64,000 bases of DNA from Spinacia oleracea (lineage: Eukaryota; Streptophyta; Magnoliopsida; Caryophyllales; Amaranthaceae): contig NC_079488.1 in assembly GCF_020520425.1 (NCBI RefSeq), positions 9,835,747 to 9,899,746 on the forward strand, given 5' to 3'. Under the pieces are notes generated by a model, which had not been told where the DNA came from, searched no databases, and worked only from the letters and a program-made list of their open reading frames with translations. A program made the translations under genes and the position numbers. Below are positions 1 through 64,000 of this stretch, in pieces; position 1 is the stretch's first letter; every line of letters starts with the position of its first letter.

Positions 1-375
1 TATTTATGCTGAGCTAGTAAGGATATCCTGCCTCTGGAGTTATCGACGAGCGAGTACTCCTCTCGGTAGTTACAGTCCCCCGATCCCTCAATCTCTACCT
101 TGCGGGTGTATGTTGAGAGATCCCCACACCAGGGATCACAAGGGAACCTAGGACCGTCGTGGTCAAACATAATTGCACTCCCTTTATGTCACGATAACCG
201 GGTTTTGTGAGTTTTTCTCATTGTCGTTAAAAACTGAATGGCGACTCCTATATTACTAGTCAATTGGGTGTAAACTCACAGGAAATCCAATTACACTTGA
301 TTGAATGAAAATAATCGTCACACCCACGAGGGACGAGGTCACGCATTAGCCTCGTGCTTTTTCGACCCCCTCACA
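1..375 (+). repeat. Element 1, 3' part of the 5' LTR
   Basis: Matches 10832-11205 with about eight substitutions and a single-base indel. It ends in TCACA directly before the primer binding site. The rest of this LTR lies left of the window. Confidence 0.9.
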
Positions 376-376
376 G

Positions 377-394
377 TGGCGACTCCACTGGGGA
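377..394 (+). promoter_or_regulatory. Element 1 primer binding site
   Basis: TGGCGACTCCACTGGGGA lies one base after the LTR end and starts with TGG, which pairs with the tRNA CCA end. It resembles the PBS reported for Ogre elements (tRNA-Arg type, from memory). It differs from the PBS shared by elements 2, 3 and 4. Confidence 0.7.
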
Positions 395-1147
395 TAGTGA
401 AGGAAATACTCGTGCTTGTAGGTAATCAAAATAGCCGAAGGGTGAAACGATCCTACCCCGCGTTTATTTCCCCATCAAGTTGGGACGACCTGAAAATCAG
501 CATATTAATGTGAACGGGCAGAACAACATAACGAATCTCGGCTCCCTCGGGAGTTGGGACTAAGGATACCTTTTTTCGCCAATAGGGGGGTGCATACGCC
601 GCGCATGTTGCCCACTCGGTACTTGCGCAGGTAGTACACCTATCCCGAACCCAATCGCTCGCTCATTAGGTCCCTCTCGTCTGCATGCCCCCTTGGCTTG
701 CATTTGCGGGTTGGCCTCTTGAGCAAAATTCGTCTGTTGAAGACACTACCTCGACCGGGGCATGTGTTGGATCTACGATAGAAGCGGTACCAAGCCAGGC
801 GCAAATAACTACCCATATAAGCCTATCATAAACTACATGACATGTTATTATCGCCTCATGATGAATGTTAGTTATGTGTAGCGAAATATGTGATTGTGTG
901 TGACAAACTATCCTAGAAAACCAACGACCTTAAAAATTGCCCAAACATTCATAGACTAATTTGCCAAAGTGTTTCCGCAAGCCCGAATGATCTCCACAAA
1001 AATAAGCGACGCTCGGGATGGCCTGTAACGAATCCCACAAACGCTGCACAACGCGTAAAGGACGTTATTAGGCAAGCACGCAAATCGAAGTCGCATAAAC
1101 AAAAGTAGACGCAAACAGAAAACGAGAATCAGCCAGGGACGCATTTT

Positions 1148-1202
1148 CGACGCCCCTGGCTGGGCGCCAGAATTTCTCACGCCCGACGCTGGGCGCCGAA
1201 GT
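1148..1202. repeat. Element 1 paired palindrome, copy A
   Basis: Two adjacent GC-rich inverted repeats of the form CGCCC-AG-CTGGGCGCC, about 30 bp apart, in the untranslated leader. First of five such pairs in the element. Confidence 0.6.
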
Positions 1203-1590
1203 TGCTGCTTGGCCTTCTGGTCAGGCGCAGCAGCCTCAGTGCCCGCACAAAAGAAAAAAACACGTAGCACCAAAAAACGTTCGTAAAAAAGGAATTGCTA
1301 CGAAGGCGTAAGAAAAAGCATTCGATTCTAGAGGCGACTCAAAAAAACAAATAATAAATAACTCTTTGTATCGTCGACAGGCCTCCTACAACGACAATGT
1401 TCGGCACCGAAACCGAACACGCTAATAACTATGAATGTCACACGGGCAAGTGTTTCGAAAATTCAAAGAATGACCAAAAAAAACCAAAAAGTGTACCAAT
1501 AAAAGAAAGAGCAAAAAAACCAATAGAGAGAGTCGAAGTCTAGACTAAGTAATGCTTGAAACTTTGGGAACCTAAACTTTAGCTTATCTT

Positions 1591-3379
1591 ATGCCTAGGA
1601 CTGGTCCTGTTACTTGGTGCCGATCAGGGAATCAACGGTTAGTGCGTCTCGGAGATACACCGCCAACATCAGGTTTAGTGACTCCAAGCTCCGTCCGTCA
1701 TCCCTCATTTCACGGATCTCCGCTTCCCCAACCTCGATTCGCACCTTCAAACATGTCCATCGAAGATTTGCGAGACCAGATGGTCCAAATGACCCAACTT
1801 ATGGGCCAATTGAAAATGGAAAATGAAGCTTTAGCGGCTGCACAAGCCAAAAATGACCTCGATAACGAGAAGAGGATTGAAAAAAATGGTCCTACAACAA
1901 ATCATGGGGAGCAAATACTTCTCCCTTGATCCTGAACCTTTTCCTGACAAACTACCAGAAAAGTTCAGTTCATCTGACTTACCAAAGTTCAAGGCCACGG
2001 ACAATCCTCGTGATCATCTACTGAGCTTTGTGAATGCCATGAACTTGAAAGGCGTGGACAAGTCCATGTATTTACCTGCCTTTCCTTTGTCCTTGGAACC
2101 TGTGCCGCTCAAATGGTACTATCACCAGGACCCTAAGCTCTTCCCCACTTGGGAAGACTTTGTCAATGTCTTCATCAAGCAATACTCGTCGAACATGGAT
2201 TTCCAAGTCACCATGCGCGAGCTAGAAGTTCTCTTCCAAAAGAAAAATGAGGGTTTCACAACCTACTTTGCTAGATGGAGGGACCAGGCGGCCCAGCTAA
2301 TCAATAGGCCTCCCGAAACAGAATTGGTCCAAAAATTCATTGACAACCTGGACCCGGCTTACAGACAACACCTTAGGTACCTGGGACTTGACACTTTCAA
2401 AAGAGTTTATGATGTGGGAATAAAGATCGAGGACGACCTCGCCAAAACCATACAAAGCAAACCCACATATAAAAACAACACCTATAATCGGGGTAACACA
2501 TCCCAAGCCCAAGAAGTCCATGCTGTAGAAGAGACTCCCGCCCGAAGAAGCCCTGGAAGATGGGTCCGAGACCGAAAGTTTGCCCCACTCGGATCGACTT
2601 TGGTACAAGCCTTTGAAAGATTAACCAATCAAGGAAAGTTGAGACCTATAGGCCCCACCCGTGACCCTCCTGTCAAAAGAAAATATTGGGTCGAAGGTAC
2701 TTACTGCAAATTCCATCAAGGAAATGGGCATGACACTGAAAACTGCTGGAACCTAAAGAATACCATCCAGGACATGATAGAGGATGAAGTGATACCTCTC
2801 CCTAACGTTGGAAAACCCAACAACAACAAGAGCCCACTCGGCTCTTGTCACATCTCTCTCGACCAACCAGAAAATGAGAACTTCGACCCTACGGTGTACA
2901 TTACACCTCAAGGTGCACCACTCGTTGTGGTCCCTATGGATCGAATCGAGAGAGAAGTGTGCGGTGTGTGGGATGATGATGCTGAAGATATCTACCTATC
3001 TCAAGTGTCGGGCCAGGACCTCTTTACTGAAACTTGGCCCGGGTATGCTGTCATCGACACCACCACTCAAGAACCCGAAGTCGACAACCTCACCAGATCA
3101 GGAAGAATATACCAGCCTGACAGTCGCCCACCTTCTATGGACGATATCCCAGTCAGACAAGCTCCTGAGAATGGACGGCACACCACCGTCGCAGAAGTCA
3201 TTGAAAATCCTCTTTTGAAACAATTGAAAAGAACCAAGGCCGAAATTACCATCTGGGATCTCATGTGTACCTCAAAAGAACATCGCGAAAAGCTTATTCG
3301 CTCACTTGACCTCATCTCAGTGCCTACAGATATCACACCTGACTCATTGGTTAACCACGTCACGAGAGACGCTGGATAA
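1591..3379 (+). pseudogene. Element 1 gag (broken)
   Basis: Gag is the structural protein that forms the particle packaging element RNA. The frame from 1591 carries the N-terminal part (MSIEDLRDQMVQMTQLMG), then an A-run near 1880-1886 shifts the frame. The second frame (from about 1853) carries the retrotransposon gag domain (WYYHQDPKLFPTWEDFVNVF, then VLFQKKNEGFTTYFARWRDQ) and, near 2705-2750, a zinc-knuckle-like CKFHQGNGHDTENC. An in-frame TAA at 3377-3379 ends it although the protease continues in the same frame. These breaks mark a dead copy; stop readthrough is possible in principle but the upstream frameshift argues against it. The true initiator is uncertain (1591 or an internal ATG at 1753). 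Confidence 0.85.
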
Positions 3380-4569
3380 AAGGCCATAGTTTTCACTGAC
3401 AAAGATTTACCCAGAGAGGGGGGTGCCCATAACAAAGCCCTCTATCTAGTAGTTGGATGTAAAGGGAAAAACATCCCCCTAGCACTCGTAGATAACGGTT
3501 CGGCGGTTAACGTTTGCCCATTGCGAACCGCCCATTGCTTGGGACTAGGAAGCGATGACTTCCAAACCTCCACACAAGGGGTACGAGCCTATGATAACTC
3601 TCGAAGGCATGTGTTAGGAAAGATCAACCTTACCATACAAACCGGGCATGTGGCACGCACCATGGAGTTTCAAATAATCGACATCAAGCCCACTTTCAAC
3701 CTCCTATTGGGGCGACCTTGGCTCCATGACTTAGGAGGTGTGGCTTCTACCCTGCACCAAATGGTTAAACTTAACCATAACGGGGTAATACTAGAAATCC
3801 GCGCCCCTCCTCTCGACATCAGTTGTCCTATGGTTGTAACGGCTGAAACTGCAGACGACCTTTATGGATTTCAAATGGAAGAAGCAATCCAGTTCATTGA
3901 AGACTATGATCCAGCATTCCTAGACCCGCATGCATCCCGGGTCATCCCTAGAATGCTGCTAGCTCAAGGTTATTTCCCAGGCACCCCATTGGGCATAAGG
4001 AAGAAGGAATGCACATTCCATCCTTTACCCAACAAATCTACTCCCTTTGGCTTAGGCTATGAACCAACGGAGGAAGATATTGCTGACCGCCTGTTTGGGC
4101 TAAGCCTTAACAAAGCCAAACAAACCACCCTCCTTCCCCCGTATCAAAGAACCCTAGCCTTAACGGGATGTTCGTTCGGGAAGGAGAAGAACACCCATGC
4201 TGCGATTTCCCTGAACCCTTCGTTCAGGATGGCTTGCTAAAACCCGGATTTGAAATTTTCCATGACTGCCACACCTTGGATGAGGCACCCCACCTCACCA
4301 AGACTAAAACAGCTGAAATATTGGACAACCAGGCTCTATGGACATTGTTTAACGAATCGAGGCCTATGGAGGACGAGACTGTGATGACTACCCTAGCTTT
4401 ACAAGATGAAGGTTTCGATCCAACCCGGTTAATCTCTCCTGCATCAACACTAGAAGAGATCGAGAACGGATGGGTGAAGACATATCAGTGGGTCAATGCA
4501 AAAGGAATAGAATTCAAGATGAGTACCGGTGAAGGACCGAAGTTTTATGAGACTAAACCCCAGGCTTGA
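3380..4569 (+). pseudogene. Element 1 protease region and C-terminal extension (broken)
   Basis: In the same frame as gag, just past the TAA, lies an aspartic-protease-like segment with LVDNGSAVNVCP (near 3488-3523; D-N-G-S replaces the usual D-T/S-G) and FNLLLGRPWLHDLG near 3694-3732, the C-terminal half typical of retroelement proteases. Near 4160-4240 the frame shifts, and a second frame (4168-4569) carries an extension I do not recognise as a domain. No RT follows in any frame. The protease would mature gag; here it cannot be made from one uninterrupted frame. Confidence 0.75.
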
Positions 4570-5306
4570 GCCACATAGAGCACCATTAGTAAAAAGCGCC
4601 TAGTAGTTCTTTAGATTGGTAGAAAAAATAATAGAGACTTTAGATGGTCCTAAGGCCCCTTAGAATATAGGTCAGTTTTATTTCAGTGTGTTTTCCTTAC
4701 TTCCCAAATCAATAAAGGCGTAATAATATTTCTCCTAAAATTTTATTCTAACACTAAATAAGCACCAAATGTACTTGCAAAATACAAAAATACAGAGGCG
4801 GCCCACTCTAGGCCCAACAAACAAAGCCCACTTGGTTTTCAAATAGTGCCACGGGAGCCAATTCCCGAAACCCACAAAATAAACCGCACCATCCCATCCC
4901 CAAAACATAAAAGTCAACCAGTGTAACCATAAAAATCAACCCATACAACCCAAAGAAGTCAAAGGAAATCAAAATCCAAAACGAAAGCAAATGTTGCTTA
5001 AAAGGGGAATTAATAAAATATAACCCCCACCAATCCTTAAAAAACGACACGCACCTCAACTCACCTCAAAAGCCTACACAAAGATCTTCATAACTTCCGC
5101 ACCCTAACTCCATTTTCAAAACTGGTTCGAGTCACGAATAGAAAAAATTAATCCAGACAAAAATGCATTTCACGCTAACAGTCAAAAAAGCCTCCAAAAT
5201 AGCCTCAAAACTGACTTTAAATACGAGCAAAAATCAAGGCACAAAAAAGAAATAAATGCAAGAACATGTGAAGCAAAGCGTCAAAAAACGACCGCCAGAA
5301 ATCATT

Positions 5307-5362
5307 TTCAGCGCCCAAGGCTGGGCGCCGGAATTTCTGACGCCCCAGCCTGGGCGTTGAAA
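5307..5362. repeat. Element 1 paired palindrome, copy B
   Basis: Same paired GC-rich inverted repeat (CAGCGCCCAAGGCTGGGCGC, then a second), between gag-protease and the antisense gene. Confidence 0.6.
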
Positions 5363-5905
5363 CTCTCTGCCTGCCAAAATTTTCTTTTCAGAAGTGCTCG
5401 TCATTTTATCCGCACACAACGGAAAAATAACGAACACTTGGGGGGTACAGTACATATCCAAATAGGCTTACCAAAATATAGCCATACAAATTAGTCGAAT
5501 TTCATTTTTACGCGACCTATCGCAAAAAAACGGCAGATGAAAATAATGATAATACTTCACTCATTTGACCGATTAAGTAATATGCTTCCACCTCAGGGCA
5601 TATCTACCGAAATCCGGCATACTAGAACTTATTATAAAGCTAGAACTACGCGCGACCTGATTCTGACAAGATACGTAGGCAATCCTTACCAAGGATTCGG
5701 TCCAATAAAAAAAACACATATTCTTTGTGCAAAGTGTTAGACACATAAAAACATAAAAAAGGAGGAGAAACAAGAAATGAAAATGAAAAAATAAAAATAC
5801 GCCTTTATTGAAAAATAATAGGAAGGAAAACAAAGTGCTAAGAATAAAAAAAAACAAACACAACTGAAATAAATAAAGGGCACCTACACCCTAGCAAGAA
5901 CTACA

Positions 5906-7696
5906 CTACTCTAGTTCTTCCGGATCATCAAATAAAGTCTTGTAGAGGGCAATGTTCGCAGGATCCACCCCCACAGTCTTCTGCGCTGCCCCAATATCAA
6001 TCTCCATAAGAACCGGCTCCCGGACACTAACTTCCAAAGATGTCAAGGCTTCAGAAACATTCTCAGTTATAGCCCGCTCAGCCTCAAGGGCACAGACAAT
6101 GGTGGGAGAAGGATTATTATCATCAACTAGACTAGCCACTGTTTCTACAGGCGGCTGAGCCTTCCTAACCCATACATTGTTCCGGCGACGATCTTCGCGA
6201 GAGCTTGCATTTCTTTTAACAACAGAAGGCCCCTTCATGTTAGGCATCTTTTTAGGCCTAAAACTGGAACGGGGATGAACTTCCTTTCGCTTTCGATCAG
6301 GACGAGCTTTCACAGTCTTAATACTATAGGTACGAGGTTTGGCAGAATCAGGACCCTCATACTTAACACGAATACGAGGTATCAAAAGCTCAGCCGGTTC
6401 CCCATTTCGAGCCTCGGTCCTCACATCTTTATCATCGGAGCTCATCCACAACTTGTAGTTTTCAGAAAGAGCCACAAAGCCATTTGTAGCTACGGCCCAA
6501 CGCGGGAGACCATCATAATACTTAGCCCATGCTTGAACCCGTGCTTGTGAAAAGGCCGCTACCTTAGGTGGTACCGTATCAGAAAAAGGGATAGTCTGCC
6601 TTAAACCATATTGACGCATGACTCGGTAAGGGAAAATATAAATGGGACGAGATAGCCCCAACAAAGAAACATAAACCGATACATCAGAACCCCCTGTCAT
6701 AGTAGTCAAACCCCACCATGGTACCACCCACTTAATAGAACAAATGCCATAAGTAAAAAAGGAGGTCCATTCGGCCTCGTCCTGGCCTTGGTGCAAGTAT
6801 TTTCGGTTACCCAAGGCTATAGGGCGATAATGTTTAGGATTGGCAGGAGCTTCCAAAAGTCTAAGCCGTTCGATGAGCCAAATCTGCAAAAAACGGGGAC
6901 GATCAAAAAAATAATAAAAGAAAACGGTTCCTGGTGCGCAGTTTCAACGCCCAGGACCAGGCGCCGAAAATTCCAGCGCCCAGCCCTGGGCGCTGAAACT
7001 CATTGTGTACACAAAAAAAAAACGTGTATACGTGCGCAAGGAAAAATCGATTACCTGCAGTAATAGGGGGCTTCCCTTAAAATGTTCAGATTTGGCATCC
7101 TTCTTCAGCTCATCCGCACTCAGCAAAGTCTCGGCAACAACCAATGGCATAATAGAATAGCAACTTTCCATCTGGCTAATCAAGGGGATCAACCTTATGT
7201 CACCGAACGCGCCATTGTTATTCGACAGCAAATAGTGATTCAACAAGAAAAATACAAGGGCTCGAATATTCGATTTCTGTTCGGTCATATTATTACTAGG
7301 CCTAAAGTGATGTTTTACAAGTTTTGCCAAGTTAACCTCGTCACCTACAACAATTTCAGCAAACATGTTATCATCTAGTCCTAGGAAAGCCCCTATGGTT
7401 GTTTTACCCTCTTCAATAGTGCCAGGGGTAGCGGGAGTAGCATTAGTAGGATAACCAAGGATCGCAGCAAATTCATCTGGCAAAGGACATATTTCGTTGC
7501 CCCGAAAGGCAAAAACATGATGATCGGAGTCCTAAAAGCTTAGGGCAGCATGCAGAAAGTTATAATCAATATTAATTTGTTGTAAGCCTAAAAGTGCCTC
7601 TAAGTGGTATTCTTTTAACAAAGCCTTTTCTGTGAGAGTAAGGGCCCGTAGTCAACGCCTAACAGTCCGTTGGAGTGAGAAAGTAGGGATCGACAT
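5906..7696 (-). pseudogene. Antisense plant-mobile-domain (PMD)-like gene of element 1, two exons
   Basis: Runs opposite to gag. ATG at 7696-7694; exon 1 to 7055; intron 7054-6884 (171 bp, CTGCAG|GTAATC to TTTTGCAG|ATT, phase 0); exon 2 from 6883 to the stop at 5906. Splicing joins PLLLQ to IWLIERLRLLEAP, the pattern expected in plant mobile domain proteins. N-terminal blocks EYHLEALLGLQQI, DHHVFAFRGNEICPLPDEF and AAILGYP also fit. Two in-frame stops in exon 1 (TGA at 7654-7652, TAG at 7534-7532) both sit where the family would have Trp. The C-terminal half is basic, then acidic, and unrecognised. Related aORFs are known in Tat elements; their role is unknown. Palindrome copy C lies inside the intron. 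Confidence 0.7.
6942..6999. repeat. Element 1 paired palindrome, copy C (inside the antisense-gene intron)
   Basis: Paired inverted repeats (CAACGCCCAGGACCAGGCGC and CAGCGCCCAGCCCTGGGCGC) within the 171-bp intron. They could fold in the intron RNA. Confidence 0.6.
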
Positions 7697-7780
7697 GACA
7701 AAAGCAATGAGTAATTAAAGCACAGCAAAAAAAGAGAGAAGGAAATTGAGAGTGGTGGAAAATAGGGACGTATCTAGCCC

Positions 7781-7790
7781 CTATATATAG
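7781..7790 (-). promoter_or_regulatory. TATA box for the element 1 antisense gene
   Basis: CTATATATAG lies about 85 bp upstream of the antisense ATG at 7696, the usual distance for a plant TATA box plus a short 5' UTR. The site is palindromic, so direction is inferred from the gene. Confidence 0.5.
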
Positions 7791-7870
7791 CTGAACGCAC
7801 CCAGTGACATCCTGATCCCATTCGGAAACGTGTTAGGAAATCCGAAAGTCAAATATCACCAGGAAAAGAC

Positions 7871-7929
7871 TTCCAGCGCCCATGGCTGGGCGCCGAAATG
7901 TTTAACGCCTAGCCTTGGGCGCCGAAAAT
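7871..7929. repeat. Element 1 paired palindrome, copy D
   Basis: Paired GC-rich inverted repeats just upstream of the antisense-gene TATA box, on the promoter side. Confidence 0.6.
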
Positions 7930-8744
7930 GCAGCCCAAGGCCCAGATTTCACAAAACGCGGAACAGGAAAGGACTTAAAACCGTGTTGCTAAACACGAGG
8001 CCCTATTGCAAGTAGGATCAAGCCCAAAAGCACCTTTAGCTCCCAAATAAGCGAAAATAAACATTAAAACTTGGTCGAAACTTAGACTTGTCTCAGAAAA
8101 TGCTTATGTACACTTTTCAAATCAAAATAAATATTATGGTCATTCTTCGAAACACCGAAAATGTGTGTCGTTAAGTCGTTGGTTTCCCAAATAAAAAATG
8201 TTTGTCTGTCAAAGGATTAATCCGGGCCAAGCTAAAACCGGATGTCGCCTGAAAACCGAAGTCGCACTCAACGGCTTCGCTAAAGTAGCACACTACTATA
8301 AAAGGTCGCTCACACATACGAGCATGACCCCAAACATGATTACAAGATGCGAAAAACGACCGACGAGCCCCATTGCTTGGGGACTCGCGAAAAAATATAC
8401 TCCAACAAGGAGCGCACAATCAAAATCACATTCCCGGACTACGCCATACACCATCTCATGTTTGGATATCTCAAAAAAAAAGCAGGTTCGACCTCAGAGA
8501 AAGGTCGTCATTGACACTTGTGCATGGTCCTCTGATCAAAGACCAAGTAGTGGCAAAAATCGAGCCGTAAAGACTAGCTCAAAACCACGAAAGCAGACGG
8601 TCGCAAGACAAAGGTCCGTCTAAACCCGTTGTCAACCCACGTTCAGGTTACAACTAAATCCGAGCATTCCTCGAAAGAATTCGCTCTTGCAAGAATGAAT
8701 AAAAGAAATTCTCAAAAAAAAAAAGAAATCACGAAGAAAAAAGT

Positions 8745-9120
8745 AGGAGACTTGCCCATCTTAGTGGGCAGGGTCGCGTCACGAACCACGCGAGTCCCAA
8801 ATTGAAAAACGAATTCAGGGGCGTCCACCCTCAGCGGACAGGGCTCGCCCACCTGCAGCGGGCGGGGTCTGCGTCACTAGCCGCGCAGGTCCTTAGTTTT
8901 CGAAAATTAGAATCTTCAAAAACAAAATGAAATAGGCTCGCCATCTTCAGCCGGCGGGGTCTACGGCGCAAACCACGTAGGTCCTTATTTTCAAAAAATA
9001 AACATAAGCAAATTTCAAAACAGATTCGTCCACTTCTATCGGACGGGGTGTCCACCCTTAGCGGACAGGCTCGCCATCTTTAGCCGGCGGGGTCTGCGTC
9101 ACTAACCACGCAGGTCCTTA
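8745..9120. repeat. Element 1 tandem repeats, GC-rich block
   Basis: Degenerate units of about 55-80 bp built from GCCCACC..GCGGGCGGGG, TGCGTCACTAACCACGCAGG and TCCTTAG. Variable tandem repeats near the 3' LTR are typical of Ogre-type elements. Confidence 0.65.
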
Positions 9121-9124
9121 GTCA

Positions 9125-9330
9125 CTGCAGCGATAACTCTTTTTGTTTTTCCGTTTTTCCCAAAAACGATGTGAGTAGCTTTTGGTTTTCCGTTTTTTCC
9201 CAAAAACGATTTGAGTAGCTTTTGGTTTTCCGTTTTTCCAAAAAAGAACGATGTGAGTAGCTTTCCTTTTTCCACAAAAAATTCAAAGAATGGTTTTCCG
9301 TTTTTTCCAAAAAAGAACGATGTGCTGGAT
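9125..9330. repeat. Element 1 tandem repeats, GTTTTCCGTTTTT block
   Basis: About five units of 40-60 bp, each with TGGTTTTCCGTTTTTTCC followed by AAAAACGATGTGAGTAGC. Confidence 0.75.
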
Positions 9331-9479
9331 TTTCCTTCGTTTTACGTCCCATAAAAACAAGGGGGTTTTCTCGTTTAGCTAACCCTAAAAATGAGAATCT
9401 TTAAAGACATTTTTACCTCGTGATTGGGCTTGGCCAGGCCCAATTACACTTTACAGCTTTGATTTCGAAAACATCTGTA

Positions 9480-9600
9480 GCTACTCCCAATGACAAAGTG
9501 AGGGAGTTTCTACGCACCTTTAGATCCTTCCAATGACAAAGTGAGGAAGTTTCTATACTATCAGTTGACAAATCCCAATGACACGTGAGGGATATGTCGA
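9480..9600. repeat. Element 1 short direct repeats
   Basis: Three units of CCAATGACAAAGTGAGGGAG plus GTTTCTA, about 45-55 bp apart, degenerating to the right. From here to the 3' LTR no gene is seen; the purine tract AAAGTGGGGGCTAAC directly precedes the LTR. Confidence 0.55.
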
Positions 9601-10213
9601 CACTTCAAAGTGATGACCCTTAAGTCAAATGTTATCACTCGGGGGCTCGTGAGACCCTCGCAAAAAACAGGTCACCATGGCTTGTGTGACGCACTCCGTA
9701 TAATACTTTGACCATCGTCTTACTCCAAGACTCAGTCAAAGTGGGGGCTAACTGTAGACACCTACTTTTGTCCCCATTCTCGAAAGGGAAGGTTCGATGA
9801 TGAAAACATAAAATCTCCACTTGACAACGCATCTCCTATAAAATAACGAATCTCAAATCACCCTTCTCGTTTCACCCGAAACCTGCTATTTATGGAAACC
9901 TGCTAAAAATAGTAACTGCCGTAAAGGGTAGCTTCTAAAAGTGGCAAGTCATAAAAGATAGAAACCTGTCAGAATTAGGTGTTGCACTCCAACATAAATC
10001 CGAAATGAGATAGAAAACTGCGTGAATCTTATTCCTATTATGATTCATAAATGAGAGTTACGTATTAATTAAAATCCTAACGAGCCTAGAGTTCGTAACG
10101 GGCCCAGACGCATTCCGTCATGAAATTGGTACGCACTAAAAGACTCGATTAAGTCTCAAACACTACGGATTTCAGGAATCTGAATCTGACTAAGAAAACA
10201 GCCCAGACCTTAT

Positions 10214-10270
10214 TTTCAACGCCTGGCTCTGGGCGCCGAAATCTTCGGCGCCCAGGCCTGGGCGCTGGAA
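10214..10270. repeat. Element 1 paired palindrome, copy E (inside LTR)
   Basis: The fifth pair (GGCGCCCAGGCCTGGGCGCT is nearly perfect) lies in the LTR about 75-130 bp upstream of the LTR TATA box. Confidence 0.65.
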
Positions 10271-10345
10271 TTACCTGGGTACGTGTTTTTTCCTAATTCT
10301 TTGTGGACTAGAGCTCTGCAATTCTATCTTTCCACAAACTCTTTT

Positions 10346-10357
10346 CTATAAATATAG
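10346..10357 (+). promoter_or_regulatory. LTR TATA box of element 1
   Basis: CTATAAATATAG matches the plant TATA consensus in the expected U3 position. Confidence 0.6.
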
Positions 10358-11205
10358 CCCAAGTTCGACGTGAAATCACAACACACAATTCATATTCTGA
10401 GTATTGACTTCAACCCCTAGCCTAAGCCTCACGCTGCGAAATTGTTCACGCGTTCTGTCGCAATCGATCCATAAATCGAACAGAACGTATCCTGTCCCAT
10501 AATTTGAGATTCGTTAAATAAAAAGGAGAAATAGCAAAGTCAAAGTGGTTAGTTTTCTGAGAACCGTGACGCACCTCTCAAGGGTGCGTCGTAATGTGCC
10601 CCTTTTCTATGATTTAATTGCTTTCCTCGCCCTTTTTATGAACTGTTAAACTAATTCAATCTGATTGTTCTATCACGCCTAATAAATATGATACTTTTGG
10701 GAAATTAGATTATCATGCTAGGTCCCTTAATGCAATCTAAATCAAATAATCGCGATCGATCTAGTATTATATGTTGCATATTGCTAAAATCAACTCAGAT
10801 TAGTTTAATAGTTAACGCATGTCCCTTCAATTATTTATGCTGAGCTAGTAAGGATATCCTGCCTCTGGAGTTATCGACGAGCGAGTACTCCTCTCGGTAG
10901 TTACAGTCCCCCGAACCCTCAATCTCTACCTTGCGGGTGTATGTTGAGAGATCCCCACACCAGGGATCACAAGGGAACCTACGGCCGTGTGGTCAAACAT
11001 AATTGCACTCCCTTTATGTCACGATAACCGAGTTTTGTCAGTTTTTCTCATTGTCGTTAAAAACTGAATGGCGACTCCTATATTATTAGTCAATTGGGTG
11101 TAAACTCACAGGAAATCCAATTACACTTGATTGAATGAAAAGAATCGTCACACCCACGAGGGACGAGGTCACGCATTAGCCTCGTGCTTTTTCGACCCCC
11201 TCACA

Positions 11206-11540
11206 TTCTTCATCTTGTCATACTTAATCTTCATCTTCTCATGCTCCTCGTGCACTCGATTATTATCACGTTGAATACAATCAATCCTTGCCTCGAGGAC
11301 TTTCACTTCACCAATCAATCTCTGTTTCTCAGCAATCAGGACATTAGTCACATCTTTCTGCCATTCCAAAATTTCTTCATCCACCCAATCGAACGCATCA
11401 CTACGAGCCTTACCAATTGAGAAATCATAGAATTTGCAGCCCACGAATTTTCTTCCAGGATTATCATGCGTCCATGAAGTTCTTTGAACAACAGGGAAGC
11501 CACATCCACATATCCTAACCTTTCTCTTTGTCACGTTCAT
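11206..11540 (-). pseudogene. GRF zinc-finger protein gene, 3' part removed by element 1
   Basis: From ATG at 11540 the frame encodes a GRF-type zinc finger (ICGCGFPVV, RTSWTHDNPGRKF, VGCKFY) followed by FDWVDEEI and a long coiled coil (EKQRLIGEVKVLEARIDCIQ and onward). Short plant proteins of this kind usually end with a hydrophobic tail, missing here. At 11205 the frame runs into the element 1 LTR and reads about a dozen LTR-encoded residues before a stop, so the gene is truncated by insertion. The last expected Cys of the finger is not obvious. Function is unknown; such genes are common and often TE-associated. Its upstream region (11541-12093) holds an A/T-rich leader and ACACGTGT at 11880, nothing else clear. 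Confidence 0.7.
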
Positions 11541-12235
11541 CCTCAGGAACCCTAATTTCAGAAGAAGAAAAAAAATTCTCACGAACTCTAATTTCAAGAA
11601 TCAACATTGTGGAGAAATTCGAGCAAAATAATTAGGGCTTTTAGTGTTACCTCTTAAGGAGTGCGCCGACAAGTGATTTGGTTGAGCGAATTTGGTTGAA
11701 TTCACCTGAGGAGAAGGATGTCGTGGTTAGGGCTTGAAGATAACAATGGCTGAGGGGAAGCCACTGGCAGGAGAGAGAAAGTCGATTTTTTTTTAAAATA
11801 AGTTAATATGTTAGTTAGGGATGGGGTAAATTAGAGGGAAATTTTAATTTTTTTTTTAGTTTTTTTAATCCACGTGTATGACACGTGTTAGTCAACGCCG
11901 GAATCCGAGAGTTGACCACCGGAAAATCACTCTTGGTCCTTATTGACAACAAAAAATCTCAATTGGGCCTTTTTTTACCACTTTTTTTAAAAAAAGTCAT
12001 TTTTGACAATTTTTTGGTTTTAAAATGTCCTTTTTGACAAATTTTCCTAAAATATAATATTTTGCATACTTTAATGCCACATGCCATCTCTTTTTTTATA
12101 ATGAGCGATTTCCTTCAATATTGCATAAAGATCCAACAATTCCCTAAATACGTTACTTTTTAAGTTATTTCCCACCATACCGTCCACGTAAGCAAGGGAG
12201 AAAGAGAAGTAAATTTTTTTTTCCGGTTCAGCATT

Positions 12236-12400
12236 GAACCGCTATATGAGATAGCGGTTTCGTTTTAAAGCAAACCGCCATCTCAGATGGCGGTTCAATG
12301 TTATAAACCGCTATCTCAGATAGCGGTTCAATGTTATAAACCGCTATCTCAGATAGCGGTTTGTATTAAAACAAAACCGCTATCTCAGATGGCGGTTTAC
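12236..12400. repeat. Palindrome cluster in the MULE, left
   Basis: Five copies of CCGCTATCTCAGATAGCGG or close variants, about 25-35 bp apart. Each copy can form a perfect or near-perfect hairpin. Confidence 0.85.
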
Positions 12401-12479
12401 TTAATTGTAAATTATTTTTAACATGAATTACAGTTTAAATAGAAATATAATTTAGAAGTAACCTCTTATGACATCAATT

Positions 12480-12551
12480 GTGTCTGTAGCTCAGTGGATA
12501 GAGTGTGTTGTTTCTACGCAGGAGGTCGTGGGTTCAAATCCTACCTGATGT
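12480..12551 (+). pseudogene. tRNA-Arg(TCT)-like sequence
   Basis: A 72-base cloverleaf-like sequence with A box TAGCTCAGTGGATAGAG, anticodon loop TTTCTAC (anticodon TCT) and B box GGTTCAAATCC. The acceptor stem relies on wobble pairs with a T-T mismatch and the anticodon stem is poor, so it is probably a degenerate copy rather than a working tRNA. Confidence 0.6.
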
Positions 12552-12619
12552 GTTTATTTCTTTTTAACCATTTATTAATATTAATTATAAACATTTCTAA
12601 ATTTAACCTATCAACATTA

Positions 12620-12691
12620 GTGTCTGTAGCTCAGCGGATAGAGTGTTTATTTCCTAACCAAAAGGTCGTGGGTTCGACCCCTAGCTGATGC
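12620..12691 (+). pseudogene. tRNA-Arg(CCT)-like sequence
   Basis: Second 72-base copy 140 bp downstream: A box TAGCTCAGCGGATAGAG, loop TTCCTAA (anticodon CCT), B box GGTTCGACCCC. Two anticodon-stem mismatches and a weak acceptor stem suggest it is a pseudogene. Similar flanks (CATCAATTG, CAACATTAG) suggest tandem duplication. Confidence 0.6.
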
Positions 12692-12734
12692 AGTTTTTTT
12701 TTAACCATTTATAAATAGTACTACCTACGTGATT

Positions 12735-12793
12735 ATAAACCGCTATCTCAGATAGCGGTTTACTTAAGTCAACCGCTACCTGAGATAGCGGTT
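12735..12793. repeat. Palindrome cluster in the MULE, right
   Basis: Two more copies of the CCGCTATCTCAGATAGCGG palindrome, the second with one mismatch. Confidence 0.8.
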
Positions 12794-13189
12794 TAGTGTC
12801 GCTTCGTTAAAAAAAAAAAGACCGGTTTTAATGCTGACGTGGACGGTATGGTGGGAATTAAGTTAAAAAGTGGCGCATTTTGGGAATTTGACGTTTTTTA
12901 AACAATATTGAAGGAAATCGCTCTTTTATAATATTTTTTCTCCTTTTTATGAATGTAATTTTCCCTTAAAATTAAGAGGAAAAACACAAAGTCCATATTG
13001 CCACTAATGAAACGGAAGGTGAAGTGTACTACCCTTTTGAAAAATTCATACTCCGTAATGTATTCCCAAAATCTGTATCCAAACTAATCAAAAGGTAAAG
13101 GTTCATTGAATTCCCACCCATAAACTCATTTTCAATTTCACCCTATAATCTCTAAATTCCATTGTTGTATTCCTAAGTTCTTACGTGAA

Positions 13190-13620
13190 GATGATGTGGT
13201 TCGGGCCAGTCATCAGACCTAGCTCACGGGCTGTGAGACTAAACGGGCTTCGAACTGAGCTCACGAGTCGTGGGCCTAAAAGGGCTTCAGACTAAGCTCA
13301 CGGGCCGTGTGCCTAAACGAGACCAACCTACGGCAAGCCCGACCACTCTGCATCGTACCGGGTAGAAAATCTCAAAATAGAGCACAGGGCCACGGGCCCT
13401 CGTGCCGGACGGGGTCGAGCCGTTGTGCCTAAGCCTAATTTCACTAATTTAGCCTATTTTATCGTGTGGGGCCATATCGTGTCTTATCATTTTTTTAAAA
13501 TGTGGCCCAATCCATGACCCACGACTTCGTGCTTGTACCGGACCATGGTTTTTTGTATTCATGCCAGTGTTGGGCTTTTCCATATCGGGCTTCGGACGGC
13601 CCGGCCCAAACACCTCCTTT
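13190..13620. repeat. GGGCC-rich dispersed repeat upstream of OPR3
   Basis: Degenerate GC-rich text with recurring CTCACGGGC, CACGGGCCCTCGTGCC and GGCCCGGCCCAA. Similar stretches occur at 19140-19280, 20000-20345, 34085-34290 and around the element 3 insertion. Class unknown. 12933-13189 holds only AT-rich spacer. Confidence 0.5.
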
Positions 13621-13733
13621 ACTTATTCGTTTTTCCGAGGGAAATCAAAACCTCCATAGACCATAAACTTTTGAGTTTACTAAAGATGGCACATGCATAT
13701 TGCGCACAGATATTTTTATCATAAAAGAAAACG

Positions 13734-13739
13734 CACGTG
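13734..13739. promoter_or_regulatory. G-box upstream of OPR3
   Basis: CACGTG lies 331 bp before the OPR3 start codon. G-boxes bind MYC-type bHLH factors, which drive jasmonate-responsive genes, so feedback induction is a reasonable inference. A TATA-like TATTTAAA lies at about 13980, 90 bp before the ATG. Confidence 0.4.
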
Positions 13740-14069
13740 TCATTGAACAACTAATGCGTGTTGGCCCCCCAACGCAAACAATCTTTAATCCTCTACGACT
13801 CCATACACCAATAACATCTCCATCCTCCCAAAAACACCTAAATCTCACCCCTTTAAATTCCTTACAATTAACAAAACCAAATATTAACCGTGTGATTAAA
13901 CTCCGATCATATCACTAATCTAGTCTCGATTACACCCGATAATTTCCCTCCTCTCCCTCCAATCAAATACGGCTGCTGCTATTTAAACCAATCTACTGTA
14001 TCAAATTAAACTTCATCTTCTTTATTTCTCTCTCCTCACTGAAAATAATTCATCACTGATCAATCAAAA

Positions 14070-18599
<4,530 letters not shown>

Positions 18600-19604
18600 T
18601 GTATTCTCTTGATATTGTTGTATGTTATTTAGACTTGCATATTGGGAAGTCATGCAGAATTGCAGACAAAATAAGATCACATGGGTTTATGTTACTCCCT
18701 TTGTCCAATAAATAATAGGCCACAATTATAGCCACTTCGTATTTTACTATTTCTCAAAACAATAGGCGATAACGGAACTTTCCCATATGACCCTAAATCA
18801 TACGAATATGGTATGTAATTTAGAAGAGTAAGTCTCCTATGAGATCGCTATATGTGTAAGACGGTTGATATCAGCATTAAAAATAAAAAAACTATTTGAC
18901 TAGAAATTATAATTATTTGATTAGAAAGTAGGATTATTTGATTGAAGAGTATACTATAATTAATAATAGTAGAATATAGCTATTTGATCACATCGCTTAC
19001 CTATCTGACTAAAAAGTATAACTATTTGGTAAGGAGTTGGTGTTTATAGTCTTATGTAGTAAGTTTTGTAAATTTAGAAATAAGAGGGGGGTTGTTTTCT
19101 TGTGTGGTGAAAATGGGAGGGGTTGTTCACTTAATTTTAGACCAGATCAACTTGAGCCCGATCTGCTAGCCCGACCTGACCTGAAATAGCGGTTTGGACA
19201 GAATTTTCAGGACCGTTTTCCGGGAGCCCCTCGTGCCATTTAGCTGGTTTTGGGCACACAAAATTGGCCCAAAGTTTGGCCCGAAGTCACAAAATTTTGA
19301 AACTTGATTTTAGTCCTTTATCAAGGAGATTAACACAGAAACGAAAAGAAGACGGATGGTAAAGAGGAACACTGATATAGAAATGAAAGTATTTAATTAC
19401 AGTCGCAATTCGTCTTACAGTAGCAATTAGTCTTACAGTTGGACTGTTAAGAAGTACATGACTACATGTTCTCCATTGGACAAAAAACAAAATCAAAAGC
19501 CAGATAAACATGGTTAATTAAGCTCCATTACAAGATAACCATCCAAAATTTTCTAATCTAGTAGTATCACACAGATTGCATCACCATGGCCATGGATCGA
19601 GCAT
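18600..19604. other. OPR3 / REM-A spacer
   Basis: Convergent intergenic spacer between OPR3 (plus) and the first REM gene (minus). It holds an AT-rich repeat, a one-ended Stowaway-like remnant (ACTCCCTTTGTCC, near 18694) and a GGGCC-type repeat fragment (19140-19280). No gene is seen. Confidence 0.6.
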
Positions 19605-22600
19605 TTAGTGAAGCTCGATAACATCCGGCTTTACGATAGGTCCTGTCATTACAGCATGATCGTTCAAGTTACAAGCTTTGATTATTTGCACTTTCATTGT
19701 ACGGTCACTCACAAACTCGAAAACTAAAGTGTCACCAGCTCGGAACCCGTATGCTTTTGAAAAATCAATCCATCCACGGCCGAATCCCACACGGCCGTCT
19801 GTTTGTCTAGTTTTAGCTTCCATTAACCATTTCCTTCCTTGTGGATCACATAGCACTACTATGTCTTTGTGCTGCAGCTTCTGCCTGCTTGCTATTGCTT
19901 TCGGAACGTGCTGCACCCGTCAAGGGAGCTAGTCTAAGTACGCAAGCAACAACGATTGCTCAAGTGTTGGTATATATGTTTGATGAGGAGAAAATAAGCC
20001 TAAAAGTCCTAAAGATGGTTGTGGGGCCGGCCCAGCCCGAGGTCCGTCGCGAGCATGAAAAAGCATGGCCCTACATGAGGATGGAGTCGTGGGCCGGGCC
20101 TGGACCGTATTTTTTTTGAAAAAAGCACGACACAACACGACCCGATTAGACAAAACACACTAAATTTAGTAAAATTAGGCTTAGTCACGACGGCCCGACC
20201 AGGCCCGGAACAAGAGCTAGTGGACCAGGGCCATATTTCAAAATGTTTGGCCCGACATGACGCGGTCCGATACCGAGTGGACCAGGCCCGTCCAGGCTCA
20301 CGGCACGTGGCTCGGCCCGAAGATTGACCCGACCCACATTCATCTTACTAAGACCGATGTCTAGTACCATTAGTTTTCCATCAAAACATATCATCCCAAA
20401 CCGAAATGTTCACAAATGAAAACATAGCATGCAAAAGATTTTCTGACAAAATGAAGGAGATCGAAAAGGTAAACTGAAAAAGAACTTACCAAATATGAAT
20501 TATTTTTTGTTTTCTGCTTCCAAGTAAAAGAGAATGAAGGGCTTTGCGATCCAAACGTAACTGGCTCGTATTTACCCACCATTACAGGTGCATTATTATT
20601 GATGGTACAGTTAGCAGGAAGCTCCTGATCATTTTCACCTATACACAGACCCATTTCTTAGCTACTAATTAAGGTCTATTTGTTAAGCAGAAAATTTATT
20701 TGTCAGAAATTTAACAGATACGCAAATATAACTTCTAGATATCAGGATTCTCAAGGCGAGGTGTTTACTGTCAGAAATTTAACAGACATGATGCAAATAT
20801 AACTTTTAGATATTAGGATTCTCAAGGCGAGGATGGAGGTTTTTTACTGTCCGAAATTTAACAGACATGTAAATGTAACTTCTAGATATTAGGATTCTCA
20901 AGGCGAGGGTGGAGGGTGTTTACTGTCAGAAATTTAACAGACATGTAAATATAACTTCATCATGGAGGTTGTTTATTGTCAGAAATTTAACAGACATCAA
21001 AATGTAACTTCTAGATATAAGGATTCTCAAGCAAGGATGGAAGTTGTTTACTGTCAGAAATTTAACAGACATGCAAAATAAAATTTCTAAATATTAGGAT
21101 TCTCAAGTCGAGGATTGAGGTTAGTTGTTTACTGTAAAATTAACTCACATGCCATGTTATTACGTTCCGTTGGTTCAAGTTTGCAATCTTGTTCTCTTTG
21201 GTAAGGATTATGATCAAGTTGAGAAGTCCGTCCCACATGAACTTGAATCACATTGTTCGATACAAACTCAAAGACCAATGTGTCACCGGTTCTTAATTCG
21301 TTGTCTTTCACAAAATCCCTCCATCCTTGAGCGAAATCCAAACGACCATCAGGCCTCAGTTTCAGCTCTACTCGCCAGTTCTTTCCTTCTCGGTCCTGGA
21401 GTACTACCGCGTCTTTGTCCGAGAATGTCTTTCCTCTCACCATTGCCTTTGGAATTGTCTGCATCTCAACTTCTCTTCAATTATGCTTAATTTCCATTAA
21501 TCAATTCTTTTTTCATGTTGTTTGTATCGAAATTATGTAGTGATTGTAGTCCCTACATCCCCATTGTGATTTTTCTAGACATTTGGGATCAAGATTACAG
21601 ATCTAGCTGTATTTCTTTTGCACAATCAATCAATCAATTACTATATACTAAAAGACACACCAAGAATGACACGTGTGTGCATGGTTTGAAAACCATGTCG
21701 TTGTGCCTTATCCTATATTGCTCCTACTAAGGTCAATCAAACCTGGCTTAACCGATCGGTTTGTATCGAAATATGTTGGTAATTGTAGCCCTGTAACCCC
21801 CCACTATGCCTAATTTTCTAGATACTTTGGATCAAGATTACAGATTTAGGATTAAAGACACACCACGAAGGACACGTGTGTGCATGGTTTGAAAACCACG
21901 TGAGTGTGCCGTATCCTATTTTGCTCCTACCAAAGTCAATCAAACATGGCTTAACCGATTGGTTTGTATCGAAATATGTTGGTAATTCTAGTCCCTGTAT
22001 CCCCCCACTGTAACTAATTTTCTAGACATTTTGGGATCAAGATTACAGATTTAGGATTAAAGACACACCAAGAATGACACGTGTGTACATGGTTTGACAG
22101 TGTGCCTTATCCTATATTGAAAACAATCAAACCTAGCTTAACATATTTTTACTCCCTCTTATTCCGACTTTTTTCTACTAGTTATTGACGGTTAACCCCC
22201 CTCTTCCCCGATATCACCCAAATAGATTACAAACAAAAAGCATATACGGGGAGGGGACTGATGCAGTTCTAAGATAAAAAACCATTTACCAGATAATAAG
22301 TGAAGTGTTTAGCCTTTCTCCAAATCAGAGAGAAACGCAAACCGTGTTTAGTATCTGACACTATACCTCTCTTCCTTTTAATCCAGTCAGTAATGTTCTG
22401 CTTCTTCTCATACACTCCATATTGAACAGCTAACAACGTACCGAGACACCAAACATTTTTCAAATCACGTCAAAATCACAACAGGTAAGAAAAAAAAACA
22501 AAAAAAAACTAGTGCGGCTCCTTTCAATCTTACTAGCTACCGCGGTTTCAAATGATCTTTACACTTTTCGTTTTAGTCCGTTTCATAATTTTCTTTACGT

Positions 22601-23887
22601 TGTGCTTTATACTACTTTTTGACATGAAAAATTACTATGTTACCCTTCTTAACCCACAACATTTACAACTTTCCACTCAATTTCTTTTATTTTATTCATT
22701 TTTTTTTCACACTCACCCACATTTTTACACATCCTTCTTATTTTATCCATATTTTATTATATTCATCCAACCCTTTTACACACTCTTCATCTCTTGTCTT
22801 AATATTTTTGTGCAAATAGTAACTATAAAGACCAGTAATTAATTGACTTACAAGGCGGCATTGTAGGCCATGGACTTGCTTCTCCTTCTTGGTGGACTAT
22901 CGGAGTTTGTCTTTTAGATTCAAAGGGTCCAACTTCGTACTCAAAAGTTGTCGTTCCTGCTACTGTCGTCTTTTCTGAACCGTCTTTCTCGTAAATTTTC
23001 ACTTGGAGAATGGATGGTTCTTCAAGCTCAAAGAGCAAGAAGTTTCCAACTTCCAAAGAATTCGCTTTTGCAAAGCAATCAAAACCGCAACTGAGAAACA
23101 ACCCACCATTTCCATCCTCTTCTATGTCTACTCTCCAACATTTTCTGGTTCCTGCAATCTCTAAGATGAGCCATGGTGGTACGCGTTCTTCAAAGATCTT
23201 TGTGAAAGCTTGGGGTATTTGCTACAAGAACAAAATAGTGGCAAATTTGGCAATGTTCAGTCATATAATACAGTTTAATTTGCAGAAACATGTAAATAGA
23301 AAGTTTTAGTAAATAGTTGGTTTATGACACTCATGACTATCACTTGTTAGCAGACAGTGGCACGCTGTAGAATAAACGAGTCATTAAACTCAGACTTTAG
23401 AATCAGTAAACTTTCAATCAACTCTTCTTTTTGGACAGAGTTCAAAATTCAGAACTAGTACGTAGTATAGCCGTACTAAAATGTGTAATTGAGGGCTTCT
23501 AAAAATTCTAAATGCCTGAACTTTGGGATTGCTTTGAGCTACACTAGTAAGTAGTAATTTGTATAAACATTCCAAATAATAGATAATCAACCGGAAATCT
23601 TAATTGGCAGAACGGCCTTGTAGGCCCTGTTTTTCCGAGCTTTATTTGGTTGAACTGAACTGAATGAAACTGAAATAAAGTCCAAAAGAACAGGGCCTCT
23701 GAGAATTTCATGCGGTATAAGTAAGTCATAATTCTTATGCTGAACATGTAGAGTTAATTCACATGCATTTTAAAATTACTATGGGTGAATATACTGCAAG
23801 AGAAAGTACCAGCTTCTTGGTGAATTCGTCCTCGATCACCTTCATAAAGGATGCTCTCTTAAATGAAAGCTCACGCTTGTTGTCCAT
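19605..23887 (-). CDS. REM-type B3 transcription factor A (three B3 domains, six coding exons)
   Basis: B3 domains bind DNA; REM-family proteins act in the nucleus, many in flowers and meristems. Coding exons: 23887-23810, 23221-22852, 22429-22290, 21458-21149, 20638-20490, 19910-19605, all GT-AG with consistent phases (0,1,0,1,0), 450 residues. Each B3 domain is split by an intron after a Leu: B3-1 about residues 10-105 (SFMKVIEDEFTKKL, then QIPQAFTK), B3-2 about 181-272 (FSLIWRKAKHFTYYL, then TIPKAMVRG), B3-3 about 334-428 (FSFTWKQKTKNNSYL, then HVPKAIASR). Each shows the K-x-W..R/G..GW/F..GD..F pattern. The start is the first ATG after a likely 5' UTR intron. Paralogue of the gene at 33571-37765. 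The specific target is unknown. Confidence 0.85.
20000..20345. repeat. GGGCC-rich repeat in REM-A intron 5
   Basis: GC-rich stretch with GTGGGCCGGGCCTGGACC, GCACGACACAACACGACCCG and GGCCCGACATGACGC. Same family as the stretches at 34085-34290 and 49729-49815. Confidence 0.5.
20690..21140. repeat. Minisatellite in REM-A intron 4
   Basis: Six to seven units of about 50-80 bp containing TCAGAAATTTAACAGACATG, TAACTTCTAGATATTAGGAT and TCTCAAGGCGAGG. The right-most unit runs into the exon 4 splice donor (TTGTTTACTGTAAAATTAAC). Confidence 0.8.
21525..22140. repeat. Three tandem copies in REM-A intron 3
   Basis: A unit of about 200-230 bp repeats at roughly 21525, 21760 and 21965. Markers: TTTGTATCGAAATATGTTGG, GGATCAAGATTACAGATTTA, GACACGTGTGTGCATGGTTT and GCCTTATCCTATATTG. 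Each unit carries ACACGTGT. Confidence 0.75.
23623..23697. mobile_element. Short hairpin MITE in REM-A intron 1
   Basis: A 75-bp sequence whose ends GGCCCTGTTTTTCCGAG and the inverted AGAACAGGGCC pair as a hairpin. No clear target duplication was found. Confidence 0.45.
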
Positions 23888-24242
23888 TGCAGCCTGTGTG
23901 GCAACCGCGTTAACCAACCTGGTACATTATCGAGCCATATATACCATTAAACAGATTAGTTGAAACGAAAGGTGGAAGTTTCTTATCTTAGAAGCGTTGA
24001 AACTAAATTCAGTAATGCAGTTCTAACAGGTAATGGAAAATAGCCAGCATAAACTAAAGATTCACAATTCACTCGAAATTGTAGTACAGAGTACTTTTTT
24101 ATAAAAAAAACCCGAAAATGTAGAACTTTGTTGCCCGAATTGAAACAATGTTAATATACTGCTTATAATTGAACCGGTAGTGTGCGCTTGCGCGCGCAAA
24201 CACACAAAGGTAACAAAGCGGCCAAAGCCTATGTGTTGACAT

Positions 24243-24435
24243 CTATGTTACCGGACTCAGATACCCATGTTGGATATAGGTACGTGTCCAAGTGTCCTAC
24301 ACGACTATTTTGCAAAAATTTGCATGATTTTAGTCCAAAATGAAGTGTCAAAGTGTTCATAAATCATACCCATGTCTAAGTGTCGAGGATCCGACTCGGA
24401 TATTTGAGATAAAATGAAAAGTCCAGGTAACATAG
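24243..24435. mobile_element. Small inverted-repeat MITE, copy 2 (REM-A 5' UTR intron)
   Basis: Begins CTATGTTACCGGACTC and ends GTCCAGGTAACATAG; the interior is alignable to 17634-17820. Confidence 0.65.
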
Positions 24436-25035
24436 GTTTACGTGTACAACTTAGCGCAATCTCGCGTGCACACATAGGTAATTAAGCCTATAACTACTGT
24501 TTGGCCCGGGGCACCGGACTACTACTTTGAACATCGTATTATTATATCATGTAAAAAGTTAGTTTATAATATTCACTTTGGAGGTTTCAAGTTATATACA
24601 AAGTATACTTTTGTGCAATAAAAATCATATCTAGTGGTTGACTTAGATGGTAAAACATTCTCGTTTCGTTTGATAGGTCCTATATTCGAATTCTTATAAA
24701 CAAAAAAAATACACCCAAGAAGCAAAAAAAGACATTTCTGACATTGCATTTTGTGTTTCATTTTTCTACCAAAAGTTTTTTTTTTTTTTAATTTCTGTAA
24801 TCTATGAACAAGCTAATTCCTAAATGATTCAGTGATTCTGCATTTCCATGTCAGAATCTCAGAGAAGAACAATTTCTAGACATGTTATTTAACTTGCATG
24901 TAAAATTAAACAGGAAAAAACCAAGAAAAATATAACAATAATTAACAACAAAGTCAGACAAATATATAAACACCATAATATCTTTATTAATTAAGTAATT
25001 GAAGAAAAATCAATATATTCATACAATTAGCTCAC

Positions 25036-25079
25036 CTGATCGAGCTGTTACAGTTTGCAGTAGCAATGAACCGTGAAAG

Positions 25080-25111
<32 letters not shown>

Positions 25112-25113
25112 AA
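25036..25113 (-). other. Probable 5' UTR exon of REM-A
   Basis: Reading the minus strand, a (GA)n tract is followed by a 47-base segment without ATG that ends CGATCAG|GTGAGC, a strong splice donor. An acceptor CCACACAG lies just before the coding start, near 23894. REM-B has the same first-intron position but with a coding first exon. The transcription start is not established. Confidence 0.5.
25084..25111. repeat. (CT)n microsatellite
   Basis: About 14 CT units; on the REM-A sense strand this is a (GA)n tract in the probable 5' UTR or core promoter, a possible GAGA-factor site. Confidence 0.85.
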
Positions 25114-25319
25114 GTCTCACTCACGGTAATTCTGTAATGTTATTTCTAAGATATGGAAGTTGAGATCTGTCTAATTAAGTGACACCTGTAGGTAACCTAG
25201 CTTAATTAATAATGTTTTACTCTAAGCTTTCCCACTAATTAGTTGCTCATGCATGGTTGGTGGTTGGGCTAGACGAACTATATTTCAATCTCAGATATGT
25301 TTTGACATTCAGACCAAAT

Positions 25320-25464
25320 TAAGTTCAACTATGGTACTTATAAGTTCAAAAATGATACTTAAAAGCTCAAAAATGGTACTCAGAAGTTTAAAAATAGTAC
25401 TCATAAGTTTAAAAATTGTACTCATAAGTTCAAAAATGTTATTTAAAAGTTTAAAAATGGTACT
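25320..25464. repeat. 24-bp minisatellite split by element 2
   Basis: About six to eight units resembling AAGTTCAAAAATGGTACTCA. The array resumes at 32805 (GTACTCATAAAC) after element 2 and fades by about 32880. Confidence 0.75.
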
Positions 25465-25932
25465 TGTTGTGGGATCTTTTACGGTGATGACGTGTCACGC
25501 GTTCCTCGGAGGTATCAAGTATGAGCTGGCACGAACTTCTGGCAACCTGCAAAACAAGAATATTCCCGTAGGAATATTCCCTCCGATGCTTAAGTAAGTA
25601 TAAGCTAGAGAGAGAAGTAATTTGTAGAGAGAAGGCAGAGCAAAGATAGTTTTAGGTTGGTGGGAATGAATTGATTGCTCTTCTACCTAGGGATCTGCAC
25701 TATTTATAGTGCTAGGGTTTCTCGGGAACTGGTCCTGCATGATTGAGTGTTTACGCAAGATTGGGACACGTGTCCTGCATTGGTTTTGGAGGCTTGTTTA
25801 GGACCAATGTGGACCTCTTAATCGCTTGGGCCTGGGCCCTGTGAAGTTGAGAAATGCCCGTAGGCAAGCTTTTGGGCCCTTTTTTCTGGGATTTGATAGT
25901 ACGGTCATGTGGCATTCTTTTAGGCCACATCA
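25465..25932 (-). repeat. Element 2 3' LTR
   Basis: Read on the minus strand it starts TGATGTGGCC and ends CCCACAACA. An ACTATAAATAGT TATA box lies at 25699-25710. A polypurine tract (TTGAGGGGCAAA on the minus strand) adjoins it at 25933. It points toward REM-A. Confidence 0.93.
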
Positions 25933-26377
25933 TTTGCCCCTCAAGGAGAGTGCCCCTTGTCACTGTGGGGTAGGCTGCTTGATCGGAGGGAGCGCCACGT
26001 GTGAGGGCTTTTCAGAGCTTAGATTTTCCTTTAAAAGCTTCAATTCCTCTTTCATTTTTCTTTTGTTACTTCAGAGCGATTTTTCTTTAGAGAGAGAAAG
26101 TAAATTTCGTCCTGCCAAAGATCTGCTTGTGCTTGCGCTTGAGTGTCCTTGGATTTGCTGTCCAGTGTTCTTGAGGGTTTAGAGGATTTGCCAAGACTTC
26201 TCATCAATTTGATAATTTTCTGGTAAGTTTTCTATCAAAACCTTGTTTTTTGTATGCTTGTGGGACCTCTCTTGTTTATTGTTTATAGTGTTCTGTGGAG
26301 GCGTCTTGGGGGTTATGACACCTATCCCTTTCATTCTTTTGCTAAAGTCAGACGTCATGTCCCTTATGCAGGACGGC

Positions 26378-29026
26378 ATGGCTCGAATTAGACAGACAGC
26401 CAACGTGCGTGCATGGGCTGCACCGCGAGAGGGGGACGATAGGGTTCCTTTTTCGAACCCGTCCCAAGGAAGTAGGAGTGGAGTCCGTTCCTCCCATAAT
26501 ACAGGAGACGGGGCCATTAGAACGGCACATTCTCCTAGAAGAAGGAAGAATGTGGCTTCCCGTCCCCGCGTTCCACGCGAGGATTTTGAAGATGACTCCT
26601 CTAGCTCTTCAGACGAGGAGTTTGCAAAAAATCTTCCTCCTATGGTCCGGGGGAAGGAGGACGTCAATCTGTTTCCGTCGAATATCTTTCCCAGCATGAA
26701 ATGGCTGCGGTACCTGAGGGAGCAGGGACGTGACTTTGAGCGTTTTCTGCTCTTGCCCCCAGGTTTTAGTCTTAGGAGCCCTCGACCTCATGACTCCGTG
26801 GACCAACTCTCCCGAGGAGAGGTAGTCGTTTACACTGCTGCCTTTAGGTTGGGCCTTAGATTTCCATTGCACCCCTTTGTGATGGACGTTTTAGAGGGGT
26901 ATGACATTGGCCTTGCTCAATTGACGCCCAACTCTTGGGCAAATGTTTTTGGTTTTATCGCCAAGTGTGCTTTGAGCGGCGTCACCCCTTCCTTTCCTGC
27001 TTTCCTTCGTCTCGTAGTCATTGCCCCTTCTTCTCGTTCTCCACAGGGGTGGTTCACCCTTTACAGCCGTCGGGGATATAAGACGGTGGTGGGTAAGACC
27101 TCTAGTTGGGTTTGGTGGAGGAAGAAGTGGTCTGTTGTTCCAATGGAAGACCTCTCTCTTTCCAGACGTCTTTCTTGGTGGAACAGTCGGCCCCGCTATT
27201 TGTCTAGAGCTGACACCTACCCTCGCCTCTCGTCCAGAGAGTGGGGACTAGTGAAGCCCTTGTTCCAGGCTGAGATGTATCGGCTGTCGTCAAAGAGCCA
27301 TGCCTGGGTGCCTAATGCTTGGCTTCCCCATGTCGGCCATTTTACCAATATAGTCTTTCTTTCGGCCGTTGGTCTTTGTTCCTATTTGAGTAGAGGTAGT
27401 TCCCCAATAGATTTTCAAACATTTTTTCTTCATCTTTTTTTTTTTTTTTTTTTACTAACCCTTGGCTTTGTAGGTTTTGCCATGGATCGCTTATCCTCCG
27501 AAGACAAGGGTGTAGTGGAAGTACCCGCTTGGCTGTCCGAGGTGTATACCGAGGATATTCTCAAGACCGTGGAGGCCAAGAAGAAGGACTCCTCCAAGAA
27601 GTCCAGCGAGGGTGCCTCTGGCGACGTCGCCAAGGTTTTTTTTTTTTTTTTGCCTCTGTTCATTTCTGATCATGATTTGGTCGCTGATTTCCTTTATCTT
27701 TAGGAACCCACCTTGCCGGCTACGAAGAAGCGTCCGGCATCTTCGACGGAGGCTCCTAAGCCAAAACGGCCCTTCTTTAAGAAGATGGGTCCGGCCGATG
27801 CTGTCACCAAGCCGTCGGTACCAAAACCGTCCGCTCCCCTGGCTGAGGGGGAGGTTCTTCCTACCCAGACGCCCATTCTTCCTCCTGAGCAAAAGGAGGT
27901 TCCTTCCCAGGTGGACACCGGAATGGATGGTACTGCCGGAGCAGCTGCTGACCAAGTAGCAGTCGAACAGACTGAGGCGGCTGACGCCACCACCTTGTCC
28001 AGAGAGGACAAGGGTAAAGGCAAGGAAACTGAGGCTCCTTCTACTGATAATGCCTCTACTCCTCCTGCAGCCTCGCCAATTGGTTAGCGTCTCTGTACTT
28101 TAAATCTGTCATATCAGGTTGGGATTTTGCACGATGTTTGTTAATCTTGGTGTTTGGTTCAGTTGAGATGTTCAAGCGGATGCGTCGGGCCGAGGTGGCG
28201 AGCATCCCTCCTTCTGCCGGTTTTAGCTCAGAGGCGAAGGATAAGATCCTTGCAGATGTGTATGCGGCCATCCCTGAGGAATACGTGAGGTCACTCCCCG
28301 GGATTGACTTGGGATTCTTTGGGTCAATTCAGTCTCTCGTCCTTGATATGAGACACACCCCGTGGTTATGATTATATGTGTACGCTATTTTTAATTCTAT
28401 GTTGTCTTTGGCAGCTTTTCATTCGCTGTGCCGAGAGTAGGAACTATCGCTTTGATATGCACAATGAGATGCTCAAGCACAAGGACCAGATCGAGAATCA
28501 TGAGCAATATGCTGAGAAGACGGCCAGGTTGATCAACTTGGACGCGGACAAGAAGATCGCTCTGAAGACGGAAGAGCTGAAGAAGGCCGAGGAGGACGCT
28601 GAGAAATATGAAGAGAAGTTGCTGGAACATGAGGGGCGGCTTGCCGTGCTGAGAAAGGAGTACTCTTCTGTCTCAGAACGGGTGACTGATTTCTCTTCCA
28701 AGGTGAACGTTCTGGAAGGTCAGCTCAAGGCCATGCAGGGGAAGATCGAGGTCGTGCGCAAGGAGGCTGCAAGCTCTTTTAAGTTGGGCGAGGAGTCCAT
28801 CTTGGAGAGTGCCCAAAAGGCGTGGGATCAGTCTATGGACGGGAAGGATTTTTCCTGGTTCAAACGCCGTATCTCCCACCAGATAGCCGTCTCGACGGCT
28901 AGGCGCTTAGGCTTAGATCCTCCCGAGTTCGTTAGTGATGGGGAGGAGGATATAGAAGAAGACGAGATGAACTCCCCTGAAGGCCAAGACGTCCAGGACG
29001 AGAGTTCTATTGCCCCTCATCCTTGA
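26378..29026 (+). CDS. Antisense Transposase_28-like gene of element 2 (multi-exon)
   Basis: Runs opposite to gag from near the 3' LTR. A 5' UTR intron (donor near 26223, acceptor at 26371) is followed by ATG 26378. Exons: 26378-27395, 27474-27634, 27704-28082, 28163 to about 28370, 28415-29026. The first three junctions keep phase; the exon 4/5 join does not resolve cleanly in frame. Exon 1 holds LRFPLHPFVMDVLEGYDIGL and AQLTPNSWANVFGF, matching the putative gypsy-type transposon family (Pfam Transposase_28). Then a Pro/Lys-rich linker and a long coiled coil (KTEELKKAEEDAEKYEEKLL). The C-terminus is acidic. A weak TATA-like TTTAAAA lies near 26030. Role unknown; homologous in layout to 45395-48816. 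Confidence 0.7.
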
Positions 29027-29254
29027 GCAGTTTTTCTTGCAGTTGGTTTGGATGACGCCGTGGGCGTTTGTAATAACTTTGGTGCCTTCTGGCATTTATT
29101 TGATTTGGTTTGTTTGCGCTTTGGGCGCTATGTATAAACAATTTGTGCCGTTGTGCACTGTATTTTATTTTAATTCTATCAGTTTGTTACTGATTTCTTA
29201 TGAATTCTTTCTTAGGGTCCGATTGTTGGACAGAAACCTCAGTGTTTTAGGTGA

Positions 29255-29470
29255 TCAGCCTAATTTGAGGCGCTAATCTAGGCCACTTCTCAGGTCGTCA
29301 AACGATTAGTCTTTTTAGACGCCATCCAAGGAGGAGGTCTTATGTTTGAATGTTTTGCGAGCCTAATTTGAGGCGCTAATCTAGGCCACTTCTCAGGCCG
29401 TCAAACGATTAGTCTTTTTAGACGTCATCCAAGGAGGAGGTCTTATGTCTGAATGTTTTGCTCTTGTTTG
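29255..29470. repeat. Two tandem copies between element 2 genes
   Basis: A unit of about 100 bp (GCCTAATTTGAGGCGCTAAT ... CCAAGGAGGAGGTCTTATG) occurs twice. A shorter repeat AGGCCGTTTTGTGGGCTCTG occurs twice at 29692-29750. Confidence 0.8.
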
Positions 29471-29776
29471 AGTCTTTCCTTTTTTGGGCGCTTTTCGAAG
29501 AAAAGGCGTCATGCTGGATGTCTAAACCCTTTGTGTTTATTAGCACTAGGTATTTTTTATTTAGCGGATATGGACGCCACTTTAGGAATTGTTTTCTGGT
29601 GAGTTTCTTTCAACTGAGACTTGTATTCGTCAGATAAGTGTTAATTTATTAAATTGCTTGCTACATTCACCGCGTCTTAGGCGTGCATTTACAGGCCGTT
29701 TTGTGGGCTCTGAGTACAATAGCTAGGCCGTTTTGTAGGCTCTGAGTACAATAGTTACCCTAATGATGTTCTACTC

Positions 29777-32305
29777 TCAGCCACTTTCTTCAATTTTGAC
29801 CGCTTCTATTTGGACGGGTCCAATTTCTTTGGTGACCTGGGGTTCATCTTCATGCTTTCGTTTTCCTCTGACTTCAGCAGAATCTTGCTTCCATGCTGAC
29901 GGGTTGAGAGTCGTCAGGTAACAATCCCTAGCCTGTTGTTGATCTCCATGTATGGTGCCTATAACTCCATCATCGCACACGAACTTTAGAAGCATCAGAT
30001 GGGTGACGACTACAGCCTTGATCTTGTTTAAGGTGAGTCGTCCCAAGATGACATTGTATGCAGTCAGGTCTTTAACAATTAAGAAGTCCACCTCCATATT
30101 TCGCCCATTCTTCCTATCTCCCATTCGAACTGGCAGAGTGATGACGCCAACAGGATGAATGATACTCCCTCCAAAACCAATGATGGGATAGTGAATTCTT
30201 TCGATGGTTTTGGGATCGTGTGCTAGGCGATTGAGGCATTCTAGACTCATTATGTCGGACGAGCTTCCCGTGTCTATTAGTATGCGTTTAACTCTCATGT
30301 TAGCTATCTTGAATTCAACCACAAGGGGATCATCATGCGGCGTGGCTATCCGTCCGCCGTCTGACTCACATATTTCAATCTTTGGGAATGGATCCATGGG
30401 CGCTTTGGCTGACAGCAGCACTTGTCCTAAGCGGCGAGCATAATCCTTATGTCCTCTCATGGTAGGTCCTCCAGCGGCCGGTCCTCCAGATATGACGGCT
30501 ACAAATCCTCCGTCGCTGTGTTGTCCCTTAGTCGGCGAGGCAGGTGACTTGTTCCTTTTGTATTGGTTTTTTCCAAAGCCATGAGCATTCTTCTGTAAGT
30601 AGTTCTTGAGATGTCCTTTGGAGGCTAGACCATCTAAAGCCCTCTTCAAGCTTCTACAATTCTTGGTTTCATGTCCTATATCTTCATGGAACTGGCAATA
30701 TAATTTGGGATCTCGAGTCTCAGCAGGAGACTTCATGGGGAAGGGTCGATCAAGGTCGTACCTTGCCCCCACATCTTTTAGTATGGTGAGAAGGTCTGTG
30801 TTGTACTCAAAATATTCCCGTTCTTGCGGTCGTTCTCTCTTGTGCCCAGGAAAGTTGGTATCGTGCTCTTTTGAGAGAGCCCATGTGCCATTTATCCGTG
30901 GGGATTTTCGGTCCACCTTATCCTTCTTCCCGGAGGAGTCTGTTGTTTCTCCAATCCTCCCTTCCTTTGACGCGCTGCATATTTTCGTTGCATGGATAAA
31001 TGCTTCAGCCTCGTCCATGACCTCTGCCATAGTCCTTACACTCTTCTTAACTAGGTCAAACTTGAAAGACCCCTTCTTCAATCCCCTGATAAAATTATCA
31101 AAAGAGACACCATCGGGCAAGTCTGGGATCTGTCCTGCTTCCAGATTGAAACGCTTCACGTAGCTTCTTAGGGACTCGTCCTTCCCTTGCTGGATCCGTC
31201 CTAAATGCATGCTAGTTTTCCTTTCTTCCTTGTGTGCCATGAACCTCGTAGAGAACAAAGTCTGTAATTCGCTAAAAGAGGAAATTGATCCTGGGGGCAG
31301 CCGTTCAAACCATTTAGACGCTACTCCCTTGAGCGTGGCTGGGAATTATTTGCACCAAGTGGCTTCATTGGTTCCCTGAACGTACATGTGATGGCGGTAT
31401 GCGACAAGATGCATGTCGGGATCGGTGGTCCCGTCATAAGCTTCAATGGTAGGAGTTTTTACTTTGGGTTCCTTCGAGGCATTCATGATCTCGTCAGAGA
31501 AAGGGGTACTCATGTGCCTTAACGCCAGGTTGTTGAGTCCTTGCTGAATATGATAAGTTGGTTCACGGCGGTTTGATAGCAGGCGGGGGCGCATGCTTAC
31601 CCTATGGGGCGTCATCTGGGTCGGTCCACGTGTAGTGGGATAAAATGGCGGGTCTTCCATTACAGGAGTGGACCCGGTGTCTGATAGTTCAGATTCAGCC
31701 TCATAATGTTCTTGACGCCTTGAAGCTGGTCGCAAGATGGCTGCGGGGCTTCCCCTAGATGATGGTCGTATGACCGGGTCCCTTCGAGGTAAGAAGGTGG
31801 GTGGGTCACAACCATCTTCCGAGTGCTCAGGCACAGGGCTAACTCCCCTGCTTGCTTGTGGACGAGAACCTTCTCCAGCTCTCCAGACGTTGGACCTGAG
31901 CGGCATTCTGCTTATCCGATTGACGCCTAGACTGAGGGGCCTCTGCGGAGCCGTCCTCTCAGCGCAGTAGATCAGCATATTTTTCCGAATTTCTTCTTGC
32001 AATGTAGTGCTCATCTGTTGTCGAAAAGTCTGATTCATTTGCTGTTGGAATCCTGTTAAGATCTCGCGTAGGGAGCCCACCGATACTGGTAAATCTAGAT
32101 TCTCATCCAACACGACGTCTCGGACGCTGGGGCTTAGATGGCCGCCTGGCGGAGACGCCTCGGTTATTGGTTCTTCTTCTACCACCACCTCCGTTTGCAT
32201 TCGTTCTGGTGTGTTCCCTGCATTTGCAATTCGATTGGCCTCTTCAATGTGTCGTCTCTCTTCTTCTCCACCAGCGTGCTCTGTGTCAGAGTGTAGTTCG
32301 GCCAT
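29777..32305 (-). pseudogene. Element 2 gag-protease (one in-frame stop)
   Basis: From ATG 32305 the frame holds a charged N-terminus, the gag domain (DPDMHLVAYRHHMYVQGTNE; FERLPPGSISSF; RIQQGKDESLRSYVKRFNLE), a zinc-knuckle-like CQFHEDIGHETKNC and an aspartic protease with ILIDTGSSSDIMSLE and TAYNVILGRLTLNK. A single TAA at 31348-31346, right after WCK, interrupts the frame; the same position in element 3 is coding, so this is a nonsense change. The frame ends at 29777 with no RT. Confidence 0.88.
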
Positions 32306-32316
32306 GCCACTGTACC

Positions 32317-32334
32317 TCCCCACAGACGGCGCCA
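32317..32334 (-). promoter_or_regulatory. Element 2 primer binding site
   Basis: On the minus strand reads TGGCGCCGTCTGTGGGGA, two bases from the LTR. Identical to the sites of elements 3 and 4. Confidence 0.9.
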
Positions 32335-32336
32335 AA

Positions 32337-32804
32337 TGTTGTGGGATCTTTTACGGTGATGACGTGTCACGCGTTCCTCGGAGGTATCAAGTATGAGCTG
32401 GCACGAACTTCTGGCAACCTGCAAAACAAGAATATTCCCGTAGGAATATTCCCTCCGATGCTTAAGTAAGTATAAGCTAGAGAGAGAAGTAATTTGTAGA
32501 GAGAAGGCAGAGCAAAGATAGTTTTAGGTTGGTGGGAATGAATTGATTGCTCTTCTACCTAGGGATCTGCACTATTTATAGTGGTAGGGTTTCTCGGGAA
32601 CTGGTCCTGCATGATTGAGTGTTTACGCAAGATTGGGACACGTGTCCTGCATTGGTTTTGGAGGCTTGTTTAGGACCAATGTGGACCTCTTAATCGCTTG
32701 GGCCTGGGCCCTGTGAAGTTGAGAAATGCCCGTAGGCAAGCTTTTGGGCCCTTTTTTCTAGGATTTGATAGTACGGTCAGGTGGCATTCTTTTAGGCCAC
32801 ATCA
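32337..32804 (-). repeat. Element 2 5' LTR
   Basis: Near-identical to 25465-25932; TATA at 32571-32582 on the minus strand, reading into gag. Confidence 0.93.
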
Positions 32805-32999
32805 GTACTCATAAACTTAAAAAATGGTGTTCATTTTTCAAATATGGTACTCAAAAGTTTCTAAAATGATGGTGTAATTACCATCGTGCCCTCATATATG
32901 ATATGGGTCTCTCTGCCATTTGTTAAACTATGTTCTCTTCGCCGAAATAAGGTGTTTTGATCTAATCCTTAAAGTTGTCGTCTGTCTTAGTTTAAATCG

Positions 33000-33240
33000 G
33001 CACAGTTCGATTTGATGTCCTAGTGTAACTTAACTTTGACCATATTTTAACTCTAGTTTAGACTCTGTTCTTTAACTTAACTTTGACCATATTTTAACTC
33101 TAATTTAGACTCTGATCTTTAACTTCAATTTGACCATATTTTAACCATATTTTAACTCTAGTTTAGACTCTGTTCTTTTCGACGAAATAATTGGCACAGT
33201 GTAGTTTGGTTTAGTTCGATTTGATGTCCTAGTGTAATTG
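33000..33240. repeat. Tandem repeat in REM-B downstream spacer
   Basis: About three units of TTAACTTTGACCATATTTTA plus ACTCTAGTTTAGACTCTG. The spacer 32880-33570 shows no gene. Confidence 0.65.
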
Positions 33241-33570
33241 ATATTAAAGTTTCATAAACCCTGCATCACACAGGTGTTACCCTCGTTCAATAAATGCTGC
33301 CATGTCCTACTTTAGAGGGTTTTACTGATAAATAGTACTTCAGTAAAAAAAACAGATCTGGTGAAGAAAACCTGACCTCTTCATAAGCTAAAACTTAGAG
33401 AATTATAGTATTACATTTATATATATACACAAGTTCTAACTAAAAAGTTCAGATCCTCACTGAAAAGTTCATCTGCCAATGCCCATTTATCAAGCTTTTT
33501 CACAAGAAGAGACATGAAACCAAAACAATATAGGCATGAAACCGAAACCAAAACCAAAGAAGAGACTTAA

Positions 33571-36500
33571 TTAGTAGATAATGTCGTTTACTTCAGGTTG
33601 ATTAGTGGTGGTTGCTGCAGCAAATTCTTCCTGCATAACAACTGCTTCTTCTGTTGGCTGAATCGCAGCATCGAATTCTTCCCGTGTGATGACTGCGCCT
33701 GGCTCGATAGCAAGAGCTTCCTCGTTATAGCAGACGACAGCGTCTTCAACATCGGGTTCTAATGGTGTCATTGTACTTGGTTTTATATTCAGATGAATTA
33801 GGTACTCTGAAGCAAACTTGAATTCTAACAAGTCACCATTTGATATTCCATATCCTTTCCAGAATTCAGCCCAGCCTCTCGCTACAACGATACGGTCACC
33901 TGTTATTTTTTTAACTTCGAGAGGCCAGCACTTCCCTTCCGGATCGCGGAGCACCACGCTCTCTTTGTTCTTCATGTTCTGGGCTCGAACAACCGACTTC
34001 GGCATGTACTGAAAGTTCAAAAGGGAAAAGCAAATGAGTTTCTTAATTAGGCCAATATTACTCGGATTTATAGCCGCCTGTGCATAAGATGGTTGTGGGC
34101 CGGTCCGGGCCACGGGTCGTGGCCTGAACGGGCCCACCCCATGCCGAACCCACTTTGCATTTGGTTGTGCTGTGTCAGGCCAAAAAATCAAGATAGGGCC
34201 CAGGCCCATGGGCCCTCGTGTCGGCCCATCAAGGGCATAAAAAAACACAGTCCGACACGAGCACGAAGTATAGGGGTCTGAATACTTAAATCCATGACCC
34301 CATGAGGTGGCAAAAAAAGTGAACCGCTTTTTCAGAAGGTAAAGATTAAGGACCCGAACTGGTACCCTCGCACGGGTGTTTCCAGCCAGCTTTGTAGGTT
34401 AGACTCATTGGAAGTGAGGGAAGATTATAGTGGAAATCCTCACATCCAAAGAGCCCCTAGTGGGGTGTGATCCCGTAACCTTGAGGTTATGAAGTCAAGC
34501 CTTGTTTGGTTAGAAAACCTTGATTATGATCAAGATAAAGGAAAAAGAAAGAGAATAACATACCAGATACGATCTATTACAGGCCTCCTTCCATATCAAA
34601 GAAAACGAAGTTCCAGACTCGCTGGAATTTTTCTTAGCACTCATTCTAGCTTCAATTGGCTTATCATTATGTTTACCTACATACACGAAGATGGAAATGC
34701 TTAAAATCAATCAAATAAATTTCTGAAAGGCCTTCCTAGCCCGGGGTATATTTCTCATAGTAAAAGCAACTTATCAGGAATCTAGTATGAAAATTAACAT
34801 CATTGTGAGACGCAAAAGGGGAATCAAATATGTTGATATTTATGACTTACTATCCATATTCAAGGATCCGGTTTCTTCATCGGACTGGTGTTTATCAGCC
34901 TCCGAGGCCTTTGTCACATGAAAGCGAACTAGCTCATCTGACACGAACTCAAATTGTACCTTATCCCCGTGTGAGATCTTGTTTTCTTTCATGAATTCCT
35001 TCCACCCGTGACAAAGAATTGCACGACCATCCCTTCTATGTCCAAGGGTCACGGTCCAGCATTTCCCTTCGGCATCCTGGAATTTCAGATCATCTCTGCT
35101 CGGTAACTTCATCTTTAGTGAAACTATCTTTGGAATAGTCTGCAGATTGTTTTCTCCAAGTTAGCTTACCATAACAATCCGCCAACATATTAAAACCAAA
35201 TCGTCAATAATTAAGATTTGTATTAAGAATTTTTTAAATATAAACATGGACATAATCAGGCCCAATGGCCATTAGCAGTGTTACCTAATTCTCTAATCAC
35301 CCCCACGAACCGAAAAGGCGAATTATAACATGAAAATGATACACTTTTGGTCTAATTTAGCAAATTAGGTAGCGAATTGCGTACCCGTACCCAATCTTGT
35401 ACCAGCAAATCAGGTAACAGTGGCCATTAATTAGCATATAATGCAAGAAAACATTTGAGCTGAAAGAATAATTTTGCTAGAACTGAAGAGTCATGGAGAA
35501 TTAGTCGAAATACTCGAATAATTTTGAAGAGAAATTATTAAAGAATTACCAAGATAAAAATAAGATCAAACTAGTAAAAAGAAGATAGATTTACCAGCTG
35601 GTAAAATTGGTGGTTCTTCGAGTAGTGAATTATAATTGAGAAAGACAAATTCTTTTCACTAAGCGACACTTGGGCTGTCCTCCTATACGGCCTAGGAACT
35701 CCGAGCTTCTTCTTATATATGCCCCTTCCATCTAGAAATACGGAGTATAATTTAGCATACAATTATTTGATCAAAACAATAGATTGAAAAGAGCAGTGGC
35801 GGATCTTGGACACTTTTACGAGGGGGACTGGTAGAAAATTAAGCAATATAGTACCACGTATGCAATTTATACAATTATACACAAACTTAAGGGGGGGCGT
35901 AACTAAAAGTACACCGTGAAATTTTCAGCCTGGGGGATCGGGTCCCACCTGAGCCATATAAAACATCCGCCACTGGAAAAGTAAAATCAATAAGCTAAAG
36001 TAGTTAGTAAAAGATCGAAAAGAACATGACTTACATTTCCTTGGCGCCAATCTTGATGGTTTTTTACGATGACATTTCTCTAGTACCGGTTCATATTCCA
36101 AGGCTTCACTTTCCTCTCCATCATCGACATCGATAGGTTTTGGGGGCTGACTCTGACCTCCTTTATTATTATCCGCCGTTATAGTCCTTTCACACCCGTT
36201 ACGCCCATATATTCTCGCCTGGAAAATTGATTGTTCTTCGTACTCAAAGAGCAAGAAGTTGCCAACTCCTAAAGAATGTGCTTCCACGAAATCAGCCCAA
36301 CCATCTCGGAAATACATCCTCCCATCTTCGTCCTTTTCCACTTCCACCCTCCAGCATTTCCTTGTCATACCACTTTCGATGATGAATCGATGAGGAACAT
36401 AGCCGTTCATGTTTGCAGTAAATTCTTCGGGTAGTTGCTAAAAAGATTCAAACAGAAAGTAAATTTGACATAGGTAATCTTGTGAAGAGAAAAATTTATC

Positions 36501-37765
36501 ATCAATAAAAAGATACAAGGAAGTAAGAGTGATATATATACCAATTGTTTGGCGAAGTCACGACCAAGAACCTTAATGAACGAAGCTTTATTGCTTGAAT
36601 GCTTCGGCTTATTGCCCATTTCACTCCTGGTTACTGTGTTTGAAGCAAAGGAGTAACAAATGTTTTTAGTAATCTATGTAGAATTAGTTTCGGCTTTTAG
36701 TGTTACTAATATAAATTACCACTTTCAGCTTTGTAAGAACAATCACATATTCACATCACATGCCTATCAGTTTCGGTTCAAATAAGTTCCAATAAGTTCA
36801 ATTCAGATAAATCAGGTCAGATAAGTTGAATAAAACGCACCCTAAGTCATCATACATGGAGTATATTTTACCTTTTAGAGCATTTTCGAAGGAGTGATCA
36901 ACTACAAGACTAGCTACTAATTAATAAATCATCTTACTTATCTCTAATTAGATAAATGAGGTGTTTTTCTACAGCAAGGAGTGATCACCTTTTTTGTAAA
37001 AGGCTACGAATCGAACTCCCAACAAATTGGTTAGTGATCAACCACTAGTCCACTATGCCAAGACTAACTCATCCCCAAATTACATGATCCGAAATTGAAA
37101 CTGAAATTGAAATTGAAATTGACTTGACCAGAAAATTAATGTATCTAATCTTGAAAGCTTTATCAAAATAAACTAGTAATAATTGATAATTGATCCGAAC
37201 ATGATGAACTCAAATTAGAGCTGAATCGCAATTTGTTGGAAATTCTTGATTGAGAAAACAAAAAAACAATTGTTCATCCTATTGTTCATCAAATTATTCG
37301 CAACATCGAGATAGGTTTATTCTAATTGTTTTAATTGCAACACAATTAATTTGGTACAAACCCCTTTGATTAAACATTTTACATTTAACAAGAATAACCG
37401 TAAGTTTAAGCAGATAATTAACTGAGCATAATGTGAAGTACATTGTACAATAAATAAGATGTCTACATTGCAAACCCAAATACCCAATACATACAAGATG
37501 AAATCTAAACGAAAAAACATAGCAAAATAAATGAATTAGTAACTCACTAATTTGTCGAAATGTCATTGATTTAAATCAATCAATTTCACCCCAATTATCA
37601 AATATATTAAGCAAATTTAGTGAATTACTCAAGAATTAGACGTGCATGCATGAAAATTACTCAAGAATTAGGAGTAATCGGAAGTTAATTTGATGATTTT
37701 TAACAAGAAATTAAATTACCTGAGCTTGGTTTGTTGAGCTGCTTGTGAGATCCGTCACTTTCCAT
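33571..37765 (-). CDS. REM-type B3 transcription factor B (three B3 domains, seven exons)
   Basis: Exons: 37765-37720, 36633-36542, 36437-36035, 35731-35595, 35139-34851, 34676-34564, 34008-33571, with GT-AG ends and intact phase, 505 residues. The start is the ATG in the first exon (MESDGSHKQLNKPSS); splicing to exon 2 stays in frame through MGNKPKHSSNK. B3-1 about residues 32-124 (ASFIKVLGRDFAKQL, then QLPEEFTANMNGYVP), B3-2 about 209-304 (TIPKIVSLKMKLPSR), B3-3 about 346-436 (YMPKSVVRAQNMKNK). An acidic C-terminal tail (EEFDAAIQPTEEAV) is absent in REM-A. Each domain is split after Leu by an intron exactly as in REM-A, showing a shared origin by tandem duplication. Nuclear DNA binding is expected from the family; target unknown. 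Confidence 0.87.
34085..34290. repeat. GGGCC-rich repeat in REM-B intron 6
   Basis: Contains GGGCCGGTCCGGGCCACGGG, CATGGGCCCTCGTGTCGG and ACAGTCCGACACGAGCACG. Related to the stretch in REM-A intron 5. The rest of intron 6 (34291-34563) is unassigned. Confidence 0.5.
36995..37075 (-). mobile_element. tRNA-derived SINE-like fragment in REM-B intron 1
   Basis: On the minus strand GGCATAGTGGACTAGTGG resembles an A box and GGAGTTCGATTCG a B box, about 30 bp apart, as in plant tRNA-derived SINE heads. No tail or target duplication was identified. Confidence 0.35.
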
Positions 37766-38104
37766 TTTTCTTTCTCTGTGTTTCTCTCTCCTCCTTCAGT
37801 CCTTTGTTTGAGAGTGTAAACTGCAGTGTTCAACTTATTGGAACTGTAAAAAAAGAATATTTACTACTCTCAATTCAGGTGGTAAATCCACGTGGCAACA
37901 ATCTGGCTAGATAAATGTGAACCACGTAACTTGTTACTCGGTATATAGTTGGGATTCAATTCAACTTATGTCCATTAATTTCGCAGAATTTCCGCAGAAA
38001 TATTGGCCATTTCAAACAACTATGGTTAAAGATGGATGTGGGACGGGCCAAGTCCAGTTAGATTTGGGCCGGATTCACCTACTCTCGTGCCGGGCGTTTA
38101 TGAT

Positions 38105-38530
38105 TGTTTGGGCTCCCAATTGATTCTCAATTGGGCCACTAAGTCCAAAGCCCAATGGCTCTAAACAAACAGCATCAAACCTACCAATGGCTAGTCAGTC
38201 ATCCATCAAGGCCCAAGGCCCAATAGCAATAAATGACCTATGGGCATTTATTATGCAAACACTATAAATAGGCCGCCAAGGCTCACACCTCAAGGTACGT
38301 CCAATTTATCGCCTTAAGACTACTCTTCTAGAGAACTTCTCTCTAGAATCCGAGCATCGTTCTTACTTAGGCATCGGAGGGGCTTTCCTCGGAAACACCC
38401 CCGAGGCTAGTGACTTTGCTCTTGTGCAGGTGAATTCGGACTCGACTCATTCAAGCAAGCAAGATCTTCAACACATACGAAAGGGCCTTCATTCGAAGCC
38501 CATTGTTTCCATCTTTACAACACCGGAACA
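38105..38530 (+). repeat. Element 3 5' LTR
   Basis: TGTTTGGGCTCCC to CACCGGAACA; TATA-like ACTATAAATAGG near 38269. Confidence 0.93.
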
Positions 38531-38533
38531 ATT

Positions 38534-38551
38534 TGGCGCCGTCTGTGGGGA
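38534..38551 (+). promoter_or_regulatory. Element 3 primer binding site
   Basis: TGGCGCCGTCTGTGGGGA, three bases after the LTR; identical to elements 2 and 4. Confidence 0.9.
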
Positions 38552-38600
38552 AGAACACTTCAAAGCCTTTTGAAAGACATTAACCACCTCTTTCTGCAAA

Positions 38601-39950
38601 ATGGTTAATGATGTTATCAACAACGATGATGACGATATGATAGTGCGGTCAGATTCGGAATCTGACGAAGAGGAGCACCCTCAATCGATGGCGAGGTCAC
38701 AGCCAAGCAGAGCTACGACCGCCACAAACGCAGGACCTCCGATTCCAACTAGGGAAGAGCTCACTGCGGCCATGACCATCATGCAAAACTTCCTCTTCAA
38801 TGAGAAGCAGCAAGGATTGGCAAAAGACCGCAGAGAAGAGAGGAGGACTAGGCGAAGGCTGAACGAGCAGCCCAGTGTAGAGGTGTCCAGACCCGAACGA
38901 GAGCTCCTCCCCTTGACAGGAACACACCTGACGTCGAGATGGATGGAAAGCACGTGGGACACCCAAAAAAGGGCACAACAACAACCAGATTGGTTTGCAA
39001 AACCATCGCCTACTCCAACAGCTCTCCAAAGCGAATCGACTACTCGTAACACTCGGATCCGAAGCTTGGTGCTCAGCAGGTTGAGGCCATCGGTCCACTC
39101 AAGGCTAAGACCCTCGATCCATACGAGACTCGGGGTAGGCGAATCAAGCAGATCTGGCGAACGACCCGAGGTCAGTAGCCGAGAAAGAAGAAGAGACAGG
39201 AGGCATGATCGAACCCCTAGCCCCCATCGTACGCCCGAACGTTCTAATCACAGAACCTCGGCGAACGAGGGCATCAGGGCTAGACTCGGGAAAAGAATCA
39301 TGACTCCCACGTCATCCCCTTTCTCGGACGAGCTGATCAGGGAAGAGATACCAAAGGTAAGACTGCCAGCACACCTGACGTATAGCGGAATCACTGATCC
39401 AAGGGATCATGTCATCTCCTACGAGCAACAAATGTTCTTGAGCCCCTACTCCGAAGCATGTTGGTGTAAATATTTCCCAACCACGCTAACCGGAGTGGCG
39501 GGAGAATGGTTTAGATCGCTGCCGAAGGGATCGATCAAAAGCTGGAAGAAGCTGAAAAAGAGATTCTGCACACAGTTCGTGAGCAACAATCGCCCCGAGC
39601 GAACCACGGCAGAACTGACCTCGATTCAACAAGAAAAAGACGAAAGTCTAAGAGAGTTCATGGCCAGATTCATGAAGGAATCAACAAGCATACCAAACTT
39701 GCAGCCAGATGTGGCCATCTTCGCCTTGAAACACGCGCTCCAGGAGGGGAAATTCCGTGATAAGCTCTCGATGAAAAACCCCTCCAAAATAGCCGACGTG
39801 CTCCAAATGGCTGATGCGTTCATCAGAACCGAAGAGTTCAACAAAGCCGCCGCAAGGTTGAAAGGATCGTCGGATCCGAGAGAAGGAAAAAATACCCAGA
39901 GCAAGCCCGAGGGCGGCTCAAGGAAAGGGAAGGAGAAAGTAGGAGTTTGA
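38601..39950 (+). CDS. Element 3 gag
   Basis: 449 residues from the first ATG after the PBS. An acidic and Arg-rich N-terminal half precedes the retrotransposon gag domain at about residues 265-400 (WCKYFPTTLTGVAGEWF, FCTQFVSNNRPERTTAEL, QQEKDESLREFMARFMKE). It forms the particle. The frame ends with TGA at 39948-39950, but the same frame stays open beyond into the zinc knuckle and protease, so this stop either reduces readthrough product or is a recent nonsense change. Confidence 0.9.
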   Translation: MVNDVINNDDDDMIVRSDSESDEEEHPQSMARSQPSRATTATNAGPPIPTREELTAAMTIMQNFLFNEKQQGLAKDRREERRTRRRLNEQPSVEVSRPERELLPLTGTHLTSRWMESTWDTQKRAQQQPDWFAKPSPTPTALQSESTTRNTRIRSLVLSRLRPSVHSRLRPSIHTRLGVGESSRSGERPEVSSRERRRDRRHDRTPSPHRTPERSNHRTSANEGIRARLGKRIMTPTSSPFSDELIREEIPKVRLPAHLTYSGITDPRDHVISYEQQMFLSPYSEACWCKYFPTTLTGVAGEWFRSLPKGSIKSWKKLKKRFCTQFVSNNRPERTTAELTSIQQEKDESLREFMARFMKESTSIPNLQPDVAIFALKHALQEGKFRDKLSMKNPSKIADVLQMADAFIRTEEFNKAAARLKGSSDPREGKNTQSKPEGGSRKGKEKVGV

Positions 39951-40859
39951 GAGACGAGCCCGAAGAAAGACGGGAGAAGGGGTGAACTTCAACCCAGATA
40001 CACTAACTACACTCCACTAACTCTGCCCCGAAAAGAAATCTTTAGCCTCAACAGAAATGATGAAAAGTGGAAACTACCTGGGAAGCTCAAGTCCAACCCA
40101 GCTCGGAGAAACAAGAACAAATGGTGCGAGTTTCATGATGACTTCGGTCACCACACCGAAGAATGCAACTCGCTGAAAGACAACATTGAGGACCTCGTTC
40201 GCCGAGACTACCTGAAACAGTACTTGTTAGACCGAAGGGAGGAAAAAGAAAAGGCCGCGAGTGGCAAACAACACGAGCAACCCCAGAAAAGGGTCTACGA
40301 AGCAACAGGGCACAAGAAGAATGACATCCTAGTGGTGTTCGGGGGACAGAAGTCTGGCCAGGCCAGCAAGAAACACCTAAGAGCTCTCTCCCATCGAGTC
40401 AACTTCAGCACGGTGGGAGACAACCAACCACACCCCCCGAACATGACCTTCACTGCCGATGATTGCTTCGGAGTCCAGTACAAACACGACGATCCTCTAG
40501 TCATTTCTATGGACCTCAATAACCACAACGTACACCGAGTTTTGGTCGACGGAGGAAGTGCCGTCAATATCATCTTCAGAAACTGCTTCGAACAACTGAT
40601 CCTCGAAGAGTCAGAGGAAGCATTGACGAAAGTCAGTTACCCCCTGATCGGATTCAACGGATCCGCAGCTATCCCTCGAGGAAAGATCACCTTGCCAGTC
40701 ACAGTGGGCGAAGGCCAAGCAGCAAAAACCCTTCGGGACGAATTTCTGGTGATGGACTGCGATTCCGTATACAACGTAATCATGGGAAGAACCATGATTC
40801 ACAAGATGCAAGCAGCTGATGATATACGTCTCGGATGCAGGATTCGCCGAACGAATTAG
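39951..40859 (+). CDS. Element 3 zinc knuckle and protease region
   Basis: Continues in the gag frame after the TGA. It carries a zinc-knuckle-like WCEFHDDFGHHTEECNSLK (near 40110-40170) and an aspartic protease with VLVDGGSAVNIIF (near 40540) and VYNVIMGRTMIHKMQ (near 40768). It stops at TAG 40857-40859. Pol overlaps the last 41 bases in the +1 frame. It has no good start codon of its own after the TGA, so expression requires readthrough or reflects damage. Confidence 0.85.
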   Translation, partial: ETSPKKDGRRGELQPRYTNYTPLTLPRKEIFSLNRNDEKWKLPGKLKSNPARRNKNKWCEFHDDFGHHTEECNSLKDNIEDLVRRDYLKQYLLDRREEKEKAASGKQHEQPQKRVYEATGHKKNDILVVFGGQKSGQASKKHLRALSHRVNFSTVGDNQPHPPNMTFTADDCFGVQYKHDDPLVISMDLNNHNVHRVLVDGGSAVNIIFRNCFEQLILEESEEALTKVSYPLIGFNGSAAIPRGKITLPVTVGEGQAAKTLRDEFLVMDCDSVYNVIMGRTMIHKMQAADDIRLGCRIRRTN

Positions 40860-43800
40860 AGGTGATCAAGAGGTTGCGAGAAGAACCTGCCACACCGCCG
40901 TTCGAAAGCCCAAATTAGGAGACGGTTCGGAGGCGGAGAAAGACGCTCCAGGAGAGGAGAGTGAGGCAAAAAGGAGGAAAGCAGGCATGAGCAGCTTATC
41001 TCCCGCAGAGGTCGATGCCCGCCCCGAAACCCTGTCTCCTGAACCAGATCAGGAAATGGAGGATATCTTCCTCGAAGAGGGTTCAGACAGGAGCGTCCGA
41101 ATAGGCAAGGGCCTAAGCTCGGGGCTCCGAATCGATTTGATCCAACTACTCAGGGATCACAAAGACATTTTTGCATGGTCGGCAGCAGACATGCCAGGGA
41201 TAAATCCGAAGCTGATTTGTCACAAGCTGGACGTCAACGCCGAATCTCGGCCAATCAAACAAAAGAAGAGGAATTACTCCTCGGAGAAAAACAGAGACAT
41301 CGCCGAAGAGGTGAAAAAGTTGCAAGAGGCCGGATTCATCGAGCCATGCATGTACCCAAAATGGTTGGCCAACGTGGTGATGGTCAAGAAAGAGAACGGC
41401 TCCTGGCGAATGTGCGTGGATTTCACAGATCTGAACCGAGCCTGCCCCAAAGACTGCTATCCCCTGCCAAGGATAGATCAATTGGTTGACTCCACCAGCG
41501 GCCATGCACTGCTCAGCTTCATGGATGCCTTTTCAGGCTACCACCAAGTGTTCATGCACCCCGACGACAGGGCAAAGACAGCATTCATCACAAGCGCAGG
41601 AGTGTTCAACTACAAAATGATGCCTTTCGGCTTGAAAAATGCCGGAGCCACCTACCAGAGGCTAGTTGATCACGTCTTCGCCGACCAGAAAGGGAGGAAT
41701 GTCGAGGTCTATGTGGATGACTCCATCGTAAAAAGCATCAAGGAGGAAGACCATGTCAAAGACTTGGCAGAGACCTTCGGAAATCTGAGGAAATACAGCA
41801 TGAAGCTGAACCCAAAAAAATGTGTCTTCGGGGTGAAGTCAGGGAAGTTACTCGGATTCATGGTGAGCGAAAGAGGAATCGATGCGAACCCAGACAAAGT
41901 CCAAGCGGCATTGGATTTACCCGAGCCGAAGACCAAGAGAGATGTGCAGAGGCTAACCGGCAGGTTAGCCGCATTAACAAGGTTCATATCAAAAGTCTCG
42001 GACAAGGGAGCCCCCTTCTTCAAAGCACTGAAACCAAAGAGCCTCCCCGGGGGAGAAGCAGAGCCAGTCAAGAAAAAGGGGGTCCCGAGGAAGGTGGATC
42101 CCGAACTGATATGGGAACAGGAGCAAAAAGAAGCTTTTCAGCAACTCAGAGCCCACCTAGCTCAACTGCCGACACTGGCCAGACCAAAGGAGGGGGAAAC
42201 CCTGTACCTATATGTCGCAGTCAGCCCTGGAACCGTCAGCGCAGTGCTTCTTCGGGAAGAAGAGAAGAAGCAACAGCCAATCTACTTCACCAGCCGAACA
42301 CTCACAGGGGCCGAAACTCGGTACCCGCTCATCGAGAAAGTCGCATATGCAGTAGTGGTAGCTGCACGAAAGCTGAGGCCATACTTCGACTCCCACCAGA
42401 TCACAGTACTAACTGACCAACCGCTCGAGAAAGTACTCGACAAAATAGAGAGGTCAGGAAGATTGGCTGCCTGGGCCTTCGAACTATCAGAGTTCGGCAT
42501 CAAATATCAGCCGAGGACCGCAATCAAAGCACAGGCGTTGGCAGACTTCTTGGCCGAGTGCTCATACCAGGAAATGCTAGATGATACGAAAAGCACTTGG
42601 GATGTCTTCACTGACGGATCTTCCACAATAAACGGCTCAGGAGCAGGAGTTGTACTAATCCCCCCGACGGGGAAAAGCATAGAGTATGCATTGAAGTTCG
42701 GCTTCAAAGCAACTAACAACGAGGCCGAATATGAGGCCGCAATCGCAGGGATAGAGCTTTGTTTATCCCTGGAGGCCGAGCATGTTTGCCTCAAAACTGA
42801 TTCCCAGCTTGTAGCCAACCAGATCCGAGGGGAGTATGAGGCCAAGTGGCCCAGCATGACAGCTTACTTGGAAAAAATTAAATCCTTAACGTCAAAGTTA
42901 AGATCCTTTGAAATCATCCTCATCCACCGAGGACAAAACACGCAAGCAGACGCACTGTCAAAACTCGCAAGCTCAACACTCATCGACCTAAACAGGTCGG
43001 TCCACGTGGAAGTTCACCAAGAGAGAAGCATTGACTTGCTACCCACCACAGTATGCAGTTTACGTACCGAACTCAGCTGGATGGACGCAGTAGTTGCATA
43101 CAAAGAAAGGGGAGAACTTCCCGAAGATAAGCTGCAGGCGAGAAAACTGAAAAGATTCAACAGGTGGTTCATCATCAGCGCCGAAGGAGAGCTAATGAGG
43201 AAATCATTCTCCGCTCCACTGCTAAAATGTGTGGGTCCAACAGACGCTGACTACATCCTAAGAGAAATCCACCTCGGGATATGCGGAAACCACATCGGAG
43301 GCAGGACATTGGCACATAAAGCCCTTCGGGCCGGATACTGGTGGCCCACTATGGTTTCCGAGGCAAAGCAGATGGCAAGGAAATGCGAGAAATGCCAAAA
43401 GTTCGCACCAGCCATCCATCAACCAGCTCAAACCCTACAATCAACACTGTATCCCTTACCATTCGCACAGTGGGGGTTAGACATCATTGGTCCCTTCCCC
43501 TCAGCTACGAACCAGAAGAAGTGGTTGATTGTAGGAGTCGACTATTTTAGCAAATGGATCGAAGCTGAAGCTGTCTCCTCCATCACCGAACCTCAGGTCC
43601 GCAAGTTCATATGGCAGAACATCATCACAAGGTTCGGCATACCAAGACTGATGGTCTTCGACCACGGGAAACAGTTCGACAACACCCCGTTGCAAAAATG
43701 GTGCAAACAGTTCGGCATACACCTAGCTTACTCGGCAGTTTGCCACCCACAAAGCAACGGGCAAGCCGAAGCTGCTAACAAACTCATCCTCAATGCACTC

Positions 43801-44334
43801 AAGAAAAGAGTCGAGGATGACAAAAACAAATGGTTAGAAGAGCTACCCGGAACGCTATGGTCCCTTCGGACCACTGAGAAAGAAGCTACCGGGCAAACAC
43901 CGTTCCACCTTGTATATGGATCCGAAGCTGTCATCCCTGTGGAAATCGGAACAGAAAGCTTGAGGATCCAGGCATACAACAGGTATGATGGGCTCCAAGG
44001 AGAAAGCAACAACCAACTTCTGTCCGAAGCTCTCGATCTACTGGACGAAGCTCGGAACGATGCGAGGACACTCAACGCAGCTTATTTGCAGAGGGTCAAC
44101 AAGCATTACAACCGAAGAGTCAACGCCAGACCCCTAAAAGTCGGTGATCTAGTGCTCAGAAACGCCGCCTCGGTTCAGAAAGGACGGATCCATGGCAAAC
44201 TCTCAGCCACTTGGGAAGGACCATACATCATCCATTCCGAAAAAAGGCCAGGCACGTTTATGCTGAAACCGTTAGATGGAACAATCTTGAAGAACCATTG
44301 GAATACCGATGTTCTCAAGAAATATTTTGTATGA
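40819..44334 (+). CDS. Element 3 pol: RT, two RNase H domains, integrase
   Basis: A 1171-residue frame. RT at about 150-400 with the catalytic Tyr-Val-Asp-Asp at 298-301. A Ty3-type RNase H follows at about 455-560 (YLYVAVSPGTVSAVLL), then the second, archaeal-type RNase H at about 593-720 (WDVFTDGSSTINGSGAGVVL; NNEAEYEAAIAGIELCL), the mark of Tat elements. Integrase has an HHCC-type finger (about 815-860, ending CEKCQKF), a core with Asp 888, Asp 948 and Glu 984 (35 residues between the last two, DD35E) and a C-terminal GDLVLRN region. No chromodomain is seen. All catalytic residues looked for are present. It copies element RNA into DNA and inserts it into the genome. Confidence 0.96.
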   Translation: MIYVSDAGFAERIRGDQEVARRTCHTAVRKPKLGDGSEAEKDAPGEESEAKRRKAGMSSLSPAEVDARPETLSPEPDQEMEDIFLEEGSDRSVRIGKGLSSGLRIDLIQLLRDHKDIFAWSAADMPGINPKLICHKLDVNAESRPIKQKKRNYSSEKNRDIAEEVKKLQEAGFIEPCMYPKWLANVVMVKKENGSWRMCVDFTDLNRACPKDCYPLPRIDQLVDSTSGHALLSFMDAFSGYHQVFMHPDDRAKTAFITSAGVFNYKMMPFGLKNAGATYQRLVDHVFADQKGRNVEVYVDDSIVKSIKEEDHVKDLAETFGNLRKYSMKLNPKKCVFGVKSGKLLGFMVSERGIDANPDKVQAALDLPEPKTKRDVQRLTGRLAALTRFISKVSDKGAPFFKALKPKSLPGGEAEPVKKKGVPRKVDPELIWEQEQKEAFQQLRAHLAQLPTLARPKEGETLYLYVAVSPGTVSAVLLREEEKKQQPIYFTSRTLTGAETRYPLIEKVAYAVVVAARKLRPYFDSHQITVLTDQPLEKVLDKIERSGRLAAWAFELSEFGIKYQPRTAIKAQALADFLAECSYQEMLDDTKSTWDVFTDGSSTINGSGAGVVLIPPTGKSIEYALKFGFKATNNEAEYEAAIAGIELCLSLEAEHVCLKTDSQLVANQIRGEYEAKWPSMTAYLEKIKSLTSKLRSFEIILIHRGQNTQADALSKLASSTLIDLNRSVHVEVHQERSIDLLPTTVCSLRTELSWMDAVVAYKERGELPEDKLQARKLKRFNRWFIISAEGELMRKSFSAPLLKCVGPTDADYILREIHLGICGNHIGGRTLAHKALRAGYWWPTMVSEAKQMARKCEKCQKFAPAIHQPAQTLQSTLYPLPFAQWGLDIIGPFPSATNQKKWLIVGVDYFSKWIEAEAVSSITEPQVRKFIWQNIITRFGIPRLMVFDHGKQFDNTPLQKWCKQFGIHLAYSAVCHPQSNGQAEAANKLILNALKKRVEDDKNKWLEELPGTLWSLRTTEKEATGQTPFHLVYGSEAVIPVEIGTESLRIQAYNRYDGLQGESNNQLLSEALDLLDEARNDARTLNAAYLQRVNKHYNRRVNARPLKVGDLVLRNAASVQKGRIHGKLSATWEGPYIIHSEKRPGTFMLKPLDGTILKNHWNTDVLKKYFV

Positions 44335-44739
44335 TCTCTGTCTGTAAGCCAAGTAAGTTGTTTAATGAGAAGAGGAAAGCCGTTGGCACCATGTGTTTCA
44401 TTAAACCTATCTCTATATTTATTGTCCCTTTATATATACATGCAGCCTCGGATCTGATCAATCCGAGACTTAAAGCAGGTTGACTTTGCCCATTCCTTGA
44501 TAAAATGCAAGAAATGACCAAATCACACACTTCGGGGAATCGTCCAGAATCCTCGGATTCGCGATACCTCGATAAAACTTGTTCGCAACAAACAGTCGCT
44601 CAAATCAAGTTATAAAACTTCGGCTCAGATCCACGGATCGCCAAAGTCATAACTGAGAGGCAGACTAGCGATCTCTTGCCCAGGTTTCCGAACCACAAGA
44701 GATCGGAAGAACAATCCAGACCTCTGAGCAGATCGACGG

Positions 44740-45010
44740 ATTTGAAGAGTCTGGAAATAAAAGAGTCTCTTAGCAGATCTACGGATTTGAAGAACTCGCA
44801 AAATTAAAGAGTCTCTTAGCTGAAGAACTCGCAATATTAAAGAGTCTCTTAGCAGATCTACGGATTTGAAGAACTCGCAATATTAAAGAGTCTCTTAGCA
44901 GATCTACGGATTTGAAGAACTCGCAAATTAAAGAATCTCTTAGCAGATCTACGGATTGGAAGAACTCGCAAATTAAAAAGTCTCTTAACAGATCTACGGA
45001 TTTGAAGAGC
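44740..45010. repeat. Tandem repeats between element 3 pol and the antisense gene
   Basis: About six to seven units of 38-46 bp: AAGAGTCTCTTAGCAGATCT, ACGGATTTGAAGAACTCGCA. They lie in the gap between two convergent genes, as in element 2. 44335-44739 and 45011-45394 show no gene. Confidence 0.85.
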
Positions 45011-45394
45011 TCGCAAGATCAAAGGGTTTTTAGCAAGTCTACAGAAAGAAGAGCTCGAAAATCTACGGATTCAAAGACTTAAAATTGCGGAAGTACAAAA
45101 AATTTGAAAAGAGGCAGCCAAGTAACAAACATTCATTTTTCATTCAATATCTAGGGGAAGTACAAATACATCAAACAGCTCGATACATACCCGAGGACCC
45201 TCAAAAATTGAAAACAAAATGAAACAGTTAAAATCGGCAGCCATCAACAGACAATACCGGCCTACCGAAGTACTAAGAAAGCAAAAAGAAACAAGTACAA
45301 CGCAGCGCCGAGGCAAAAGGGGGAAAGGCAAGCACACATTCGGAAGTCCTCAACTGGAACCGACCGACTCTGAAGAAGACGACTGCCCGAATCC

Positions 45395-48300
45395 CTAACT
45401 CTTGGGAGTCTCAGGAGCAGCCCCTAGGGGAGCATCCTTCGAAGAACCCCCAGCAGTAGTGTCACCTTCGGAAGTCGCCTTCTGGGCCCGAGCCTCTGCA
45501 AGAGCAGCTTGGCGTTCAGCTTCAGCTTCGTCCCGATCAGCCTGGCACTCCACCAAGTGATCCTGGGCCCTCATCCAGAGAGGAACTTTCTCATTTCAAG
45601 GGAAATGAGGCATATGCTTCGCAAACATGCGCCGAGCACCCAGGATGCCATTCCAGTACTGCTCTTTACACTGATCGGCAGTGTAGAGGTCAACTCGCTC
45701 TTGCTCCAACTTCCGAATGGCCGCATCCTTCTCTCGGATCTTCAGCTGGAGAACAGGCACCTTGTCAGCTTGATTCCGAATAATCTCCCGGTGCTTGACA
45801 AACTGCTGAAGCCTCGCCTCCGCTTCCTGGCTCTGCTTAACGGCCCCCTCAAATTTAGACGTCATCTCCTTGAGAAGACTGTCTTTTTCTTCAAGTTCGC
45901 TCGCAAACTTGGCGGCCATTTCTTTCCTCTCCTTGTCGAAGGAAGCTATCTTTTCAGCATCCTCTTCGACTTGGAAAGTGAGCTTCCCAACTTCGGCCCC
46001 GATCTGTTCAGCCGATGCTCTAGCCTCACGACTGTACTGAAGGTACAGTTGCTTGACCTCCACCAGCTCGGAGAAGAGCTGCCCAGCCTTCTGGTCCAAA
46101 ATAGGGATATCACGAGCATAAGCCTCCTGATATCTCCTCAGTTGTCTCTCCTCAACCGAGCTACACTCGGAAGCAAACGAGGACCAGAAAACAGCCTGGG
46201 AGAGAAGGAAGGATGAGGAAAAGTAGGAAAAACATAAAACAAAAACGCAACTCAAAAGAGAAAATCCAACACTTACCTCATTCAGATAGTACTGGGCCAT
46301 CATAGCCGGGTTCCTCTCTTCAGCTCCAGGAACCCTCCACTGCGGGTTGGCCCGAAGAAGATTCTCCCGAGCAGCTTCGGGACCCACCAAAGATCCCACA
46401 TGAGCCATGGGGTTCTCCCCCAAAACCGGAGCCCTAGCATAGCGAGCCATCGCCTCCCTTACCTCCTCGGGGATCCGTTTCAGCGGAACATCCGAGCAAG
46501 GGTCAGCGTGGATCAATCTATCCAAAGCCGAGGTCGAAGTAGAGCCCAAGGTCGAGTGGCGCCTCTTCCTCGTCAGACCCTGTTCGGGCTGCTCCTCCTC
46601 AGCAGAAGGGACCTCCTTCTCAGCTTCGGGAACCTCAATGTGTGCTTCGGTGAGGTCCACCATCTCCTTATCTGGACTTTTCTCTCTTTCGAGAGAAACG
46701 TCAGCAGATTCCCTCTTCTGCTCGGCCACAATAGGGGCATCCGAGCCAGGAACAAGGTCGGCTTCAATCGCCTCCATCACCTTGGTGATATCCTGAATCT
46801 CGATCCCTAAAGCAGCAGACGGCTTCAGCGGAGAGGGGATGGTATCTTCCTCAGCCAACGGTTGATCCACGGGCGGCGGTTCCGCAACCACCACACTCTT
46901 TAACTTCTGCCCTGGCAAGGGCATGAAGTGAAGGAGATTCTTGGGAGGAGGCATGTCTTCCGAAACCGTTTCCTACAAAACAAGCATTCAAAGGTCAGCT
47001 TCGGAAAAGGGAAGGACGAACTACAAGAAAACTCCAAGTCAGAACAAATACCTTCTCCGAGGACTGAGAAGCCTTCGCCTTCTTCGGATGCGTGGAAGAC
47101 CTCAGAAGAGTGCTACCCTTCCTTTTCTTTTGATCCTAAAAAGGAAACCAAGGGTCAATAAATTTAAAAAGAAGACAAAGGAAGAAATTAAAAAAAAAAA
47201 AAAAAAAAGGTGAAGTACCCGGTTCCTAGATAAAGAGATATCTATCCGAGCCGGAGAAGAAACCGAAGGAACGGCACGTGGCACAGCGTCAGTCCCCGGA
47301 CCCTAAAAAGATGGTCCAGGACCAAGACGTTAGCCGACGGCCAACCAAAAAGAGAGACAAACAAAAAGGCGAAGGCTGATAGATACACTCACCGGATCTG
47401 AAGTTGTCCTCAAATCAGGAAGCATGACCTTCACTGGAACAGCTTCGGGAGAGGAGGCAGAATCCCACGGATCAGCTCGAACTTCGGATATCCGAGCAAC
47501 ACCCGAAGGAGACAACACATAATCCTTCAAGCGAGGATTACGAGGATTCTCTTTCCCGAACTTGTAGTCAGGAGCCGAGTCGTGAATAGTCTTCAGATCC
47601 AAAGAGATGCCCAAAACCACAGGATCAAGGCAGCTAAAGCCGTACTCTGCAGAAACAAAACACAAAAACGAGTCAGTAAAACGAGACAAAAAAGAGGAGG
47701 ACAAACTCACTGAAACACGGTCCCAGCCGAAAGACACCTACCCCTGTCAAAAATCCTGCTGAGACCGGCAACAGCAAGAATGTCCTCCCGCAAGATATAG
47801 TTGAGGTTCGGGAGCCAGCTAGACGGCAGTTTGTAGTTGTCCTCCCGAGCCAAAAACCACTGGAGGAGATCCACGTAGTGGTGATGGTTCCGATCCGGAG
47901 CAGCCACGCTTCCCATATCAGGATCAGGAGTCACAAACCACTTCGGAGGGCGATAAAAATTGGGATGCTTCGGATCCGTCGGCACGCGAACGAGCAACCA
48001 CTCCGTCTTCCAATTATGGTCAGAACTGAGGTAAGGATATGCCGTAATATAGTTCGGCTCCCCTTTTCTTCGGGACTTTTTGTTGATGATGGTCCACCAA
48101 CCATACCCATCCCCCTTTGAAGCGTGATTGAAAGACAGATCGTGGAGATCCCGAAAAACGGCGACAGAGCAGGGAAAGTTAACAAAATCGCACACCCATC
48201 TAAATCCGATGATGTGCCTCATAGATTTGGGTGTAAGTTGGGCCAAACTGATGTTGTACGACACCAGGAGCTCGGAAATGAACGGATCCAAGGGAAAACG

Positions 48301-48816
48301 GAGACCGTTCTCCAAGTGATGAGTATACACAGAGATGAACCCCCTCGGCGGATGAGTCACCCGAGGACGCTCCTGATCGGGAAGCTCGCACCAGTACCCC
48401 AAGGCGTGCTGGATTCCGTATAGCTCCTCGGCCCTCCGATGGTAGTTCCCCAGCTTCGCCTCCACCAACCAGTCACCACTGACCGATTTCTCCAACGGAC
48501 CATCGATCTTAGTGGTCTCATGCAAGATCGGGGCATACTTGCCCTGCGGATCAGCTTCAGTCCAATGAACTGGAAACTCAGGGTAAGGACGGCGTACACC
48601 CGAAGAACCAGCTTTCTTTCCAGAAGTTGCGCGTTCAGACACGCTAGACCCGCCAACAACATCATCTTTGGAAGCATCCCAACCAGTCGAACGCCTCTCC
48701 ACCGGCCTCTCCGAAGGCCGACCCCTTGAAGTTTTCTGTACCCTTCCCGAAGGCACATTCTCCCTCTCACTAGAGGAGCCAACGACGAACTTACTTTTGC
48801 CCCTATTCTTTGCCAT
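45395..48816 (-). CDS. Antisense Transposase_28-like gene of element 3 (six exons, one internal stop)
   Basis: Exons: 48816-47742, 47646-47393, 47302-47219, 47135-47052, 46972-46277, 46195-45395; all junctions are GT-AG and keep phase, about 997 codons. Exon 1 holds GLRFPLDPFISELLVSYNIS, LAQLTPKSMRHIIGF and WWTIINKKSRRKGE, related to the putative gypsy-type transposon family and to the element 2 antisense gene. Then short basic and Ser/Pro-rich exons (DQKKRKGSTLLRSS), an acidic linker, and a long coiled coil (FDKERKEMAAKFASELEEK). A TGA at 45598-45596 interrupts exon 6, but the frame continues 66 codons to TAG at 45397. CTATAAATA at 49071-49079 gives it its own promoter. Function unknown; not needed for the copy-paste chemistry in the + strand pol. 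Confidence 0.78.
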
Positions 48817-49070
48817 GGTCGCGAATTCTCGGTCTAGGGTTTAGATTGAGGAGTAGAAGGAAGAACGAAGAAGTAAGGAGAATTCAGAAACAAATTACCT
48901 TTTTCCGAAGCGGAATTCGCCGATAAAACGAACAACACAAGTTCCCGAAGTCTAAAGCTGGCCGAATTTCGTAGATCTGAAGAAACTCGAAAACCGCGAT
49001 CGCCGGGAAAAGAGAAGAAGTTTGTCCAAAAGAGAGAGAAAGTAAAGTTTGAAGGAAGTTTAGCGCCCGG

Positions 49071-49080
49071 TATTTATAGA
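49071..49080 (-). promoter_or_regulatory. TATA box for the element 3 antisense gene
   Basis: On the minus strand TCTATAAATA lies about 255 bp upstream of the antisense ATG, 180 bp inside the 3' LTR boundary. It is in the internal region, so distinct from the LTR promoter. Confidence 0.6.
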
Positions 49081-49256
49081 AAAGGGAAGCGTATCAACTT
49101 CCTTTCGACCCACGATCTCCACGACACAATACAACTCCCAACACTTGTCATCAATGCAAATCATCCCTTTTCAAAAAAAAAGAGGGAACTTTTGGACTTC
49201 TGACAACTGGAAACCCACCCATTTAATTCTAAATGGAGCGGATCTGGGGGGCATGT

Positions 49257-49682
49257 TGTTTGGGCTCCCAATTGATTCTCAATTGGGCCACTAAGTCCAA
49301 AGCCCAATGGCTCTAAACAAACAGCATCAAACCTACCAATGGCTAGTCAGCCATCCATCAAGGCCCAAGGCCCAATAGCAATAAATGACCTATGGGCATT
49401 TATTATGCAAACACTATAAATAGGCCGCAAAGGCTCACACCTCAAGGTACGTCCAATTTATCGCCTTAAGACTACTCTTCTAGAGAACTTCTCTCTAGAA
49501 TCCGAGCATCGTTCTTACTTAGGCATCGGAGGGGCTTTCCTCGGAAACACCCCCGAGGCTAGTGACTTTGCTCTTGTGCAGGTGAATTCGGACTCGACTC
49601 ATTCAAGCAAGCAAGATCTTCAACACATACGAAAGGGCCTTCATTCGAAGCCCATTGTTTCCATCTTTACAACACCGGAACA
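49257..49682 (+). repeat. Element 3 3' LTR
   Basis: Two visible substitutions relative to the 5' LTR; preceded by the purine tract GGATCTGGGGGGCATG. Confidence 0.93.
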
Positions 49683-49687
49683 ATGAT

Positions 49688-50601
49688 TAATTGTTATTTT
49701 ACTTAAGTTAAACATGTTTTGTCTTGTCATGTTATGCCGTGCTTTTTTCAAAAGATACGGTCCAAGTCTTGTTCACAACCCGCGATTTTGGGGTCGTGCC
49801 TCGGGTAGGCCCGCTACATCTATCTCTAATTAAAAGTGCTTAAGGGCACTGAAGAGTAGGGATGGCAATTTCATCCGAGTTCGACGGCTATCTGAACCAC
49901 CCGAACCGAATATATGGATGCACAACCGATAAAACACATATGCTAAACAGGTGGCGGGTGGATCAGGTAATAGGTCTGGTCGGATTCGGGTGGAGGTTCA
50001 TCCAAACCGTCACCCAATCTCATCCGATCCATCCATCCATCCGTTAAAGTTATTAATTTTTTTACTAAAATTACTTAATTATTAATATAATCTTGTATGT
50101 TTTACCTAATAATTTTTTATTATTAGCATTTTAGGTAGTAAATGTGGGATTATTATAAAAATATGTGCTAAGTGAGCTTAATAAAAGAAAATCGGCAAAA
50201 GGTTGGATTAATATTACCAAATTTTCCTATTTTAAGTACTAATTAAGTAATTATCTATGAAAAGTTGTTTACCACATACACCGTTTTATACAGTCAAATC
50301 AGCTAATATAGATATCTAACAATGAAAATTATTAGATACACCCGGGTGCACCGTGCACCCAAGTGTATATTTATGCCTATTGATGGTCCCCACTACATTT
50401 TCTCCTCGCATATAAGGAGAAAATGGGAGAGGATGCACCGTGCACCCGGATGCATGTAATATGTTCTAATCTAACAACTTGTAACATCTACTACGTAGCC
50501 GCTAAAAACTTATTATACCCAAACAGGGTCGTTGTTTTGTTGCATCTACAAGTAAAATATAATAAATGATAACAAAATAAATACAAACTATTTTAATAAA
50601 A
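49688..50601. other. Spacer with degraded repeats
   Basis: Holds the right part of the GGGCC repeat split by element 3 (49688-49830), a TAGGGATGGCAATTT-type segment (49857) recalling hAT-like ends, and two GGGTGCACCGTGCACCC palindromes (near 50343 and 50434). No gene is seen. Confidence 0.45.
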
Positions 50602-51684
50602 CTAGTCGTCTGACCCATGCAAGGCACGGGCTAATCTTAAAATTTAGGATTTTTGTATTTGTGTGTTCTTTTTATTATTTGGGTGGTTGGTGACTGTTAT
50701 GTTTTTTTTGGGCTGGGTGTACATTTTAATCCTTAAATACGGTTAGATGAAACAAATGATACTGATTTCCGTATTCGCTTAAACCTACAGCAATTTCAAT
50801 CCTTTTTGTTAATTGATGAAGTGCAACTGACCACTGTGTTATTGTAGCGTATATCTTAGCATCAGCATATCTTGAATTCTGGCTTACATAAGGATGTCAT
50901 TAATAGTAGTAAACACTTTGATTAACTTGTCTTTAACGATTTTTTTTGTATCCCCCGAGATTTGCGTTCATCATATCCCCTGAAAGTCAATCTTTATTAA
51001 AAATTCTGAACTTCTATGGAACTGCAATCTTTTTGATTGAAAGTGTCAACTGTTATTTTATTTCTTTGTTTTCTTTACAGATCAATATCCCAAAAGGGAA
51101 AAACAGAACACAAAACACATAAATGTACACCTCTTAACATTGTTTTAAAATATAAAAAAGTACGGAGTAGTATCCCCTTTATAGGAAGAACCCATGTAAT
51201 GCACAAGACCAAGTTGGCTCATATTTCAGGAGTTTGGTCCGTCGTCCGTTAGCTGGGTTGGGTCTTGGTTTGTAGTTGGGGTTGTGCTTGTTGTGGGTAT
51301 ATCCTTTGTTGTTGTGATGGTGTTGTTGTATAACTGTATTGTTGTAACATGTTAGTATAACAATTCTCAAATAGTACATGCGTAATATTGACACTGTATA
51401 TGTTTTTTTAATGTCTATTTGATTTGGGTTTTGATAAGGTCATTACCTATTGATTTTGTATTTTTTGTTTGACTGGCCCTCCTTTTTTATTTCTTTTAGT
51501 ATCTCAGCTCTTGTATGTATCCTTTCTTGTTGACTTTGAGCTTGAGCGTATATGTCTTCCCAATGCATTGTTGCAGCTCCTTTGAGATCTTCTCTGCTCC
51601 ATTTTCCTACATTTGCATTGGATTTATGGTATATTTCATTGCATTTGGTTTTCTTTCTTTGTGTAGTTAGTTGAATTGTATTAC

Positions 51685-52266
51685 CTGGTCATAAATCTTC
51701 ATCATTGATGTTATTGGTTTGCCAATAATTTTTTCCACGTCTTTGTCAAAAATCCCCACAGTCATCGTTGCGTTTCCGTCATCAATTGTGGAAATGATTC
51801 GGTACCTACAATAGTTGATATTAGATATTTTGATTATATTGTGGTATAATGTAGTAATGTGTTTGGGTACTGCACCTGTCGATTGGGAATTCTGGGACGA
51901 CTTGACATTTTGTTGTAGTATTGATTCGCATCTACCCTTGATTTGCAATTGTTACATGAAGTGTACATCCAGCCATACTCTTGGTCGTGGATGAATGAAA
52001 TTTGTGCCACACAAGTGTAAGTGTCTTTGAAATCCTGCATGTATAAAATGTAGATTTAATTTTCATCTTGCTTACCTTTGTGACCCTTCTGTTTTGGTGT
52101 TTTTTATGTGTAGTAAGAAGGTTTCTACCTTATTTTCTTCTTCTTCTTCCATGTATAGGTGTTGTAGTTCTTTGATTGTTTTACGATTCTTGGTCATCGC
52201 CTCCTCTAAACTCTCTGGTTGGGTGACTTCTATCCGGACTATTGCTTGTAGCGGCACATCAACCAT
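51685..52266 (-). pseudogene. RPA large-subunit-like OB-fold exons in the Helitron
   Basis: Three exon-like pieces with GT-AG ends: about 52266-52129 (TIKELQHLYMEEEEENK), 52034-51876 (DTYTCVAQISFIHDQEYGW, then YTSCNNCKSRV, a zinc-ribbon half) and 51805-51685 (YRIISTIDDGNATMTVGIFD). This matches the C-terminal DNA-binding OB fold of replication protein A 70-kDa-like proteins, which bind single-stranded DNA. The second zinc pair (usually C-x2-C/H) and upstream domains were not found, so the copy is partial or highly diverged. Confidence 0.6.
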
Positions 52267-53136
52267 GCTTTATGAAAAGGTACAATGGGCAATTAGTAAT
52301 GGGGGAAGTATTAGTTTTAGTTGGTAATTGTTGGTTGTTTAGACATTTGAGCATAGTGGATTTCTTACTCTTTCTTGAAATGTTGTACTTCAGGGATGTC
52401 TAGGTTGATGTAGATCTTAGTTCCTCCAGTAGAATTGAGTTGATAGTTCCCTGCAACATCATCATTAATTTATTAGTACATGTTTAAAGTAGATGATGTT
52501 AAAGCTGGTGTGTTTGTCTATATTATTGTGTTGGCATTTACCGTTGAACATTGTTACTCGTGTAGCTGTGATTATTACTATATGTGGTTGTGCTCCATTT
52601 TTAACAAGTGAATGATTTATATACCTTAATGCTTCTGCATTACAAATACTCTAATTATCAAAAAGACAAATCATAATCGAGGGGACAAACATACATTTAC
52701 CCTTTTAACACAACCAGATCCTAATCTTCTCTCTTAAACCTCAGTTATATGCCATTGGGGAGTCCATTAATCCTTTTAACACAATCAGATCCCAAACCTT
52801 TAAACTCAACAAACGAAATCACCCGGTTAAAATTTAATATTCTTTCTTTGTTAAGTCCCAACTACTCAACAATATCCACATTACCAATTAAGATCATTCA
52901 CATAAGATGGAATAGACCCGTAATGATTATGAAAACATATAGAACAACACACTAATTCCTTTGAGAATTTAGGAAAGGAAGTAGAGAAAAGGGTTCACCT
53001 TTGTAGGGACTTGAACCCTCTAGAACACCAGAAAAATGAAATAATCCCAAGAATAGCACCTGTATCCACAAACAATTTCAAAACCACTATTAGATAGTGG
53101 GAAGGGGAAAACTATAGAGTAGCGTAATTTAGGTGT

Positions 53137-53154
53137 GGGGGGGGGGGGGGGGGG
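53137..53154. repeat. Poly-G tract (18 G)
   Basis: An uninterrupted run of 18 G in an AT-rich setting; length may vary or be an assembly artefact. Confidence 0.9.
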
Positions 53155-55580
53155 ATTATATTTGATTATACTCCTACACTCCAAATAGAAGGTACAACTT
53201 CAGATTATGTAAAAGGCAAATGCAATACAACAATACTAGCTACATTTAAAATAGTTCATCAGTCTCGGGTTGTGACATTAGGGACGAGGTTTGTGCAACA
53301 ATGTCACAACTTGCATCGATAGCAAGTACACTCATTTAGGTTCACCCTGGGAAAATGGCAAACATATTGTCTTTTCCGGAATAACCCAATAACCCAATGT
53401 TCAATACAGGTTTCACCAATTCTCATATGATGGATTATTTACCAAACTTGGGGTTAAGCTTCAACTACCTTCACATTGTTGATTATACAGATTTCTATAA
53501 CTGAAACATAGTTAGAAACACGATACTATCAGGGTGCTTCGTTCACAGGAAACATGGAAGCTATTGTACCTGTAAATAATTACCAAATACGAAGTATATC
53601 TTTAGTTTTCGCTTTCATTTATGTGTATTTGTTAGTAATATTTTACCTTCTGGGGCCAACTACTATAAAACAAAGTGGTATACTTCACGCATACTCATTC
53701 TCAGATTCTTAAGAATGGTCTCCCCAATGACATAAAACTGAGGTTTAAGAGAGAAAATGTAGGCTCCTCTATTGCTTTCTATGTGAGGCAGTTCGAATTA
53801 AGTCCATCACAAACACAAGTTTATTCCTACATGCTTTCTGATCAATGATATTCATGATGACAGTAATGTCAGTTCACTCCATAGGCTTGTACCCCATGAA
53901 TCCAACTAACGCCTCTTATTTCTAAATGTTATGTGGATATCAGTATTTTGAACCTCAAAGCCTAATGACAGTAATCTATTTGTCTACAACTATGATGGAA
54001 ATATGGAAAGGAAGTTCAAAGTCATAGGTTGGTACCCCATGATCCAACTAATACCAATTGTTTCTAATTATCGTGTGATTATCAATATTTTGAACCTCAA
54101 ATCCTGATATTCAGTACTTATATCATCCATGGCTACAATCAAGCCTAAGCTAAAACCAACAACTTACAACACGGTATATGCAATACAACAACCTCCCCAA
54201 TTATGATCCGGGCAATATCAAACCAAAATCCAAACTCCAAAACCCAATTCCTAGCAAAAAAATAAATTCAAAATTTACCACTACGGTATTGCAAATTAGG
54301 ATAAAATCAGCTCAGAAATGATCAAAATACCCTATTACCGAACAATTCAAGAATTATAAACTGTAAATTAAAACAATGAAACCAATTAAAAACAGACACA
54401 AAAAAGAGACGGAATCATACCTGTTTGCAGCTCACGATCATATTATCCTTAGGACGCAACTAACTATGTTAAATAGAGTTAGGATAGGATTAAGAGATGA
54501 GAGTTGGACTATCAATAACCATTTTCCCAAAGTAAGCGTAACCGACATTCTTTAAGAAATTATTAATGTTTTGGGAGGAAATTAATTTGTAAATGGAGGC
54601 TTTTAAAGTTAGGGAGAAGATGGTGGGATTTAATTGAAGGTGAAATAGTAGTTTGATCCTAGTTCGATGTGGGATCTCTTGAATTGTAATGCAAACACAA
54701 GATTAGCTAATTACAATTTAAGTTGAAACTGGTGACGATTGAAATGCAAGGTTCGTGAATTGTAACAGAAATTGTTAATCAATTTGAATTGAATGATGAT
54801 TAATAGCGAGGAGGATGAGTCGGAGATTAACATGAATGCTGAGGATGAATGAATGTGGGAGACGGTAATGGCGGAGGATATTTTCCTTCTTTTTTCTTCC
54901 CTTTAAAATTTCAACTACTTTGTAATGCTAAGGATGCCTTACCTTTTGTTTGTTCTTTTGTTTTTTTTGGTTCTTGTATTTAGGCACTTAAATGAATTTG
55001 GGGAGCCACGTTGGATACTCTATGTGTGGTTTTCAGTTTTTGCTTGTTTGAACTGATAGATGATGAGCCCCATGGATCATGCGTGGAGCTTTGTTTTTTA
55101 AATACTAGGTATTAATTCTAATATGGAGTATGATTTTTTCCGTAATGATCTGAGATATCGCTCGATGCATCAAACTAGTTATTCCTTTAATTCAGTGAAG
55201 TTTGCGAGTTCTAATTATATGCACTTAGGACACCTGGATTTTTGTGCACCAACATGGTTTTTCTTTCTCAGTTGGTATTGTTTTCCTCATTTGAAAATTT
55301 CGAATTTAGAAAGTATCAAATTTTATAGTATGATTTACATCCATGTCATATAATAATTTTTTATTTTTCCTCCTTTACTTTTTTAGATTTATCTTCTCTG
55401 TATTACTATACACCGTTCTTAAACTTAATCCTCAGTTTTTCACATCTCAATTGATAAACAATAAACATTGCTCATTGCATAAAAGTTATATTCGCTTATA
55501 CTTAACAAAATCATACGGAGTATCATGCACCCACTCTCTCCTAAAGCTATGTGCCCAAAAAATTGACAAATTATTTTTTA

Positions 55581-57214
55581 CGGATATTTCATGAAATGCC
55601 CCCGAATTTTGCTGTAATTCACCAAACGCCCATCAAGTTTCAACAATTCATAAAATACCCCTCACAATCCGTACAAATACCCACCATACCCTTACTACTA
55701 ACGTGTCGTTAGTCTGCTGTTAGTTAAGTTTCTAATTCACCAAATACCCCTATTACTAAATTTAATGCACCAAATGCCCCTAATCTCAAACTTATTTCAC
55801 CAAATGCCCTAACATTAAATTTAGCTAGTTTTGGTGTTCCAACGGCTAGTTTTTATATATGAAAAGTAGCCGTAGGTTCAGGTAGGCTATAGTTTTTCTA
55901 TGCTTCATATTTGACACATGAAAAGCTTCAATTACCCCTCTCATTTAAGCACTATATGAGCTGAAAGAATAGTGTGACAAAATTTGCGCATCAATAAGGG
56001 GCCGTTTGGTTCATTAAGTTGGAATGGAATGGTATGGAATCTCATACCATGGGGGTATGGATTCAAATTCCCATACCAGGTTTGAAGTTGTTTTGTTTAC
56101 TCTTGAAATGAATTCTATATCCCATTTATGATGTTTGGTTTACTTTTGGAGTGGAATACTAACCATCCAACTATCCAAGCATAACAAATTATTAATTTGT
56201 ACAGTATACATCAAAATTAACAAAATCTATATAAGTGTATATACATGAGTAAAATTAAAAATCTCAAATTTTAAAAAGAAAAAAATATAGAAAAGCAAAG
56301 CAAAAAAATTGGAATGTCAGACTACCGCTTATAAATCAAAATTAACAAAATCTTGCTATGGAACTTCATAGATGTCAGATCGCAAAAGGAAAGGCAAAAA
56401 TGGACATCAGATCGCAGATGAAATTTAGGCCTAAGAAAATGGGAAATACCAGCGAGATTCAATCTCAGTATAATCCACCGATAACAATTCAATTACAGCA
56501 ACCACAATCCATATAGCCAACAAATGGATCCTTCACCACTGTTCAGCTCCATTGATGAAAACAACGGTCTTCCAATTTTGAATAGACCAATTAAATCAAT
56601 TTCATTTCCAATTCCAAAACTTTTTTCCAAACTGCTAAAATTTAATCAACAAGAAATTTTCTTGGCACAAATGTAGGCAATAATACACATAAAACTAAGT
56701 TCAAAAGAGATCCAAAATCAGATTATATAATTTGAAATCATAGGTCAAATCCAAGCTACCCCATTAGTTCTTTAAGCTAACAATGGAAAAAATTTCAAAA
56801 CCCAATTCAAAACTATAAAGAAAAAGATGTTGGTGGAGGCGGTGGCGTTGGTTGTGGTGGTGGTGGAGGCTAGCTGCCTAAACTGGTTGAGGAGGAGGAA
56901 GTAGGGAGAGAGAGCCCATATAAAAACCCCGAAAATGGTGGAAGAAGGAGGAAGAACAGGGGAGAGAGAGAGAAGCAAAGCAGTGGTCGTCATTTTTTTG
57001 GAATGGGTAACCAGGGGTAGGGAAGGATTATGGCTCCCAAAAGGAAAATAAGGGTAAAATGGTAAACTCCCTCTAACGGAGAGTTAACGTCTGTTAACAG
57101 TAAGGGTATGGTGGGCATTTATACGGATTGTGAGGGGTATTTTATGAATTGTTGAAACTTGATGGGCGTTTGGTGAATTACAGCAAAACTCGGGGGCATT
57201 TCATGAAATATCCG
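55581..57214. mobile_element. MULE with long terminal inverted repeats (1634 bp)
   Basis: Ends CGGATATTTCATGAAATGCC and its inverted match form TIRs that are nearly perfect for about 125 bp and recognisable to about 150 bp. A perfect 9-bp duplication TATTTTTTA flanks it (55572-55580, 57215-57223). The interior holds shorter copies of the CACCAAATGCCCCTA motif, a GGGGCCGTTTGGTTC segment at 55998, and an unrecognised frame at 56993-56772 (minus). No transposase. 55111-55571 to its left is AT-rich with no gene. Confidence 0.88.
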
Positions 57215-57224
57215 TATTTTTTAT

Positions 57225-57535
57225 CACCTAAAAAAATAAAAATTGTTTTTTACCACCTAAAAATAAAATAAAATTTGTCTTTTACCACCTCTTAACTACA
57301 AAATGGATGAAAACGTTATGTGAATTAATGGGAAGTAAGGGAAAATGGTAGCTTATATGAATGAAAATCGTGGAAAAGAGAAGAGAAGAAAACAAAAAAT
57401 ATAGTTTGTGAAATGGATCCGCATAACGTTTCCTTACATTTTTTTGGTTAAGAGGTGTAAAAAACAATTTAAATTTTATTTTTAGGTGGTAAAAGACAAC
57501 TTTTATTTTTTTAGGTGGTAAAAAATAATTTATCA
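57225..57535. repeat. Inverted-repeat (MITE-like) segment
   Basis: ACCACCTAAAAATAAAATAA and CTTTTACCACCTCTTAAC near the left are mirrored by GTTAAGAGGTGTAAAAAAC and TTTTAGGTGGTAAAAGACA at the right. The target duplication could not be settled because the TA-rich edges are repetitive. Confidence 0.55.
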
Positions 57536-57537
57536 AT

Positions 57538-59135
57538 TTTTTTTTTTTTTTGACATAGGCTCAATTTGCATAAAAGAGAAGGTTTACAAAACTAAACACT
57601 AAGGTCTTTAAAGACCATTACAAAGAAAATAAAACAAACTAAATGCATAAGTTCTTCTGTTGTCGGCCCTTGAGTGTTGAAAACGCCTTGTTTACACCAC
57701 CAACGAGGTTTATTCATGCCAAGGCCACTTGTGGCTGTGATTCCCTTATAAAACTTGGAGATGAAGTTGGAACAGGAAGCATAGAGAGTCTCCTTTAGTA
57801 ACCTGTGGAACTTGGATGACAAAGAAAGAAGCGAAAGAGTTAAAATGTCACAGGGTTCTTGAAAAGACCATGTGAATTGCACACATGAGTCTAGAGTCAA
57901 TAAACATGACTCGGGTAGCATACTATGAACCCCCAAAAAATGGGGAGCAGCGCTCACATAAATTTTTTTGAAAGTGTCAAGAACAAATCTTAACACTAAC
58001 CTAAAATGAGGATAAATCGAAGCTAATCCCCACACCCACATAACAACTAAACCCCGAGAACACCCAACCTTTCTATTACACACTACTCCTTCCCTCGTCG
58101 AACAACTTGACAAAGCTCCAAGCTCCCACCCAAAGGAGAAAGAGGCTTCAACATACTGACCTACACTCCCAAAAGCAAGAAAACACCTTGCTCCGGAGGA
58201 AGATACAACTCCACTACTCAATACTTCCTCATACCTATTGATATTTTCCAACTTCTGCAATACCTCAAACCTCCAAAGAAGACATACCCACAAGGTATGT
58301 CTAACCAAAACACACACAATGAGAAACCACAATTGATTACCACACTCAACAAAGTCGAAGGAAAACATACCAACAATTTCAAAAGGAACTCATACTACTC
58401 CAAAGCAGAACACAAACATTCCTAACATCAAAACAAGAAAACTTAAAAAACTGAACATTCTACCAAATCACCTAAGCCACATAAGCTACTCTACCGAAGA
58501 GGAGAAAATAGTCACCAAACCACAAATCTCAGTACACACTAACTGAGAAGGTGGCACAACACCAGAATAAGTCCAAAATTAATACCAAATTAGAAACCCT
58601 AACCTAATCTTTACCTTTACCGTTAAGATCGGGGTAACCGACACTGCAAAACGGCGGCGACAAGGAAAGCTTTGGTATTAACGAACTGAAAATTCCAGGA
58701 AACAAGAGGAACAACCCGAAACAGATGAAGCCCTATCCTAAATAGAATTCCTTACCCCGAACTTTACCTTTACCGGCGAGATTATCAACGGCGGTGTTCG
58801 GGTTGCTTTATAGGAAGACCCAAGGTTGTACCTCACACCAAAAGAACTCCTCCCTACTTCGAGCAAGGCAGAGGTGAAAGGTGATTACGAGATCCGGCGA
58901 GAAGAAGCGCACTAAGAGGAGGTAGAAGCTTCCTTTCCGATCAAACTTGGCTCCGTCTTCTTCTTCTTACCAGAAACACAAAGACACGAAACTATGATAA
59001 GGGTGGCAGGCTCGCCAACGGCCGATTAGCGAGGGGTGGCCGCCAGCGAGCCGCCAAAGAGGACGGCGAGGGTTAGGGTTTAGGTTCCTTGTTTAGAGAG
59101 AAGGTAGAGGGAATATTTTAGAGAGAGGTATTTAA
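57538..59135 (-). other. Possible poly(A)-tailed retroposed unit with a 258-codon frame
   Basis: The left edge is a run of T (57538-57551), a poly(A) tail on the minus strand. The minus strand then runs from a TCTC-rich leader near 59135 through a 258-codon frame (58368-57592) to the tail. The frame is Cys/Phe/Leu-rich, matches no family I know, and may not be coding. The layout (5' leader, exon-like text, A-tail) suggests a LINE-like or processed-transcript insertion, but no RT was found and no clean target duplication. Confidence 0.35.
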
Positions 59136-59445
59136 TAGTTTTGATTACTATAAAAAACAAAACAATTTTTTTAGATGGTACAAAACAATTTAACCTTTTT
59201 AAAATGTTTATCCCAAAAAATTAAAGTTTAGTTGAATGTCTAATGATGTAGATTTAAATCCTATACTTAGTTAATTACTTAATTACATGATTGCATATCA
59301 ATGATAGAAAAAAAATATCAATGATTAAAAAAGAAAAAGTGTATGTACAGTACAAAAGTTAAAATGAAATAATGCAACCCAAAAAATGCCCGATAAAGAA
59401 CATGTAAATACTAAAAAGAAAAACTATATTACTTGTAATTGAGAC

Positions 59446-59779
59446 TGTTTCGGGGTTGAAACGATAGTAGGAGCGTCCTTGGTATCTTGGGTTCCGGTCT
59501 CGTGCGGTGCCTGCAAGATGAACTCCGGGCCAAGGGGGGGTCCCCGAGGCGGAGCCTCCGACGCTCAAGTCAGTACAATTGATGTATAAAATGAGGTGTT
59601 TAGGGGAGAGAGAGTAGGGTGGCTTCTCTAGGGTTAGAGAATCACCCCTTTAACCTTGCCCTTTGAGGGGTATATATAGTGCCTTGTTGGGCCTTTGAGG
59701 CCTTGTAAGGGATATTGGGCTTGAGTGGATTTTATTGGCTTTTGGGTTAAAATGGTGAGCCCATTTTGACACCCCAACA
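59446..59779 (-). repeat. Element 4 3' LTR
   Basis: TGTTGGGGTG to CCGAAACA on the minus strand; TATA-like CTATATATACC near 59670-59680. Confidence 0.92.
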
Positions 59780-59929
59780 AATGCCCCCCAGACCCAATTC
59801 TATTTGAAAAATGGGTTGGGTTTTGATTTTGATCACTTCCAAGTGAAAGTCAATTTCAGCTCAGAATTTTAAAATCGGCTCGGATTGTAACATCGGTTCG
59901 AGTTGTAATCTCGGCTCGGATTTTACCTT

Positions 59930-60420
59930 CGGTTTTTTACCTTCGGATTTTTACCTTCGGCTCGGTTTTATCCTTCGGATTTTTACCTTCGGCTCGGTTT
60001 TATCCTTCGGCTCGGTTTTATCCTTCGGCTCGGTTTTATCCTTCGGATTTTTACCTTCGGATTTTTACCTTCGGCTCGGATTTATCCTTCGGATTTTTAC
60101 CTTCGGCTCGGTTTTATCCTTCGGATGTTTACCTTCGGCTCGGTTTTATCCTTCGGATTTTTACCTTCGGATCGGTTTTATCCTTCGGCTCGGTTTTATC
60201 TTTCGGATTTTTACCTTCGGATCGGTTTTATCCTTCGGATTTTTACCTTCGGCTCGGTTTTATCCTTCGGATTTTTACCTTCGGCTCGGTTTTATCCTTC
60301 GGATTTTTACCTTCGGATTTTTACCTTCGGCTCGGTTTTATCCTTCGGATTTTTACCTTCGGCTCGGTTTTATCCTTCGGATTTTTACCTTCGGATTTTT
60401 ACCTTCGGCTCGGATTGTAA
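59930..60420. repeat. Element 4 short tandem array
   Basis: Over ten units built from TTTTTACCTTCGG, CTCGG and TTTTATCCTTCGGA, with a higher-order period of about 33 bp. Long open frames across it are products of the repeat period, not genes. Confidence 0.88.
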
Positions 60421-60469
60421 CATCGATTCGAGTTGTAATCTTTGAGCGATTTTTAACCTCGTTCTTCAA

Positions 60470-61070
60470 ATCCGGAGATCTGTTTAAGAACGTGCTTCTA
60501 AAATCGGCTCGGATTGTAACATCGGTTCGAGTTGTAATCTCGGAGCGGCTTTTTACCTTCGGCTCGGATTGTAACATCGATTCGAGTTGTAATCTTTGAG
60601 TGATTTTTAACCTCGTTCTTCAAATCCGGAGATCTGTTTAAGAACGTGCTTCTAAAATCGGCTCGGATTGTAACATCGGTTCGAGTTGTAATCTCGGAGC
60701 GGCTTTTTACCTTCGGCTCGGATTGTAACATCGATTCGAGTTGTAATCTTTGAGTGATTTTTAACCTCGTTCTTCAAATCCGGAGATCTGTTTAAGAACG
60801 TGCTTCTAAAATCGGCTCGGATTGTAACATCGGTTCGAGTTGTAATCTCGGAGCGGCTTTTTACCTTCGGCTCGGTTTTATCCTTCGGATTTTTACCTTC
60901 GGATTTTTACCTTCGGCTCGGATTGTAACATCGATTCGAGTTGTAATCTTTGAGCGATTTTTAACCTCGTTCTTCAAATCCGGAGATCTGTTTAAGAACG
61001 TGCTTCTAAAATCGGCTCGGATTGTAACATCGGTTCGAGTTGTAATCTCGGAGCGGCTTTTTACCTTCGG
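60470..61070. repeat. Element 4 long tandem array
   Basis: About four units of roughly 154 bp (starts near 60499, 60653, 60807; the next near 61009 is longer because it contains short-array units). Each has CGGCTCGGATTGTAACATCG, TCGAGTTGTAATCT and AAATCCGGAGATCTGTTTAA. Confidence 0.88.
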
Positions 61071-61501
61071 AAGTGATGTAGTGCCATCATGCCAATGTAT
61101 GCTGTTGTTACCAATCGTGCAAGGTGATTGTGGGCTCAGTTGAGTCTGAGTTGTGGAAACTTGCTTTATTTCCAAATTCATAACTTTCACGCGTGAGCTG
61201 TTACTGGCTCCAAAAATCTGTACTCAAGCAAAATGAATCCTCTTTATTCTGAAAATGAGTTTGCAGATCTGGGAGAGTGGGAAAGCATCTTTACTTGGCC
61301 TTGAGGCTACTGGGCCACCAAAATGTAGTAACAATCTGTAGCAACAATTTGTAGCAACATTATTTGTCACCACACTGCCCATTATAAAGTAATTTGTTGA
61401 CAAACAGTAATTTTTGGTCGGCTATTTCAGATTTCCGGCCATTTTTGCGGTTGAACATAATAGTATGAAAATGTGGATTTTCATGGGTTATTGCTCTCGA
61501 T

Positions 61502-61519
61502 CCCCACAGACGGCGCCAA
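61502..61519 (-). promoter_or_regulatory. Element 4 primer binding site
   Basis: TGGCGCCGTCTGTGGGGA on the minus strand, next to the 5' LTR. Confidence 0.9.
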
Positions 61520-61521
61520 AT

Positions 61522-61855
61522 TGTTTCGGGGTTGAAACGATAGTAGGAGCGTCCTTGGTATCTTGGGTTCCGGTCTCGTGCGGTGCCTGCAAGATGAACT
61601 CCGGGCCAAGGGGGGGTCCCCGAGGCGGAGCCTCCGACGCTCAAGTCAGTACAATTGATGTATAAAATGAGGTGTTTAGGGGAGAGAGAGTAGGGTGGCT
61701 TCTCTAGGGTTAGAGAATCACCCCTTTTACCTTGCCCTTTGAGGGGTATATATAGTGCCTTGTTGGGCCTTTGAGGCCTTGTAAGGGATATTGGGCTTGA
61801 GTGGATTTTATTGGCTTTTGGGTTAAAATGGTGAGCCCATTTTGACACCCCAACA
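61522..61855 (-). repeat. Element 4 5' LTR
   Basis: Same as 59446-59779 except for one visible base. Confidence 0.92.
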
Positions 61856-61860
61856 GAGAC

Positions 61861-62450
61861 CATAATATAAGTGTATGCATACACAACATGCGTATTGCGA
61901 GCGTGACAATTGTCCTAATATACAAAGTATGAATCGTAGGATATTAGAACGAGTGTTTATCACACATGTTTCACTTCGTATAGAATGTGGCTCCTTCAAC
62001 CTTGTTGTACAACCAAAATATGTAAGGAGTAAATTCGTTATAGTTGTGCCTTGGTGTATTTTGGTTTCTTTTCTAACCTTTTAGGTTATACTACGTAATT
62101 GTTTTCTTTGAATGAATCTTTGTAAAAGAAGATATAGACATCCACAAATGTCATTTCCAACCTGCTCCAAATGTCAGGGAAGATTATGAGAAAGAGATGG
62201 CTCCAGTTACTGATTCCTAGTTCTTATGGCTTCAAAGCTGCCTGGATGATGGTTAATGTTTATATTGCTAACTCGGCGTATGCTTCTTTTGGTTTTTGTT
62301 GTAATATATAAATTTTATGTGCGTCTAATTCTGATCAGCCATAGTCTTGATTACGGGTTTTTGAGTTCGACTATGGACTGCTTTTGGTATATTTGTAAAA
62401 CTCTAATGTTTTACTATGGGGTCTTAGTCACCTCTCTATAATATATCGAA
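61861..62450. other. AT-rich spacer
   Basis: No gene, RNA or clear repeat recognised. Confidence 0.4.
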
Positions 62451-62452
62451 AA

Positions 62453-63209
62453 TGATAAAGGTCGCAACATGCGACTTTTAAGCCGTGTCACAATGATGAC
62501 ATGACATGCTTATGTGTCATGATTTAAATTGGAAACTAAAATATTTATGTTCCGGCATGGATTGGGAACAGTTGGAGAGGTCTTGCGGGTTGTGAGGTGT
62601 TGTTATCCAGATGAGTTCCTGCACAGATAACAATGGTGAACTACCTTCGGAGGTGATTCGAGGATCCCTATCCTATGCTAAGTCAGATATGGTATGTGAT
62701 ATGTGTTTAAGGTTAAGGGAAAATGATTGTGATTGCGTACCTTTCGTAATAAATGAGGTCCATATATATAGGCGCGGGTCGGGTGTACGGACAAGTATGG
62801 GTCCTACCCGGTTGATAGCGACCCGTTGACTCTCTGATTGGTCACATGCCTTCTTCCTACCAGCCTTCCAGGGAAGCTGGTAAGAAATATGACTGCTGGT
62901 AGGTTTATTTGCATGTAGACCCTACCTATATGAGGGTGCTACCGGTCTGCTGGTAGTACACCCGTACAATTTAACTTATATAATCTAGCATATATGTTTC
63001 AAAAAAAGGTAGGAAAATCTTAATATTCTAATTTGTTTCCTTCTTTACATTGATTACCTTGTTTATGTATTTTTATAGTAAAAATATTGAATTGATAGTA
63101 AAAATATTCTGATGACGCATAGCCTACGTGGTCCCTGTATGTACCAATTAAACTGCGGCACGTACGATTGCGACAACTACATGTTGTCCCAACTTGCGAC
63201 CTTTATCAT
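62453..63209. mobile_element. Small inverted-repeat element
   Basis: GATAAAGGTCGCAA at the left is mirrored by TTGCGACCTTTATC at the right, with further weak symmetry. The 9-bp flanks ATCGAAAAT and ATCACCCAT match only partly. The interior includes a GGGAAGCTGGTAAGAAATAT region and an unrecognised 72-codon frame. Confidence 0.45.
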
Positions 63210-63714
63210 CACCCATAATATATTTCTTATTTCTGCATTAAAAAAAACATCCACAAAAGTATCAAAATGAAGTCTTAATTTAATGATTAAAACTTATTAT
63301 ATCTGTGTGATAGATGTTAGATTTGCATTCTCATCCCCAGTTTTAATTTAAACTCCACTTATATATGGTTCATTAGGACCGTGGAATCGTGGACGGTAGT
63401 CAATTGTGAGGTCAATGTTAGCAAGAAGTAAACAAATTAGCAACGTGAAAAATGTATCAAAATTTGACACCAACAAAAGTGCGCTTTCCACTAAATAAAG
63501 CATATATTATTGATTTACTTTATTTATGTATTTTTGACATCGCATTATTGATTTATTGTTGTAAAGGTTATTATTTTCTATTGGACATTTATTTTTATTT
63601 CATTGTTAACATGATTGGCTCATTTTTTACATGGACCCAACCCATCTAAACATGTGACCCACCAGACTCGCCCTCATTATTTAAACTATTTTATATGTTT
63701 AAAATGATAATATA

Positions 63715-64000
63715 CTAGATTTTAGCCTGTGCGATGCACGGATTCTATTAAATTTTTATATTTAAATAAAACACCTATGTATATACCAATTTTATATTCT
63801 TTGTGTTAGATTAAATTAGTTTTTGATTTTGCATTGAATTTCATTTTAGATTTTTTTTTTTATAATTATGAGAGTGTTTGTTTTTTGATGAAATTGTATG
63901 TGCGTAATATAAAATTAATAAAAATATATACTTGACACTTAATTATTTACCTACGTGGCACTCAACTTTTTTAATTCAAAATTAATTTTAAAATCTTATT
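63715..64000 (-). mobile_element. Second Helitron-like 3' end (element continues beyond window)
   Basis: On the minus strand CCGTGC-ATC-GCACAGG forms a short hairpin followed 11 bases later by CTAG and T, like the end at 50602. The body would extend right, out of the window. 63210-63714 shows no gene. Confidence 0.45.

Follow-up and report, generated by a model that had tools for sequence, protein, structure and literature searches.

Element 2, one of three LTR elements with an antisense gene in a 64,000-nucleotide stretch of spinach (Spinacia oleracea) DNA (the window), very likely belongs to a long-lived, RT-less Retand family that lost pol once, that would borrow RT and integrase in trans, and that keeps gag, protease and a spliced antisense gene under purifying selection. 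The antisense protein has been held by selection to much the same degree as the element's gag, and it probably benefits the spread of the element in some way. The selection test on the antisense gene is what is new here, as far as the open-licence literature shows; antisense genes with PF04195 (in Retand) and with PMD (in Ogre) were already published.

Antisense genes in three LTR elements

The elements lie at 1-11205 (element 1), 25465-32804 (element 2) and 38100-49684 (element 3). The original prediction, whose quoted span takes in elements 2 and 3 only, placed in each of them a gene that runs antisense to gag and lies past the coding core, ahead of the 3' LTR, and we saw this arrangement in all three. 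It also held that the RT/RNase H/integrase block was gone from elements 1 and 2, leaving gag-protease and the antisense gene, and this was borne out by tblastn: the pol of element 3, used as query against the window (E up to 1e-3), matched only itself, indicating that elements 1 and 2 are without the block. The longest stop-free run on the strand of the antisense gene spans 495, 458 and 345 codons in elements 2, 3 and 1, respectively, compared with maxima of 392, 297 and 235 codons in 500 shuffles of each.

Element 2 is oriented on the minus strand, and its antisense gene (26372..29026) is therefore on the plus strand. Its 3' LTR (25465..25932, minus strand) is 99.36% identical to its 5' LTR (32337..32804, minus strand), which contains a conserved R/U5 hairpin and adjoins the primer binding site TGGCGCCGTCTGTGGGGA; GTACT forms a 5-bp target duplication on the outer flanks. 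The gag-protease region (29777..32350, minus strand) has one in-frame stop in gag in this copy, and a spacer with tandem repeats (29027..29776), homologous in all six aligned copies, stands in place of the missing pol. The antisense gene (all parts on the plus strand) begins with a predicted leader intron (26223..26371), whose donor GT and acceptor AG are present in six of six aligned copies. Exon 1 (26372..27395) carries Transposase_28 (PF04195; 49.6 bits, E=4.9e-13, gathering cut-off 26.2 bits) and ends in phase 1 at a residue that aligns with the end of exon 1 in element 3; its 3' end, the first donor, was placed by hand because the model chosen by the gene predictor skipped the PF04195 part. 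Exon 2 (27474..27634) is followed by exon 3 (27704..28082), a low-complexity linker with a basic NLS-like patch recognized by eye (PKPKRPFFKK, identical in eight of nine aligned copies and one residue off in the ninth), by exon 4 (28163..28364, 3' boundary uncertain) and by the coiled-coil-like exon 5 (28441..29026, 5' boundary uncertain, perhaps 28415). The predictor scored this gene 68.7 versus 28.0 for the opposite strand (99.8 versus 33.5 in element 3), and no TATAWAW motif was found upstream of it.

Element 3, on the plus strand, is bounded by LTRs at 38100-38532 (5') and 49253-49684 (3') that are 99.3% identical (annotated as 38104..38530 and 49255..49682), with ATGAT as its 5-bp target duplication. 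Its gag (38574-39950) and protease (39951-40859) form a single frame, split by a stop in this copy, and its pol (40798-44334) encodes RT, RNase H, an additional RNase H and integrase (RT_RNaseH 468-566, RVT_3/RNase_H about 602-723, rve 888-984); a second RNase H domain in this position, ahead of integrase, is a feature of the Retand lineage, and also of Ogre. The antisense gene (48816..45596, minus strand) has five predicted exons (48816-47742, 47646-47393, 47135-47052, 46972-46277 and 46195-45596) encoding 902 amino acids, with PF04195 in exon 1 (42.4 bits, E=8.4e-11, curated cut-off 26.2 bits) and TATAAAT upstream, at 49078. An antisense PF04195 ORF between pol and the 3' LTR, which is a Retand-type trait, is thus present, PF04195 being above cut-off in elements 2 and 3. 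Element 3 also has other long opposite-strand frames, of 262 and 190 codons.

Element 1 has within the window an LTR pair at 1-375/10832-11205 (97.9% identical); the full LTR is ~1.45 kb long and begins ~1.04 kb ahead of the window, with the 3' LTR at 9753-11205 (95.2% identical). RT, RNase H and integrase were not found with the element 3 pol query next to its gag-protease (1835-4240, plus strand). Its antisense PMD-like gene (7531..5906, minus strand) consists of an exon to 7055, a predicted intron (7054-6884) and an exon at 6883-5906, with TATATAT upstream, at 7789. The predictor gave it 4.8 versus 12.0 on the opposite strand, and its structure was instead worked out by visual inspection, with the rise in PMD score as a check: with the predicted intron removed, the PMD match (PF10536, profile 33-323 of 347, E=6.6e-7) reaches 29.3 bits versus a cut-off of 34.9. 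An in-frame stop lies directly upstream of 7531; it may be a nonsense mutation or, given an acceptor-like site that ends at this point, the edge of an intron. Element 1, which has no RT or integrase, is Ogre-like only by its PMD-like gene, by the primer site GTGGCGACTCCACTGGGGA, assigned to tRNA-Arg, and by the appearance of its protease.

The conserved spliced layout that had been proposed holds for the position of the first coding intron, and the first only, in elements 2 and 3, element 1 having one predicted intron. A Pfam profile search upheld the proposed N-terminal Transposase_28 domain in elements 2 and 3 and left element 1 as PMD-like, below its cut-off; the putative coiled coil of elements 2 and 3 was recognized visually and through Pfam matches below threshold. 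Scans of viral contigs and genome contigs returned no relative, a search of solved-structure sequences with the PMD and Transposase_28 exons gave no match, and two AlphaFold models were of low confidence (mean pLDDT 39.1 for the Transposase_28 exon and 31.0). The window also holds an element 4 (59446-61855) with fresh LTRs and a target duplication and with no detectable gag or antisense gene, indicating that mobility does not strictly require an antisense gene of this kind in cis.

An RT-less family around element 2

The RT-less junction of element 2, between spacer and protease, was found at all 40 scored genome loci (element 2 counted), with a PF04195 match at the expected place at 24 or more of them (at least 24 of 40), and the junction together with a homologous spacer is common to all six aligned copies. 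Twenty-five of 150 scored PF04195 loci, from 2698 candidates, were read over 8-10 kb. No RT lay between gag or gag-protease and the antisense gene at any of the seven readable element-2-like loci of a spread sample or the four of a chosen set; among the 12 readable copies including element 2, none had RT between gag-protease and the antisense gene. Seven copies have LTR identities of 96.4-99.4%, pointing to recent transposition. Loci L010-L015, L018, L026 and L029 represent other families, and L017, L019, L020, L022, L025, L027 and L035 were excluded from the 10-copy table as interrupted, truncated or distant; a wider selection set that takes in L019, L020, L022 and L025 gave much the same results. 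The predicted recurrence of a gag-protease plus antisense gene outcome is seen at the family level for element 2 only and is weaker than the original prediction had it: one ancient loss accounts for this whole family.

RT and integrase would be supplied in trans, and the best helper candidate is an RT-bearing relative of the L029 kind. This locus (L029+L030) has RT, both RNase H domains and integrase, and LTRs that agree at 99.1% over the 442 bp that could be compared; it shares with element 2 the primer binding site and the LTR hairpin, and the capsid-protease is 68.5% identical. Although it is the nearest RT-bearing relative found, the identity of its antisense protein to that of element 2 is no more than about 37%. 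Element 3 was rejected as the family from which element 2 derives (gag 37%, protease 30% and antisense protein 26-27% identical). A chimeric origin of the element 2 antisense gene, considered in view of the two levels of identity to L029, was set aside because the concatenated antisense dN within the family is itself 1.4-2.1 times the gag-protease dN (the larger figure compares six with five copies).

RT-less copies might instead have been made repeatedly from, or have recombined with, an RT-bearing family with the same antisense gene, in which case selection would act in that family and its signal would merely be inherited. Retroelements are known to switch templates between RNAs packaged together, and the fraction of candidate loci that we read leaves room for an unsampled RT-bearing member. 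Such re-seeding is nonetheless unlikely in our estimate: one homologous spacer and junction unite all six aligned copies despite a dS from element 2 of 0.66-1.6 for the deepest ones, the nearest RT-bearing relative found is far removed in its antisense protein, and the readable copies are uniformly without RT at this place.

Selection on the antisense gene

Across 10 RT-less copies with the whole layout, dN/dS of antisense exons 1 to 5 is 0.13, 0.13, 0.48, 0.12 (on 28165-28341) and 0.16, respectively, as compared with 0.15 for gag (nine copies) and 0.10 for protease; these counts omit stop codons, the pairs are non-independent and only codons were resampled in the bootstrap. In comparisons of one deep group with the other the ratio is 0.06-0.11 (0.39 in exon 3), and other forward frames give 0.66-4.3. 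The closest pair (E1-L031) is near neutral in exon 1 (dN 0.018, dS 0.028). Indels are concentrated in the introns and the spacer, with 18-23 per kb per copy in introns 1-4 versus 0-2.1 in exons 1, 2, 3 and 5; exon 2 has zero in a five-copy comparison and one in L034, and only five of the 12 indels counted in exons 1, 3 and 5 have lengths divisible by three. Splice ends are preserved at four of five introns.

Most single copies nevertheless carry stops. One or two antisense-exon stops, at scattered positions, occur in eight of the 10 whole-layout copies (gag, five of nine; protease, four of 10), as expected of old insertions, and most copies are now incapable of making the antisense protein. 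A shared true stop in exon 5 was rejected as the source of the stops there, which are scattered, with only two copies sharing one. These stops, together with the further opposite-strand frames of element 3, are what chance open frames or a neutral hitch-hiker opposite gag would lead one to expect, but we regard that explanation as having almost no chance of being correct: PF04195 is above cut-off, four of the five exons have a dN/dS of 0.12-0.16, indels gather in introns and spacer, and the frames are longer than in any of 500 shuffles. Neutral evolution of the antisense exons (dN/dS near 1), which the original prediction had named as part of the outcome that would count against it, was not seen, the values resembling those of gag and protease, and a neutral antisense frame is refuted by this result. 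The low dN/dS and the shared junction together indicate a single loss of pol, preceding divergence of the lineage to a dS of about 0.8, and upkeep of the protein in that lineage; that the product has been useful to non-autonomous copies, as had been suggested more generally, can thus be said for the RT-less lineage of element 2.

Candidate roles and published relatives

In the protein that has been kept, a Transposase_28 domain is followed by a linker with basic residues and a tail resembling a coiled coil. The reading we prefer is that of a nuclear, element-specific factor, serving either silencing evasion or the handling of RNA or cDNA: it would act in the nucleus on its own family and, by analogy, would most likely bind element-specific sequences, for example the tandem repeats between protease and antisense gene. 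Binding might relieve silencing, as VANC does for VANDAL, or help the element to handle its own RNA or cDNA; a silencing role taken alone is a tentative proposal that we think rather less likely than not. Each RT-less copy would have no need to keep a protein that works equally well from any element, which implies that this one favours its own family. VANDAL is a different class of transposon from LTR elements. VANC is likewise an accessory protein encoded by a transposable element and acting on its own kind, and its targets are often tandem repeats that differ between related elements (PMC5735166), so that it is a candidate for how the antisense protein might work.

It is about equally possible, and again doubtful, that the antisense protein works together with its own Gag, structurally or in the handling of RNA (in packaging, nuclear export or nuclear import of cDNA), kept by co-evolution with no link to silencing. 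The retention of gag, protease and antisense gene together at near-equal dN/dS, the likewise conserved LTR hairpin, and the basic patch and coiled-coil-like tail all suit a partner of this kind, whereas the gene's own introns and, weakly, the TATA box in the internal region of elements 1 and 3 suggest expression apart from the genomic RNA.

Among Retand clusters with recent activity, 97% are reported to have an antisense PF04195 ORF (Vicient 2025, PMC11963269); as here, these TRP28 ORFs lie between pol and the 3' LTR, with tandem repeats there, and some clusters are non-autonomous. The published 'Spinacia oleracea 1', with an LTR of 425 and an internal region of 10,719, agrees in size with element 3, whose LTR is about 427 and internal region about 10.72 kb. 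As far as we could see, that article reports neither a selection test nor an intron structure, both of which are given here for the element 2 family, and RT-less families of this kind would be absent from its survey because elements were mined by RT (PMC11963269). Neumann 2019 (PMC6317226) gives PMD for 57% of Ogre elements and Transposase_28 for 23% of those in Retand, and no other non-canonical domain is as frequent as PMD in Gypsy elements of plants (PMC9289625); element 1, with its PMD-like gene, resembles Ogre elements but is without RT-RH-INT. Maize Grande gene23 (reported to have a nuclear product and its own promoter), rice RIRE2 and Silene Retand ORF4 likewise have an antisense gene 3' of pol (PMC7264820), but these are described there as gag and pol elements, whereas element 2 represents an RT-less family under measured selection. 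TR-GAG elements are also non-autonomous LTR elements that retain gag, one of which has been shown to transpose, but they have a single GAG ORF (PMC8704663), whereas element 2 also keeps protease and the antisense gene and is thus not a TR-GAG.

An RT-less family that keeps a PF04195 gene under purifying selection uncouples this gene from pol, indicating that its role is independent of RT and integrase from the same copy and implying a benefit to its own family; RT-based surveys are blind to such families. Gag, protease, antisense gene and LTR hairpin make up a natural reduced set, a background in which the role of the gene can be tested. In its fullest form, which we offer as a speculation with perhaps a modest chance of being right, the family would have persisted over ten million years and more with neither RT nor integrase, parasitizing other Retand elements obligately, and the spliced gene on its antisense strand would encode an element-specific nuclear anti-silencing (or cDNA-guiding) factor, the retrotransposon counterpart of VANC, which would be why it is carried along with gag and protease.

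Antisense genes of the elements in the window

Element 1 was located by LTR search at 1-11205, its 5' LTR beginning outside the window, and elements 2, 3 and 4 occupy 25465-32804, 38100-49684 and 59446-61855, with target duplications GTACT, ATGAT and GAGAC, respectively. Dated by LTR divergence at a substitution rate of 1.3e-8 per site per year, element 2 is about 0.25 My old, element 3 about 0.18 My and element 4 about 0.12 My; the LTR pair of element 1 is 95.2% identical across the full LTR length. Element 3, which matches a published spinach cluster in size, encodes gag and protease together with RT, integrase and two RNase H domains. A Pfam profile search placed gag and protease in elements 1 and 2 as well (their proteases fall under the cut-off, yet are alignable with that of element 3), and the element 3 pol, used as a tblastn query against the window, found no match beyond element 3 itself, leaving elements 1 and 2 without pol. 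On the strand opposite gag, on the side of the 3' LTR, Transposase_28 (PF04195) scores above the cut-off in elements 2 and 3 (E=4.9e-13 and 8.4e-11), and element 1 carries a PMD-like gene whose Pfam E value went from 0.0027 to 6.6e-7 once a predicted 171-bp intron was taken out, the match then spanning the exon junction.

The antisense gene exists, and its intron ends are largely conserved. That of element 3 is predicted to have five exons encoding 902 amino acids (exon predictor score 99.8, versus 33.5 for the opposite strand); that of element 2 has five coding exons and a leader intron, the first coding donor having been placed by hand where the predictor had preferred a different model. The first coding intron falls at the same aligned residue and phase in both, the proteins being 27% identical. 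Six copies of the element 2 family (element 2, L016, L021, L023, L024 and L028, the last five from elsewhere in the genome) keep the GT/AG ends of the leader intron and of introns 1 to 3 where these are not deleted or gapped; the intron 4 donor as modelled is not conserved among them, and the exon 4/5 boundary is therefore uncertain. Indels per kb per copy number 0.8, 0, 2.1, 6.9 and 1.4 in exons 1 to 5 of these copies (the exon 4 figure is mainly one 11-bp difference between element 2 and the five others, near the uncertain boundary), 23.1, 23.2, 22.5 and 18.4 in introns 1 to 4, 12.1 in the leader intron, and 13.1 in the spacer, the tandem-repeat stretch that stands in place of pol; of the 12 indels that fall in exons 1, 3 or 5, five have a length divisible by three.

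TATA boxes lie 5' of the antisense genes at 49078 (element 3) and 7789 (element 1), in the internal region and not the LTR; such matches arose by chance in 55 and 93 of 1,000 shuffles, making each weak alone, and none was found upstream of the element 2 gene. Element 1 also has a GC-rich palindromic motif (GGCGCC / TGGGCGC) at five places (about 1160-1195, 5322, 6960-6990, 7887-7920 and 10230-10260), one of them within the predicted antisense-gene intron, and elsewhere in the genome an LTR of element 1 type adjoins another Transposase_28 locus (L005:1850-3192). Element 4 is small and fresh (LTRs 99.7% identical), with tandem repeats of periods 13-200 bp and the primer binding site of elements 2 and 3. 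A stop-free frame at 17907-18599 matches NADH:flavin oxidoreductase (PF00724, E=1.3e-42) and is probably part of a host gene.

Selection on the antisense protein

Codon comparisons show the antisense protein to be under purifying selection in the RT-less family. The original prediction had named a dN/dS near 1, together with an absence of spliced antisense reads in any tissue, as its refutation; for pooled pairs of 10 whole-layout copies (Nei-Gojobori, stop codons skipped, codon bootstrap ranges in brackets), exons 1 to 5 gave 0.13 (0.10-0.17), 0.13 (0.08-0.19), 0.48 (0.35-0.62), 0.12 (0.08-0.20) and 0.16 (0.13-0.21), comparable to gag (0.15 (0.12-0.19), nine copies) and protease (0.10 (0.08-0.13), 10 copies), values that did not refute the prediction. 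Among the eight closest copies (dS 0.11-0.16) the values were 0.16-0.22 for the antisense exons (exon 3, 0.55), 0.17 for gag and 0.16 for protease, and between two deep groups (dS 0.77-1.5) they were 0.06-0.11 (exon 3, 0.39). As a frame control, values of 0.66-4.3 were obtained for the other forward frames and 0.70-5.5 for most reverse frames; the one reverse frame whose third positions coincide with those of the true frame gave 0.12-0.66, low as well but higher than the true frame in every row. When elements 2 and 3 are compared at first, second and third codon positions, identity is 0.42, 0.53 and 0.37 in the PF04195 exon, a pattern similar to that of gag (0.39, 0.45 and 0.31).

In the closest pair, element 2 and L031, exon 1 is near neutral (dN 0.018 / dS 0.028), as expected from decay after insertion. 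One or two stops interrupt the antisense exons in 8 of the 10 copies (none in element 2 or L023), and stops occur in gag in five of nine copies (that of element 2 being outside the stretch counted) and in protease in 4 of 10. Their positions are scattered. Decay thus affects individual copies, whereas the lineage that replicates stays under constraint.

Recurrence and age of the RT-less family

A genome search for PF04195 gave 2,698 candidates, of which 150 were scored, 148 of them on contigs C1-C6, and the window itself lies at 9835747-9899746 of C2; 20 of the 150 were hand-picked at roughly even steps, and five more were chosen for an element-2-like score. The antisense gene was element-2-like at 11 of the 20 (L017 a distant case), and no RT lay between gag or gag-protease and the antisense gene at any of the seven where gag or gag-protease was visible (L016, L017, L021, L023, L024, L025 and L028), the other four being interrupted or ending before gag. 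Four of the five chosen loci (L031-L034) had visible gag-protease, likewise without RT there, and L035 was interrupted. The claim that gag-protease plus antisense gene is a repeated outcome holds at the level of families for the element 2 type alone, at 7/7 and 4/4 readable sampled loci, and in a weaker form, a single ancient loss accounting for that family. Among the nine other sampled loci RT was present in L010, L011, L018 (weakly) and L029, L012 and L013 had integrase only, and L014, L015 and L026 showed no pol within reach. A DNA search for the spacer-protease junction gave 848 candidates, and all 40 that were scored, element 2 among them, have it at 92% or more; at least 24 of the 40 have a PF04195 match on the side where it is expected, at a distance of 2.5-3.3 kb, and 16 are not among the matches listed.

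The spacer is alignable over most of its length in the six copies (L016 and L028 lack a middle part), so pol was lost before those copies split. The L028 spacer stands at 73% identity, and dS between element 2 and L016 and L028 is 0.66-1.6; by simple arithmetic at the rate used for the LTRs (1.3e-8 per site per year), more than 10 My follow from the spacer divergence alone. LTR identities of 96.4-99.4% in seven copies indicate that the family kept moving.

A candidate helper and the proposed role

The candidate helper, L029 together with the adjoining L030, encodes integrase, RT and the two RNase H domains. Its LTRs agree at 99.1% across the 442 bp that were within reach, and it has the primer site of element 2. 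Its capsid-protease is 68.5% identical to that of element 2, against only 40.5% for the N-terminal part of gag and about 37% for the antisense gene. The L029 and element 2 LTRs share a 54-bp segment at 98%, the rest in reach being unalignable; on the sense strand this segment forms a hairpin with a UACG loop, about 130 bases past the TATA box. The loop is UUCG in L012, L014 and L026, and the hairpin is altered in L018, L019, L025 and L028, as it is in one LTR of L031 and one of L034. This conserved hairpin may serve both partners as an RNA signal.

In the element 2 LTRs (25465-25932 and 32337-32804; sense-strand positions about 339-400), the R/U5 motif CTTAAGCATCGGAG precedes this self-complementary, UNCG-type hairpin. 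Motif and hairpin recur in L012, L014, L018 and L029 at 94-98% over 54 bp, in LTRs otherwise unalignable where in reach; L026 matches at 83% over 93 bp, a second LTR stretch, of element 2 type, lies in L018, and elements 3 and 4 have variant forms of CTTAAGCATCGGAG.

For Retand, PMC11963269 already describes tandem repeats, non-autonomous clusters and PF04195 ORFs in antisense, and PMC6317226 describes extra ORFs (PMD in Ogre, PF04195 in Retand). Gag-only elements able to transpose have been described as well (PMC8704663); we found no report in the open-access literature of an RT-less Retand family with an antisense gene under selection. RT and integrase would be supplied to this family in trans. 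The antisense protein, with its PF04195 domain, basic patch and coiled-coil-like tail, would be nuclear and would act preferentially on its own family; Grande gene23 is described as having its own promoter and a nuclear product (PMC7264820). The main rival is that the protein is a partner of Gag or of element RNA. Neither gag nor an antisense gene was detected in element 4 (59446-61855), which is mobile without detectable genes, so such a gene is no absolute need in cis. We prefer a role in element-specific silencing evasion, in which the antisense protein would bind family-specific repeats, by analogy with VANC (PMC5735166).
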